Shown in pieces: positions 1 to 64,000 of a stretch of DNA of 64,000 nucleotides; position 1 is the first letter of the stretch; each line of letters starts with the position of its first letter. The stretch lies in contig JAZDSV010000002.1 in assembly GCA_036784855.1 (NCBI GenBank), forward strand, positions 480,501 through 544,500. The letters run 5' to 3'. Both the position numbers and the translations under genes were made by a program. Below the pieces are notes generated by a model. It had not been told where the DNA came from, did not search any database, and was given only the letters and a program-made list of their open reading frames with translations. The stretch comes from Aphelidium insulamus (Eukaryota; Aphelidiomycota; Aphelidea; Aphelidiaceae).

Positions 1-159
1 ACAGACACACACAGTCGCCCATTGTTCGCCGCGCCTTGCTCCGTCGCACCACGAACACGCGCGACACTGCGACACTCTAGCCACACTAGCCTCTAGGCGG
101 TCGTGATCTTGTTGCCAGCACCGACAAAGTCTTGCCGAGGCCAGCCTCTTACCAGCGCC

Positions 160-2555
160 ATGCTGCGGAATATCAGCTTGTATCTGCCCGAGTCGCCGCG
201 GACACAGCGCCGCGACGGGGCCCCGGAGCCGCCATCACCCGGAGAAGTGAGCGGTAGCTCCAGTTCATCGATCCGCACTCAGAATGATTCCTCTCTGCGA
301 CGAGGGCAGCCCTGGACGACGGGACCGACTACAAACTATGGCGATGTGACGTCCAAGCCGACAGTCCATCTGAACAAGTATGGCAACAGTGTACTCAATG
401 ATGTTCAATGATATCTAATTACATTCATCGCAGAGAGCCCGCAGGTCAAGATCTGTCGCTGCAGGGTCACGGGATATATGGCTACAATGGACATCCAAAC
501 TTTACCTACTCACAGCACGCTAAAGCCCGAACTGTCGGCACATCGCCACAGAAACAAAAGTCGCCACACAAACCGATTGTTGTGGAGGTCGGCAACTCTT
601 CGGGTGAAGTGTGGCGAAACAGCCGCGCTGATGCGCCCAAGCGATTGCAGGATTTGTCGCTGCTGCGTCCCGTAAATGCATCATCGCCTCAAGGTATTTA
701 TGCTGGAATGCTACATTATTATTCGTATTAACAGTCGAATGTGCAGCCATACTTAGCAAGTTTGCACACAAGCTTACGCCGCTGGAATGCGCTGAAATAA
801 TGGAATTTGACGAGATTTACTATTATGGACAAAATTCTGTGGATGCTGTAGGAGCATTTGCCAAGCATTCCGCCTCCATCAATGACGCCAATAACAAGGG
901 TACTGCTCTGTGAGGACATATAGCATTCCACATCTCACAATGAATCTGCTGGCAGGCTATGATGATGAGCGGGGTGACTACTTGGTCAACTACCATGATC
1001 ACATTGCGTACCGCTACGAGATAATTTCCACTCTCGGGAAAGGCTCGTTTGGCCAAGTGTACCGCGCATTCGACCATCGAGTCAACCGTGAAGTAGCGCT
1101 CAAGATTATACGGAACAAGAAACGTTTTCACCAACAAGCACGCGTAGAAGTAAAGATATTAGAGAAACTAAAGACCGAAGATCGAAACCGCGACCACTGC
1201 ATTATCACGATGCTGGATTCATTTTATTTTCGCAGCCATTTGTGTATAACGTTTGAGCTGCTGGGCATCAATCTGTACGAGTTTATCAAGAACAATTCAT
1301 TCCAAGGATTCTCGCTTAATCTGATCAAGAGGTACGATAAGTAGTGTAAATTAAAAAAATGTTCACCACACAGATTTGCCTATCAAATACTGACGGCACT
1401 AAACTTGATGTCTCAGCATGGGATAGTACATTGCGACTTGAAACCGGAGAATATACTTCTCTGCTCGCCGGATCGGAGCAAGATCAAAGTCATTGACTTT
1501 GGCAGCAGCTGCTACGAGAATGAACGAGTCTACACTTACATCCAAAGTCGCTTTTATCGCAGTCCCGAAGTCATTCTAGGTACTGAATATATTTCGACGA
1601 AGCTTTGCTCTGATCACGATACAGGACTCGAATATGGCCAGCCGATTGACATTTGGAGTCTTGGGTGTATACTGGCGGAACTTTACACCGGCTATCCTAT
1701 ATTCCCGGGTGAAAATGAACAGGAGCAGCTGTTGTGCATGATGGAGGTGCTCAATGTGCCGCCGTCAGATCTGCTTGTGATGGCCACGCGGCGGAAATCT
1801 TTTTTCCACTCCAACGATCAGCCTCGGCTAGTTCCCAACTCGAAAGGAAAGTATCGGCGACCGGGAACGAAAAATCTCGAATTAGTGCTGAAGAGCGGAC
1901 CCGACAGGATGAATCACTCGCTGTTTCTGGACTTCATCAAAAAGTGTCTGACATGGAATCCAAGCCAGAGAATGACATCATTCGAAGCTCTGCAGCATCC
2001 ATGGCTGAACAATGAGGTCCGCAAAGCGTCTGTGAATATTGCATAATCCGGTAATAATTATGGTGCAGCTCTTTCCGTTGAAGTCGCCTACCTCGGCTAA
2101 TCGAGCGTCAATCACTGGTAGCCAGTATCATGCTGCAAGGTGCGCTTTTTGTAATGTCGCATACTTAACTCATGACTAGCAGCGCAACTGGAAAATCTGC
2201 AACAAATGCAGCACATCATGATGGCGGACTGCCCCAGCTGTCCACGTGGAATCCCCCGGCTTATGCACCAGCAACAAATGACTATACTCATAGATATCCG
2301 CGCCGCGCCCAATATCAAAGCAACTCTGGGAAAAGCGTGTACAACGTGGCTAAGTGGTCCGCGAATCAGACGAATAGTAGCGGTAGCCGCGAATCCACTA
2401 CCGCATCCACACAGTCGAGCGGCGGGCACTCATTCACCGCCGGACTGATGAATGTGAGCAATCTGGCAGCCAAGATCGCGAGCGGGTTCGGTTTGAGAAA
2501 TGGATCGTCCAGCACCGCGGAAAGTGGCGATCGGAAAATGTTGAACAAGAAATAG
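160..2555 (+). CDS. DYRK-family dual-specificity protein kinase
   Basis: Ser/Thr/Tyr kinase of the CMGC/DYRK group. Exons as read: 160-~390, ~436-693, 735-899, 956-1331, 1374-1579, 1625-2016, 2069-2139, 2180-2555. The N-terminal part is S/P-rich and disordered. A DYRK-homology box ([20 protein letters not shown]) precedes DHIAYRYE. The glycine loop is GKGSFGQV, the VAIK-like lysine is in VALKII, the catalytic loop is [14 protein letters not shown] is VIDFGSS, the activation-loop tyrosine is in [15 protein letters not shown], and DIWSLGC follows. The YxQSRFYR segment is the hallmark of DYRK/YAK/HIPK autophosphorylation. Two last exons add an S/T/N-rich tail beyond the kinase fold; the kinase exon alone would stop at 2046, and splicing 2017-2068 restores the frame. 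Start taken at ATG 160. The first intron has several in-phase boundary choices. Intron 1580-1624 is 45 nt without a stop. DYRK1, DYRK2 and YAK1 subclasses cannot be separated with confidence. Confidence 0.88.
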
Positions 2556-2767
2556 TTATAAAGAGTTGCGTTCTTTATATCATTGTTTTACTGATGCTGC
2601 TGTGCAATTTACTGTCAGTCTAGTGGTTCAACAACATGCACATCCGTTAAGCTGAAGTTGCGGGCCTTTGATCTGCCTGCTGATTCGCCGATCGGAACGA
2701 TGAAACACGCAATGGCAAAAGTGCCATTACACCGCCAGCACTTCACAACTTGATTCCAATTCCCAAA

Positions 2768-2950
2768 ATGCTTTTGCGACTGTGCACCGTTGTAGTAATC
2801 ATCGTGCAAACTGTCACCGCGCAATATACGCCACCATCTTCCACGCTGCCACAAATGATGTGCCGGGCAAGAGACGACGGAGGTAGTTATGGCAGTATGA
2901 ATGCTGCATCAGAGAGTTCTGGGCCCGTGCTTGATGTGAGTCAGTTTTAA
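2768..2950 (+). CDS. small putative secreted protein
   Basis: A 60-residue ORF beginning MLLRLCTVVVIIVQTVTA, a good cleavable signal peptide with likely cleavage before QYTPP. The mature part is short, S/G/P-rich and has a single Cys (MMCRARDD). No family recognised. A canonical donor-like GTGAGT overlaps the last codons (2936), so the annotated end could be a retained intron, but no convincing downstream exon is seen before the converging eIF2alpha gene. An AATAAA-like signal follows near 2967. It could be a non-functional ORF. Confidence 0.35.
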   Translation: MLLRLCTVVVIIVQTVTAQYTPPSSTLPQMMCRARDDGGSYGSMNAASESSGPVLDVSQF

Positions 2951-3043
2951 CGCTTTCTTGTCGATAATAAAATGATCATGTGTACAAATGCATGCTTTCG
3001 CGTGGAGAATATCTAATGGGCTTAAGTGCGTTGCAAGAGAGAC

Positions 3044-4222
3044 CTAACTATCTTCATCTTCATCGTCCTCTTCGTCTTCGTCGCCGCTGATCTCGGCATT
3101 CTCGCGCTCGGCACGCTCCATCAACATTGCCAGCTCTTGGTCCTCAGTCTCGGAAACAGCGCGCGGCTAAAGGGAGTGGATTAGCATGTGTAAATACAAG
3201 GGCGATCAAATCACAGTGACGCACCTTCATCTTGACAGTTATGCTCCCGTTGAAACCCTTGATGACCTCATCAATCTTGGCAATAGCCTTCTCCAGCGTC
3301 TCGATACCGTGCTGCTTGTCCATGCAGTGGGTCAGCATGATGTAGAGCGGTGGCGCCACTAGCCGGATCTTGATATCGGCCGTCTCTGTTTTGCAGGCCT
3401 CGCCCGCGAACAGAGCCTGCTTGACGGCCTCCACGCCCTCGTAGCCAAAACACGTGACTTCAATGTCGGCACGGATCTTGAGCGCGTGAGGCGTCATCCT
3501 GCGGCGAATGTTGGACAACAGCTCCTCTTTGAGGCTGGGTGTCATCTCGATACCCTCAAACACGGAGTCGGGCTCACTGGAAGTTATTAGATAATGTCCA
3601 TAATAGTATGCACACTCCGGTATAAGAGCTGCTTACGTGATGGAGTACTTGAACGCGTCAAACGCGTGTCCATACTTGCGGTAGAGCGGCCAGCCAATCT
3701 GTTCGTAGAGAGTTTCCAGCGACGCGCCCATCTTGTCGGCGACATGGCGCATAATCGAGTGAACCGTCTTGGATTTCATAAACTTTTCCTCGCACTTGGC
3801 CACGTCCTCGGGCGACACGCGGCGCTTGGACAAGTCAATGTAGCCTGCCGTCAGTGTAAGTGATGTACGGATGTGTACAAGTACCAGCACTCACCCTTCT
3901 CCTTGTCCACACGCAACACCACCACCACTTCGTTGCGGCCGACGCGAATCAGCTTCTGTATGCTACGAATGCGCCGCCGACTCAGCTCCGACAGCAGAAT
4001 CATGCCCTCCGTGTTATTGTACTCGAGCAGGTGCACGTAGGCGCCCATCTCGGCAATCTGGCGCACGTTCACCATCACCAGGTCCTCCACTTCGGGGTAC
4101 TTGTTCTCGTACATCCTATCCGTGTATACAATGTCAGTGTCCGCCAGTGCATGTGTACATGTGCATGGCCGTCATGGGGAGACGTGCCTGCATTGCAGCG
4201 AGTCCTTTTGCGGTTCCGCCAT
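3044..4222 (-). CDS. EIF2S1: translation initiation factor eIF2 alpha subunit
   Basis: Alpha subunit of the eIF2 GTPase, which carries Met-tRNAi to the ribosome. Minus-strand exons: 4222-4188, 4115-3895, 3844-3637, 3576-3225, 3166-3044. The S1 domain is near-identical to the family ([20 protein letters not shown]), and the kinase target region [14 protein letters not shown] keeps the regulatory serine (Ser51 of human), so control by eIF2alpha kinases is expected. The helical and C-terminal domains follow ([26 protein letters not shown]), with an acidic tail of D/E. Exon 1 encodes [11 protein letters not shown] plus two bases and joins exon 2 to give [15 protein letters not shown], matching the conserved SCRFYQHKFPEVED register. 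That junction requires a GC-AG intron (4187-4116, donor CAG|GCACGT). Introns are otherwise GT-AG. Confidence 0.95.
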
Positions 4223-4324
4223 TGCCTGCTGCCTTGCTAATGAATCAGGATCGGTTAAGGTTGGTGATATTAGCATCAAGTGCTCCTAATTAATTTGCAT
4301 TTAAATACACTGCACGGCAATAAC

Positions 4325-4564
4325 GTGCAGTTAATGTTGCCTTGTAATCTTTCAACAACAAGAACAAGATGTTAATAGCCTTTAATACCCATTTTTACTG
4401 ATTTGCCTTTTTTATTGATGTGCAGTTAATGTTGCCTTGTAATCTTTCAACAACAAGATGTTAATAGCCTTTTATACCCTGTTTTATTGGTGTGCAGTTA
4501 ATGTTGCCTTGTAATCTTTCAACAACAAGAACAAGATGTTGAAAGCCTTTTATACCCTTTTTTT
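4325..4564. repeat. three-copy imperfect tandem repeat
   Basis: Three tandem units each start with GTGCAGTTAATGTTGCCTTG and run through TCTTTCAACAACAAG and AAGATGTTAATAGCC to a T-rich end. They begin at 4325, 4420 and 4492. Units are about 95, 72 and 73 nt; the middle one lacks the GAACAA insertion, and the first carries an extra T-rich stretch. It lies in the 600-bp gap upstream of eIF2alpha and the next plus-strand gene. No ORF runs through it. Confidence 0.85.
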
Positions 4565-4821
4565 TACTTATCATCTCAGTATGCAGATCTCAGTGTGTAG
4601 ACACTTCTCGCATGATATTGACTTTACATGGCAGTATAACGCAGTATTCAGCAGCACGCACAAGTATTAGATTTAACTAGCCTCTGATGTATTTTAGTAA
4701 TAAAGCCTTCATAGGACTGTATTTAATAGCATGCAGACAAGAATGAGATGTCGCTTGTCACATGCCTTTCTTGCCGTATATGTTATATTAGTCACTGGCT
4801 GAACCTGTCAGACAACCACTG

Positions 4822-5282
4822 ATGACTGCGACAGACGACTTCCACGCGCGGCATCCCAGCACCGGTCTGCTGGGCCAGTTGCGCCGCGTCCACGTCTGCT
4901 CCCAGGCGTTCACAGAGTACTTCCACACCGTGCCCGCCATCACGGCTGAGAATGACCGGCGTGCCGCTCGCCGGGAGCTGTGTCAACTACTGTCTGACGC
5001 GCAGACACAACTGGCCACGGCTACACGTGGCACTAATAGTGGTGGACAGGCACTATTTGCCTCTGCAACGCCGCCCACTGAGCGAGAACTGGCGGCGATG
5101 GACGCGCGTGGTAAGCACTGTAGCATCAGCTGGATCGTGATGCGGCACTCTCTGACGCCGCAGATGGCATGAGTGCGGGCGACAGTGAAGAGTGCCGTGG
5201 CACTGCCGAGACCACACCAGCCACTTCAGCCACCAAAATGCTGCCGTGGTGTGCATTCGAGTTGCACGGCTCCGGCTTGTAA
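4822..5282 (+). CDS. hypothetical protein, mostly helical, 135 aa
   Basis: Two exons, 4822-5110 and 5164-5282, joined by a GT-AG intron (donor GTAAGC, acceptor CGCAG). The product has a soluble, Arg/Ala/Gln-rich helical segment (VCSQAFTEYFHTV, ENDRRAARRELCQLL) and a T/S-rich tail ending in FELHGSGL. I recognise no family. Its stop codon lies only 8 bp before the start of the downstream methyltransferase. An alternative is that both form one spliced gene: phase-compatible donors exist near 5246-5257 that could join acceptor 5363. Transcript data would decide. Confidence 0.5.
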
Positions 5283-5290
5283 TAAACAGC

Positions 5291-6096
5291 ATGACTGTGG
5301 ACTACGAGTACACGTTCGACGCCGATGACAGCGACGCGGAGGGAATGGGGACTCCATTGACAGCCTGCATCTACAGCAGGATCCCAGCGGCGTTATGGCG
5401 GCCGGTATCGGGGCAACCGTGTGGGACAGCGCGCTGGTGCTGTGCAAGTACCTGGAGTTGCAGCGCCGTCGCTCTCGACACCGCGCCCTGGACACCAACA
5501 AGGGTGCGGACACCGCCGACAAGGAGCAGCCGCACTGGCAGCCAGAGAAGTGGAATCGTATACTGGAGCTGGGCGCCGGGACGGGCGTTGTGGGCCTGGT
5601 GCTGGCGTCGTTGCTGACGGAGACATCATGCCGAATGGTGCTGACAGACCGTCTGGCCGCGCTGCCTCTACTTCGGCGCAACGTCGACGCGTTCCTGGCT
5701 ACTGGCACTGGTGGTGACCGCACACATACGGACTTGACGGTGCAAGAGTTGGACTGGACCAGTGCTGGCAAGTCACAACTGGACAGCGCTGCAGACAACG
5801 CTGTGCACGTCACGTATGATCTGGTGCTGGTATCGGACTGCGTGCACTGGCCAGAGCTGTTTGAACCGCTGATACAGACTCTGCTACGTGCATGTCATGC
5901 CGACACCCTGGTGCTGCTGTGCTACGAGCGGCGCGACTTTCCCACCGAGGTCTCGTTCTTTCGGCAGCTGGGCGAGCATTTCCACTTTCAGCACGTCACT
6001 GCCGAGGACTTTCACCCGGACTGGTGCAGTGTGGACGATATCTACTTGTTCCGATGTCGGTTACGTTCGCCGCCATTGGCTGGCACGGTGCAGTAG
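5291..6096 (+). CDS. VCPKMT/METTL21D-like lysine methyltransferase
   Basis: Class I SAM-dependent methyltransferase of the Methyltransf_16 (METTL21) family, about 249 aa. Exons 5291-5307 and 5364-6096, joined by a 56-nt GT-AG intron that restores frame. The N-terminal LHLQQDPSG followed by GATVWDSALVLCKYLE matches the VCPKMT start. SAM motif I is ILELGAGTGVVGL, the acidic loop is VLTDR, the DxxY-like motif is VLVSDCVHW, and the post-motif is LCYERRDF, with C-terminal VDDIYLFRCR. VCPKMT trimethylates a lysine of the AAA ATPase VCP/p97; substrate here is inferred from best resemblance only. A mutated fragment of this gene is copied at 28993-29193. Confidence 0.8.
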
Positions 6097-7145
6097 ACAT
6101 CAGTTGCGTTATATACGTGTTGTTGAATTCTATTGCACCCTCTCTGTGGCTCTGCTTGTTCTCACATCGTTTTGGGCGGCATTTCTCGAGAACCTGCTGG
6201 AAGGCATATTGCTATAACTTGATAAATGCCACTTTGCTAGTTGAACCCATTGATAAGTGTGCACGTGATAGTTGGCGGGGACAAACAGCTTGAACTTGTA
6301 TTGTGTCAGCAACAACGCAGGCGTATTGCGATGGCAGCAACGATTTTGCCGATACCAACGGTCACCTTCTCGAAACACTGCAGCTCTCATTATCTTGGGG
6401 ATGAGAGCTATGCTTTCGTCCGCCAGGAGCACATCATCAGTAGTGTCTAACCGCATATTGTCTAACGCGAGCAATGCCGCGATTTCGAATTGAAACTTTG
6501 AACCAAGTTGACATGCTAAATCTAGTCTTGAGCCAACTGGTAATTCAACGGAATAGAATCGTTTCTGTATTGTGGTCTGATGGTTACATCAAAAACTCAA
6601 GTAAGCTTGACTGTAACGTACCTCGGATGCATTCTCGGGAAGGCACCGAAAGTATTGCTGATTTGATACAATACATCTGCTAGTAACCACTTCAGACACC
6701 CGAGCGCGCCAGTCTAATGGTGCATAACATTTGACGGCATTCCTTTTGCTGTCAAATCCTGCCATCTGTAATACACGTCTTGCCGGCTCACTCTGAAGAA
6801 GCTTGGCCAAACTATTTGAATTCCTTATCGAAATCCTCTTGATCGTGCGAATAGTCACTGCTGTAGTCATCCCCGCACGATATCTGAGCAATCTTCCTAA
6901 TCGACAACAGCAATTTCGCCTTGGGCGTGAGCGACTGGTCATGACCGCGGAACAATACAGTTCCAGCGCAAATGCCAATATTTATCAATACCTGTGACGC
7001 GTAAATATCATTGTAATTGATTTGAATTAAATAATTCCAGGTTGAGGCGCGGATCATTCTGTTCCCTTTTACGCTTTGCTACAGACTAGCATTAATCAGC
7101 CAGCGAGACCATCGCTCACCTTTGACGGCATCCACACCTGCTGCA
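6097..7145. other. gene-poor interval with one dispersed repeat
   Basis: About 1 kb without a convincing gene. The minus strand has two weak ORFs (about 7057-6812 and 6474-6130) with no recognisable domain and no credible joining. A 99-bp segment at 6484-6582 recurs at 29193-29291. Confidence 0.5.
6484..6582 (+). repeat. 99-bp dispersed repeat, copy 1
   Basis: Segment from TTCGAATTGAAACTTTGAAC to GTGGTCTGATG. A second copy of the same length lies at 29193-29291, diverged by roughly ten substitutions. No coding function is evident. It is one of three pieces joined in the chimeric segment at 28.97-29.33 kb. Confidence 0.85.
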
Positions 7146-7148
7146 CTC

Positions 7149-7167
7149 TTGCATACACACACACTCT

Positions 7168-7219
<52 letters not shown>
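7149..7219. repeat. CA microsatellite upstream of ASF1
   Basis: A long CA-dinucleotide run broken only by a CTCTCG patch, ending about 5 bp before the ASF1 start codon, so it probably forms much of the 5' leader or proximal promoter. Confidence 0.9.
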
Positions 7220-7220
<1 letters not shown>

Positions 7221-7224
7221 CAGT

Positions 7225-8087
7225 ATGGCCCTGGTCAACATTCACAACGTCGAGGTGCTGGACAACCCGGCACCGTTCCGCAACCCGCTGCAGTTTGAGA
7301 TCACGTTTGAGTGCATAGCGCCGCTCGATGACGGTATCTATCTGTTTCGACATCCACAATATGCTTATTCACTCACTCACTCACTCACTCACTCACTCAC
7401 TCATCCATGCAGACCTGGAGTGGAAATTGATATACGTGGGGTCGGCAGAGACGCCAGACTGCGACCAGGAGCTGGACAACATCATGGTCGGTCCGGTGCC
7501 GGTCGGTGTCAACAAGTTTGTGTTCCAGGTGAGAGAGATGCATATTATGCATATATATATATATATACTCACTGTGCAGGCCAATGCTCCGGACCCAGCA
7601 CGAATTCCCGCCACTGATGCCGTGGGCGTGACGGTGGTGCTGCTCACGTGCTCCTATCTGAACAGGGAATTTGTGCGAGTGGGCTACTACGTCAACAACG
7701 AGTACGACAACCAGCCGATGCAAGACGAGCCGCCCGAGCAGCCCGACTATGACCGGCTACTGCGCAGTATTCTCGCCGAGAAACCCATTGTCACCAGGTT
7801 TCCCATTGCATGGACCAAGGGCAAGTGCATGCGATATTATTTTGTTTGTTTCTTATGCATGCTTTTACTTACTAATGCGAATGAATAATGCAGAGATCCC
7901 GCCGCCCGAAGTTGTCATGGTCGAGGGCAATCCGGATCAGGAGCCGGCAGAGTTTGAAGTGCACGGCGGCATCACATCGTCATCTCCCGTGGACTCGGCG
8001 ATGGACGCCACTACAGATGATATGGCGATGCAGCAACAGCAGCCGCCAGCCGCAGACAGTGCAGCAATGAGTGGCATGGTGGCCTAG
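7225..8087 (+). CDS. ASF1: histone chaperone ASF1
   Basis: H3-H4 chaperone working in nucleosome assembly and exchange. Exons 7225-7333, 7413-7528, 7580-7820, 7894-8087 give about 219 aa. The immunoglobulin-like core is highly conserved: [80 protein letters not shown]. The C-terminal tail is acidic and then Q/P/A-rich, as in fungal and protist ASF1. Intron 1 contains a (TCAC)n tract and intron 2 an AT tract. Intron 3 (7821-7893) begins GCAAGT and must be GC-AG: exon 3 then ends TGGACCAAGG and continues in frame as [12 protein letters not shown], while a GT donor would break the frame. Confidence 0.96.
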
Positions 8088-8318
8088 TTGATGTGTGTTG
8101 TTGTGTTGTTGAATTCCCTTCGCCGCTGCCGCCTGCACCCCGATATATTTCTATCGTTTCCGTCATCAATTAATCCGATTATTCTGTCCAATAAACACTT
8201 GCTGCCTTGATGCTAGTCTTTGTAGCTGTATGTCTATGCGTGGTATGTTTTGGTGCGATATCTGCTCGTGAAGAAATTATATCTTAACACCTTTACAATA
8301 TATGTGCATCTATGTATG

Positions 8319-8563
8319 TTAGCCTTCCCGCCACTGGAAATTGCACTCGGCATTGCAGCAGCGGTAGAATATGGAGCTGGGCTCGTCGGCGGACCGAATC
8401 TGGATCTGCATGTAGAAGGCGCGCCTGTGCTCGCACTTTGGACACGTCGCGTCGGTGGAGTCCACGTTCTTCCACGCGTCTGCCCCGCCCAGGACGTCGT
8501 CCACCTGTTTCCTCTGCAGCATCGTCTTGTTGGCGTACTATCCAGTGAATATAAGTGTATAAA

Positions 8564-8600
<37 letters not shown>

Positions 8601-8729
8601 GATCATACGTACACGGTGCTGAACCGGGCACAGGTAGGGACAGGTCTGACAGAAAAACTCTTGGCAGCCACCAGCGCCATTTGGCCGTATGAGCAGCAGG
8701 TTGCCGCAGACGGGGCAGAATAGCATCAT
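8319..8729 (-). CDS. POLR3K: RNA polymerase III subunit C11 (POLR3K)
   Basis: Small Pol III subunit for terminal RNA cleavage and termination/reinitiation. Two exons, 8729-8613 and 8537-8319, give 111 aa from the first Met. The N-terminal zinc ribbon is FCPVCGNLLL and FFCQTCPY; the linker VDDVLGGADAWKNVDSTDA is diagnostic; the C-terminal TFIIS-like ribbon is CPKCEHRRAFYMQIQ, RSADEP, FYRCCNAEC. The catalytic RSADEP acidic pair is present. The intron contains an AT microsatellite (8566-8598). A tandem MM start (8729 or 8726) faces the start of the next gene 62 bp away, implying a shared promoter. Confidence 0.96.
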
Positions 8730-8791
8730 TTGTGAAAGATTATGGTTGAAGAAGAAGAGAAAGAAGAGAAAGATTTTAATAATTGAGCGCA
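8730..8791. promoter_or_regulatory. 62-bp bidirectional promoter region
   Basis: The whole interval between the divergent start codons of POLR3K (minus) and the DUF4272-like gene (plus). It is rich in AGAAGAGAAAG purine repeats. Inferred to hold both promoters because there is no room elsewhere; no TATA box is seen. Confidence 0.6.
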
Positions 8792-10077
8792 ATGCAAAAG
8801 TGTTTGACGGCACGCGGCCTTCTCCGCGGCTACAATTACGCGTCGCCGTTGGTGCGGTGGCGGCTTTGTCAGGCATCGCGCCCTGTCGCCACCTTGTCCA
8901 CATCTAGACAGACCAGCACGCGTGCCATTGCCACCCGCATCGCCGCCACGCAGCTGGTGTGCGCTCGCTGGGCCCTGGAGAACTATTGGCGCGTGGCGTC
9001 GCGTCAGGGACTGCAGCCACCAGCTGACCTGGGTGAGTGACGCGGTACACATGTGATGTCTGCCGCAATCGCCATCAGCTATTCACACCTCTGTCTTGTG
9101 TCAGGGCAGCGCCTCAAGGACGGCGTGTTCAACTTGAACCAGTGCGCCGAGCTGGACGATGTGCGCTTCACCGACACCGTACGTACCGATGTATACACAC
9201 ATGTACATACATGTCATTGTGTAATGAGCGACAGGAGCGCGGGTGGATCGCAGCCGAGTTGGGCGCCTGGTCCGAGGACACAATGGCCACCGTGGAGCCG
9301 TACTGGGAGTCGCTGGGCACGCTGCTGTGGTCGCTGCACGTCTACCCCGCAATGCCGGCGCCTCAAACGCCATTCGAGCGCCGTGACACGTTCACCTACA
9401 CCGGCATCGAGCCCAACCGGCCAGCCAGTGTTGTGTACTGGATCCGGGGGTTCGACGACACGGATGCGCTGTCCGAGGTGGCGTCCGCTGCCAACGTCGA
9501 CGATTCTTCCACTTCTGATGATGGCGATGCTACCGCCAATAAGAACAGGGTTGCACGGCGTGGGGTGCGCGATGCGGCAACTGTTCACACGGAGCTGCGA
9601 CGGAGTGCTGCGTGGTACTGGCGCGCACTAATGTTCAAGCTGGAGAGTATGGGTGCCGCGGAGCGTGCGGCAGCCATTGCACAGCACCCGCCACTACGTG
9701 CCATGCTCGGTGGAGTGTCGCGTGGCATTTCGGCCGGCGCAGAACGCTGTCTGGCAGACGGGCTGATACCGTACAGCGTGGACGATGACTTTCCGGTGGT
9801 TGTGCCAGCTGTGGGTGGATCTAGTGGTGATTCCACTGGTAGCAGTCTGACAGACACACTGGCCTACAAGGATCTGCCGGCAGACAGTGCCGTGTCCGAG
9901 CAGATCAGACACTGCTCACTGGGGCGTATGCTCGCTCTGCGCTGGCTTGACGGTGGCGGCACTGCCGATGATTTGAGCGCGTGGGACGTGGAACAGTGCA
10001 CCGGTGTCAATGGAATGGAGTTTGGTGTGCGCGCCATCTGGGAGCCCCTCCAGTCGGATGACACTAGATTACATTAA
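8792..10077 (+). CDS. DUF4272-like protein, probably mitochondrial
   Basis: Exons 8792-9032, 9105-9178, 9235-10077 give about 385 aa. The first 50 residues are rich in Arg, Ser, Ala and free of acidic residues (MQKCLTARGLLRGYNYASPL), typical of a mitochondrial presequence. The body resembles DUF4272 proteins: a helical segment ATQLVCARWALENYW, ERGWIAAELGAWS, and the best match WESLGTLLWSLHVYPAMPAP followed by FERRD. Function of that family is unknown. Introns are GT-AG. The domain assignment rests on remembered family patterns and should be tested by a profile search. Confidence 0.6.
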
Positions 10078-10196
10078 CTTGTATTTGGTGTTGAAATATG
10101 TACTTTGGATAAGTATATGGAGCAAAGGTGCATTGTGCATTGCATGATAGGTTCTATGAGGAGCAGCAGAGAAGCCGCCGGCTATCAGGAACTCGA

Positions 10197-11498
10197 CTAG
10201 GCCTTGGCGGCAGATCGCGGCGTGGCAAAGATATTCTGCTGACACAGACCGGCGAGTGCAGCGCCGATAAAATCACCGGCCCAGTACAGCCACATATAGT
10301 CCCACTCCCATGCACACAGGCCTACAGTCATTTTAGTAAGGAATTTATCTGCGATGCATTAATGTCATATATGTACCTGGACCAAAGACACGAGCGGGAT
10401 TAAAGGCGCCGCCAGACACGGAACCGCCCATAAAGCACAGGAATCCCAGGGTCAGGCCGATACTGAGCGGCGCGAAACCAGCCTTGGAACTGCCGTTGGT
10501 GGTGTAGATTGTCAGATTCTTCTGGTGCTTCGAGTCGGTTGCATTGCCCTTGTCGTCCAGCAGGCGCACCGTGGTGTTATTGTCCACGGTGTCGAACGCC
10601 ACCGCAAAGATCACGTACACCAGGATAAAGGTGAGCACCACTTCCAGCAAGAACGCTCGCAGCGGGTTGGCGTCATCGGCGGGGCGCACCACTAGCTGTG
10701 ACACCACCGAAGCTGTCGGATCGGTGTCCGTCCCCGGAGGGAATACGGCGCTCAACAGTCCCATGGCGAACAGTGACGCGCCGACTTGCATCACCATGTA
10801 CAGCAGGCCTGCCAGGTGTTAAGGTAAATGGTGTATATACACATGTATATATATATATATATCTACCTTTCGCGATGGAGGTCTTGCGCGTGACAATTGT
10901 GGCAAAAGTGACGGCGGGGTTAAAGTGGGCACCGCTCACGTCGGCAAATGAGTAGATGAGCGCCACCGCCGAGAATCCAGTGGCCAGAGCTCCGGCCACA
11001 AGCGCCTCGGACTCGGCGTGCTTCAGACGCGTCAAATTGATGCCGACGGCGCACACGATGAACAGGAACAGTGTCGTGACGACAAACTCTCCGGCCGCCG
11101 CGCGTATCAGCTATCGTAGTAGTTTAGCATTGTCCTGAATGTCTTGGATGTATCTCGCGTACACGCATACACGTATATAGATAATCACCAAACACAGTGT
11201 CACGTACCACTTTGCGCTTATCAGACATGAACTCCTCGAGCGAAAACAGTTGAATGTCCTGCTTCTTCTCCTCGACGTACTGTTTGGGGTTGAAGTCGGC
11301 GATCTGCGCCTTCTTCTTCTTGATGTAGCCGCGCAGACTAGTGGCGGGATAGGATTTTTGCACGCCGGCGCCCATTTCGAGATCCTGGGAGGCCAGCGAA
11401 ATGGTCTCGTCGTCCTCGTAGTTGTAGGTCTCGAGAGCCGCGTTGCCGCGCAGATTGCTCTTCATGGGGATGGATGATAGTTCGCCGTCGCCTTCCAT
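10197..11498 (-). CDS. aquaporin / aquaglyceroporin (MIP family)
   Basis: Six-helix membrane channel for water or small solutes. Exons 11498-11208, 11110-10867, 10808-10377, 10321-10197, about 363 aa. A charged cytosolic N-terminal extension of about 95 residues precedes helix 1 (FVVTTLFLFIVCAVGINL). The two pore loops are SGAHFNPAVTFA and GGAFNPARVFGP, both with intact NPA motifs and the selectivity-filter Arg after the second. The last helix is WLYWAGDFIGAALAGL. A loop with N-glycosylation sequons (NNT, NAT, NLT) lies between helices 5 and the second NPA. The position after each NPA resembles classical water channels more than GlpF-type, but transport specificity is not provable here. Intron 2 holds an AT repeat. 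Confidence 0.92.
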
Positions 11499-11625
11499 TG
11501 CGCTCAGAGTTAAGCTTTGGTTCAGTGTTTGGTGAGCGTGTGGTAAGGTGCGGAAAACTCAAATGTGCAAGTGACGCAAACTCAAATCTATATTTAGAAG
11601 CTCAAATGCGTCATGCACCTGTCGC

Positions 11626-12957
11626 CTAGCGACCAAGTGGTGGCGCTATAACGCTGTCGCAATGCAGCTGTATTCCAGCTCGAGTGCAAGTATTGTTCAA
11701 TTGCGATAGTGCGGTGCGATATTGTGCCTCCAGTTCGTTACCACAATCACTTGGCTGCTTCAGCATGCCTCCGAGAGCCAGTTCTTGCAGCTGGAGACCT
11801 GATGGCAGGGCGGATGATATAGCTGCCGAGATATTCTCGATCGTTTGCAATGTCAAAGTATTACACGACAGATCTAGACGTTTTAACGCGGGGCAGGTAG
11901 ATAGTAGATCCGATATTTGCTGGGAGATTATGTCAGTCAGCTTGTTCCCAGGCAGGTATAGTGACTCGAGAAGAGGCAGCCTGTCAACGAATCTTAGCTC
12001 AGAGATAAAGTTTCCAGTAACGTTGAGACTGGCGAGCGTCGAAGTCAGCGATAACTCGTCCAATGAAGTAATTTGGCAACTGGAAATATCCAAGTCTGCG
12101 AGTGTGAGCGCTCTGGGTCCAATGGCTTGAAGCAGAGATATTGCGCTACGCGCGCTGATATTATTAAGTCGCAACCTTGTCAAGCTCATTTGTTTCGCGA
12201 CTTGTAGGTTATCCGGCACGCCATAAGTGTCTATATCTCTATCGGCAGCATCCACCAGCGACATGGAAAAGTCTTCAAGTGTGGTGGAACACAGAATGCT
12301 ATACAGCATCTTTGCAATGGACTTTGCGGCACAGTCCTTCACCTCAAGGCCCATCAGTGAAACGGTCTCCAGCCGTCCAGTAGGGGAACGTATCGCATCA
12401 GCAATGGCACATGCGCCCTGTTCCGACAGCACAGAGTCGTCAAGGTTCAGGTGCGATAGATTGCACAATGTCGACATCGACGTGGTAATCGGTCCATTGC
12501 ACCCCAATAGCAGTGAGTTTAGTAACGGCGACTGCCGAACATCACTGACGGCATCACACAGAACTTGAATAGCATCACTTGACAAGCCCTTGCAGCCTAG
12601 GTCCCATCGGCCAAGGATTGCATGCGATTGAATGTCTGATGCACCAGTGCACTTGCGCATCTCATCGACGATAATCTGCAAATGCGCACAAGAGAACCCG
12701 GTGCCCACTGACAGAGATTTGAGCGGCACACCGGCCAGCCAACGAGTCGCCAACATCTGGCCAATAGCCACGGCAATCTCGTCCGTCATTGTCGGCGCAC
12801 CGCTCGCGCTCAACGTGTGCACGTGTGTACTATCAGCTACCCGCCGAAGCAGCACCAGCCACTCATCATGACTCAGACGCCGCATTGGCATCAGGTGCAG
12901 CTCCGTAAGCCGCGCGTCATTGGCGCACAGTTGCGCGAACCAATACGCGCTTTCCAT
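11626..12957 (-). CDS. leucine-rich repeat protein (443 aa)
   Basis: Single-exon ORF starting MESAYWFAQLC. It contains several leucine-rich repeats of the RI-like type, e.g. LCNLSHLNLDDSVLSEQG, LTRLRLNNISARSAISLL, LADLDISSCQITSL, LASLNVTGNFISEL, LESLYLPGNKLTDI, LKRLDLSCNTLTLQ. No signal peptide, membrane segment or NACHT/kinase domain is visible, so it is probably a cytosolic or nuclear scaffold. It is divergent from STI1: the two starts are 125 bp apart. Specific function is unknown. Confidence 0.8.
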   Translation of the reverse strand: MESAYWFAQLCANDARLTELHLMPMRRLSHDEWLVLLRRVADSTHVHTLSASGAPTMTDEIAVAIGQMLATRWLAGVPLKSLSVGTGFSCAHLQIIVDEMRKCTGASDIQSHAILGRWDLGCKGLSSDAIQVLCDAVSDVRQSPLLNSLLLGCNGPITTSMSTLCNLSHLNLDDSVLSEQGACAIADAIRSPTGRLETVSLMGLEVKDCAAKSIAKMLYSILCSTTLEDFSMSLVDAADRDIDTYGVPDNLQVAKQMSLTRLRLNNISARSAISLLQAIGPRALTLADLDISSCQITSLDELSLTSTLASLNVTGNFISELRFVDRLPLLESLYLPGNKLTDIISQQISDLLSTCPALKRLDLSCNTLTLQTIENISAAISSALPSGLQLQELALGGMLKQPSDCGNELEAQYRTALSQLNNTCTRAGIQLHCDSVIAPPLGR

Positions 12958-13082
12958 TATTAAGAATTCTTCTTTCCTGCTTCGCCGTGATTCGGCGGCG
13001 TTCTTTTTCCGCTTTGTTCTTTCTCCTTCTGATTTCTCTCGCACACACTTGTTTTCAAAGTGACTACACTTACACGTACAAG

Positions 13083-14983
13083 ATGACGACGGAGAATATT
13101 GACGAGCTGAAGGCACAGGGCAACAAGGCGTTCTCGTCCGGGGACTATGCCGCCGCTGTGGATCTCTTTTCGCAGGCAATCGCGCTTGACACGTCCAACC
13201 ACGTGCTCTACTCGAACCGTTCGGCTGCCTACGCGTCACTCAAGAACTACACACAGGCGCTGGCCGACGCTGATCAGTGCATTCAGATTAATGGCTCTTG
13301 GTCAAAGGTTCGCGTGATCATTGAGTTGTTGCGTCCTTGCAGTACTTATGGCTCTTCTACAGGGATATGGACGCAAAGGCGCGGCTCTATTTGGCCTGGG
13401 ACGCCTTGAAGAGGCGGAGAAAACTTATAGCGAGGGAATGAAATTGGACCCGGCCAACACCACTCTTAGCAAGGGCTTGCAGGAGGTCCAAGCTGCCATT
13501 CAACAGAAATGTAAGTTGCTAAATTATGCACATGTATAGATTGCAGACTAACATTGCGATAGCCAACCCGATGGGAGGGCTGGGACAGATCTTTGGCGGC
13601 GATGTGTTGGCCAAGATTGCTGGCAACCCGCAGATCAGCAAGTACCTGGCCGACCAGGACTATGTGCAAAAGATCCTGGCGCTACAGAGAGATCCCAATA
13701 GTCTGACGCAGTGCCTACAAGACCCGCGCATCATGCAGACAATGGGTGCACTGATGGGAATCAATCTGTCGACCGCGTCCGCGGACAAGTTTGGTGATGA
13801 TGCTAGCAGTGCGGCCGACTCGCCCATGCAAGAAGACGCGCACGTCGAGGAGGTAAAGGCCGACAAACCTGCCGCCGCACCCGAACCCGAAGTAGCCATG
13901 GCCGAGCCGGAGCCTGAAATTCCATCAAATGTCGCCGACTCGAAAAAGGAAAAGGAACTCGGCAACCAAGAGTACAAGAAAAAGTCGTTTGAAGCGGCGC
14001 TGGTCCACTACGACAAGGCGTGGGAGCTGAACCAGGAAGACATCACCATCCTGACCAACAAGTCTGCCGTGTACTTTGAACAGGGCAACTACGACAGCTG
14101 TATAGCGACGTGTGAAGAGGCCGTGGAGAAGGGCCGCGAGCTGCGTGCCGACTACAAGGTCATCGCAAAGGCGTACGGACGCATCGGCAATGCGTACGCC
14201 AAGAAGGACGATGTGGTCAATGCCATCAAGTTTTACGAAAAGTCTTTGGCGGAGCATCGCACTGCCGACGTGCTGGACCGCCTGCGACAGATGGAGAAGC
14301 TCAAGGTGAAGGCGGAGCGCGAGGCATACCAGAACCCAGAGCTGGCGGAGGAAGCGCGCAACAAGGGCAACGAGTTGTTCAAGCAGGGAAAGTTTGCCGA
14401 CGCTGTGCAGCAGTACACCGAGTCTATCAAACGTGCTGAATCAGATCCCCGTGGCTACAGCAACCGCTCGGCTTGCTACATGAAGTTGATGGCGCTGCCA
14501 GATGCGTTGCGTGACGCCGAAAAATCCATTGAACTCGACGCCACGTTCATCAAGGGTTACATTCGCAAGGCCGCCGTGCAGTACGCGATGAAAGAGTTTA
14601 CAAAGTGTATGCAGACGTGCGACGAGGCGCTGCCCGTGGACGCGGAACATCACGGCGGCAAGCATCGCGCCGAAATCGAAACGCAGAAACAGAAGGCATC
14701 ATTTGGCATGTATGGTGTGGACGAGACCGCCGATCCCAACGAGACGCAGGAACAGCGCGCCCAACGAGCCATGCAGAACCCCAAAGTGCAGGAAATATTG
14801 TCGGACCCGGTGATGCGCGCCATGTTGGAACAGATGTCACAGGATCCGGGAGCGGCTCGCGAACACATGAAGAACCCTGCCGTTCGTGAAAAGGTGCGTG
14901 TGGTGTGTCGAAAATAGCATTTACTATTCTCACCTCTCTAGATTCAATTCCTGGCGTCCATGGGTGTCATTGGCATGCGCTAG
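13083..14983 (+). CDS. STI1: Hsp70/Hsp90-organising co-chaperone STI1/HOP
   Basis: TPR adaptor handing clients from Hsp70 to Hsp90. Exons 13083-13307, 13363-13510, 13563-14893, 14942-14983 give about 581 aa, the family's usual size. Layout: TPR1 (ELKAQGNKAFSSGDYAAAVD, VLYSNRSAAYASL), DP1 region (NPQISKYLADQDYVQKI), an acidic A/E/P linker, TPR2A (KELGNQEYKKKSFEAAL, AYGRIGNAYAKK), TPR2B (ARNKGNELFKQGKFADAV, YSNRSACYMKL), and DP2 at the end (NPKVQEILSDPVMRAMLEQM). Carboxylate-clamp Lys/Asn/Arg positions are present in TPR1 and TPR2. A very short last exon adds IQFLASMGVIGMR. Confidence 0.95.
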
Positions 14984-15071
14984 ATATTGCATAAAACGGC
15001 ACAATACTTATTTTCAATATAACATTGTCCATGTGCTAAAAATAGCATCCCTTCACTTATTGTGACTTGAA

Positions 15072-18000
15072 ATGGAGGCCACCGATACAGCAGACCAAAA
15101 GGTGCCTGCGATTACAATTGTGTCACAACCATACTAACCTTTTCTTGTGTGGCAGAGCTCAGCGCAACCAGCAGAGACAAAGCCACAAGCGTCCAAAGTT
15201 GTCAAGCCTGCAGATCAGTGTTCCAAGTGTAGCAAGACGGTGTATCCCGTGGAAAAGATTGTTATCAAGAAGCAGATTCTGCACCGACAGTGTCTACGCT
15301 GCGAGTTTTGCAACAAACTGCTGGACGTGGCGACCTATGCAAATGTGGATGGTGAGATATTCGTTCGGGTAGAGGTGATACTTAACAGCAGCAGACTCTG
15401 TATTTTGCAAGCCTCACTTTACACTGCTATACAACGTGGCCGGAGATTACACAACGGGTTTCCAGCCGGAAAAGATCAAGGAACTACGCGAGAAGGAGGC
15501 AAACGATAAGCGAACTGTTCGCGCAGCAGCATCGCCAGTCGCGCGCGATGACGAGCCACCGCTACCCACCGTCAATGCATCCAACGTGGAACTGTTTGGC
15601 AGTGATGATAGCCACAAGTCGGAAGAGCACGAGACAGAAGTCTCGCCCGGCTCCGCCGACCTACAGCGTCGCAAAACAGTCAAAGACCGGTTGTCGCTGT
15701 ACGAAATGCGCGACAGCAGGTCTCGCGCCGAGTCCAACGGAGAGCGCCTGCCCGATGATTTTGACGAGAACGGCAAAGTGAAGCTCAAGGATAAAATTGC
15801 TATTGATCCCAGTGCAACGGCGCACATGAAGCGCGTGGAAAGTTGGGCCAAACTCAAAGATATGGTGGAGTCGGTCGAAGGTGGCAAGCACAAGGTGGCG
15901 GTACGTGCAAATAGTATGCAATACTGGTTATCCGTAATGGTGCAGGTGCCGCATGACGAGAACCCGGCACCGCCCTCCGTGGAGCAGAGCACCGAGACAA
16001 CATTGAAGCGGACAAAGACGCTGAAGGTGAGTTTTCCTCGGATAAATCCATCTACTTTGAGTAATATAAACTCGTAGCAATATGGCGTGAAACCCACCGA
16101 CACTTGCCACATTTGCCAAAAGATTGTTTACCCCGTCGAGAAAATCACGGTCGAGAAAAAGATTTTGCACAGCGAGTAGGACACACAAAGCATCTGATTC
16201 TAAACTTATAGCCACCCCGTGCAGGTGCCTTAAGTGTGTAGAGTGCAGCAAAAAGCTCACGCTGCCAACATACAACGCGTGGGAGGGAAAATTTTATTGC
16301 AAGCCACACTTTCAGCACGTCAGCGTCAACAAGGTACCACTCATCACGTTTGATTAGCACCCGATAACGTCATGTAGCCGATTATAAAGTCTCAGTCGCA
16401 CGACAAGTTGCATGAACCAGACGTGAAGCGTGCAGCAGATGACAAAACGCCGCCGACTGCAGAATCGCTGCACAGCTCTCCAACACAAATGACTACATCG
16501 GTTCCTGTCCGTTCCGAAAAGAAGGAAGTGGTTAATCAGATCAATAACCACCCTGTGGCCGTTATCTTCACAGAGACTGAAGACATTAAATCTTCTTTGC
16601 GTGGCAAGACTCAAGCACCAGTCAATGCAACTGTAGTTTCGTCAGTTGTACCTGCGGTCGAGAATGGTCCCATCCAAACGGTATCAAGCACCGAGCCGTC
16701 AAGCAATCCAGCAGCCATCGTCGAAGTCGAAATGAATCCATTACGTGAAGTCTCATCACAAGAGGTCATCAGCCCCGAATCGCCGAAACCGCTGCGCACT
16801 CGAGTTCCCAAGTCCAAAGTGCTACGAGAACTGGACGCAGACGGAAATGAAAAGAAACTGGGCGGTCAATCCACACCGGCCATGATGCCCGTTGTGGAAA
16901 AGTCGCACAAAATCGGCAGAGGGCAGTCTGTGCCGGACAATGTGTCACTCGATGTGCTACCACTGCCGAACCTTCCCGCCACCACGCACCTCATTCACAT
17001 TCAAAATCCGCTGATCAAGCCGCTGTTGGAAACTATTCGGAATTTGCCGCATGAATCGGGCGAGAACGGCCGGCTGTTGACACACTCCACAGAGAACGTG
17101 TTCCGCACAGTTATTATAAATACTACGAGATTTCTACCCAACCAATGGCAGACCGAAAAGAACATTTCGCAAAAGCTCGGCTTCGTCTTCACCGACGAGG
17201 TAAAACAGGCCACCAAGGAAAGCTTGAACCTTGAAGAGCCTCCGCAACCGCACATTGCGGCAAAAGAGCTTCGCATTACTGGTTTCTTGCCACAGCCCGT
17301 CACCCCAGGTACAACTGACAAAGCGAGCCGCGATCTGAAATCTGAAATGCACATTGGCGACATCTTGCTGGAGGTGAATGGGCGGCGTCTTATGGGACTA
17401 CCGCGGAAAAAAGTTTTTGACGTGCTGCGCGATCTTCTCAAGCCGCTCCCTGCAACTGTTGTCGGCACTCAGTCAGCGGTTAGTGCTGCTGGTGCAGACT
17501 TGAATGCAGTCACGCTGCAGATCACAATATTCTCAAGGCATTCTGGTCGGCACTTGAACTACGCCAGTTCATCTGGACGGTATGTGTACAGCGAAGTGCG
17601 AGTTCGACGGGTCGACCCCAACGCCATTGCCTCCACGTCGTCAGCAGCAAGAAGGACTACGAGCGATGCATCGCCGTGGAAATCAGGTGCGGTTGTATCG
17701 TCAGATTCTACAGCAGCAACAGCAGGATCAACAGCGGCGGTCCCCGAAACAGTGGCGCTTGTCAGCCCCGAAACCGAGTACACGTATTTCACCTGCGAAC
17801 TGGACCTCTGTCCCGATCCGGCCTTTATGCGCAATGACGACTTGTCACGCGCCGCATCATTCAAGGAACAAGGATTGGAGCAGACGGCGCAAACAGTAGC
17901 CGCGGGCAAACCCGTGCCCCGAGTGATATACGTGTCCAAGCTGAAGCCGCTGACGGAGGAGCTGCTGTTGGGACTCGCGAAAGCCGGAACGTTGTCGACG

Positions 18001-18315
18001 CACTCGATGCTGCCGCCCGTGTTCCAGTGCGTTGAGGGAGAGCTGCGGACGGGTGACATGCTATGGAAGCTGGACGACGATGTGTTCCCCGCGTCCAAGA
18101 GCCTGGCGACGGCAGTTACGGATCCCAGCGCCGACCCGATGTTCAAACAGCTTAAATCCGTCCGTGAGCGGCTGAAGAAAGTTCCATGGTCCGCCGAGTG
18201 TGTGCTGGGCGTTGTGGTGTCCAACAAATTGCATCCGACCACGGCTCCGGCGATGCATAGCGGCAGCATGCCCATCCCACCGGGCGCTGACGGCGGCGCA
18301 TGCACTGTAATGTAG
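15072..18315 (+). CDS. LIM-LIM-PDZ protein with C-terminal CaaX-like motif
   Basis: About 979 aa from exons 15072-15101, 15156-15351, 15395-15900, 15946-16026, 16078-16175, 16225-16333, ~16396-18315. Two LIM domains of EPLIN/CRP style are seen: CSKCSKTVYPVEKIVIKKQ with CEFCNKLL and CKPHF, then CHICQKIVYPVEKITVEKK with CVECSKKL and CKPHF, each with eight zinc ligands. A charged linker separates them. A long S/T-rich region leads to a PDZ-like segment (LRITGFLPQPV, MHIGDILLEVNGRRLMGL). The protein ends GGACTVM; CTVM fits a CaaX prenylation box. LIM proteins of this type bind actin or adhesion structures; membrane anchoring here is inference. Intron 15901-15945 is 45 nt, in frame and stop-free. 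Confidence 0.82.
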
Positions 18316-18373
18316 CCGTACCATTGTAGTGCACAATAGATATTCTAACTGATATTGATAACTGGCGATCTCT

Positions 18374-18871
18374 CTATGTGGGATCAGGAGCTGGCGGGTC
18401 CTTCTTCACCACAACTACTTGATACTTTGTCGGCGAGTGTGGAATCTGCGAAGAAGCCGACACCGAGTCGAGCGCCGGAGCGGTCAGTACCTTCAAAATT
18501 GGCTTTGGCAGCATAACTGTGTCAGCGCCAGTTGAAGAAGCCTTGGCGGCTTCTGTGGCACTGGAACCAGCATCCATGTCCATGATCTCCGCGGGAGCAG
18601 TCAGCTTGTTAAATTCGGCGATGCCAAGCTTGGTGCTCCATTTGATGGAGCTTGTGCGGCGTCGCGCGGGCTGTGTGTTGCTGGCGTCGGCTCGCTGCGG
18701 GCATGTGGCGATAAAGTCGGAGGTGCTGGCAGCTGCAGTGAGCCGCTGGAATGTGAGTTGGCACTTGCGGTAAACGCTATTTGCCCGAGTGTTGCGCCGG
18801 GTGGCGTTGGCGCACAGCTGGGCGTCGGAAGGCGGCGGCGCATTCTTCCGCGGTTTGCGGCGCTTGGCCAT
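18374..18871 (-). CDS. basic hypothetical protein (165 aa)
   Basis: Single exon starting MAKRRKPRKNAPPPSDAQ, with a strongly basic N-terminus that could be a nuclear or nucleolar signal, a middle rich in Arg, Ala and Thr, and a low-complexity Ala/Ser/Pro C-terminus ending KKDPPAPDPT. No domain recognised. Its start faces the next gene's start 65 bp away. Confidence 0.6.
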   Translation of the reverse strand: MAKRRKPRKNAPPPSDAQLCANATRRNTRANSVYRKCQLTFQRLTAAASTSDFIATCPQRADASNTQPARRRTSSIKWSTKLGIAEFNKLTAPAEIMDMDAGSSATEAAKASSTGADTVMLPKPILKVLTAPALDSVSASSQIPHSPTKYQVVVVKKDPPAPDPT

Positions 18872-18936
18872 TTGCCTTTCTCGGCGGCGCTCCGAAATTT
18901 TCCTTCTTTCCGTCCCGCACGGCTAAATTCGTCCGC

Positions 18937-21900
18937 ATGAGCGCCGCCACGGAAGAAACTTCACGCCCGCTCTTCGTGGCTGTGGAGCAGACTGCCACTG
19001 AAGTTGCGCCCGCCAAAGTGCCCCTCTGTTCCCTCTCTGTGTTTGGAGATGTGTGTACAGCGTTTCACTCTCCCTTTTGCCACACTCACTGTAGCCGCAG
19101 ATCGATGATTCTGGGTCCACTTGCGGTGCCGTGTTCAACTGCGAGAATCGCCTCTCCTGGGACCTGGTCCGCCACTTTCCCCAGAAACGGCGTGGCCGTG
19201 GCGTCTGGAACTCGCTGCCGGGGAAATTGTGGCAAGTCGCCGCCTGAATTGTTTACTATGGTTGCAAGTGATAACATGACTACTCATACATAGCTATCCA
19301 AAGAATGTGAGCTCTATTGCATATGGAGGAGGAGGAACAAGCCCGTCACAAATCTTTCAGTCCACTGCGCATATGCAGCTCATTGAATACAACGACGTGT
19401 TCCTAATAGTAACCGACGGAGAAATCGGCTACCACGAAGTTGCCCAATGCGCAGTCCGGGCCGAAGAAGCGCTGGCTGGGAAAATTGTTGCATGCTTGTT
19501 GGTAACGCCTCATGACAGTGAAAAGCCAGCAGATGTCAACATATCGGTTCTGTTACCATTTGTGGTGCACGCCGAGAGTGCCGTCGTGCTGTACTATGTC
19601 CTCAACTCTGCCTCTGCCGATCCTTACTTGATTTATTCGAAGGGTCAGTTTGCCCTTCAGTTCCCGGTCCCGTCGATAGAGGACGATACGGCATGGAGCG
19701 CTTACCCTCGAGTGTCCATGGAATCGCTGTCCAAAGTTGAAGTTTCAATGGCATCTGTAGTGTCGACTCCACCAGGTTACTTTCGACTGGCGTCGCGGCT
19801 CTTTCTTCGCTCAGACTTCACGTCCACCGACTCTGTAGAACGGTTGAGCGAATCTGAGTTTATGCGACTCGCCATGGAGTTTCGCGAGACCATCACTCAA
19901 AAGTTTCACCTGACTGGCAAGTTAGCCCAGCTTCGCAGCTGGCTCTCTGCTGTTCAGGCAAGATTCCAGACACAATTGGTCCAGGAAACGTCAGCGTTGC
20001 CAATTAGCGATGACTCTCGGCTTGCCATGGAAATCGAGTCTCGTTTGCTCACCGAAGGAAGGACACTCATCGACCCGCAGGAAGGTCGTGAACTCCGTGC
20101 GCAGCTGCGCGATCTACATGAAAAACTGGCACGGGAAAAAGCAGCTTTCGAAAAGTTGCAAAAGAAGGAACTTCTGGACTTCAGACAGATCGTAGGCCAG
20201 TGGATGACGTATATGGCCGAAATTGAGGCAGCTGGTATGGGCGCGTCTGCACTTGGAAGCTCAAACAGAGCCAAACGTGCGAATACTGTCGATTCGACAG
20301 ATCTCATGGTGCTTTTCACAAAAATGCTATCCGAAAACGTGTTCGACTGCGACTCGTCGTATCGTATACGCGAGTGTCCAATAACAGGTGCTGAAAACGT
20401 TTGTGGCGCATTACTACTTACCACGGCAAAGGGGGATTACACTCAGGACTTTTCTGTTGACTTTCCCCTTTCGGCCGCCGAAGCTGAAACGATCGTCACT
20501 CCGTACATTGTGTCTGTTGAGGCTGCGCTCATGATAATGAACACTCGACCTGTATGTCCTCTCACTCGCCTACCACTTGCTAGCATTTTGCCGCTATGCG
20601 CCATCGACACGAAAGACAATTTCACAATCTGGAAACGATGTCTGAGTCTAGCGCTAACGATGGGCAAGGAGATGGAGCACGTTATGAAAATTTTTTACGG
20701 CATGGTGCACAAGCAACTTCAAAACACCAACTGTATGCTCGCACAAGCATCGTACATTAGATCTGATTCTTGTAGGGGTAAGAAGCAATCCTGAATTCGC
20801 TGGCGGCTTTGAATTCGTGGCCAAGCAACTTGGTTCTAATGTGCGTACTTACGCCGGTCTGCTTGGCGAGAATCCCACCGGCACCGCGGAGAAAATCTCT
20901 CTGTTTGAATGTTTCGGCACGATGCAGCTTGCGGATTTTGACCGGCAAACGCTGCTTGCGACAATGATTGTGGTGGAGTCCACGTTAATGTACAATCTGA
21001 GTCGCCCGGCCGACAATTATATGTCTGCCGTGTCCTATCGCACCCTAACGTGGCTGATACAAATGCTTAACGGAAAGCTGCGTCCCAACACGGGGAATGT
21101 TGAGATGTACAAGAAAGCTGAGCGCATGTTTGATGCGGATTTCTACCGCTTGGAATATGGTATTCCCTTGGCCGGCGCGGCGGAATTGCGCACTGGATTA
21201 TCCCAGTCTCTGAGCGTAGCGGCGTTTGCAAAGCTGAATGATATTGTTCGAATTCTGTCAATGTACTGTACCCTGCAAGACAAGACCGTTGACGATATTG
21301 TGCCGCGCAAGTGTTTGCCGGTAAGCGGTGGTATTGCATTACTCCTGCTCATGCGTTAGATTATCCTAAATGCTGTGTTTGCGCGCGGAATGACGTATGA
21401 GCGAATAAGCACGGTCCTGGCGGAGATGCAGGCGACAAACGGCATGGTGGCGCACTGCCTCACGAAACAAAACCTGTGCGTGGAGTCTGATGTGCTGGAG
21501 GTGCTCAATTCGCGGCTTCCGAAGCCAGTAAGCTGCGCTAATTCCACAGCTCCGTTTGCGACTGTGTATGGGCCGTCTGTGATATTTGGCCACAACGGTG
21601 TGGTGTTTGTGCCCGACTACGAACAAATCGACGAGCTGACGCTGGAGGCGGTGAATACCTTGAATATCGCCCGTGCAAAGCACTTTAACGAGATGTACCA
21701 CTCGGAGTCAAGTACTAATCACGTGCCTACCGTGAACAGCGGCTACTTCAACTCGCACCGTGCGGTACAAAAAGCTCTGTCACGCGCTCCAGTATCTCGA
21801 ACTGTGACACGGAAATACTTTCTCGACGCTTTGGCACACACATTATCGGAAAAGGGCCACTACTTTAACATTGTGGTCAGCAAGCAGCTGCTGTACTGTC

Positions 21901-22124
21901 TTCAGTCGTTTATCGCGGTCCACCTGGCCACTTTTCCCGATGCAACAACATTTATTGCCTACGATCCAATGCAATGCTCCGTAATGAACAAGTTTAAAGC
22001 CGAAAAGGCATTGCTTAACGGAGGCGTTGCGGTTCCGGACCCAAATACTATTGCGTTGGACTCGAATGTTCTGGACCCGCTTACTGTTGACGAGCTGATC
22101 TATGTGCGCACTTTCGGCATCTAG
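18937..22124 (+). CDS. large protein with vWA-like segment, function unknown
   Basis: Five exons, 18937-19038, 19101-19228, 19294-20732, 20776-21320, 21360-22124, about 992 aa. All junctions are GT-AG and phase-consistent; exon 2 to 3 uses GTGGCA with acceptor ACATAG, and exon 3 to 4 uses GTATGC with TTGTAG. After a Gly-rich stretch (SIAYGGGGTSPSQIF), the segment YNDVFLIVTDGEIGYHEV resembles the beta-strand/metal-site part of von Willebrand A domains (xTDGE). A coiled coil follows (ELRAQLRDLHEKLAREKAAF), then a long helical C-terminal half with no recognised domain. No membrane segment. Could belong to a conserved protist/fungal family I do not recognise. Confidence 0.65.
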
Positions 22125-22263
22125 CCTCTACTTTGCTCACGTTCAATACATGAAATATATGGCGTTTTGCAATAATACGTAGCAGAACGAAATAACGGCT
22201 TTTTTTGAGACATAATAAGGAAGGCGCTATATGATGGCAAAAGAATGCTTTTAGAAATGAGAC

Positions 22264-22898
22264 TTGAGACTTTTCATCATGCAAATCATGCTCATGCAAA
22301 TACAGTATCGTACCGGCCACGACATCTTTGCCGACGAACACAAGTGCCACACTTGCAAATCGGCCACTGCTCTCTCAGAACGTTTTGGTGACCATGACAC
22401 TCACTGTCCAGGAGGGCGGCTGAGTCAGCGACACAATGCAGTTCGGGATGAATTATTGCGTTTGGCAAAGCGAACTCGAATTCCGTGTCAGCACAGAAGC
22501 GCATCATTATTCCTGGCAGCAATGAGCCGACCTGCAGATGTTTGTACGCACGGATGGGAGAATGGCCGCAACATGTGCGTTGATGTCTCAATTGTGTCAG
22601 TCATTTCAGCAATTGCACAATGCATCAAACTGGGGTGGCTGAACGCCAAAAAGCCGAGGCGAAAAAGCAAAAAGTACCTGGAGCGATGTTTGCATGCTGA
22701 GTTGATTTTCTCCCTTCATTATCGAATCTCTAGGAGCATTTGGTGACTCGAACTATTTCTGTTGTCCGACATGTTGCTTCTTTTGAAATGGCAGACGTGG
22801 ACAACCTTGCGGCTTCTGTCAGCATTCAGCGAGTGTGGCAACGACTCTCTTTTATTGTGGCGCATGAGACGGCTATGGCACTGGCCGCGCGGCAGTAA
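22264..22898 (+). mobile_element. decayed 3' end of a non-LTR-type retroelement
   Basis: The frame from 22264 reads a Cys/His cluster CHTCKSATALSERFGDHDTH followed by RHNAVRDELLRLAKR, RPADVCTHGWENGRNMCVDV and SIVSV. This order (C..C, GDH, RHN.LRD, RPAD, W..G+, DVSVV) is characteristic of the C-terminal region after reverse transcriptase in many eukaryotic non-LTR elements. The frame breaks near 22712, but another frame continues PFIIESLGAFGDSNYFCC and then SIQRVWQRLSFIVAHETAMA, also typical of that tail. No reverse transcriptase domain remains upstream. It is a 5'-truncated, frameshifted remnant between two genes. Confidence 0.7.
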
Positions 22899-22949
22899 TT
22901 GACTCACTTTAATAAACTCATTTCTTTCTTTCGTCATAGAAAAAAAAAG

Positions 22950-25900
22950 ATGACAAGCACGTTTACGGAAAAGTACTCGCCGCTGGTTCCATTCCACACG
23001 CTACCGCAGGACGATCTGTGCCGCTTGCTGGAGCTGGAACCGCATGATGGCCTCACTGATGTGCAGGTGGGCCAATGATACTGATAGTCCCTGTGCAGTG
23101 CTGCGTTGCTTACCGATAAGGTGCAAACTCGACAAGCGGCAGTTGGCCTGAATGAGTTGCGGAATGGCGCATCGGGCACCCCGTGGTACAAGACTCTGTT
23201 TGCTCAGATCGCCAATGCAATGACGGTGGTGCTGATCATTGCGATGGCAAGTCTTGTTCTCAAAGGACTGGGTGATATGTGTTAAACTCCTCGCTGCACA
23301 GATTCTATCACTGGCGGCACAGGACTACGTGGAGGCGGGCGTGATAATCTTTGTCATTGTCACCAACACCAGTATTGGTTTCGTGCAAGAGAATCGCGCG
23401 GAACGAACGATGGAAGCGCTGCGCAAAATGGCGTCTCCAACTGCCCGGGTGATTCGCAACTTTGGCGCCGTGGAGCATATCCCTGCCAATGCCGTGGTGC
23501 CTGGTGATGTCTTGTTCTTTGAAGAGGTAACATATATATATATATATATATGTTACCTCTTCTTTTATATATATGTATGTTGTATATGGAAAGATTTCCC
23601 GTTGATAACGCGTATAGGGAGACATTATTCCAGCGGATGCGCGTGTAATTGAAGTTTTTAATCTGCAAATTGACGAAGCTCTTCTAACCGGCGAGGCGGT
23701 GCCCATACACAAAAAGTTTGTAGTGGCACCTCAAACTATTCTTGCATCTAAAGCGTTATTGTAGAGTTATGGCAATGGCCAACGCCGACGAGCCAATTGG
23801 AGATCGGGTCAACTTGGTGTACTCTAGCACAACTGTCTCGCAGGGTCGCGGCAAAGGTATGCGTAGTGCTTCTCATCGATGTATTTATATTCTTAGCCAT
23901 TGTTGTTCGCACTGGGCCCAATACGGAAATCGGCAAGATTGCCCAGCAGATTAGTGATAATGAGGTGCAGGAGCAGACACCCGTGCAGAAAACCATGAAC
24001 TTTTTGGCCTATTTTCTCCTCGTGTTTGTCCTGCTGCTCGCCGTCATTGTGTTCTCGGTCAACAAATGGAATTTAACACACGACACCGTTAGCTATGCCA
24101 TTTCAGTTGGCATTGCCGTAATTCCAGAGGGACTCGTGGCTGTGGTATGTTGTCCAAATATTCTTTCTACACTTTTTGACTTACATGATAGATTACGATC
24201 ACGATGGCATTTGGCGTACGTGCAATGGCAAAGCAAAGAGCTCTGGTTCGTCGCCTGGTGGCATTGGAGGCGCTCGGCTCCGTTACCAACATTTGCAGTG
24301 ACAAGGTATGTCGGTAGATCTTTATAGTTTCTCTGATAGAAAAATTATACAGACCGGGACGCTTACGCAAGGCAAAATGCTTGTCAAGAGGCTTTTTTTG
24401 CCATCGGCAGGGTACTTTTCGGTGACCGGCGAAGGCTATCGCCCATCGGGTGGTGTCTACGCCGTGGCAGACGCCAATTCGGAGGCGACGGCGTTCAGTG
24501 TGCCGATACAATGGCCGGAACAAGCGTCCATGTCACTCAAGCAGTTGGTGCAGTGTGCCAGCATCTGCAATATGGCGGTGATAAAACGCCGGGGAATGTC
24601 GGCTGGTGTGACAGAGCGTTCCGTGGATGTTCTCAACCAGCAGTCACCGACGCGTCGCGCCTCCGTTGACAGCATTCACTGGGCCGAGACCGCGGTGGAT
24701 GACTGGCAGGCTTTCGGTGACCCCACTGAGGCGGCACTGCAGATCCTGGCGTGGAAAGCGCGGATTCCTCGTTCGTCGCTGGTATCCAAGGGCAACTCCC
24801 AGCGGCGCTTTACCCTGGTGCAAGAGTTTGCTTTCGACTCCACGGTGAAACGGATGACCACTGTGGTGCGCGATAACCAGACGGGTGCCTACACAGCGTA
24901 TACTAAGGGCGCAGTGGAAACTTTGTTGGCCTTGTCCGTGGAGGTAATGACTGCCGACGGCGCGGGTGAGGCGATCTCCGACGCTGCCGATTTCCAAAGC
25001 CTAATTGCATCACATATGGAAATGTTGGCTGCTCGCGGGCTGGTAAGTACAAATTTTGAGCGCACATTTTGATGTGTCATCTGATGTGTTCCAGCGCGTG
25101 CTGGGGTTCGCCACTCGCCAGTTGGCCTTCAGTGATGATAAAGAGCTGCAGGGTTTGAAGCGCGAACAGGTGGAAGCCAATTTGTGCTTCATTGGCATCA
25201 GTGGTATATATGATCCGCCACGGGCCGAGACAGCTACGGCCATCAAAGAGTGCAAGCGTGCCGGCATCACCATTCACATGGTGACGGGAGATCATCCGAA
25301 AACTGCGTGTGCAATTGCCCGCGAGATCGGCTTGCTGCCCGATGACAAGCAGGCCAATGCGTACGATGTTATGACTGCGTCCGAGTTTGATCGTATCCCG
25401 GATGAGCAGTTGCACAGCCACCAACAGTTCCCAACTGTGATTGCACGCTGCTCGCCCACCACAAAGGTCAAGATGGTCAATGCACTGCAGCGGTGCGGAA
25501 AGATTGTTGCAATGACGGGCGACGGAACGAACGACGCTCCCAGTCTGAAACGTGCCAATGTTGGCATCGCCATGGGCATGGCCGGCAGCGACGTGGCGAA
25601 GCAAGCCAGCGAAATCGTGCTCACCGACGACAATTTCGCCACGATTGTTCGCGCGGTGTCTGAGGGCCGGCGAATCTTTGCCAACATCCAGAAATTTGTG
25701 GTGCATCTAATGTGCGGCAATGTGGCGGAGGTAATTGCACTGATTCTCGGGCTGGGCTTCACGGATTCTCGCGGCCAGTCCGTCTACCCAATGTCGCCCG
25801 TGCAAATCCTCTTTCTGAACATGGTGACGTCGTCGTTTCCGGCAATGGCGCTCGGTATCGAGAAGGGCCGCAGTGACATCATGCAGCAACCGCCGCGCCA

Positions 25901-26477
25901 CATTGGAAAGTACACTGCGACGGCCGTATTCACCAAGGAGGTGGTGGCTGATATACTGTTTCACGGGACCATTATGGGCGGCTTGACGCTGTCCGTGTGG
26001 TCCATTGTGCTGTACACTGCGGGCGCCGCAAACCCACTAGGCCTCGACTGCAATCTCAGCTCGCACGACCCTGCGGTGGCCGTGATCCCCGGCTGCGAGT
26101 TGGTGTATCGAGCGCGTGGCACGGCGTTCTTGTCGCTGACATTTTTCCTGCTGGTTCACGCGTACAATTGCCGTTCACTGCGCTCATCGATCATTGTCGG
26201 CAGAGCGTATGGCGGCGTGCACAACATCACGTCCAACAAGTTCCTCTTCACGGCAGTTGTCACGGGCATGCTGGTCACGGCCGCCACGCTCTACATCCCG
26301 TCCCTGAACACGGAAGCATTCAAGCACTCGCCAATTAGTTGGGAGTGGGGACTGGTGCTGGGGTTCACGGTGGTGTTCCTTGCCATAGCCGAGCTGTACA
26401 AGTACGGCAAGCGCACGTTTGTCTACAAGCCGCCCCGTAACAGCACATTTCCCCTGGAGCAAGTGCACACCAGCTGA
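22950..26477 (+). CDS. ENA-type (P-type IID) cation-transporting ATPase
   Basis: P-type ATPase resembling fungal and protist ENA Na+/K+ efflux pumps, about 1035 aa. Exons 22950-23066, 23121-23246, 23302-23526, 23618-23719, 23754-23856, 23897-24144, 24192-24305, 24353-25042, 25095-26477. Visible: cation-ATPase N-domain [19 protein letters not shown], actuator IPADARV and [14 protein letters not shown] in M4, phosphorylation site [18 protein letters not shown] in the nucleotide domain, hinge [18 protein letters not shown], and C-terminal helices. IID traits are [24 protein letters not shown] and [17 protein letters not shown]. Intron 2 (23247-23301) is GC-AG (ATG|GCAAGT). Intron 3 starts inside a perfect palindrome. 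The 34-nt intron 4 is the least certain. Predicted role: plasma-membrane alkali-cation export. Confidence 0.9.
23521..23562. repeat. perfect 42-nt palindrome over a 5' splice site
   Basis: GAAGAGGTAACATATATATA at the left arm is mirrored exactly by its reverse complement ending at 23562. The left arm contains the last six exon bases and the GTAACA donor of ATPase intron 3 (cut after 23526). In RNA the donor would pair with the right arm. Confidence 0.95.
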
Positions 26478-26594
26478 CACCGACTCAAATGCCATATATT
26501 GGCATACTGGTCGATAGTGTTTGGGGGTGCCGGCTCACGAATACAGACAATATACTACTTACTATATACATCTTATATTAACGGTTACTGTAAC

Positions 26595-27395
26595 TCAAAC
26601 GGCCGGGTCAATGTTGTAGTTGACAGCGTAGTGCGGCTGCGGATGGTGGAGCTGGTGGCGTGTCTCGTCAGTGTCCTTCAGGAGTGGCTGCTGGCTGTTC
26701 AGCGACGCTTCGGACAAGTCCCGTGTGATTTTGGCTGACGGCGCCTCCACTGCACCATAATTGCCTACTACCTGTGGCTGTTGATATTGTGGTTGCTGGG
26801 GCGTTGGCGGATATGCCGTGGCGAATTGAAGTTGCTGTGGCGATTGCTGTTGGTATTGTGGAGCGATAGATGTCATCGAGTACGGTGGCTGTCTGATGTC
26901 CGCGCAGTGACTGTGCGGCATTTGCGGCGACGAAACATAGCCCGGAGTTGGCGCTTGGTGCATCAGCGACGGCACCGAATCGGACCTGACGCCGGAAAAG
27001 TGTGTCGTGGACGAGCGTTCAGACAGTGGCGAATCCGGCACTGCTGCGGCACCATAGCCTCGGTGGTGCAATTGTGGCGATGGCATAAAGTTCGTGCTGG
27101 CGCCGGGGCCACTCCACGTGGACACATTTGTACTTTGGTATCCAGCCGTTCCCACAGTCACCGTAGTCTGCTGTGGCATATAGTGATGGTGGCCGGGGTG
27201 AGGCGACTGGTGCTGGTGACTGTTGGCGTATTGGTGGTGGTGGTGGTGGTGGCGATGATCGTTGAAGAATGGCTGCGGCACGGCTGGGCGGAACTCGCTA
27301 CTGCCCACACCCTCCTCCATGCCCAACGTAATGTCCTTCTTCTTGCCACCGCTCAGCCATTTGGAGATGGAGAAGGAAATGCCGGCCGAGTTCAT
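26595..27395 (-). CDS. His/Gln/Pro-rich hypothetical protein (266 aa)
   Basis: Single exon starting MNSAGISFSISKWLSGGKKK. Contains a histidine cluster (HRHHHHHHQYANSHQHQ), long Q/P/Y-rich disordered stretches (QYQQQSPQQ, YPPTPQQPQYQQPQ), and S/T-rich patches. No folded domain or membrane segment is evident. Composition resembles prion-like or transcription/adaptor proteins, but that is only compositional. Its 3' end converges on the ATPase gene, 117 bp away. Confidence 0.65.
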   Translation of the reverse strand: MNSAGISFSISKWLSGGKKKDITLGMEEGVGSSEFRPAVPQPFFNDHRHHHHHHQYANSHQHQSPHPGHHHYMPQQTTVTVGTAGYQSTNVSTWSGPGASTNFMPSPQLHHRGYGAAAVPDSPLSERSSTTHFSGVRSDSVPSLMHQAPTPGYVSSPQMPHSHCADIRQPPYSMTSIAPQYQQQSPQQLQFATAYPPTPQQPQYQQPQVVGNYGAVEAPSAKITRDLSEASLNSQQPLLKDTDETRHQLHHPQPHYAVNYNIDPAV

Positions 27396-28020
27396 GGCAG
27401 CGTCGCTTTGACACTTTGGCTGTCAGTTTTCGCTGTCAGTTTAGCCGTGACAAACAGACTTGCCCTGCAGCATGGTCGCTTGCTTCTTCGTTGCTCCGCG
27501 TCATTTATACAGTATGTAAATATCTGTATATTTATGTCGTCAAGTAGTATAAGAATCCAGCATCACTCTCGATTGGCGGCTGATGATATGCTTGGTAGCA
27601 TCGTATGTTTGTTCCTTGTAGTAGTGTTGTTATTAACAATATACATGTTAAAAACTGAGCGTAAAATGTTGGAGTCTGATACACCAAAACTCCAAAGGAG
27701 ATTGATTCGGTGTAGTTAATAGAAAATTGAATAATGGGTCATAGCCAAAAGGGTAGCCAAATAGTAAGAGGCAAGATTATTCGGTTACCTCTATGCACGG
27801 CACTATAGTATTGTTGTCAGCACTAACTATGATTAGCATTGTAAAGTTTGTGCCAGCACTTGTGCAAGTATGCTTAAAGTATGTACTAAAATAGGCGCAG
27901 GAGGCGTGTTACTTATATTCAAAACATTGTTACTTTGAGGCCGCCCAATAAAAAGAACACAACCAAGAGGCGACTGTGACCAGCAATATGGAAACTGACC
28001 AATCGGCACGAGGCAGTGAA
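27396..28020. other. intergenic region with promoter of the small peptide gene
   Basis: No gene seen. Toward the right end there are CCAAT boxes (near 27947 and 27998) and a TATAAA-like element near 28024, placed as expected for the gene at 28074. Confidence 0.5.
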
Positions 28021-28073
28021 ATGCGCTATAAAGTTGGTCACTTCACTGCAAATTTACGTTTTATAAAGTCAGA

Positions 28074-28256
28074 ATGGCGCGTATCCAGCATCAAGGTTCT
28101 CTAATGGTGGCGTTGTTCATATTGTGTGCACTAATTGTGGCACCCGTATGTGCTAAGAAGAAGTTATGCGGTCGTATTTGGTGCATTAGGGACACCGTTT
28201 GCGTTGTGACTCGTCCTCATGGAAGAACTCATTACTCTTGTAAAATGCCCACTTAG
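28074..28256 (+). CDS. small secreted Cys-rich peptide (60 aa)
   Basis: ORF with a clear signal peptide (hydrophobic core SLMVALFILCALIVAPVCA) and a short basic mature part of about 33 residues with four cysteines (spacing C-4-C-5-C-12-C), which would form two disulfides, and many Lys/Arg. A second TATAAA-like box (28062) lies 12 bp before the ATG, with another near 28024. AATAAA occurs about 25 bp after the stop. No family is recognised. Basic, Cys-rich, secreted peptides are often defence or interaction molecules, but no activity can be assigned. Confidence 0.6.
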   Translation: MARIQHQGSLMVALFILCALIVAPVCAKKKLCGRIWCIRDTVCVVTRPHGRTHYSCKMPT

Positions 28257-28696
28257 AAATTTACGCATTATATGTGTATTTAAAATAAAGTATGGGTGGA
28301 TCTGTTATAAAATGAGTTATAAAACGAGTCTTTGCAAAAGTATAGAGACGAATAAGGATTTGTACTAATGTAACAGTGCACTCAGAGGCGTCAGCAGCGA
28401 GACGAGCACGAGACGAGACAGAACGAGCGGGCACAAATCGAGACGAGACAAGAACAAGCCGAGCCGAGCCGGCTCGCGAGAATTCTCGTCTTGCTAAGGA
28501 TTACATAATACACCATTAGTATGTATAATACACTATTGAAAACAGTCGATTAGTGCACACTGAGACATTCCATGCTGTTGAGTGACACTGTGAGCAGGTG
28601 GTGCTTCAATACATTGTTACTACTGGCATTCCGCAGTTAATATACTGATGATTTGGCTTCCTTACTCGCGGTCATGGGACCTGCTGCACCATTGAT

Positions 28697-28715
28697 TGGA
28701 ATTGGACCAATTCCA
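28697..28715. repeat. 19-nt palindrome
   Basis: TGGAATTGG-A-CCAATTCCA, perfect nine-base arms around one central base, in noncoding DNA. Confidence 0.9.
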
Positions 28716-28826
28716 CTTGCGGGCCGACCAGCTGCCATTTAATCTTGATTCTCAAAAGACCGCTTGAATGTTCCTGCGTATGTGTATCATGCAAAGAATT
28801 GTTAGCTGTAGTGATCACACATTGTG

Positions 28827-28862
28827 TGTCATTTGATGCCACACAAGCGGCATCGAATGACA
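28827..28862. repeat. stem-loop, 14-bp arms
   Basis: Arms TGTCATTTGATGCC and GGCATCGAATGACA with one mismatch (a G-U pair in RNA) around an eight-base loop. No rho-type or processing signal is associated; role unknown. Confidence 0.85.
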
Positions 28863-28968
28863 GTCGAATTAAAACAGAAAAAGTCTACTCACCTGGATGA
28901 AGAGAAGAAGTCACCCACAGATTTGGATGACTGATATGATGGCGTTTGAACGCCAGAATCGAGACGAG

Positions 28969-29011
28969 AAGATTCCACTTCTCTGGCTGCCTGCCAGAGA
29001 AGTGGAATCTT
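28969..29011. repeat. 19-bp perfect inverted repeat at chimera edge
   Basis: AAGATTCCACTTCTCTGGC and its exact reverse complement, separated by TGCCT. The right arm is the first 19 bp of the methyltransferase-derived segment, so the left arm looks like an inverted copy made when the segment was inserted. Confidence 0.95.
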
Positions 29012-29331
29012 ATACTGTAGCTGGGCACCGGCACGGGCATTGTGGGACTGGTGCTGGCGTCGTTGCTGACGGAGACATCATGCCGAATGGTGCTGACAGA
29101 CCGCCTGGCTGCACTGCCTCTACTACGTCGCAATGTCGACGCGTTCCTGGCTACTGGAACTGGTGGTGACCGCACACATATGGACTTGACGGTTCGAATT
29201 GAAACTTTGAACCAATTTGACATGATAAATCGAGTCTTGAGCCAACTGTTATTGCAACCGAATAGAATCGTTTCTGTATTGTGGTCTGATGACAAGCACG
29301 TTTACCGAGAAGTACTCGCCGCTGGTTCCAT
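28993..29331 (+). pseudogene. chimeric segment assembled from three loci
   Basis: Collinear pieces: 28993-29193 matches 5541-5741 of the VCPKMT-like gene (about 15 mismatches in 201 bp and no gaps); 29193-29291 matches 6484-6582; 29288-29331 matches 22949-22992, the start of the ENA-type ATPase gene. The second junction shares GATG with both parents. The methyltransferase piece carries a premature stop (CTG TAG where the parent reads CTG GAG) and lacks the rest of the gene, so it is non-functional as a protein. Confidence 0.9.
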
Positions 29332-29391
29332 AATACCGCTTAAACTGTAATTATGTGTCTGTCAATTTACTTTATTCAATTAAGTTAAAAG

Positions 29392-30186
29392 TTAATGTGC
29401 GCCCAGCACAGCTTGCCCTATATCTCCTCCAGAGCGAGGGCTCTTTCGCACACGGGAATTGCACGACACCTTGGGCGCATACTGTCCTGACTGGTGGCGT
29501 GCCTGCGTGAGTGTGCTGGACTTCAGTGGCGCGACTGCGGGAAACGAGTTGTATGTAAACTTGTGTTGCCGACGTGGCAGTGCAGGGGCTTTCGTGTCCA
29601 CGCGCAGTCCCGCACCTTTTAGTTTGTGCAGTGAGATGCGCTTGGATGCAGATTCACCTGCAAGGCTGTTTGCGCCCGGGCCGCCCGACCGTTCACTTTT
29701 GCTATTTGGCTGTTCCGGCACAGAGTGCAGATCGCGGGTTTTAGTGGATTTTGGCTTCCGGGACGCGGCATCGCTGATGGAGTGGCGGCGATTAGTGCAG
29801 TCAGTCTCACACTTTTCCACGTCCACATTGGTGTCGGTGGAGCCGACCTTTTTAAATCCCCTCAGCCTCATCGGGAAGAATACGGCGTATATGCTGGCCG
29901 CCGCTGTCAGTACTGATAGGATCATTAGCGTGAGAAGGAACCAGGCAACTGCGTCCGGTTCAGGTGGGCTAGGTTTGTCCTTGGTGGATGTTGTGCCACT
30001 GGTACTGGTGACTAAAGGTGTTTGTGTGCCGCTTGGTGCAGCAACTGGTGCAGCCACCGAGTTGACAGTGGTTGCCGCGCTGACAGGTGCAGGTGTACTG
30101 GAGCCAAAGAGATTGCCGAAAATGCTTGCAGTGCTAGTGGCAGCGCACGCATGTAGCACCAGGAAGCCTGCAGTAATGAAGCGCAT
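29392..30186 (-). CDS. putative single-pass type I membrane protein (264 aa)
   Basis: Single exon. A signal peptide (MRFITAGFLVLHACAATSTA) is followed by a short Ser/Thr/Pro/Ala-rich, probably O-glycosylated outer region, then one transmembrane segment (VAWFLLTLMILSVLTAAASI) at about residues 80-105, and a basic cytosolic tail rich in Arg, Lys and Ser (ending GGDIGQAVLGAH). No family recognised. Architecture suggests a small surface sensor or adhesion protein, which is inference. Confidence 0.6.
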   Translation of the reverse strand: MRFITAGFLVLHACAATSTASIFGNLFGSSTPAPVSAATTVNSVAAPVAAPSGTQTPLVTSTSGTTSTKDKPSPPEPDAVAWFLLTLMILSVLTAAASIYAVFFPMRLRGFKKVGSTDTNVDVEKCETDCTNRRHSISDAASRKPKSTKTRDLHSVPEQPNSKSERSGGPGANSLAGESASKRISLHKLKGAGLRVDTKAPALPRRQHKFTYNSFPAVAPLKSSTLTQARHQSGQYAPKVSCNSRVRKSPRSGGDIGQAVLGAH

Positions 30187-30815
30187 TGCGAAATATTATG
30201 CTGTATCTAAGAGTCAATTGTTCAGAACGAAGTTGAGCAGCTTTGAGTCGGCTTTTACGCCCGCTGCAGCCTGGTGCACGTGGGCAGCACTGACCAATCA
30301 AAATCGCTGCATCTGAAGCCGAAGCTGTATACTGCGGATATGGTGTAGCCTGCTACATTTGGATGCAGCTCACAATGCTTGCGCAATAGAATGATAACTG
30401 CATACGCGAGGATAATATTTGTGCACTTGAATACGGTAAATTGTAAACTGCGATGTGCCTTATTCTCATTACTACAGGTTGTCAATAGTGTGAGTAATTA
30501 CCGGCATACATATATCGGAGAATTCAGGTAAACTGCCATCACAACTATCCGAAAATATAGTATTGCGAATGTGGAGAACGCCTTTCTTGCAGCAACATTG
30601 GCGTTATATGCCATTTTAATTCCAACAAAATTAGCCATAATTAGTGGAACGCACGTGATTGGCTGCCGGAGTTGACCGAAAGGGCTTGACCAGTGCACAC
30701 TGCCACCTTGAATCACCGCTGCCCGTCTCCATCCATCCACCAATCGCGCCGTAATGTAAGCTGGCGTGCAGAACCACTGCTGAGCATACTGACCGCCCAT
30801 GCTTTTGTAGACACA
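30187..30815. other. intergenic region upstream of RPL8
   Basis: About 630 bp between divergent genes. Minus-strand ORFs here show no recognisable domain. Presumably contains the promoters of the membrane-protein gene and RPL8. Confidence 0.4.
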
Positions 30816-31655
30816 ATGGGTCGCGTTATTCGATCGCAGAGAAAGGGAGCGGGTGGCATCTTCAAGGCCCACACCAAGCACCGCAAGGCTCCGGCCAAGT
30901 TCCGCGCCATTGACTTTGCGGAGCGCAACGGCTACCTGAAGGTGGGTGGTGGCAGTGCGGCGTAATATGCTGCGCTTTGTAAGTGCATATATTGACATTG
31001 ATCCTCGTAGGGTATCGTCAAAGAGATCATCCATGACCCGGGCCGTGGCGCCCCGCTGGCCAAAGTCCAGTTTCGTAACCCGTACCGCTACAAGATGAAC
31101 AACGAGACCTTCATCGCCGCCGAGGGCATGTACACTGGTCAATTCGTGTACGTTGGCAAGAAGGCCGCGCTGACCGTGGGCAATGTGCTGCCGGTGTCCA
31201 GCATGCCGGAAGGTACCATCGTGTGCAACGTGGAGCACAAGGTGGGCGACCGCGGCACCCTGGCCCGCTGCTCCGGCAACTACGCCACCGTCATTGGACA
31301 CAACGCCGACGAGGGTGTGACGCGCATCAAGCTGCCGTCCGGCGCCAAGAAGGTGATCCCGTCCGGTGCACGCGCCATGGTCGGCCTGGTGGCTGGCGGT
31401 GGCCGCATTGACAAGCCGCTGCTGAAGGCCGGACGCGCCTACCACAAGTACAAGGCCAAGCGCAACAAGTGGCCGCAGACTCGTGGTGTGGCAATGAACC
31501 CGGTGGATCACCCGCACGGTGGTGGTAACCACCAGCACATTGGTCACGCGTCGACCGTCAACCGCGGCAGTGTGCCCGGTCAGAAGGTTGGTCTCATCGC
31601 CGCCAGACGAACAGGTCTGCTGCGCGGTACCAAGAAGCTCAAAGACGACAAGTAG
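30816..31655 (+). CDS. RPL8: 60S ribosomal protein L8 (uL2)
   Basis: Core large-subunit protein near the peptidyl-transferase centre. Exons 30816-30941 and 31011-31655 give 256 aa, the usual length. The sequence is almost invariant: [76 protein letters not shown], and the rRNA-binding loop [17 protein letters not shown] with the conserved histidine that is hydroxylated in other eukaryotes. Codon use is strongly biased to G/C-ending codons, as expected for high expression. One GT-AG intron follows the Lys of YLK. Confidence 0.98.
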
Positions 31656-31792
31656 ACGACAAGCGCTCAATAATCATGGTCGTGTGTGGACGCGGTTTGC
31701 CAGCAATATAAACGAGTCCGTGCATGAACTGTGTGTAATTTCACAATATTTTTACCGTGTATAAACGTGTATATTAAGTGCACAGCGACGTG

Positions 31793-33412
31793 TCAGTAAA
31801 AGATGAACCTGACAAATCCATATCGAACCAGGAAGGGAAAGATCGTGCCAAAGAGCAGTTGCACCAGCAGCACTAGGCGGCACAGTTGATCTTCGCGCAT
31901 TGGCCCAAATATTACCAGGAGAAAGTTTAGCAGCGTCAAATTGTTCACTCTGCGCGTCGACTCGCCCTCGGTTGAATAGCTACTGTCATTATTTGTTGTG
32001 CTGCGAGTGCGCTGCCTTCTCCGAGTTGGCTTGTTGTTCGCATTAGTATCCACCGCACTCTGTACACTAATCGCGTCTCGCGGCCCCGCTTCCAGTCGAA
32101 CAAGACGCATTGCCGACAATAGCCGCATCAACTGCATGCCGGTCTTGGACGCCTGGCCACTACCAGCAGCGCCGCCCGACAAGTCTGCCATTGACGGGAA
32201 GAGCAAACCAGTATCGGGATCAAATCTACACACTTGAGCAATCGAGTACAAAAAGAATGCAGACGCTGTACCGCGGCATACGGTGTCGCGGACAGGGAAC
32301 CAGTCGAAAGAGTTGCGGCAGCGAGTACAAGAAATTCAGGATTTGCGGGATGAAAAAGAGCAGCATGGTCTTGCTGTAGTGCCCGAGGATGCCGACCACC
32401 GCAAACAGCATCCCGGCAAAGTAACAGTATGTGTCTCCCACAAACACCTTGGCCGGGTATCGATTCTGCAGATAAAGTGCCACCGACACCGCCATGAACG
32501 GCAGTAATAGGTGTGCCGAGAACAGATGGTTGTCACGGGTGAGTGTGGTCACAGGAGTATCGGCATCCAACACCGCGCGGCCCCACTCTGGCACAATGAA
32601 CAGCATGTCATTGGCGAGCAGGGCGCCCGCAATAACAATGCTCTGCCCAACCTCGACGCCGTTGATACCAGCCAGTATGTTGATGCTGTTTGTGCAAAAC
32701 ACTGCCAGCATACTCATGTACATGTAGTAGAGGACGCCTGCATACACAAGTTATGGCTGCTTCAAGATACAAATATAAATAGGTGTACCTAGATCGATAG
32801 TGTGTCCAAGCCAGTGGCGTAGGGGAGACGGGACAACCACGTGGGTAACGCCGTACGTGACAAAGTACACTACCAGTAGCGGCACGGAAGCGATGGTGGG
32901 CAGGAGCAGTTTGAACCGCCACCTCAAGTCCAGCACATCATCCGCGAACCCCAGAAACGTCATGCAGCTGAGGGAGAGCAGTGCCGACAAGTAGGCCGTG
33001 AGTTGTGCCAGTGATAGCAAGTAGCTGGGCTCCGCGGCGTCCATGCCGTGATGATGACTGCCCCCAATGGCACTGGTCTCGGCAGCCGGCAAGAACAGGA
33101 GCGGGATCAGCAGGAATGTTGTCACCAGGTATACCAGCGCCGCCATGACACCCATGGACTCTACTCTGGGCGCACATGTGTAAATGCCATGCATAGGCAA
33201 CATCCGTGAAGCACGGCGGTGACCTACATGACGGGCCGGCGGGGCTTATTAACATCTGCACCGCTCAGACCGCGTGATATGAATGCTCGGTGTATGCCGG
33301 GCAGACCAACCAGCTTGTAGGCCAGAACACCAGCAGCACATGACACTGCACAGTTTACCAGCAGCAGAGTGCGCCCAAAGGCGGCCACGCTGTCCCCTAT
33401 CGGGCCGTGCAT
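31793..33412 (-). CDS. ALG7: UDP-GlcNAc:dolichyl-phosphate GlcNAc-1-P transferase
   Basis: First enzyme of the dolichol pathway for N-glycosylation, in the ER membrane; target of tunicamycin in other species. Exons 33412-33228, 33165-32789, 32737-32272, 32225-31793 give about 486 aa. Conserved blocks are [40 protein letters not shown] with the DD motif, [47 protein letters not shown] and [10 protein letters not shown]. It is some 75 residues longer than human DPAGT1: the extra is a charged Thr/Arg/Asn-rich insertion before the last helices ([20 protein letters not shown]). Ten or so hydrophobic helices are visible. Confidence 0.95.
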
Positions 33413-33893
33413 GATTGTCTGTGTTTTGCTTGCTGTGTGGGTGTTGCCAGTTCACATTTACGTATAAGCCAAAGACTACATACATATACGGGAAAATGGA
33501 CGACAGATGAACCAGTAAATAATACACGCCTCTCGGACGTATTTACCAGAACCGAGTCTCTTGTGCGATTACGCCATATAGCTCCTGTATGTCCCAACAG
33601 ATTATACTGCATCTTGAGCATCACTTAGCCTTTTAAGGACTGCAAGGCGTGCTACTGTCATGCCACCATTTTGACGACCGATAGATTCAGCACGACTTGT
33701 CATAAGCTAGAGAAGCAGAGTTGACATAACTTAGACCTAATGATATCTAAGCTGTGCTATGAAGCTGTATTGAATTCAAGTCACACGTTGACACATCTGT
33801 TCAGGAATGTATAGGATGGATACTCTGTAATACTTGCAGCAAGAGCCCATAGCATACGTTATGTACACATGAAAATAATTTATATGTCCAATG
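33413..33893. other. intergenic, no gene seen
   Basis: About 480 bp upstream of ALG7 and downstream of the TRIC-like gene. No RNA gene or coding exon recognised. Confidence 0.5.
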
Positions 33894-34985
33894 TCAGGCT
33901 TTCTTTGCACGGCGCCGCAGGGGAGATGGCGTGTCTCTGGAAGCATTTAAATTCGATGGAATAGAATCGGGACTTGATTTTGTATCTGGCACAGTTGAAG
34001 CAGGATATCCACGGCGAAACGTGCAGTCATAGCAAATCGTGGCCACAAATGTAATCATGATAACAAGCGCCGCCACCAAGTCCCATGGCATTGACACGGC
34101 AGCTCCCAATGTTGGCAATAGCTTTGCAGAACCGCCAACAACGAAGTTGGACACGTGCGCGTGCAGATGCATGAAACCTCTACCAGCCACTGAGAGTCCT
34201 ACCGTGTCACCGTCAGCAGCATCAGCAGGCAGCACAGTAAGCAGCAGTGCACTCGCCACCACCGACAAAAAACCACTGGCTGGTTATTTGCACAATGTAG
34301 GTATCAGGTGTAATCACTCGTACGCTGATGGCGACACCAAATCGCTGTTCAGATGCAGCTTGTTGCGCAGCCGGCCCTCCAGTGGGAACATGAGCGAGCC
34401 TCCCCAGCCTGTAGGCCAGGTGAGTGGTGTGCACTTTGCAGTGTAAAACAGCACACGAACACACCAGACAATGTGCCGTAGAGGAATTGTAACAGCAAAG
34501 TGCTGGACAGTGAGCGCGCCAAAGCCACTCCGGCAACGACGTCTCGCGCACGCTTCCACGCATTCACCCCCGTGATAAAGTTGGATGCCAGCAGCGATTT
34601 GTCCACCAGCCTGTACACCACGTCCCCGGGCGCCCAAAACACCGCCAGCCTTGCAGACTCGGGCGTTAATCCATACGATCACATCAGCTGACGGCACCCA
34701 CCAGCAGGCCACCACGATGCCAACTCTGTCTGTGGCGCCGAACACCAGCTCGGCGCCGTGCCCACGCATAAACACCGTAATCAGCAGAGGCCCGGCCAGG
34801 TTGATGAACAGAATGGACACCAAGGCGGCCAGCGGAGCCGAGTGCACTTCCTGCCGCGACCACGATCCCGTGCGCCGCACCTTGCACGACACCGCCAGAC
34901 AGTAGATGGCGAACACGGGGTTGGAGGTGGGCACGGTGCTGTGCAGCAGGTGGTGCAGCGCCGTCTCGCCGGCCGTATGGAGCAT
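33894..34985 (-). CDS. TRIC-type (TMEM38-like) intracellular cation channel
   Basis: Exons 34985-34702, 34649-34465, 34408-34324, 34275-33894, about 311 aa. The start ETALHHLLHS and helix APLAALVSILFINLAGPLL, the second helix VGIVVACWLAVFWAPGDVVY, the amphipathic segment NAWKRARDVVAGVALARSL, and FLYGTLSGWGGSLMFPLEG follow the TRIC order (xPxD.VY, KxxR...xGV, G..GGxL...LEG). The Arg/Lys-rich motif binds lipid in animal TRIC proteins. A later hydrophobic exon is followed by a TM (DLVAALVIMITFVATICYDC) and a basic tail. TRIC channels carry K+ counter-ion current during ER Ca2+ release. The last exon junction (34323-34276) is chosen on phase. Confidence 0.65.
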
Positions 34986-35050
34986 GGCGGTAAGCGGACA
35001 GACACACGCGGCAAACAATAAGGGCGTCTATGTATGTATTCCGGCACACG

Positions 35051-37924
35051 CTATGCCAGCGATACGTCGCGCAGTTCATGCTCTGACCCGTAGCGGCGGT
35101 CCGACTCCACCTCGGACACCGGCTGTTCCTCTGGCAGCATGATGACCGTAGGTGCGTTGTACGCGGTCTGTTGATGCTGGCTGTTGCTGCTGCCGTGACT
35201 CTGACTACTGTGGCGCTGCTTTAATATCTTCCTGGCCGCGATGACGGCCGCTATGCTCACCACCACGACACTGGCGACAATGATGAACATGCCAATGTTG
35301 GAGTTCCACTCGATCTTGAGCGCCGCCGACTGTTCCGTGGTTGTGGTGGTCGGTAGGCTTGCTGTGTCTGTGTGCGTGGCCGACCTGGCGGTGGAATCGG
35401 TTTGTACGGCAGCCACCGTGCTACTTGGCGTGACAGTTGCGACTTGTCCCAATGCAGGGCTTGCCACTGTGGAGGCGGCGTGGACCAGCGTTTGTGACGG
35501 GTTGTATGCAACATTACTACTGGACCCATTGATGGATGCCTGGGCATCGGAGGCACTCAAGCAAATGCCGTACGATGTGCCACCGCCGCACTTCATTGCC
35601 GCACCGCAAGTACCGGAATCCGTCGGGTCGGTGCAGTTGGCGCATGGAGTTCCCGGTGCCCACACAGTGATGGGGCATCCGTCCGGTGTCGGTGAACTAG
35701 GATCGCACGTATCGATAGGCGGCTTGCACGGCGTAGTCCAACCGCCAGACGGGATAGTATACTGGCGACACGTCGACGAGCTGGGTAGCAGCACGCCAAA
35801 CTGGTCGCAACAGGCTTTTGTGCGATCGCACGCGTTGGGCCGGGTGTCTGGCACACATTGACCACTCAGGCAAATATTCGGCCGCGGGTATGCCGTCTTG
35901 CATGGTGTGCCGTCACGCTTGTTGCCCGGAAACTGCGAGCAGCTCAGTGTTCCAGTTTGTACCGTCGATGTGCACAAAATTTCGCACCCCGTCCCACCGG
36001 GCTTCAAGAATGGACACTCGGTCCACTGGCCACCATTCGCTGGCGGGCTAACGTTCTGCAAATTTGGACACTCATCGTACGCTGAATGGCATCGACGTTA
36101 AGCCCGAACGATTTACGCAACTGATACGTACCAAAGATGTCTTGGTATCCATCGACGCTGGTGCTCGTGAAGGTGCCACGAGTCTTCAAGCACGTGGCAA
36201 GCTTCATTCGCCGTGAAATGGAATACTTGGAGCAGGGAGAAAACTTCTTGGCATTCATGCCCACATTCAAGTACGGGTACATGATGAACTTGAAGGCCGG
36301 CGTACACGTCACCGTCGGATCACCATACTGCAAGTTGTACGTGTACTGATTGTCATGCATCGCGCCAAAGTTGTGCCCGATTTCCTGTGAAAGTATTGAG
36401 AGCGCACAAAGAATTGCACCTCTGATGCCTACATGAACGATGGCGGCCACTCGAGAAAGCCGGGTCAGCTGTGCTGTTGAGCCGCTACTTGAAGCCACCA
36501 AGCTGGAGGATAGTCCCGTGTTGTATCCATTTGCAGAGCATATACCAGCATCACTTTGGTCGGATCTCTAGTCACCCTGGTCAGCTTCATTGTCTCCTAA
36601 TATTGTCACCATTTACATCTACATATACGCACCCATGCAACACCGAGTGTACCACCGGGGTAGCCTTGTTTGGTCATGAGATGGACGGCGCAGACGCTAG
36701 CAGATACTGCAGAAAATCCTGGAAGCGCTCTGGCAGCCACCACCGACGTCAGCTGGCTCAAATATAGTGTGATGTTGCTGTTCAGGCCACTTGCCACCCC
36801 GAGTGTGCTAGCATCTGTCGATGAATTCACGACGTACGTATAAATAACCGGCAATCCAATATTCAACTCGGACAGATACATTTGCTGTGCGTCATGTACC
36901 AGCGACAGCATGTATGGCAGCGTGAAGTTGCCGTATTCCTTGTACAGCTCATAGTCACCGATCAGAGCTAGGGCACAATCTGGATTTGCAGGCACGGTGA
37001 ATGGAAACGCTCGTTTCTTCAACTTTGATTCCATAGTTTGCACCTGCGTCTGTGTTGTATATTGTGAGGTCGCCAGGTTGCTATGGGATCTAAGCTCTGG
37101 ACTTCCTGGACATGCAGACATGTTGTTGCCCAGTTGAATAACAGCCGTTTCATCATATGATATGACTGCGGCACGCTAGATTATTCAAGAAAAAGACACA
37201 TGCTTAATCTACCACTTGTCATACCTTCATATAGGTGCGGTGAGTAATGCATCTCCAAGAAAGCTTCGTGATGTGTTCTATCGTTGGTTGCAGTATTCTT
37301 GGCCGCGATCTCGAATGTTCGTTCGTGGAACCTTCCGTCGGCATCCGACCATTGAGCTCGGCCTTCGAAAAGGTTCTCGTGATACGTTGTCAGCGTCACT
37401 GCAGACTGTTTGAAGCCGAGAATAGTTCCCTTGAGGAAGTGGACGCGTCCACTCAAACTATTATAGCTCCGAAACTGCCGGTCATGCACCAAGTTCATGG
37501 ATAACGATATTCTACATTAAAATAGTTAGTTTAAATAATAATAATATCACTTGAAGAATTCCATACCCCTCGCCTCGTGTTCCAGTGGCTGGCTGGTTGG
37601 CTGATCTAGCCAAAGTTCATGAGACATTCCGTTAGAGTACAAACCTTACATTGCGCGCATCGATATCGTCACATCCAGTTCTTTATCCACGTGACTTGTA
37701 AAATGAGCGTGCAGCGGCGGCGGCGACTGCGAATATAGGTTGGCACTGTTGCGCCATAGAACTTCGAGTGCTGTGAATTCACGAACAACTCTTCCATGAT
37801 CTTCTCGTGGTTGATATAATTACACTAGTCTCTTTACACACTCACCTCGAATGATTAGCCCCTCCGCGACGTAACTAACCCATGTAGACAGTGTTAGCAC
37901 AGCGAAAATCATGATAATGGCCAT
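35051..37924 (-). CDS. ADAM-like membrane metalloprotease
   Basis: Reprolysin-type sheddase candidate, about 826 aa. Exons 37924-37846, 37803-37650, 37511-37225, 37165-36633, 36567-36433, 36384-~36097, ~36055-35051. Order: signal peptide (MAIIMIFAVLTLSTWVSYVA), prodomain, furin-like site KLKKR, catalytic domain (ALALIGDYELYKEYG), zinc motif HEIGHNFGAMHD assembled across an intron whose donor follows the first His codon, a Met-turn-like FIMYPYL, then a Cys-rich region, a Thr/Ser stalk, one TM helix (IGMFIIVASVVVVSIAAVIA) and a short acidic tail. All three zinc histidines and the catalytic Glu are present. The last intron has more than one phase-compatible solution. The start is 80 bp from the divergent ATR gene. 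Confidence 0.85.
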
Positions 37925-38004
37925 AAATGTAAGATGGGCGCGCAGCAACGCTTCAAATTTATTTTTTTTGGCGTTGCCACGACCGTTTCACCCATCACGT
38001 CGCC

Positions 38005-41000
38005 ATGGAAGCCGTGATCGCGAAATTGCTGACCCGCATCCAGCAGGTGGGTGCGGACACGTCGTCAACAGACCACACGCGTCCAAGCGACCAAGAGGAG
38101 CTGCTACTTACTCGGCTGCACATGGCACTATGCTATACATCGTGCTGGTACCTGGTGGAGCTGCTTCAAGCATTGCTGGATAGACTGGAAGCCGGGTCAC
38201 CGGTCCAGGCGGCCACGTCAGCAATCGACCTCAACACAGGCATCGTGTGTATTACACTTCACGCTTGTTTATCAATGCCACGCGTAGTTGATGCCCTGGC
38301 TGCAATGTTGGGGCATTCTTTGCGACGTGTTCAAGGAGACTCTCCGTCGTGTATTAGTTTGCGTACTGTATGCTGCGATTTAAGCGCTGATATATGCCCT
38401 CCTGACATGATTTCGGAACATATACTTGACTTTCAGTTCGATAAATGGATTACGTGGAGCTTGCTACATGTGTACGATCGTGCGCGACGATTATCCATCT
38501 GGTGCAATGAGGCAGGCGTTGAAGTGCTACCGGGGAAAGTCGATGCTTGGTGTTCGACAGCAACCTCGTGGTTCTCGGTATATGTATCGCCTAGCTTGCT
38601 GGACCTGTCTCGTTTAATTTCCACTTGGTTTTCAGACTACGCAGGTGAGTTTCAGATCAATTGTGCCATTCTTATAATCAGTAGCTTGCGGCATCAATAC
38701 TAATTCGTATGAATCCGCCACGACATTATATTGCAAAGTAGCTGTTCGTGTTAGTGAACCAGAATGCGCTGCAGTTAAGGCTAATTTCGACGTATTCGCC
38801 TCAATGACCAACGCTTTTAAAGATTTGGTACTACAATTTGATGAAGCGTTTTCGGATAGCACGTTAATTGAGGTGAAAATATATCAGGTTGTGGCACAAA
38901 TTGCCTCATCAAGGATAGATACTGACTTCGATTTCAGCAACGTTTGTCAATTTTAGCCCACCAAGTGGTTGTCATGAAATTGAAGAACTTACGGACCTTT
39001 TATCGTCTCTAATTGGGGAAAATTTTAGCGATCCAAAAATTTATAATCACATTGGACGTGCCATACAAGTACTGGAAACGGCAAGTGCCGGATTAAGTAT
39101 TTCGGCACAAATGGTAACGTAATTTTTGTGTATTTACACCAATGTTAAGGTGTAGGCAACATTTGCGGTATCTCCGGAACTTCCTCCGTTTCCGGCGGAA
39201 TGGATAGGAGATGAAGTTGCAGTGTGCCACGATCTTATCAAATTTATTAAAACTGCTGGAAATCGAGCTAACGGTGAACTTATTGATTACTATATACCCG
39301 AAGATCTGGTATCGAGGTTTAAAGCCTTGAAATTTGACAATGTGCTAGTTGAAAATTTGGACGAACAGGATGAAAATGAAGAAGGCATGGCCATGCAGCA
39401 AAATTCGACCAAAAGAGTGCTTCACAAGGACCTACCAGGAAGCAAACGATTAAAAACTAACTCATTGCGCAAATATTCGCCCATACTCAGCTATTTATGG
39501 AGAAACGTGAACCGACTTTCGAATGATGTCAAGAAGATTCGCATATTTTTATGGATGTTGACTGAACAATCTGGTGCTGCGCCCATATCCCCCGAGTGGA
39601 TATCTGCTACTGATAACGGCAAGAATACCGATGAAAACGTTCTTTTCACTCTGCTACTTTGCGAGGAAGCTCGGAAAAGTTATCCAGATGCTGTATTACG
39701 ACGAGTTTTGACTTTTCTTTCACCTAATCGCCTTGGCAAAATTCTTTTGCGTCTTACACCCGAGGAGGATGTGACAGCGAGAGTTATTTGTGACCTCTTA
39801 ACGGAAGTTGACGTGTCCATCTTCTGCTCGATTTTGTCACTGGAACCGAAGTATCCCTCCCTGATCTCAGCGTACGCGTTGCTGTTCCCAAACTTGATTA
39901 ACTTTATTAACTTGATAGTCGTAAGCATCAGAAGTCGTCGATAAAATTTAACGCAACAAATACTTCTTGGGATGGATGGAAGTACCTGCCATGTGCTCTT
40001 GCTGGGTGCCTTTCAGTTTCTTACAGTGTCATGAATGACATGGTCTCGTTTTCATGTCGGATGTGCGATGAAAAAGCTGGTTCCACGCATTTTCTCTCAC
40101 CTGAAGATTCGAGGTACTGTATTACAACACTGAAGGATCTCGTGCACTACAATCAGCCTGAACAGCAACGGGTTGGAGTCACTTTGTATTTAATGCCTAG
40201 AATACTACTGCATGCATTTGATGAGGCTATTAATGATCTGCGAGCTGTATGGAGCGGACTGGTTCAAAGTCATATGTTTACTGTTCGACTTGTCGCTGCT
40301 CAAGTGGCCGACTGCCTAGTTCGATGCGGTGCGAAGTTTAGCTCAGAGTTCGATCGCAACCAGCGCATATGGATATTGAAGTTTTTACGTTCGGTCGAGA
40401 AGGATCAGCGAAACCGAGATCAAGCTAATGCCCCAGATCGCTTATTACATTATGAGTCATGTTTGTGCGCACTTGAGACTATTGGGAGGTGAGTAAAATC
40501 CTGATCTAACATCATAATGTTTAATGCTCGGGACAGAAAATCTGCTATTTGCAGCGGCGATGATTATTTCATCATTGTTCTGCTGGCAATGCTGGAATAT
40601 GTTGACCACGCGGATTTGTATATCGCGAAATTGGCACAGCAAAAGGTTTGCCACATAATGTAGATAACAACTCAATTGTAGATTCTCGACCTTATTTCGA
40701 TTAGCAACGAGTCGATTCTGCTTCAAGGGCAGCCGATGGTAATATATTACCTCGTCGAAAGAATAGTTTCGCGTCCATTTCTCCTGCCGCTTGCTGTTTG
40801 TGCTGTGTACGGCGATGCTTCTTCAAAAGATGAACTCTGCAAAGCAAGAAGCTTCAACGATGATGATCTTAAAAGCCGCCTGACCTCATCGAAACATTTT
40901 AAAAATATTGTTACTCAGCAGCTAGGTTATATTGTTCCAAGGCTAGTTGCATCAAAAAAGACATCCGAACTGAACCAATTGGCGTCACTGTTGGAAATGC

Positions 41001-44000
41001 CAGCAGGCGCTGGCGAGTTGGCAATTCGATATGCCGCTGACACCCTGGCGCACTTTTTTCTTAACAAATCATCAAGGCCTGCCCCCATCGACAATGACGA
41101 AGAACATCTCACGTACATCTTACGGTTGGCGGTTCCTGACAATCACGGGAAGAATAGTGTGGCGCAAATATCGTTAGTTCAGCTAGTCAAAGTTTGCTTG
41201 CAAAAGCTAATCATACGCCTTGCCATTGCACTTGGTACCGTAGAGTTTAAAATCGACGGTCTGCGAGAACTAAAAAAGTATCAACTTCGCATCGCTGCGT
41301 CAAAGGCAGGGAGGGCACTGGACTCGGTGAGGCAGCTTGTGGTAGCGGACTCTGACGAGGTCGATCCCAGTTTGGAATCAATTTCATCGTTGTTGGTCAC
41401 TTATTTTTTGGGAACGCTACACTACATAACTAACGACGTTCTCCTATCTTTATCGAAAGGAGAAACCGACAAAATGCGAGCCCTCGTAGCTCTCGGACAC
41501 ATCATTGGCTTAATTGGACCGCATATTCGAGTTTTTGTGTCCCAGGTATCGTTAAATGTGGGTGCAAATTAATTTACTGAGCAATTGAAGATTGCAAGCA
41601 CGCTACAAGTGGCAGAAGGAATTTTGTCATTACACCCTGCGATAGTGTGGTGCTGGGCTGCGTTGCTATACACCGTTCCTGTAATTGATCTGGGTTCATT
41701 TGTTATTCAAGCGTCGGTTGGTTTGGTGGCATTGAAAAATGCTACTGTTGATGAAGCTATTTTCGCGGACGCTCCCGGCCTTCTGCACTATTTACTGGTA
41801 GAGAAGAAGGATTTGATACGCCATTTCGGCCAAGACATAGCGTTTTTCCTCCCAGAAATACCAGAATTATCAAGTATCTCTAGTCACTACGCGAAATTCG
41901 AAAATATGATGCCAGACGATCAGCTTCAAGCTTGTTTACGCGCCCTTGCAAACGAACATTGGTACATTGTTCGAAATGGACTTTCTAAACTAGTTCACTG
42001 GATAAATGCACATCATGCCAAACTTTGCGCCATGGCAATGGCTGAAGATACTGGCGTGGCGCTACTATCTGTTTTGACCGCTGTTCTCGACGTCTGTCGT
42101 CGACTACATGTTTCTTCATCTGGAACAACAGCGAAAAAGCCGAATTCAAATATGGAAGCCTGCATTCAACTCTGCATGCGTTCCTTGGGTGCGATAGGAG
42201 CTATCGATCCGAGCCGTTTAAATAATTTCACAACTGCCGATCGTATAACGCTGACGCAACAGAGTGGCCTGGTCGATTCATTTGATCGATGGGAGCTCAA
42301 AATTGCATTTATTGGTGAGTTGGTGGAGAAGCAGCTGCTTAGGGCCTTCAAGGGCGCAACAGATTCCCGAAATCAGGATCGGGCTGCCTTTGTTATCCAA
42401 GAGCTTCTCAAAGTGGGGGGCTTTGCGGAGGCACATCGAGCGCAGGACTCGAGTGCAACACAGAACGGCAACGTACAAATATCGCTTAAACGATGGAACA
42501 AATTTTCAGAATCTACTCGCGATGTGTTGAAACCTTTGCTGACATCCCGCTACTCGATTTCGGTCCCGAAAGTGGATGATGTCGACGCTGCAAAGGAATC
42601 GCCTCTATTTCCGACAAAACGCGGCTACCATGAATGGATTCATTCGTGGGCACTTAAACTCATTTCGCTACAGCATGGTCCAGCGTACGAAATCTTTTCT
42701 CCTTGTGGAGTCATGTTGCGGGGTAGCGGGGAGCTTAAGCTATGCGAATGGCTACTTCCACATATATTTCTCAACTTTGTTATGCGAAATGCGGAAAGAT
42801 CATCGAAACTGAGCACGGATTCTGTATCACTTCTCGTGGCCGAGATACTAAGCGTTTTGCGCAGCGATGGTACCACCGACAAGAAGCGTTTGTCTTGTCA
42901 AGTATGTTTACATCCGGCACATTGAATATCATTTATAGTCTAGTTTATTTTCGAGCTTTGCCAGCATTTAAATCAGTGGATACGTCGTCAGTCGCGACAG
43001 ATGGAGAAGATGAAGCACGCACTGAGTGCGAAAAGTAAACCGGTCGCATCTCAGGACTCATATGGTAGGCAAATTGAATGGGTAAGAAGTCGAATCGAAA
43101 CTTTGGCGAGCGTTTTAAACCAAATACCACATGATGTTCTGGCGGCTGCCGCGTCAATGTGTGATGCACATGAACGCGCCCTGATGCACCACGAAATGCA
43201 CATGAGAGAATCTTTTCGACTAGACGGTCTAGAAAAATCTTCAAATTTCCACTCGGACGGGTTGATCGACGCACTGGAGCACTGGCAGGTGCTTTACTCG
43301 GCTCTCGACGAACCGGACGGGGTGAAGGGCGCGACTTCATTTCTTCGACGAAGCGGAAAAGCAAGCAAATCAATGGAGAGACAGATCGTTGAGCACGAAC
43401 ATTTGGGAGAACTGGTGCAAGCTGAAACATGCTATGAATTTCAGTTGACCTCGGAAAACCCCACATTATCAGTTCATGTGGGACTGTCCGAATCGCTTTT
43501 GAACCTTGGTCATTTAGGTGCGTTGCACCACATTATGCCGCACGTTATAATTTTTATGCGTAGAAACGATGTTAAATTACACCTCCGGAGTTTCGTCGCA
43601 AAAAAACGAATGGGCATTGGGGCTCGCCGAAACCGGTTTGAAGGCTGCGTGGAGGCTTTCACATTGGGGAGTAACGGATGATTTACTGAAGCAGCTGAAC
43701 AAAAAAGTCGGCCACAACGCTAGCTCGTTTGACATCAGTCTTGCTGAGCTATTGATACTGTTGGGCCAACGCAAAGATCACATCGTGTTTGAAGATCGAA
43801 TGCGTACGACGAGATCATCGCTCTTTAGGGCACTCACATCCTCAACTGGTGAATCGTACCGCCGATCTTACGACACAATGTTAAATCTACACATTTTGCA
43901 AGAGATCGAAGTATGTGCCGACATTATGTTTAAAGAACACGCACGAGAATTGGAGTTTACTGGAGAGGACCTTTTGAGCAAATGGAATCAACGACTATCA

Positions 44001-47000
44001 GTTACCGCGCCTTCAGTGCTAATACACGAGAAGATTTTGAGCGTGCGGCGAGCGCTAGTTATATTTTTATGGTGAGTTGCTATTCATTTTCACATATACA
44101 TTCATCATGTCGCAGCAACGAGGGGAAGCTAAAATTTACCACGGCGTCAAAGAATGAAATCGTAGGTTCACTTTGGAGACAGCAATGTAAAGCCGCAAGA
44201 AAGTCCAAGTTTTTCTCGCTTGCATACGGTTCAATATTGCAAACGGAGAAGGCTACTTCAACTCGTGCCCACTTTGAGAGATCCAAATTGCTATATGCAG
44301 AGGGAAAGCTTCGTGATGCAATCGATGAATTATCTGGTTTCTTGCATGGCGCAGAGAAACCGAACGTAACGCTCAGCGACGATATCAGTAAATCGGAAGT
44401 GTCTGCAAGTTCAGGCTCCGCCCTGATTGACGGGAAAGAAGCCTGCACTGCAAAAGCTATTTTACTGCAGGCACGCTGGCTGGAAGAGTCCGGGATCAAG
44501 AAGTCGTCAGAGATTGAAGCTGCTTATAGATCTGTTGCGCCGCTACAGCCGCGCTGGGAAAAGTCTTGGTTCAGCGTGGGTCAATTCTACAACAGTGTCT
44601 TGGATGAGAGTCGACAGCGTTTTCAAAAGCTTATCGATATCGAGAGCAGCGAAAAGGTCGACAAGCGAATGATGGACAAAGAAAAAATTGACACGTATGA
44701 CAGTTTCATGGCAAGGCATAGGCTTACTCGTATAGGTATATGAGGCTCAGCGAAGTTTCGGCAGCGGTGGTGAAATGCTATTCCCGGTGCTTGCAATGTG
44801 GAACTCGGTACATCTTCGAATCTCTACCTCGCTTGCTCACTCTCTGGATGGACTATTCGGTGCCAACACGCGACGATGCCAAGAAAAACAGCGGGTTCGC
44901 ATATATCTGTGCTAATTTGTATGCTCACCAATAGTATCGCACTTATTCGAAGTCAAACAATTAGTGCAATGAATAATTACTTGAACATATTACTGAAAAA
45001 AGCACCTACGTTCGTGGTACGTGCGAAAATGGTTGATTATGGTTCGTCTGATGATTTGTAGCTACTCACTGCTTTACCTCAACTGGTGTCTCGCATTTGC
45101 CATCCCAGTGAGGCCACATACGAAATAATTGAAAGATTCATACAAACGATAATGCTGGAATATCCTCAGCAAGCCTTGTGGCAAATGATCGCAGTTGCCA
45201 AGTCATCTAACGTTACGCGGTCTCACAGATGCCAAGCGATAATGGCGGCGGGCAAGGTACGCTAACTTCATCCCAAATAGAATACGCTCAAACACATATA
45301 GACCAAGCAGCACGTGCGCTCTCTTACTACGGTATGTTTCCGCTGATATTAGCTTGTTAAGTTTCTGACGCACGCACAGCAAGCAGTACAATTGTCAGAT
45401 CAACTGCTTACCGTATGCAATCATCCAATATCAGCAAAGTCTGCAACTAGTTTCTCCGTCACTAACGACTTTGGCGTTTTAAAGCGCATGGTGCCGTTGG
45501 ACCTGATTGTCCCGATCCAAACGTCATTGACTGCAACGCTGCCACAAAAAGGTGTTTCGTACAATGCTGCATCCTACAGCCCGTTCTCATCCAGCTTGCC
45601 AACTATTAAAGGTGATTCTGGTGTGAGCGTCCCCGCAGGGGCATTTAAATATCAACATCGCAGGGTTCAGAGACGAAATTCAAATCATAAACAGCTTGCA
45701 GAAGCCAAGGAAAATCGGAGTGATCGGCAGTGACGGCGTGACGTACAACTTTCTGTGCAAACCAAAGGACGATTTGAGAAAGGACTGCCGCGTGCTAGAG
45801 TTTTACAACATGATCAACAAGTTTCTGAAGAGCGACGGCGAGGCCAGAAGACGTCACTTGTGTACGAGATTAATCTGAGTGCGAGTTACACGCTCAATTG
45901 AATTGCAGATATTCGTACTTACGCAGTGATCCCACTGAGCGAAGAGTGCGGGCTGATTGAATGGGTGCCAAATACCACCACGCTTCGCAGCATATTAAAC
46001 GGCCTTTACCGCGCAAAAGGTGTATCAATATCGGTACGATGATGAGTATGTTACTCATAAGCAACTACATGAAGATTTATTTAGCATGCCAAGCTTAAGC
46101 AGTGGCGCGAGTATGCGTTGAAGCCCAAGGAATGCGAGGATTTTTTCCGTAACCAGTTGCTCAAAGTGTACGCTTCTTCATTTCCCACCGACCTAATGGT
46201 TTACACCGTATATAGACACCAACCGCCAGTCTTTCATCAGTGGTTTCTGGAGAACTTTCCCGATCCAACAGCGTGGTTCCAAAATAGGGTAAAATGGTGC
46301 AGGACTACGGCCGTGATGTCCATGGTCGGCTTTGTGGTCGGGTACAGTACAAAAATTAGATTTTTTTCAATGCCGTCAATGTGTAATACTAATTCAGACT
46401 GGGTGATCGCCATACGGAGAATATTCTGGTGGACGAGGGCACAGGCGACAGCATGCACGTGGACTTTAATTGCCTGTTTGAGAAGGGGTTGACGTTGGAC
46501 TTTCCGGAGCGAGTGGTATTTCGACTGTCTCATAATATGATTGATGCATTTGGAGTGACCGGCACTGAAGGTGCGTTTGCAGACACTTACATGCGGTACA
46601 GTGCACACACTGAAAACATTACAGGTGTTTATTTGCGGTGCTGTGAGATCACAATGAAGCTTCTGCGCAACAAGCGTGAAACACTCCTGTCCACCCTGGA
46701 GACATTTATCCACGATCCGCTGGTGGAGTGGAGTGTCATTAAACACCACGGTAAAGCGCAACCGCCAGCCGCGGCCACTGCGGCCAAAAATGCCGACGCC
46801 AACGTGGCACTTGAGGCAGGCAAGAAAGTTCTACAAAACATCTCATCCAAACTGGACGGCGGCCTTGGTTTGACTTGTCGCTTCAACCTCGCGGCCGAAA
46901 CGCACGGCGCCAACAGTTCGGCAGCGGCTGCAGTAGTTGCCGCCGCCTCTGGGGTGAACGCTGATGGCGGCGGTATGCACCACGTGGCTACGGGGCTGTC

Positions 47001-47091
47001 GGTTGAGGCACAGGTGCGCGAATTGATTTCGCAAGCGACAGATACGGCACTTCTCGCTCGAATGTGGATCGGCTGGGGTGCCTACTTGTAG
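38005..47091 (+). CDS. ATR: ATR/Mec1-family checkpoint kinase
   Basis: PI3K-like kinase for replication stress and DNA-damage signalling, about 2,700 aa in about 21 exons. First exon 38005-38644; well-supported later exons include 40537-40645, 40682-41545, 41591-42901, 42977-43517, 43564-44071, 45062-45256, a 30-nt exon 45302-45331, 45380-45611, 45664-45861, 45909-46033, 46094-46341, 46398-46570, 46625-47091. An N-terminal HEAT array is followed by the FAT region and kinase. Diagnostic strings: [29 protein letters not shown] (ATR-specific), [40 protein letters not shown] (catalytic), MHVDFN, HDPLVEW, and C-terminal [13 protein letters not shown]. Junctions at about 38859-38937 (possible GC-AG), 39921-40016 and 44733-44750 are unresolved. 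Intron 46571-46624 is 54 nt, in frame, stop-free. Confidence 0.92.
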
Positions 47092-47131
47092 ACATGAATG
47101 AAAATGCTTGCAACGCGATATATTAATAGGC

Positions 47132-47308
47132 CTACATCCCCATAACCATGGATGTGAAGTCCTCCATTTCAGCTGCCAGCATCTCCTCGTCCACATCTTT
47201 GCGCGAAAAAGCAAAGTCAATAATGAAAGGACGTCCGTCTTCATTGTCGTCTGTCTCAAAATGTCACGGTTAGGTTAAGGTTAAATACATGTTGACACAA
47301 CGGAGCAT
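47132..47308 (-). CDS. possible tiny two-exon gene (about 42 aa)
   Basis: Reading 47308-47299 and then from about 47250 down gives MLRYDNEDGRPF and DVDEEMLAAEMEDFTSMVMGM, ending at a stop at 47132. The proposed 48-nt intron has a CTAAC branch-like motif and a GACAG acceptor. The peptide is acidic and looks protein-like, but no homolog is recognised. It might equally be the last exon of something else or chance. Confidence 0.25.
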
Positions 47309-47336
47309 TCACAAGTTAACTAAAAGCATAGCATAA

Positions 47337-48924
47337 ATGCACGCTGCCACGGCAGTCAGCATTGGTCGGTCCAGGTCGCTGGTGGATGCGTTTGCAGACA
47401 CCTTGACGTCGTGCATGCGCTCAATTACCCGCCAACATGGACCTGTGCCCGCCCGCCAACCACCTCAGCCACCAGGTGCCATGCGGCTACTGGGATGCCA
47501 GGTGCTGCTCACCCCGGACGCCATTGCCGACCGTGTGGAAATCGAGTTCATGCACAGTATGGTGCGCGAGCATTTGGACGACCAGGTCGGCAGATTAGAC
47601 GCGGCGTTGTATGGACAGCTTGACGCGGCCACTGCTCCTGATGCAGCGTCGGCCATTCCGTTTGTTGGTGCTGTGGTGGACAGCGTGGTGCACGGCCGTT
47701 CGGAACTTGCATTCAGCACCGGTGCCTTGCAGACCACTCTATTCTATACGGTGCGCCGTCCCGATACTGATGAAGCTGTGCCGACTACATTTACGCCATT
47801 CTACTTGCCGCCGATGGAAAGACAAACTAAATCAGTGGGTCGTTGGCCGCGCGGCATCCAGCCCGGCAACACAGTATCGGAAGCGCATATGAAGTGGATG
47901 CGTGACTGGAGTGGAAGTAGTGAACAGGTCTCCGCTCCTCAGCAACCCCAGTGGCACTTTGGCAGTGTCACGTGTGACCAAGAGCAGCCGGTACAGTCAA
48001 TGGGCGGCGTGGCGCTGGACAGCCGCGCCAGCACTCTCCTGCTCTACACAGACAACGATCCGTACCAGTCGTTGGCAAAGTTGGACCGCCAGTTCCCAGC
48101 TGCGCGCAAGATGGGATGTGTTGGCGCGTGGACACCGTTCCAGACCGGGCGCCCATTCACACTCCTGCTCAATGACCAGATATATGAGGGTGGTGCTGTT
48201 GGCGTGGCCATGAACAATGATCGCGGTGTTTGCAAGTAATTCTGCTGCTGGCCCAATAACTGGTTACATTGGCTTGGAGGCTCTTGGTCAGGTCTACACT
48301 ATAGCCGAGTATGCACATCATATGTATTTATACCAGTACAAGTATTATAGGCTCATTTTAATTTTAGGTGCCAAGGCAATATTATCTTGTCGCTGGCGGA
48401 CTCTTCACAAAATCCTACCAAAGTTTTGGCCGATCTGCTAGCAGCTACCGACGATGGACTTGCCAGTGCGCCGCCAACAACTGATTACGGTGATTGCTAC
48501 GTACTGCTGCAGCAAGACAACAGCAGTGACAAGTTTGTCGCTCGCAAACTGTCTGGCGGCGACCCTGCGCGCGGTCATCTGGCCGTCGAACACTGGCGGC
48601 GAGACCTGCACTGCGGACAGAAGCTGCAGGCAAGCATTGCTCTGTGATTTCCTGTTGGCTAATATACTTGCGTGACAGTTTGCGCGAAAGCGTGATGCTA
48701 CCACTGCACGGTGGTCACCAATTCAAGTGTCAGGTGGCGATTCTACAGCAGCATTTGTCTCTACCGGATTAGAGAGTAATGTCGCTGATGCAAATGAAGA
48801 TGCTGTCATTGAAGGCGTTCACGACAGTTGTGTGTTTGGAGCGGCCTCTACTTCAGGGATAATCATTGGCGGCAGTGGCATGACGACCGACATTGAGCAT
48901 GAAGCCTTCTGCCTAGATAGATAG
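47337..48924 (+). CDS. FIST-like domain protein with apparent frameshift
   Basis: Exons ~47337-48308 (with a frame change near 48225), 48368-48629, 48679-48924. The string RKMGCVGAWTPFQTGRPFTL followed by GGAVGVAM resembles the FIST_N sensor domain, and GQVYTIAE, CQGNIILSLAD and CVFGAASTSGIIIGG resemble FIST_C. FIST proteins are thought to bind small ligands; some eukaryotic forms carry an F-box, not seen here. The first frame reaches a stop at 48239 after NNDRGVCK, while the next frame, one base later, continues FASNSAAGPITGYIGLEALG with no room for an intron. This could be a sequencing error, a mutation or a programmed +1 shift. Intron 48630-48678 is GC-AG (CAG|GCAAGC) and phase 0. Confidence 0.55.
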
Positions 48925-49112
48925 ATTGTGCATTATCATCAAATGCCGAGTCTGGCGATTAAAATATGTTCATTCATTCATCCAACAGCTGTACATTGCT
49001 CTAGTACGGAGCGCAACAGCGCTATTCCTGACAATGCATGGGAGTTACTGACGTAAGCTGTGAAGTTGTCGACAACTGTAACGGCTCGGCCAGCTACACA
49101 ACTTGAACAACA

Positions 49113-50348
49113 ATGATCCAGGACGACTTGCTTGACAGCATCGAGGCCGAAATTGTTGCCGCCGCCGCCACATGCGCCAACACATGTTCCCGCGTCGTTA
49201 TAGACTGCACATGCGTGTTTGTACAGCAAGTTACTGGCTCACTGCGCGCGTGGGCAGAGTCTGTGACTGCAGGAGACACGGCTGCACAGCCAAACACGAA
49301 GCCATCCCATTCCGCCAACCCAATGGACGCGCTGCGGCATAAATATCGCGGCGTATTGCAGCATATACTCACGCAGTACTGCTGCACTGTAATGAATGAT
49401 GAGCACGGAAGCGCGGTCGATGTGGAGTCGCGCGTAGATCGAGTGGCGGCACTGCTGCAGCAATTGGACGCGGACCGCGTCACTGCGCCACTCTTTCACT
49501 TCAGACGGCACCGTGGCCGCGAAGAAAATGACGTGCAGCTACGTGTCCAAGATGCCTCATTCATCGATGCCGATGCTGGCTGGAAGACGTGGGGCGCCGC
49601 CGTGGTGCTGTGCAAGTTGGTACAGAGATGCATCTAGAAGTTCATTTGTTCTAACTGTAGTAGAATGCTCTTGCTGCCGGAATCGCCGATTCTTGCGCTA
49701 CTGCGGCAGCGTGATAGTAGAAATGTAGGCGGTACAGACTCGCTGAATGTGCTGGAGCTGGGCAGTGGTACGGGACTGGTCGCGTGTCTCACGGCACACT
49801 TGAATGCCAGGGAACATCATCTCAATACACGCTACATCGCCACTGACCACTTGCCGGCCGTGCTGGACAATCTCGCTCGCAACGTTTCGCAGGTGAACCA
49901 TGGAGGCGATGGAGGCGTCTGTGTCCGTGAACTGGACTGGCAGCGTTTGGATGCTTGTGGCCCATGTTTAGTGCATGTCAACACTGGCTCGGCGGGGTGC
50001 CACGAACTACTGCAACCACGTTCTATGGACGTGGTGCTTGCCACCGATGTCATATACGACGACTATCATGTGCACGCTGTGCCGGCGGTGGTAAATCACT
50101 TTTGCGACAGGCGGCACGGCGTGTTCTGCTGCGTGCTGCCTGTGCGCCCCGGGTTCGAGGCAGAGCGTCGGAACTTCACTGCCGAAATGCTGAATGTGGG
50201 ATTTCATCTGGACGGTCAAGTCTCTGTGTGGCATGGCAGCGATAGCGGCGGTGATGAGATAGACTTCTCCCCGGGTAATGCACGGACACTGGATGTCGAC
50301 TGGTACCAGATGCAAGTGTACCGGCGCAGACAGAGGACCGTCAGCTAA
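49113..50348 (+). CDS. METTL21/EFM-family methyltransferase
   Basis: Exons 49113-49615 and 49664-50348, about 395 aa. The N-terminal 165 residues are helical without a known domain. The conserved entry motif GWKTWGAAVVLCK precedes SAM motif I VLELGSGTGLVACLTAHL, then YIATDHLPAVLDNL, CVRELDW, and MDVVLATDVIYDDYHV. This matches the Methyltransf_16 family, which methylates lysines of translation factors and chaperones. The long N-terminus is like fungal Rrg1/EFM2 or FAM86 proteins, but substrate cannot be told. It is not a close paralog of the gene at 5291. The exact splice boundary could shift by a few bases. Confidence 0.75.
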
Positions 50349-50395
50349 ACACAATGTATTACAACAACGCCGCATCTACTGTTCTTGACGGGGCA

Positions 50396-51559
50396 TTAGC
50401 GCCGCTTGTACGTGCATGGCAGCAGAAGCTGCCGGCCTGAAGCGTCCGCCCGCTGGAATGAGGCGCCTGTGCGCCGAAAGTCCATAAAGACAAACATCTT
50501 GTCCGTCACGTTTCTGCCTGTCACTGAAAAGCCCATCGACTTCAATGTGGCGATAAAGGGTTCGACGCCGTCTGCGAATCGACTTTGCACCTCCACAATC
50601 TTTAAGAAGCCTCTGCATGGCGACAATATGTGTGAATAATATAAAGTACACTACAGTATAAGCACGCAATCGTACCCATCACGCAGGATGCGGTGTGCCT
50701 CGGCTAAAAAGTCCACGCAATCCGTTCCCATTAGAGACAGGCAGAATACAACGCAGTCCACAGAGCCGTCTTCCAGCGGCACATGGGCAATATTGGCTGC
50801 CGTCACGTGCTCATTGTGCGCAATCAAGTCGAAAGAGTGCACAGTGACCAAACCAGACACCTTTGGGCATGCCGTCAGATCAGCCGCCAGCGTGGCATCG
50901 CCGCAACCCATGTCGGCAATGCAGAATGGTGTGCCGCGCTTATTCTGCTTCTTGCCACCGCTTCGACCGCAGCGCTTCAACACCAGGCTCTTCAAATCAG
51001 TCGCGACAGTGTCAACAGGATTTCGCGGCCACGTTTGCACCTGGTTCCGAAATCCACAGTGATACTCGTCAAAGAGCTGCGGCTGTTGCTGGAACCATTG
51101 GAAGGCGTCGGCGCCCGTGGTGGTGTACAGACGTTCGTTGAGGAAACGGAAGCGGCCAGACTCTAGGCGCGCCGCCATTTTTTGCTGCTTTGGCGTTCGT
51201 GACGCGTTGCTAATAATGTCAGAAGACTTGATTTTGCCAGTGTGCGGTCGCGATACTGCAGCTGGCCGCTCTGCGCTGCCCGATTTTGTGCTCATAACCT
51301 TATAGGGAGGCTTGTGGTCTTGTCGCTTGGCATTCGGCGGCTTGCTATGTTGCCGCTTGGTATCCGCCTCGACGCGCTTGTGCTTGGGTGCAGCGCGATT
51401 CGAGTTGTGCTCGTCCGCCATCTTGACTCGCCCTCTCTTCTGACTTGCGCCTTTCGTGGACGACTTTAACGTGGCCTTGGCGGGGCGCACAGTATCTCCA
51501 TCCGCAGCCAGCAAGGCTGACATGGCCGCGGCATTTGCCACGATTTTGTCGACTTGCAT
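50396..51559 (-). CDS. RRP8: rRNA methyltransferase RRP8
   Basis: Nucleolar SAM-dependent methyltransferase that makes m1A in 25S/28S rRNA. Exons 51559-50676 and 50612-50396, 366 aa. The N-terminal third is basic and low complexity, as in fungal Rrp8. Family motifs: AARLESGRFRFLNERLYTTT, LFDEYHCGFRNQVQTWPRNP, SAM motif IADMGCGDATLA, VHSFDLIA, CVVFCLSLMGTD, AHRILRDG and, after the intron, GFLKIVEVQSRF with MFVFMDFRR. The order and the YHxGFxxQVxxWP string are diagnostic. Length is near yeast Rrp8. Start chosen at MQVDKI. Confidence 0.94.
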
Positions 51560-51751
51560 TGATTTTTTTCTTCTTTTCCTCCTCGTTCTTCATTATTATC
51601 GTTCATCTTCATCGTCAATCGCTCTTTCTTCTTTCTTTTCTTGCTTATTTCTTCTTTCTTCTTTTTTTCTTCTTTTTTTCTTCTTTATTTCTTCTTTTTT
51701 CTTTCTTTGTGTCTTCTTTTTTCTTTCTTTTACTTTATTCTGTGTCTCAAT
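51560..51751. promoter_or_regulatory. polypyrimidine bidirectional promoter region
   Basis: The 192-bp gap between divergent starts of RRP8 and the next gene is nearly pure T/C on the plus strand (TTCTTCTTT-type runs), with few purines over about 170 nt. Such a strand-asymmetric tract can exclude nucleosomes or form triplex structures; the promoter role is inferred from position. Confidence 0.6.
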
Positions 51752-54680
51752 ATGCGTCAATGGCAATTGGCGCCGGGTGATCCTTGGGTGGCTTTTGTGG
51801 CCGTGCTGCGACAATTTCGCGACTCGCTCGGCACCACAGTCGACGCCCCTGCTGCCGTATCAGAGTTCTGGCATCAGGTCGGGGCGCGTTTGCAGAGCAT
51901 GACTAGTTATTAATGTTGTATCCGGGTAGTCGTGCCTCATTGCTGAGGGCCGCCTTTCAGCAGCTGGCGATGCTGTACGCTGCGAATACCGTCTAGTTCA
52001 GCCTTGTATGCTCCTCACCATTCAGGCAACTGTGAAGGATGCACAACAATTAATGACCGACGTTATGGCTGCGTTCACATCGCGTCGCGAGTGTATGGAG
52101 CATATCGTACTATGCAAAGTCGACGAATATACCGACTGGTGCCGCCGCTTTGCCAGAGTTCGCAGTTTGAGACTTGATTTACATTTATTAAACTTCTATG
52201 CTAGATATCACTGTGGCGGGGAGCCGTTGCAGCTTGGATAAAGTCATTTTCCGGTCAACTTCGGTTACTCAAGCTCACACCACCGGCATCTACAGTGGAA
52301 AGCAGTATGTCGTCAGAGGATTATATGTAGGTACACGCTCAAACAATAGTCTGCACGAGTATGTTGCAACTGTCAGACGAGTGCGATCAAGATTTGCGCA
52401 TATTGTCTGCGGCGTGGCGAGAGTCCATGAAACTCTGCGTCCATTACAGGTCTGTCCCGCAATTTCCCTCTCGCCAGGCAGTAAGGCTCATGGGACAGTT
52501 ATTTATGCATGCTGAATCATATTTATGAACTGCCAGGCGCAAGCGTGGGTACAGAGGGCCATAGACGGCATAATGAATCAGTTGCCATCCCGTGACGTCA
52601 ATTTATCCAGCGATCATGCCGCCCTGTCAAATCTGTCCAAGAGTTGGAAGTCGCGATCGGTGACCATGAAGTTTTTTGCTTCGCACCTGCTCACTTTGGC
52701 GCGCACATTTGTCTGCAAGATATTCATGCATAAAGAAATCATTGCAGCCATTATTCAGTGCGTTGGTCTGTTTAGAAGGTCGGAGTTCTGATTTTTGCAA
52801 CATAAGCGTTGAATTAAATAACTCGAATTGCATTAGCTTTACCATGAAATTGGACGAGCTTTCAGACAGTGGCACGAAACCCATCGCCGATGGTATGCTC
52901 AAAGATGCTAAAGCGTGCGTCGGCCAACTGGATACCGTTATATCGCTCGGCTATCGTGACGAACAACTGTCGACAGAGCAACGACTACACTTTATTGCCA
53001 GCTTATTTGACGCCAAGGATTCAAGCATCTTGGCAGAACGGCTGACTGCTCAATGTGTGAGTTGGACTACCAAATGTGATGATGTATTTTTAACCGTCCT
53101 TATAGGCGTTCCTGACACTGGTGGGAGATTTGCCAGATTCATTTCTTCATCAAGTCGTCTCGATGGACTTTTTGTCGCTATTTATCGCGTTCCTTTCGAC
53201 AGTGCCTCTCTCCATTCTGCTTCAAACGTTGTCGGGGCTTTCGCAGAAAAATGCCAAAGCAAAGAACTCGGCGAGTGGTCAGCATGCGTCCGTCTCATCA
53301 GACTGCATGTGTAATTATATTTCCTTCTCGCTGGGTCTGTGCATTGTCGGATTCCCCAGAAGCCATTTTAACTACTTGGAGTCTCGCGTGATAAAGGCAA
53401 TATGTGCCAGCAACGATGCCGTGGCTGGATTGGTCTGCGATGCTTGGGTGGATGCTATTCAGTGCCTTGCCTCCGCCTCGGAAGGAAGCATCACGCCCGA
53501 AAGCATGGCCCAGCACATTGGCACACTGTGCGATGTGCTTTTACGGAGCCATACCGACTGCATCAGAGTTGCTAGTCGGTTGTCTATGCTTATTCGGAGG
53601 CTGTGCTTAGTCTTGCCGGCGTCACTGGACTTGCTGGCTGATTACTGGACGGGGCTGAGTGATAGGCAATGCCTTCAGCTAGCACGCCACTTTCCATTTG
53701 ATGTTGCTGGCGCCGAACCACTGATTCGCCGAGCTACGCCGATCCTCGGCAGACGTATCTTAGCGATTACTCAAGCGGTGCGCGAGCAGCGAACTGACAA
53801 TGGACGAGTGATGCGCGGCTTGCAGTACGGACTGGATTGTTTGCACAACATGCTTCTCGCCAGTGCCTACTCTGCATGCGACCAGTGGTGCGCAAGCGTG
53901 CCAGTGTGGATGCACGCCGCAGCTGCCAGTGAATCAGTATCGGCGTCTCTGTTGCATCTGTGTTCCAGGTTGCTGCCGCGTCTGTCTGTCACTTCTGCTC
54001 GAGATTCGCTGGTGATGGATCTGTTGAAGTTTTCAATCAGCGCTGTTGATTCGTCCATCAGTAGCAGTCAAGGCGGCTGTTCGCTGGACGTGAGGTTTGC
54101 CGTTTGCACTTTACTGGTGTCCATGTCGGCCATTCTGGACAGCGCGGCCATGCGCGATCCGCAGGGCGTGAGTAGGCAGCTGTCGTCGCTGTTCTGTGCG
54201 CTGTTTAAGCCATTTCGCTACAAGAGCGACACGGTCGCAGCACAACTGACGCACCACGACATGGTCGACTATCATTTAACGTGCTTGACGGCGTTTGTCT
54301 TTAGCATCCTGTCGAGCCTGGTCATATCCGAGATATTCACCAGTTGGGTGATAGATGTGTGGATTCGGTACGCGGAGCGCACGCCGATCCTCTCACTCAT
54401 GGGCGCTGGCAACACATTGCATCTGACAGCCACGACACAATGGGAATGGAATGCGCAGGACAAAGGTAGACTTTTGCCTCCAGCGGCGCTGCAACTGCTT
54501 CAACAGGGCGACAATGCAGTCACACAGCAAGTGATGGTGTTGCGGCACCGATGGGAACAAGAGTGGACGCGCCTAAACAGCGTGGACCCAGCCACTGTGT
54601 CGGCCCGACTCCCGCGGCTCGACGCACTTGTTCAGGCACTGGCTGACCTGACTGCCGGCGACGTTGTGATGGTGGAGTGA
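51752..54680 (+). CDS. large helical hypothetical protein
   Basis: Starts MRQWQLAPGDPW. Supported pieces: 51752-~51905, ~51935-51993, 52024-~52240, an exon ending at TTACAG near 52449, 52537-~52781, ~52813-53060, 53106-54680. The last exon follows a GTGAGT intron and encodes about 520 helical residues with HEAT/ARM-like character (SLFIAFLSTVPLSILLQTL, DCIRVASRLSMLIRRL, HHDMVDYHLTCLTAFVFSIL), ending LVQALADLTAGDVVMVE. Several early junctions are not settled. No family recognised; it could be a divergent repair or transport scaffold. Confidence 0.6.
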
Positions 54681-54713
54681 ATAACTAATGTGTGTATGTA
54701 CTCGTCCAAACTA

Positions 54714-55568
54714 CTATAATGCTTTGTCGGGGCCGTCCAATGTCACGGTGTCCAGGTGAGCGCGTATGGCAGCCGCGATTCCCTCTGCCGTCGGCGTATT
54801 CGCCACCACAACCGCGCACTTGCCCAGCGGGGACATGTCCCGCTGTAGCAGCGCCTCGTGGGTTGTTTTGCCAATGCACACAAGCAGTGCAGGCACAGTG
54901 ACCTCGGAGGCAAACCGGCACAGCGACTGCCACGCAGCATCCGTGCCAGACGGACTCATGAGCACAATTGCCGTGCGTGTGTTGGCCGTGGGCAGCTGCG
55001 GCAGTTCAATGTTGGACCGCGGTTCCGCGGCGTACACCGGCACCTCGCGTAGGACGATACCGGAGTTAGTCAGCGCATCGGGGATCTCGTCACGTCGATG
55101 GCGGCCACAAAAGTACAACACCACAGCAATGGTTAAGGCCTCATGACCACCGGCAACCAGACGCCGCAGCATCGGTGGACACAGTTGCCGCGCAGAATCC
55201 GCCACCACGGTCTCGGCGTGGCTGCCCTGCCGTGCCAGCAGTCCACGGAGCCGCTTGCACGTCGCGCTTCCCACCACGAACCAGAGCGGGCACTCTGCCA
55301 GCCATCGTGCCACGATATCATATTCTTGGCAGCACTGCTCTATCGCGTCCACAGCCCGCTGTGACGTGACTATTGCTGCTGCCATCGACGCTGTCGCCGA
55401 GGCATCAGTGCATGCATCGAGGCACGATCCCGTAAAGAGTTTCGTCTCCAACACCGGCACATAATGGAGCCGCGTCTGCGCTGGCAGCAGAGCTTGCAGC
55501 GTGTCTGTGTACGAAGAGCCGTCTCTATTCGAGTCGGCGGGCCGATCCCGCAGCAAAACAACATCCAT
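54714..55568 (-). CDS. UROS: uroporphyrinogen-III synthase
   Basis: Heme/tetrapyrrole pathway enzyme that cyclises hydroxymethylbilane. Single exon of 284 aa from ATG 55568 (MDVVLLRDRPADS). The HEM4 fold's landmarks are present in order: start strand VVLLRD, HYVPVLETKLF, AAIVTSQRAVDAIEQC, WFVVGSATCKRL, VVLYFCGRHRRDEIPDAL, REVPVYAAEP, IVLMSPSGTDAAWQSLC, LVCIGKTTHEALLQ, NTPTAEGIAAAI. Family sequence is weakly conserved, and this order is distinctive. Presumably cytosolic. A SOUL heme-binding gene lies 4 kb away, probably by chance. Confidence 0.9.
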   Translation of the reverse strand: MDVVLLRDRPADSNRDGSSYTDTLQALLPAQTRLHYVPVLETKLFTGSCLDACTDASATASMAAAIVTSQRAVDAIEQCCQEYDIVARWLAECPLWFVVGSATCKRLRGLLARQGSHAETVVADSARQLCPPMLRRLVAGGHEALTIAVVLYFCGRHRRDEIPDALTNSGIVLREVPVYAAEPRSNIELPQLPTANTRTAIVLMSPSGTDAAWQSLCRFASEVTVPALLVCIGKTTHEALLQRDMSPLGKCAVVVANTPTAEGIAAAIRAHLDTVTLDGPDKAL

Positions 55569-55654
55569 ACAGTAACAACGTGCTGTGCACAATACAATGT
55601 GGAAACAGGCTGCGTTTATTGCCTTCTGTCAACTTGACAGGAAGATTACACATG

Positions 55655-57020
55655 TTACTGCGACGGGGCGGCAGTGGCAGTGGCGGAAACATCGGCGCTG
55701 TTTTCCTTCAGAAACTGCTCCACTTCGCTGCGGTTAAACAGTTTGAACTGGAGTTTGGACGGGGCGCCCGCAACGGTTGGGGCCAATGTCAGGGTGGCGA
55801 TCTCGACTGCGAAGTGTGTGAGACATCTACGTCAAGCGCGTATACGCGTATACATACATCCCTATATATATACATACACATACATACATACATACATACA
55901 TACACACAACTATATACTTACACATACACGCACACATATATACACACACACACATACATACGTACACACATACATATACACATACATATATACATACATC
56001 CAGCTATAGACACAGATACATACATACATACATACGTACACACATACATACATAGATACATACATACAAACATATATCCAACTATAGACATACATATACA
56101 CATACGTACATACATACGTGTATATATACAGCCACACACATATCACAATAATATACATACGCTTCTCAGCATCCATTTTGGTGGTCTCCATGGTCTTGCT
56201 GAGCACCTTGATGGCTAGTTTCTTGGCCTCGGCCAGGCTAATCTCTTCCTTGTAGTCCTGCTTGAGAATGCTCTGAGCGGCGGCATTGTTTGCACCGATA
56301 CAGTGCGCCTTCCAGCCGAAATAGTTGCCAGACGGGTCCGAGTGATACAGCTGGAAGCCCAGATTCTCGTCCCAGCCGGCGTACAGAAACGACACGCCAA
56401 ATGGTCGCAGTCCTGTATATATGAGCACAAGTTAAATACTTGGACGCCTCGCTTGAACAGTGACAAGAGCATAACGCACCGCCATACTGCGTGTAGCCCT
56501 GCTTCAGGTCGCATATCTCACGGGCCAGCTGCTCACACGGCATCGGTTCGTTGTAGTTGACTTGATGGCGCTGTGCCGTCACTCTTGCATGCTGAATGAG
56601 AGTGTTGGCGTCTGACGTAAGCCCAGCCACCGCCACCACCAAATTGCTGTACATGATTAACTATATGTGTGCATGTGCACTGCTTCTCTTACTCGTCCAC
56701 GGCATACAGCTTTTCGGTGGTGAATTGCAGCTGCTCCAACAGCTTGGAGGTGACCCGCTTCTCCGCAGCCAGGATAATGCCATCGGTGGCCAGAATGCCG
56801 AGCGCAGTGCCCGCATGCGAGATGGCCTCCATGGCATACTCGACTTGGAAGAGGCGCCCTGCACCGTGGGCATTAGCACCACGATGAGCAAACTAACTTC
56901 AGGCACACTAACCTTCGGGCGAGAATATCGTGGTACGTGAGTCGTATCTGCGAGCCTGCACACAGACAGTCAGCAGCGGCAAGGGAGCGCACAGGGCGGC
57001 GGCCACAGACAACTTGCCAT
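55655..57020 (-). CDS. PSMA4: 20S proteasome subunit alpha-3 (PSMA4/Pre9)
   Basis: Outer-ring proteasome subunit. Exons 57020-57018, 56955-56913, 56858-56693, 56646-56480, 56412-56161, 55806-55655 give 260 aa. Motifs: [20 protein letters not shown], the alpha signature [74 protein letters not shown] and LKQDYKEE, ending [12 protein letters not shown]. Exon 1 is only the ATG; intron 1 (57017-56956) must be GC-AG (ATG|GCAAGT), because the GT two bases further on breaks frame. The last intron (354 nt) is packed with TACA repeats, unlike the other introns of this window. Confidence 0.96.
55845..56160. repeat. TACA-type microsatellite filling a PSMA4 intron
   Basis: About 310 nt of ACATA/TACA/CACA repeats with interruptions, entirely inside the last PSMA4 intron, which is several times longer than the usual 40-80 nt. 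Confidence 0.95.
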
Positions 57021-57299
57021 CTTTTATGGGAAGTTTGAAACGTGCGTGATTGCTGCAAAGCGGGCTTTATACATGAAGCATTCTGCTAAAGTGTTAATAC
57101 AAGTGGTGCGATATTCCTTCAAGGAAGTTCCTTGTTTATGAATTTCCTTCTATATTAACACAATAGTGCACTATAGTTGTGCACGACTGCTGAATGAATT
57201 CTAGCATTCACACAAAAAGTAAAACAACGACTATATATGTAAGAGACTGTTGTCGGATGCGCCTAGCGCAAATCGCCACAGACAGCATCACACTCGCCA
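57021..57299. other. short intergenic region, no gene seen
   Basis: Contains GTGTTAATA and TATTAACAC arms at about 57092 and 57153 flanking a T-rich stretch, but no RNA gene is recognised. Confidence 0.5.
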
Positions 57300-57903
57300 C
57301 TAGAAGCCGTGCACCTTAATCTGATCCTTGGATGCAATCTTTTCCTCCACCAGAAACTGCTGCACCTTCAACCGATGATCACCTTGCAGCTGGATAACTT
57401 CGCCCAGCTCCTCGTCCTCCACGATGGTGCCGTTGCATGCAAACACCTGCAGCGCGTCAGTGATACGTATTATGTTCTGCAAACGTGAAAGGACAAACCT
57501 TCTTGAACGCTTTGAGTAGCTTTTTCTGATCAAGGTCTGCGGGCAGTCCTTGCAGCGTGGTTAGCGTTTTGCGTCCATTTCTCTGTTGAATTCGCAAGTC
57601 TATGGCGTGAGTCTCACATCCACGAGTATTGAGATGTGCACCACATACGTATGTATGAGCCTGATGAGTTTGCGACGTTGTCTATTTCGCCAGTATCAGC
57701 GAATGGATCTGCACAGATCAGGGGTCAGTATATGGCTACAATGTCACAGACGGGTGCTTGTGCGGGGGAGGTGGCCTATCTCTCTCTCTGTGCAGCGCCA
57801 GCAGCAGCAATGCTCTAGGCCACTGGCACGTGCCGTCAAAAGGCCACCACAACACCACACAGCCAGCGCACTAACCGAATGTGCCCAAGTTTTGAATATT
57901 CAT
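57300..57903 (-). CDS. EIF1: translation initiation factor eIF1 (SUI1)
   Basis: Start-codon-selection factor of the 43S complex. Exons 57903-57876, 57708-57649, 57599-57499, 57446-57300 give 111 aa, close to the usual 113. The joined start MNIQNLGTFDPFAD matches the human IQNLHSFDPFAD register, followed by IHLRIQQRNGRKTLTTLQGL, KKLLKAFKK, FACNGTIVEDEELGEVIQLQ and the C-terminus DQIKVHGF. All introns are GT-AG. The first intron is about 167 nt. The tiny first exon (28 nt) was found only through this conserved start. Confidence 0.95.
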
Positions 57904-58146
57904 ACACTGCGCCGATCGATTAGAGTGTGACTGCGGTGTACGAGAGAAAGGGGGCTGCGGTGAGGGCGGCTGCGGTGTGTGGGAGAGAGAGTGTGTGAGA
58001 GTGTGAGTGAGTGAGACGGATGGATGGATGTGGCGGCGTGCGATGACTGGGCGGGCGCTGATACAAGGCTGGGCGATGGCGTGCTCTGATTGGTTGGCTG
58101 CGTTTCAGATTGATCGGGCGCACCGAGTACTATTATTGCACATGAC

Positions 58147-59230
58147 ATGGTTGCCGATATAGACCTGAGGCGCGCGGACCCGGCGCAGTTGCTGCACGCG
58201 TGCACCTCGCTCGGTTTCTTTTACGTCAGTAATCATGGGATCGACGAATCCCTCATATTCTCCCTATTCCAGCAGGTGAGTGGGTATCGCTATTCTTTAA
58301 AGTTCTGACGTCTCTCCTCGCAGTCCAGGGAATTCTTTGCATTGCCAGCTGATGAAAAACTTCAATATGCAACTGACTCGGCAAGTCCCGGTTTTGGCTA
58401 CGTGGGAGCAGCGGTGGAGAAGCTGGACTCCAATTCTGTAGATTGCAAAGAGGCATTCGACATGCGCTATAAGCACCTAATGAACGATGGTGGTAGTGGT
58501 AGTGCCGCGCATCTGCCTCGTTTACTTGGCAGAACTGTACTACAGCAATTCTGGCGGGCACGTAGTACATATTAATTTAAGCGAAATTTATATTATTACT
58601 AGTAGGAATGCGACAGAGTGTGCCAGCACTTACTTGCAGCATTAAGTCACTCCGATAAATTGGTCAACATGGAACACGTCGCTGCACAGCATCAGACGGC
58701 ACAATCCTCCACTACAATGCGCCTGCTGCACTATCCACCTGCTAGCGGTAGTACAGTCAGAGCTGGCTGGTATGTTCATGTTGTGCATTAAATATGAACC
58801 AACTCGAACTTGTAGTCATTCTGATTACGGGACCCTCACTCTTCTGTTCCAACACCAGGATGGTGGAGAGGGCTTACAGGTGCGACACCCAGGCACACTA
58901 GAATTCGTGCCAGTGCCACCGAAGCCCGGCCGCATTGTGGTCAATGTGGGCGATTTGTTGCAGCTGTGGACGGGCAGCAAACTTGTGAGCGCGGAACATC
59001 GTGTGGTGTCCAGCCAGTCTTCTGCCAGCATGGACCGATATTCCATTGCCTATTTTTGCCATCCATGTGACTCGGCAGTCATTGACAGGGAAACGATTTG
59101 TGATGCGGTACCGGCACACAGTGCAATGCATATCCGCGCACTTGAACGAATGAACAATTTGGTGGGCGGCAGATCGCGCTTCACCGCAGCAGAATATTTG
59201 CAGCTGCGACTGGCCAGTACTTATAAATAA
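58147..59230 (+). CDS. 2-oxoglutarate/Fe(II) oxygenase (IPNS-like)
   Basis: Exons 58147-58275, 58324-58557, 58606-58769, 58816-59230 give 313 aa. The DIOX_N-type start (ADPAQLLHACTSLGFFYVSN, HGID) is followed by SREFFALPADEK. Iron ligands are in HSDYGTLTLL (HxD) and the later His in SAEHRVVSSQ; the 2-oxoglutarate Arg and Ser are in RYSIAYF. This is the isopenicillin-N-synthase/gibberellin-oxidase-like superfamily, which works on many small molecules; no secondary-metabolite cluster is nearby, so substrate is open. Intron 58558-58605 is GC-AG (CGG|GCACGT); the GT four bases later gives a premature stop. Confidence 0.88.
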
Positions 59231-59412
59231 AAATATGACTGCATATAATTACAATTTGTAATGCGTCATTGTTAAGGCCATCACCATGACGTCAGTGTCA
59301 CGATCGCTCCTTTCACATTGCGGCATTCTCTCGTCATCCTCTGTCTGCATATATTTCATACATCTTCATATACACACATATATATATTTATATATATATA
59401 TATACATCGACC

Positions 59413-60075
59413 ATGGCAATGCTAGCAATGGTATTCGGCCGCATATCGGTGGAGACGCCCAAATTCACCGTGTTGCACAAGGAAGGCGCGTTCGAGTTGC
59501 GCCACTATGACGCCCAGCTGCGCGCCGTGGTCACGTACCCCGCCGAGGAGGGAGCCAGCTCGTCCACCGCCTTCCGTCGTCTGGCCTCCTACATCTTTGG
59601 CGGCAACACGCCACGTGGCGGCAGCGGCGGTGATGCGGGCGAGAAGATTGCCATGACAGCGCCGGTGATGACGGAGCAAGTGCAACAGCAACAGCCGGTC
59701 GGCGAGAAGATCGCAATGACGGCACCCGTGCTCAGTGTGCCCGTCAAAGCGGCAGATGGCCAGCTACAAATGTCCTTCATCTTGCCGTCGCAGTACACGG
59801 ACGTGTCACAGCTACCGCTGCCGAAGCCGGACAGTGGAGTGTCGGTTGTGCCGGTGCCCGCGCATGACATGGCCGTCTATCAGTTCAGTGGCGGCGCATT
59901 TGACACAAATGAAGTGGCGACCAAGGTGTCGGCATGGGCCGCGCAGCAAAAGGGTGTCACGGTGCTGCCAGACCAGGCGCCAGTGTCTGCGCGCTACAAT
60001 CCACCCTGGACCCTCCCATTCCTACGCACCAATGAAGTCATGGTTCCCGTCACCGTCACAGCGTCCAGCCAGTAG
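59413..60075 (+). CDS. SOUL heme-binding family protein
   Basis: Intronless, 220 aa. The SOUL/HEBP landmarks are FTVLHKEGAFELRHYDAQLR, FRRLASYIFGGNTPR, two copies of KIAMTAPV, MSFILPSQYTDVSQLPLPKP, VPAHDMAVYQFSG, and PPWTLPFLRTNEV. These proteins bind heme or tetrapyrrole in animals, plants and protists. No signal peptide or transit peptide is evident, so a cytosolic location is likely. An AT microsatellite lies just before the start. Confidence 0.9.
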   Translation: MAMLAMVFGRISVETPKFTVLHKEGAFELRHYDAQLRAVVTYPAEEGASSSTAFRRLASYIFGGNTPRGGSGGDAGEKIAMTAPVMTEQVQQQQPVGEKIAMTAPVLSVPVKAADGQLQMSFILPSQYTDVSQLPLPKPDSGVSVVPVPAHDMAVYQFSGGAFDTNEVATKVSAWAAQQKGVTVLPDQAPVSARYNPPWTLPFLRTNEVMVPVTVTASSQ

Positions 60076-60136
60076 TAGTTCAGTGTGCATTATTCGTCTG
60101 CAATAAAGTAATACTAGTTAATAGTAGCTATATAGC

Positions 60137-60138
<2 letters not shown>

Positions 60139-60169
<31 letters not shown>

Positions 60170-60182
60170 GAGAGAGAGAGAG
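60139..60182. repeat. AT and AG microsatellites upstream of RFC3
   Basis: An AT run followed by GAGAGAGAGAG about 35 bp before the RFC3 start codon. Confidence 0.9.
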
Positions 60183-60216
60183 CTCTAACCTCACTCTTCA
60201 CACTTAATTATTTACA

Positions 60217-61651
60217 ATGTCGCTGTGGGTGGACAAGTACCGGCCGACAAAGCTGCAGGCGCTCGACTTTCATTCCACGCTGTCCACGTCTCTCGGAGGG
60301 CTGGTGAGTGGCGTATTGCTTGCTGCACAATGTCCACTACATACTCACCGCTGTGCGCAGGCCAAATCACCAGACTTGCCGCACTTGCTGGTGTATGGAC
60401 CGTCGGGCGCCGGCAAGAAGACGCGCATTGTCGCCTGTCTGCGTGAGATATTCGGGCCGGGAGTGGAAAAGGTGTGTGCATCTGTATATCTGTGTATGTT
60501 GCATGGCCCTGCGCCCTCACACTCTCACTCACCCGGCACCTGCAGCTGGTAATCACGCAGCGCACGTTTCAGACACCGTCTGGCACCAAGCTGGAGCTGC
60601 ACACGCTGTCCAGCAACTTTCACACAGAGATGACACCCAGGTAATACAGTAGTTATGCAGACACGAGCTATTGCATCACACTCTACTACCAGCGACGTGG
60701 GCAACAATGACCGCATTGTGGTCCAGGAAATGATCAAAGAGATCGCGCAGACACAGCAGATTGACGCCTCTGCCACGCGCCGCTTCAAAGGTGCATATAT
60801 ATTAGTTCACATATAATGTAATGGACTAACTAATTCCACTTGCTGGCTGCAGTGGTTGTAATCCATGAGGCCGACAGACTGTCGCGTGACGCTCAGGCGG
60901 GACTGCGACGAACCATGGAAAAGTATATGGTTAATCTGCGGTTGATTTTGTGCTGCACCAGCACCAGCAAGATTATTTCGCCCATCCGCAGTCGCTGTCT
61001 ATTAGTGCGCGTTCCGGCGCCCTCCATCGACGATGTATGTATGCAGTACATCGAGTGGAACCACATTCACTGACTATTAAAAAGGTGTCGTCGGTTCTGA
61101 TGCGAGTGGCCAAGATGGAGGGTGTGGCACTGTCACAGACTGCTGCGCGCAACATGGCCGCCAAGTCCAACAGGAATGTGCGCAAATCGTTGTTGATGCT
61201 GGAAGCGGCCGCTGTTCAGGGGGCCATAGATGATTCGGGATCGACGGTACAGCTGGCCGACTGGGAGCTTCTCATTGACCAAATAGCCGCCTCGATGATA
61301 CAAGAGCAGTCTGCGGCGCGGTACTCATACTCACTTACTCTACACGCACTAATCAATGCTTTAGAATTATGCAAGTACGCACGCATCTGTACGAACTGCT
61401 GTCGCATTGTATCCCGGCTGATCTCATCATTAAAACACTGGCCTACTCGCTGGTGAAAAAGGTGGACTCGTCTCTCTGTGGGGCAATTGTCCAGAACGCT
61501 GCTACTTATGTATGCCCTTCATGGTTCCCTTAAATTTTTTATCTTGCCGTAGGAGCATCGCCTTCGCCTGGGCAACAAGGACATTTACCACTTGGAGGCG
61601 TTTGTGGCCAAGTTTATGTTCTTGTACAAGCAGTATCTGTTGAGTGTTTGA
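60217..61651 (+). CDS. RFC3: replication factor C subunit 3 (clamp loader)
   Basis: Small AAA+ subunit loading PCNA. Exons 60217-60303, 60361-60471, 60546-60640, 60693-60790, 60853-61034, 61085-61320, 61365-61509, 61553-61651 give 350 aa, matching the human 356. Sequence: MSLWVDKYRPTKLQALDFH, Walker A LLVYGPSGAGKKTR, GNNDRIVVQEMIKEIAQTQQ, sensor/Walker B VVVIHEADRLSRDAQAGLRR, LILCCTSTSKIISPIRSRCL, the VRVPAPSIDD strand, SLVKKVDSS and the C-terminal EHRLRLGNKDIYHLEAFVAK. The Glu-Ala-Asp instead of DEAD is normal for this subunit. Confidence 0.97.
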
Positions 61652-61828
61652 GGGCAATATTCGCAATATATTACTTCGTGTCATTGGATCTCCTTGTATC
61701 TCCACTGTTGCATGTTGTCCAATCATGCGAGGGATCATGCTGCAGCTGAGCTTCATACTGATCGCTAATATATCTAGCCGCTATGGTGTGCTTCTTTTCG
61801 TAAATCTTCTTAAGTAGATTAACTTATC

Positions 61829-62461
61829 ATGGCCATTAAACTTCGTCTCGCTATCATTGGTACCATAATGTCCGTATCGGCATTCGCGATGCCTGTTTGC
61901 AGGGATGACGACGGTGATGTCCTTGTTGCGTCCAGTGGGATCCGCATGTGTGATTCAGACGGTACAAAAGACTACTCGACTGCCGACGGCTGTAATCAGC
62001 AACATGAAAAATCACAATTGACTGCCGAAAATCTTGAAGCCTTCAACAATGGTCGGAACTCGAAAACCACGATGTCTGCTTCTATTGGTTATGACGGCAG
62101 TGTCGCAGTTGCAGCCAGCAGTCGGAGTGGGCCATTTTCTTGGCATGGCTCTGAGAAATATGATGACGAGACACAGTCTACACGCTCGTACATGACACAA
62201 GACCTGAGTGATTTTGAACGCTGGACAGGCAGTGAAATCTATCAGGACCCGAATGATAAGCCAGTTGATTTGACCAATGGCATCTTGCCACTGACACGTG
62301 CAAATCTGGCACCGTTGAATTATGGATATGACGCAAGAAAAAATAATCCAGGCTATGTGAGCTCAGACTCGTCGTATTATGCATACTCTGCCGAGAGCGA
62401 CCTCGGCAACGACAATAGAGCCGGTCTTGCTTTAGTGGACAATTTGCCACAGGAATTTTGA
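61829..62461 (+). CDS. putative secreted protein (210 aa)
   Basis: Intronless. Signal peptide (MAIKLRLAIIGTIMSVSAFA, cleavage before MPVC) and an acidic, Ser/Asp/Tyr-rich, largely disordered mature part with few cysteines (CRDDDG, MCDSDG, CNQQHE near the start). No family or repeat recognised. A surface or matrix protein is possible, but unproven. Confidence 0.6.
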   Translation: MAIKLRLAIIGTIMSVSAFAMPVCRDDDGDVLVASSGIRMCDSDGTKDYSTADGCNQQHEKSQLTAENLEAFNNGRNSKTTMSASIGYDGSVAVAASSRSGPFSWHGSEKYDDETQSTRSYMTQDLSDFERWTGSEIYQDPNDKPVDLTNGILPLTRANLAPLNYGYDARKNNPGYVSSDSSYYAYSAESDLGNDNRAGLALVDNLPQEF

Positions 62462-63017
62462 GACGATCTACCACATCACAACGTCGCAAATCAAATCATC
62501 TAGTTATGCCAAAACCCGTTTGCCCGCTGTAGCGCAATGTCTCGGCGGCTATTTTCTCTCAATATTAATAAAAAGACGAAAGTTTCCTATATTTTGAAAG
62601 AAACCTCATTCTTAAAGTAGGCAATTAGTTACAGTAATCGAACGGACATTATTTATTAAGTGGACCGTGCTAGAGTCGTTACTCGCACGACGTTAAGTCC
62701 AAGCATTAATTCGGCCACGAGAAAATTCAAAGGTACGTGGCGCAAATGATGTAACAAATTGTGGCTGTTTCAAAGTGAATGCACGGCATACTGTGCAGCC
62801 TGACACTCTGATCTAACGATGGTTAAGCTAGATCAGAAAAGTTAAGAAAGAAGTGTTTAAGTACTGGCGCCCAGTCAGCGCCATGGCCGTCTCTCACCCA
62901 GCTGAACCTGAACCTATTATATCATTTTGCAGCCGATCGCCAGGCGTCCGGTCGCAGTGGCATAAGTGTTCGCCGTCCACCGTGTCACTGTTCCAGCTCT
63001 ACATCGCCTGTCTTACC
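62462..63017. other. intergenic, no gene seen
   Basis: About 550 bp. AATAAA occurs after the upstream gene (near 62566). An in-frame ATG at 62883 could lengthen the next gene, but the signal-peptide start is preferred. Confidence 0.4.
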
Positions 63018-63509
63018 ATGCACTGCAATCGGCTCCGCCAGGCCATGGCATTGCTGTCTGTTGTGCTGTGCACTATATTTACAGCCGCCGCTGCAATGCC
63101 GATGATGCGCACATATCTTGATGACTCCACCAACATCGCGGAGGATGACCAAGTGACAGTGGTGCTGGAAGAGTGCCAAACTAAAGTACCAAAATACCTC
63201 GGCGACACAGATGGCGATGCTGCCAGCTACTTTGACAAAGAGCTGATCAGCGTGGACGACGCGGGGGAGGACCTGTGCGACACTCTGTTGCCATGGTACC
63301 GGCAGTGGATGGACCGGGTGCTGGATCCGCATGCTCACGTTCGATGCATCTGTGTCAGCCGGGAGGACAACATACCCGCCACCATCACCACAACAGAAGC
63401 CCAACTGCTGCAGCACGATGAAACGGAGCAGTATCACGGCGTGGATGCCAGCGATGTGGCGGCGCTGAGACACTTTTACTCGCCGCGCCGACACCCCCGA
63501 CGGCGGTGA
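63018..63509 (+). CDS. putative secreted protein (163 aa)
   Basis: Start taken at 63018, giving MHCNRLRQAMALLSVVLCTI and a signal peptide ending near TAAAAMP. An in-frame Met at 63045 gives an even more typical signal sequence; a longer start at 62883 would bury it. The mature part is acidic with five cysteines (EECQ, LCDTLL, RCICVS) and a basic end (SPRRHPRRR). No family recognised. Its stop is 35 bp before the metacaspase start. Confidence 0.55.
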   Translation: MHCNRLRQAMALLSVVLCTIFTAAAAMPMMRTYLDDSTNIAEDDQVTVVLEECQTKVPKYLGDTDGDAASYFDKELISVDDAGEDLCDTLLPWYRQWMDRVLDPHAHVRCICVSREDNIPATITTTEAQLLQHDETEQYHGVDASDVAALRHFYSPRRHPRRR

Positions 63510-63544
63510 TATTTATAGACATCTCTTCAGTATCGCCTGCCTGC

Positions 63545-64000
63545 ATGTATCCCGGCCAGTACCGCCCGCCGCCTGTGCAACAGCAGCAGGTGGTGCCACC
63601 GATGCAGCCGATGCCGTACATGCCACAGCCGTATGCAACCGCGCCGCAGATGCAGCAGCCGTACGCGCCGCCCCCGGGGATGCCGATGCCGGTCATGCCG
63701 CATCCACAGGTCGCCATGCATCCGGGTCCGTATCCGCCACAGCAGCCAGTCGCGCCGTACTATGGCCACGGTCCGCCCACCCGCAAGGCACTGCTGGTGG
63801 GCATAAACTATCGCGGGCAGCGCAACGAACTGAAAGGTGTGTGTCGAGTGCGGGTGGTGTCACACTGCGCCGCCGCCAACGTGTACCCACGCATGCATAC
63901 ATCCGTGCTGACGGAGAGCAGGCTGCGTGAATGACGTGCAGAACGTGCGGCGCTTCATCACCACGCGCTTCGGCTTCCCGGACGATCCGCAGCACATGGT
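63545..64000 (+). CDS. type I metacaspase, 5' part (cut by window end)
   Basis: Exons 63545-63836 and 63922-end. A Pro/Gln/Met-rich prodomain (MYPGQYRPPPVQQQQ, repeated PP and QQ) is followed by the caspase-fold start TRKALLVGINYRGQRNELKG, then CVNDVQNVRRFITTRFGFPD after a GT-AG intron. This matches type I metacaspases of fungi, plants and protists: Arg/Lys-specific, Ca2+-dependent cysteine proteases linked to stress and cell death. The catalytic His and Cys lie beyond the window, so activity cannot be judged. The P/Q/M prodomain with no zinc finger resembles fungal Mca1 more than plant forms. Confidence 0.9.

What the first reader, a model, noticed from the sequence alone, without database searches (positions are those of the whole stretch)
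4116..58605. Many introns use GC-AG splice sites
In six genes conserved protein register forces a GC donor: eIF2alpha 4187-4116 (GCACGT), ASF1 7821-7893 (GCAAGT), ENA-type ATPase 23247-23301 (GCAAGT), FIST-like 48630-48678 (GCAAGC), PSMA4 57017-56956 (GCAAGT), and 2OG oxygenase 58558-58605 (GCACGT). In each case the neighbouring GT gives the wrong phase or a stop, and the exon base before GC is G. A seventh is likely in ATR (38859-38937, GCACGT). Out of about 100 introns placed here this is some 6%, against roughly 1% in well-studied eukaryotes. Two donor forms recur, GCAAGY and GCACGT. This suggests a lineage with relaxed donor recognition, perhaps a U1 or U6 change.
Basis: partly seen in the sequence, partly recalled or inferred. 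Interest (0 to 1): 0.85.

Follow-up and report, generated by a model that had tools for sequence, protein, structure and literature searches.

The report
Frequent GC-AG introns, likely aphelid
In this small genome of an early-branching relative of fungi about one intron in twenty appears to start with GC instead of the usual GT, and these GC starts follow a stricter sequence rule than the GT starts, which suggests a testable idea of how the splicing machinery tolerates them.

Summary
GC-AG introns are well supported in this 17.95-Mb genome, at about 5% of introns (5.3%, bootstrap 3.0-7.6%). The estimate comes from an ab initio decoder run on the window plus 20 further 10-kb stretches, with 14 other dinucleotides as controls. 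The seventh (ATR) has a GT-AG solution that fits at least as well. Eight further GC junctions lie inside Pfam matches elsewhere in the genome.

The interpretation 'relaxed recognition, U1/U6 change' does not hold. Four U1 candidates and one U6 keep the canonical pairing sequences; GA donors stay at control level. GC donors are stricter than GT donors: in A-N-GT context 18 of 23 GC donors carry +4A against 10 of 103 GT donors (p=1e-10).

The organism is probably an aphelid (inferred). High GC-AG rates are known elsewhere; new here are the lineage and the sharp +2C/+4A coupling in a +4-pyrimidine genome that keeps METTL16 and SNRNP27K. No RNA evidence was available.

The parts
4116..4187 (-). 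GC-AG intron 1 of eIF2alpha (G|GCACGT ... GATAG), 72 nt
   Evidence: No GT-AG solution from the ATG at 4222. The joined [12 protein letters not shown] aligns without gap to eIF2alpha of solved structures. The decoder alone preferred a GT donor in another frame.
3040..4222 (-). eIF2alpha gene (exons 4188-4222, 3895-4115, 3637-3844, 3225-3576, 3040-3166; the last piece runs a few bases past the stop)
7821..7893 (+). GC-AG intron of ASF1 (G|GCAAGT ... TGCAG), 73 nt; outside the conserved domain, so supported by frame and coding potential only
   Evidence: Chosen by the decoder even at the low uniform prior; one weaker GT-AG alternative; ASF1 match ends at residue 153, just before the junction
23247..23301 (+). 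GC-AG intron in ENA-type/Ca2+ P-type ATPase (G|GCAAGT ... CACAG), 55 nt
   Evidence: [15 protein letters not shown] aligns without gap to a bacterial Ca2+-ATPase. Chosen by the decoder at GC prior 0.04. The GT alternative inserts three residues and has a weaker site.
48630..48678 (+). Putative GC-AG intron in 'FIST-like' gene (G|GCAAGC ... GACAG), 49 nt; weakest of the six
   Evidence: No GT-AG solution between the anchors, but no Pfam match for the piece, no relative aligned, and not chosen by the decoder
56956..57017 (-). GC-AG intron directly after the start codon of PSMA4 (ATG|GCAAGT ... TGCAG), 62 nt
   Evidence: [12 protein letters not shown] aligns from residue 1 to proteasome alpha type-4 chains. 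No GT-AG solution from that ATG. The decoder alone read through in another frame.
58558..58605 (+). GC-AG intron in 2OG-Fe(II) oxygenase (G|GCACGT ... AGTAG), 48 nt
   Evidence: The only frame-keeping solution; DIOX_N and 2OG-FeII_Oxy domains on either side in frame; chosen by the decoder at GC prior 0.04
38873..38918 (+).
   Evidence: Keeps the frame; summed site and length score slightly above the GC reading (0.9 against 0.1)

Best explanation
These are true major-spliceosome (U2-type) GC-AG introns, about 5% of the introns of an early-branching holomycotan, most likely an aphelid. They are not a sign of loose donor recognition. The donor signal works as a pairing budget. Most GT donors here carry a pyrimidine at +4 (typically GTAYGT) and so a mismatch to U1 there. 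GC donors have their mismatch at +2 and are accepted mainly when the rest of the site is intact (G|GCAAGT). Shown by computation: the introns, the rate, the +2C/+4A coupling, the rarity of the perfect U1 match G|GTAAGT, canonical U1 and U6 pairing sequences, and the presence of METTL16, SNRNP27K, U1C and LUC7 genes. Inferred: that the introns are spliced as read; that +4A makes up for +2C by pairing with U1 psi5 and/or, after handover, with m6A of the U6 ACAGA box placed by METTL16; and that the organism is an aphelid.
For: Rate and controls. Junctions inside conserved alignments: in the window eIF2alpha, PSMA4, ENA; elsewhere inside Pfam matches in G-alpha (VYR|MFDVGGQR), PMCA, citrate synthase, Spo11, p24, Hop2, a WD40 protein and, weakly, an HD-domain protein. 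Scaled by k-mer supply (GC:GT donors over GC:GT k-mers) GC acceptance is about 0.48 for AAGT, 0.10 for ATGT, 0.04 for ACGT (from counts). G|GTAAGT: 3 seen, 13.4 expected if positions were independent, permutation P=0.00015, against 15 G|GCAAGT. U1 x4 and U6 canonical at the pairing bases. METTL16 with CNPPF; SNRNP27K with the Met at human position 141 kept.
Against: No RNA data: every junction is inferred from frame, coding potential and homology. GC donors with +4C or +4T exist (5 of the 16 supported ones, eIF2alpha, 2OG and G-alpha among them), so +4A is a preference, not a rule. Among all GT donors +4A is not rare (85 of 414); the contrast is sharp only in the A-N-GT context. GGTAAGT is a rare word in the sample (12, against 79 GGCAAGT), so base composition may explain part of its rarity at donors. 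The four U1 candidates score below Rfam's gathering score. The pairing account is not tested here.
Confidence: 0.7

Rival explanations
1. Relaxed donor recognition through a changed U1 or U6 snRNA.
For: GC rate several-fold above 1%; the single scored U5 gene has CGCCUUUUCCU where the family has CGCCUUUUACU in loop 1.
Against: U1 5' ends and U6 ACAGAGA canonical. GA and other dinucleotides stay at control level. GC donors are stricter than GT donors. The U5 bases recalled to pair with the exon (CUU) are unchanged.
Confidence: 0.06
2. Neutral tolerance: mutation or biased conversion towards C at +2, kept where the rest of the site is strong, with no special mechanism; as suggested for algae with G+C-rich genomes.
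For: Iwata and Gotoh (PMC3033335 passages) found 39.6% and 22.2% GC-AG in two G+C-rich algae with canonical U1 5' ends. The coupling to AAGT is what survival of strong sites would give.
Against: G+C here is only about 52% (for the window); the same paper calls the correlation rather weak outside its three richest species. Does not by itself explain why GT donors lack AAGT.
Confidence: 0.25
3. Artefact: T-to-C assembly errors, or wrong gene models with GT donors elsewhere.
For: Ab initio models are noisy. ATR turned out to have a GT-AG solution. FIST has no domain match.
Against: GTAAGT is as common as a Markov model expects (63 against 60.2), and all four U1 candidates keep GTAAGT on the reverse strand, so there is no general T-to-C loss in that word. 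AAGT controls: 2 donors in 14 dinucleotides against 18 for GC. Junctions inside G-alpha switch II, at PSMA4 residue 1 and others.
Confidence: 0.05
4. GC donors mark regulated (alternatively spliced) introns, weak on purpose.
For: GC donors are enriched in alternatively spliced genes of human, nematode and Arabidopsis (start of abstract of PMC2490688 in a search listing).
Against: Several host genes here are housekeeping ones (eIF2alpha, PSMA4, citrate synthase); not tested with transcripts.
Confidence: 0.08

Closest known systems
U2-type GC-AG introns of fungi, animals and plants
   Same: GC donor, AG acceptor, G at -1 and +5. Human GC sites are 0.87% with consensus G at -1 and +5 (PMC11732430 section 15 read).
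   Different: About 5% of introns here; GT-AG is 98.7% in surveyed fungi (PMC7072748 passages). Here +4A separates GC from GT donors, because GT donors prefer +4 pyrimidine.
GC-AG-rich algae: Aureococcus, Micromonas pusilla, Chlorella sp.
   Same: Many GC-AG introns, with U1 5' ends AUACUUACCUG unchanged in the three algae whose U1 was examined (Aureococcus and two Micromonas); cause called an enigma (PMC3033335 passages).
   Different: Those genomes have 65.9-69.5% G+C and 7.7-39.6% GC-AG; here about 52% and 5%, and in a relative of fungi.
Symbiodinium and other dinoflagellates
   Same: GC donors are a standard class (PMC4083563 passages).
   Different: There GC is about as frequent as GT and GA is used too; here GA is at control level.
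Saccharomycotina with +4U donors
   Same: Pyrimidine at +4 with unchanged U1 and U6 pairing sequences (PMC10581693 abstract, sections 6 and 9, passages).
   Different: There the +4U switch goes with loss of METTL16, SNRNP27K or its Met141 and with few introns. Here both genes and the Met are kept, introns are dense (1.7 predicted per kb), and C is nearly as common as T at +4 (140 and 150 of 414).

Membership tests
U2-type GC-AG introns | GC donor with AG acceptor, not explained by a GT donor in frame | tested here: met
   junctions inside conserved alignments or Pfam matches. Not met for ATR.
U2-type GC-AG introns | Strong remaining consensus, G at -1 and +5 | tested here: met
   Of 42 GC donors, doubtful ones included: -1G 29, +5G 30, +6T 32; of the 18 GCAAGT donors 15 have -1G
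U2-type GC-AG introns | Canonical U1 5' end and U6 ACAGAGA in the genome | tested here: met
   (U1 candidates below Rfam's gathering score, U6 above it)
U2-type GC-AG introns | Spliced in vivo by the major spliceosome | not testable with these tools
   No RNA reads at hand
U12-type (minor) introns | Donor of the RTATCC type | tested here: not met
   The GC donors listed read most often GCAAGT, then GCATGT and GCACGT; none reads GCATCC (motif recalled). U12 snRNA was not searched.
Dinoflagellate-type donor use | GA donors used beside GC | tested here: not met
   GA 1 of 453 at uniform prior; 20 at equal prior, within the control range 8-27, with 1 in A-N-GT context
Saccharomycotina-type +4 switch | Loss of METTL16 or SNRNP27K or its Met141 | tested here: not met
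   METTL16 gene at C12:147646-148519; SNRNP27K at C86:430725-430865 with Met kept
Saccharomycotina-type +4 switch | No compensating change in U1 or U6 | tested here: met
Genome of an aphelid (Aphelidium) | Size and G+C like Aphelidium insulamus (18.93 Mb, 274 scaffolds, 52.05%) | tested here: inconclusive
   17.95 Mb, 169 contigs; window 0.514 G+C, the 20 loci 0.459-0.560. Published values from passages of PMC10608142.
Genome of an aphelid (Aphelidium) | Proteins closest to aphelids | tested here: inconclusive
   For PSMA4 the hit of highest identity among the 120 listed (72% over 84%) is a EukProt entry with prefix Partr_v1, which I take from memory for Paraphelidium tribonemae. The eIF2alpha tree sets the query's clade beside the Mitosporidium clade (SH-aLRT 84). 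No named Aphelidium protein was seen in the two lists.

The most novel reading that the evidence does not exclude
The genome runs two donor grammars, GTAYGT and G|GCAAGT. The second depends on +4A meeting the METTL16-made m6A of the U6 ACAGA box, so that U6 methylation licenses GC donors, while perfect U1 matches (G|GTAAGT) are selected against because they slow the U1-to-U6 handover. GC donors would then be a defined class with its own requirement rather than tolerated mistakes, and the model that +4 pyrimidine preference goes with loss of METTL16 and SNRNP27K would not extend beyond yeasts.
Probability: 0.22. Interest if true: 0.78.

Novelty: new variant of a known kind. Interest (0 to 1): 0.5.

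Why it matters
Why some lineages have many GC-AG introns with an ordinary U1 has been called an enigma in print (PMC3033335 passages). Where GT donors favour +4A as well, as in human, one cannot easily see whether +4A helps GC donors. Here GT donors mostly lack A at +4, so its enrichment in GC donors stands out and makes a compensation model testable. The genome also separates two things linked in yeasts: +4 pyrimidine donors, and loss of METTL16 and SNRNP27K. Practically, gene models that allow only GT donors would be wrong at about one intron in twenty; in the window this would damage eIF2alpha, PSMA4, an ATPase and an oxygenase.

Tried and rejected
Rejected: the ATR GC donor (GT-AG solution); a U1 or U6 change; dinucleotide-independent relaxation; a systematic T-to-C error; a turtle source suggested by the top eIF2alpha hit (its score comes from a duplicated domain). 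The decoder's own GC calls in the window at 11654-11727, 14973-15090 and 57600-57639 are taken as artefacts of fused or wrong models. My first hand-spliced ASF1 had wrong exon ends and stops; the decoder's model was used instead. A confidence cut by donor removal thinned GC and controls alike (at a gain of 4 nats: GC 11, controls 0-6, GT 230) and was not used for the rate. Intron counts drop duplicates from overlapping window pieces and genes that overlap a better-scoring one or score under 15; nothing else was dropped, so the 42 GC donors include doubtful ones, which the controls are meant to subtract. A fifth U1 match (E 0.019) and a second U6 match (E 0.9) were weak and set aside. Sixteen short loci outside the training set (51,072 bases) gave 97 GT, 3 GC and 2 other donors. 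Paper searches for GC-AG or splice-site reports in aphelids or early fungi listed none that names a GC-AG rate for them in title or start of abstract; most papers behind them were not opened. Parker et al. and the other papers cited were read only in the sections or passages named.
Full report
What the window is. The window is G000:C86:480501-544500 of a 17,953,404-base genome in 169 contigs. It carries intron-rich eukaryotic genes. The spliced eIF2alpha is closest to an unnamed metagenome protein (86%) and then to chytrids and Glomeromycota (up to 75%); the listed top hit, a turtle protein, owes its score to a duplicated domain. A tree of 55 rows puts the query's clade beside the Mitosporidium clade with modest support (84). 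For PSMA4 the hit of highest identity among the 120 listed is a EukProt entry with the prefix Partr_v1, which I recall as Paraphelidium tribonemae. Size and G+C resemble Aphelidium insulamus (18,927,283 bp, 274 scaffolds, 52.05%; passages of PMC10608142). I take the organism for an aphelid, most likely of that genus; this is inferred.

I enumerated the GT-AG and GC-AG pairs that keep the frame between fixed codons. The 2OG oxygenase has a single solution, with GC. eIF2alpha, PSMA4 and the FIST-like gene have no GT-AG solution from the anchored frame. The decoder described below chose other frames for eIF2alpha and PSMA4, but these lose the N-termini that align without gaps to solved eIF2alpha ([12 protein letters not shown]) and proteasome alpha-4 chains ([12 protein letters not shown], from residue 1). 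The ATPase and ASF1 have one weaker GT alternative each; the ATPase alignment runs through the GC junction without a gap. The ASF1 junction lies just past the domain match. The FIST-like piece matches no Pfam family. In ATR a GT-AG intron (38873-38918) keeps the frame and scores slightly better than the GC reading, so the seventh case is not supported.

Genome-wide rate. I wrote an ab initio gene decoder (three-periodic coding model, intron length, donor and acceptor profiles, starting with no preference at +4) and trained it on the window and 20 further 10-kb stretches from contigs C86 and C1 (264 kb). With the 15 non-GT dinucleotides at one low prior it placed 453 introns: GT 410, GC 18, TA 5, TG 5, TC 4 (all in one locus, in repeated copies), the remaining eleven types 0-2 each. 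Then each non-GT dinucleotide in turn was given a prior of 0.04 with the rest barred: GC received 42 donors (GT 414), the 14 controls 8-27 (mean 18.6). With AAGT at +3 to +6 GC received 18 and the controls 2 in all; with A at +3 and GT at +5,+6 GC 23 and the controls 27 in all, a mean of 1.9. The excess gives 5.3% GC among introns, bootstrap over loci 3.0-7.6%. Sixteen short loci outside the training set gave 97 GT, 3 GC, 2 others. The samples are small and come from few contigs.

GC introns in conserved proteins elsewhere. In the 20 loci the decoder called 26 GC donors at prior 0.04. I tested ten recognisable gene models against Pfam. In eight the junction lies inside a listed match: G-alpha (VYR|MFDVGGQR, no gap against a solved chimera), a PMCA-type Ca2+-ATPase, citrate synthase, Spo11, a p24 protein, Hop2, a WD40 protein and, in a weak match, an HD-domain protein. 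In a U1A-like protein the junction lies in the region of its first RRM, whose coordinates the table did not print. In a MutS-like protein it lies outside the match. For most of these a GT-AG path exists on paper but deletes or inserts residues; for p24 that path scores about the same as the GC one (1.2 against 1.0) and would insert 17 residues.

Donor grammar. GT donors prefer T or C at +4 (150 and 140 of 414; A 85, G 39); the commonest are GTATGT 56, GTACGT 31, GTGAGT 17, with GTAAGT only 10. The commonest GC donor is G|GCAAGT (15 of 42). Words with TAAGT are rarer than words with CAAGT in the sample (GTAAGT 63, GCAAGT 235), so I scaled by word supply: GC acceptance relative to GT is about 0.48 for AAGT, 0.10 for ATGT and 0.04 for ACGT (counts). 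The perfect U1 complement G|GTAAGT is seen 3 times where 13.4 are expected from independent positions (permutation P=0.00015), against 15 G|GCAAGT; but the word GGTAAGT is itself rare in the sample (12, against 79 GGCAAGT). Within GT donors, +3G goes with +4A and +3A with +4 non-A (p=8e-4). This fits a budget of mismatches per site; it does not prove one.

Machinery. Four U1 candidates begin AUACUUACCUG; they score 42-44 bits, below Rfam's gathering score of 69.5. The U6 gene (74.9 bits, above its cut-off) carries AUACAGAGAAGAUUAGC. METTL16 is present with its CNPPF motif and aligns to the solved U6 (A43) methyltransferase. SNRNP27K is present and keeps the methionine that aligns with human Met141 (the number is my count along the 155-residue chain). 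U1C has one strong match and LUC7 one gene. The one scored U5 gene has C for A in loop 1 (CGCCUUUUCCU); the meaning is unknown.

Against error. GTAAGT is as frequent as a Markov model expects (63 against 60.2) and is kept in all four U1 candidates on the reverse strand. So a systematic T-to-C error in that word is unlikely. Single errors cannot be excluded without reads.

Known background. GT-AG makes up 98.7% in surveyed fungi (PMC7072748 passages). Human GC sites are 0.87% with G at -1 and +5; the review suggests that U5 and U6 contacts together make up for +2C (PMC11732430 section 15). Very high GC-AG rates are known in G+C-rich algae with unchanged U1 5' ends (PMC3033335 passages), and GC is about as common as GT in Symbiodinium (PMC4083563 passages). 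Loss of U6 m6A in fission yeast hits introns with +4A (abstract of PMC8163875). In Saccharomycotina +4U goes with loss of METTL16, SNRNP27K or its Met141 and with low intron number (PMC10581693 abstract, sections 6 and 9, and passages). From memory, not from a call: several filamentous fungi have GTRNGT-like donors, and Neurospora has about 1% GC-AG introns. A weak +4 and strong GC sites are therefore not new as such.

Verdict. The explanation by a U1 or U6 change does not. Best supported is a standard GC-AG class, enlarged several-fold, and conditioned on +4A in a genome whose GT donors mostly lack it. Whether that condition works through U1 pairing, U6 m6A or both is open, and RNA reads plus a fission-yeast minigene test would settle most of it.

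Noticed in passing
window 28987-29331: Three abutting fragments copied from distant places of the same window: 207 nt of 5535-5741 (92%), 99 nt of 6484-6582 (93%), 44 nt of 22949-22992 (95%), in that order, overlapping by 1 and 4 nt. Looks like patchwork filler DNA or a templated repair scar.
   Followed up: partly
window 4325-4563: Three direct copies of a 72-nt unit (64% and 94% ungapped identity to the first) about 100 nt upstream of the eIF2alpha start.
   Followed up: no
L036 1501-1608 (G000:C99:70991-71098): The only scored U5 gene has CGCCUUUUCCU in loop 1 where the Rfam consensus has CGCCUUUUACU.
   Followed up: partly
window 48200-48310: The reading frame of the FIST-like gene seems to shift by one base near 48225 (assembly error, unseen intron or broken gene; read by eye); the C-terminal piece matches no Pfam family.
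   Followed up: partly
window 55807-56160: The last intron of PSMA4, as I splice it, is 354 nt long and largely simple repeat, while the median intron is about 52 nt; the decoder split it into four introns.
   Followed up: no
window 23067-23120: A GT-AG intron of the ENA-type ATPase (GTGGGC ... GATAAG) that the decoder replaced by a TG donor; the joined [19 protein letters not shown] aligns without gap to the N-terminal region of a Ca2+-ATPase.
   Followed up: yes
L019 2327-4081: The same 'TCACGTATGT' pseudo-donor recurs four times in repeated gene segments; all four TC donor calls come from here.
   Followed up: no
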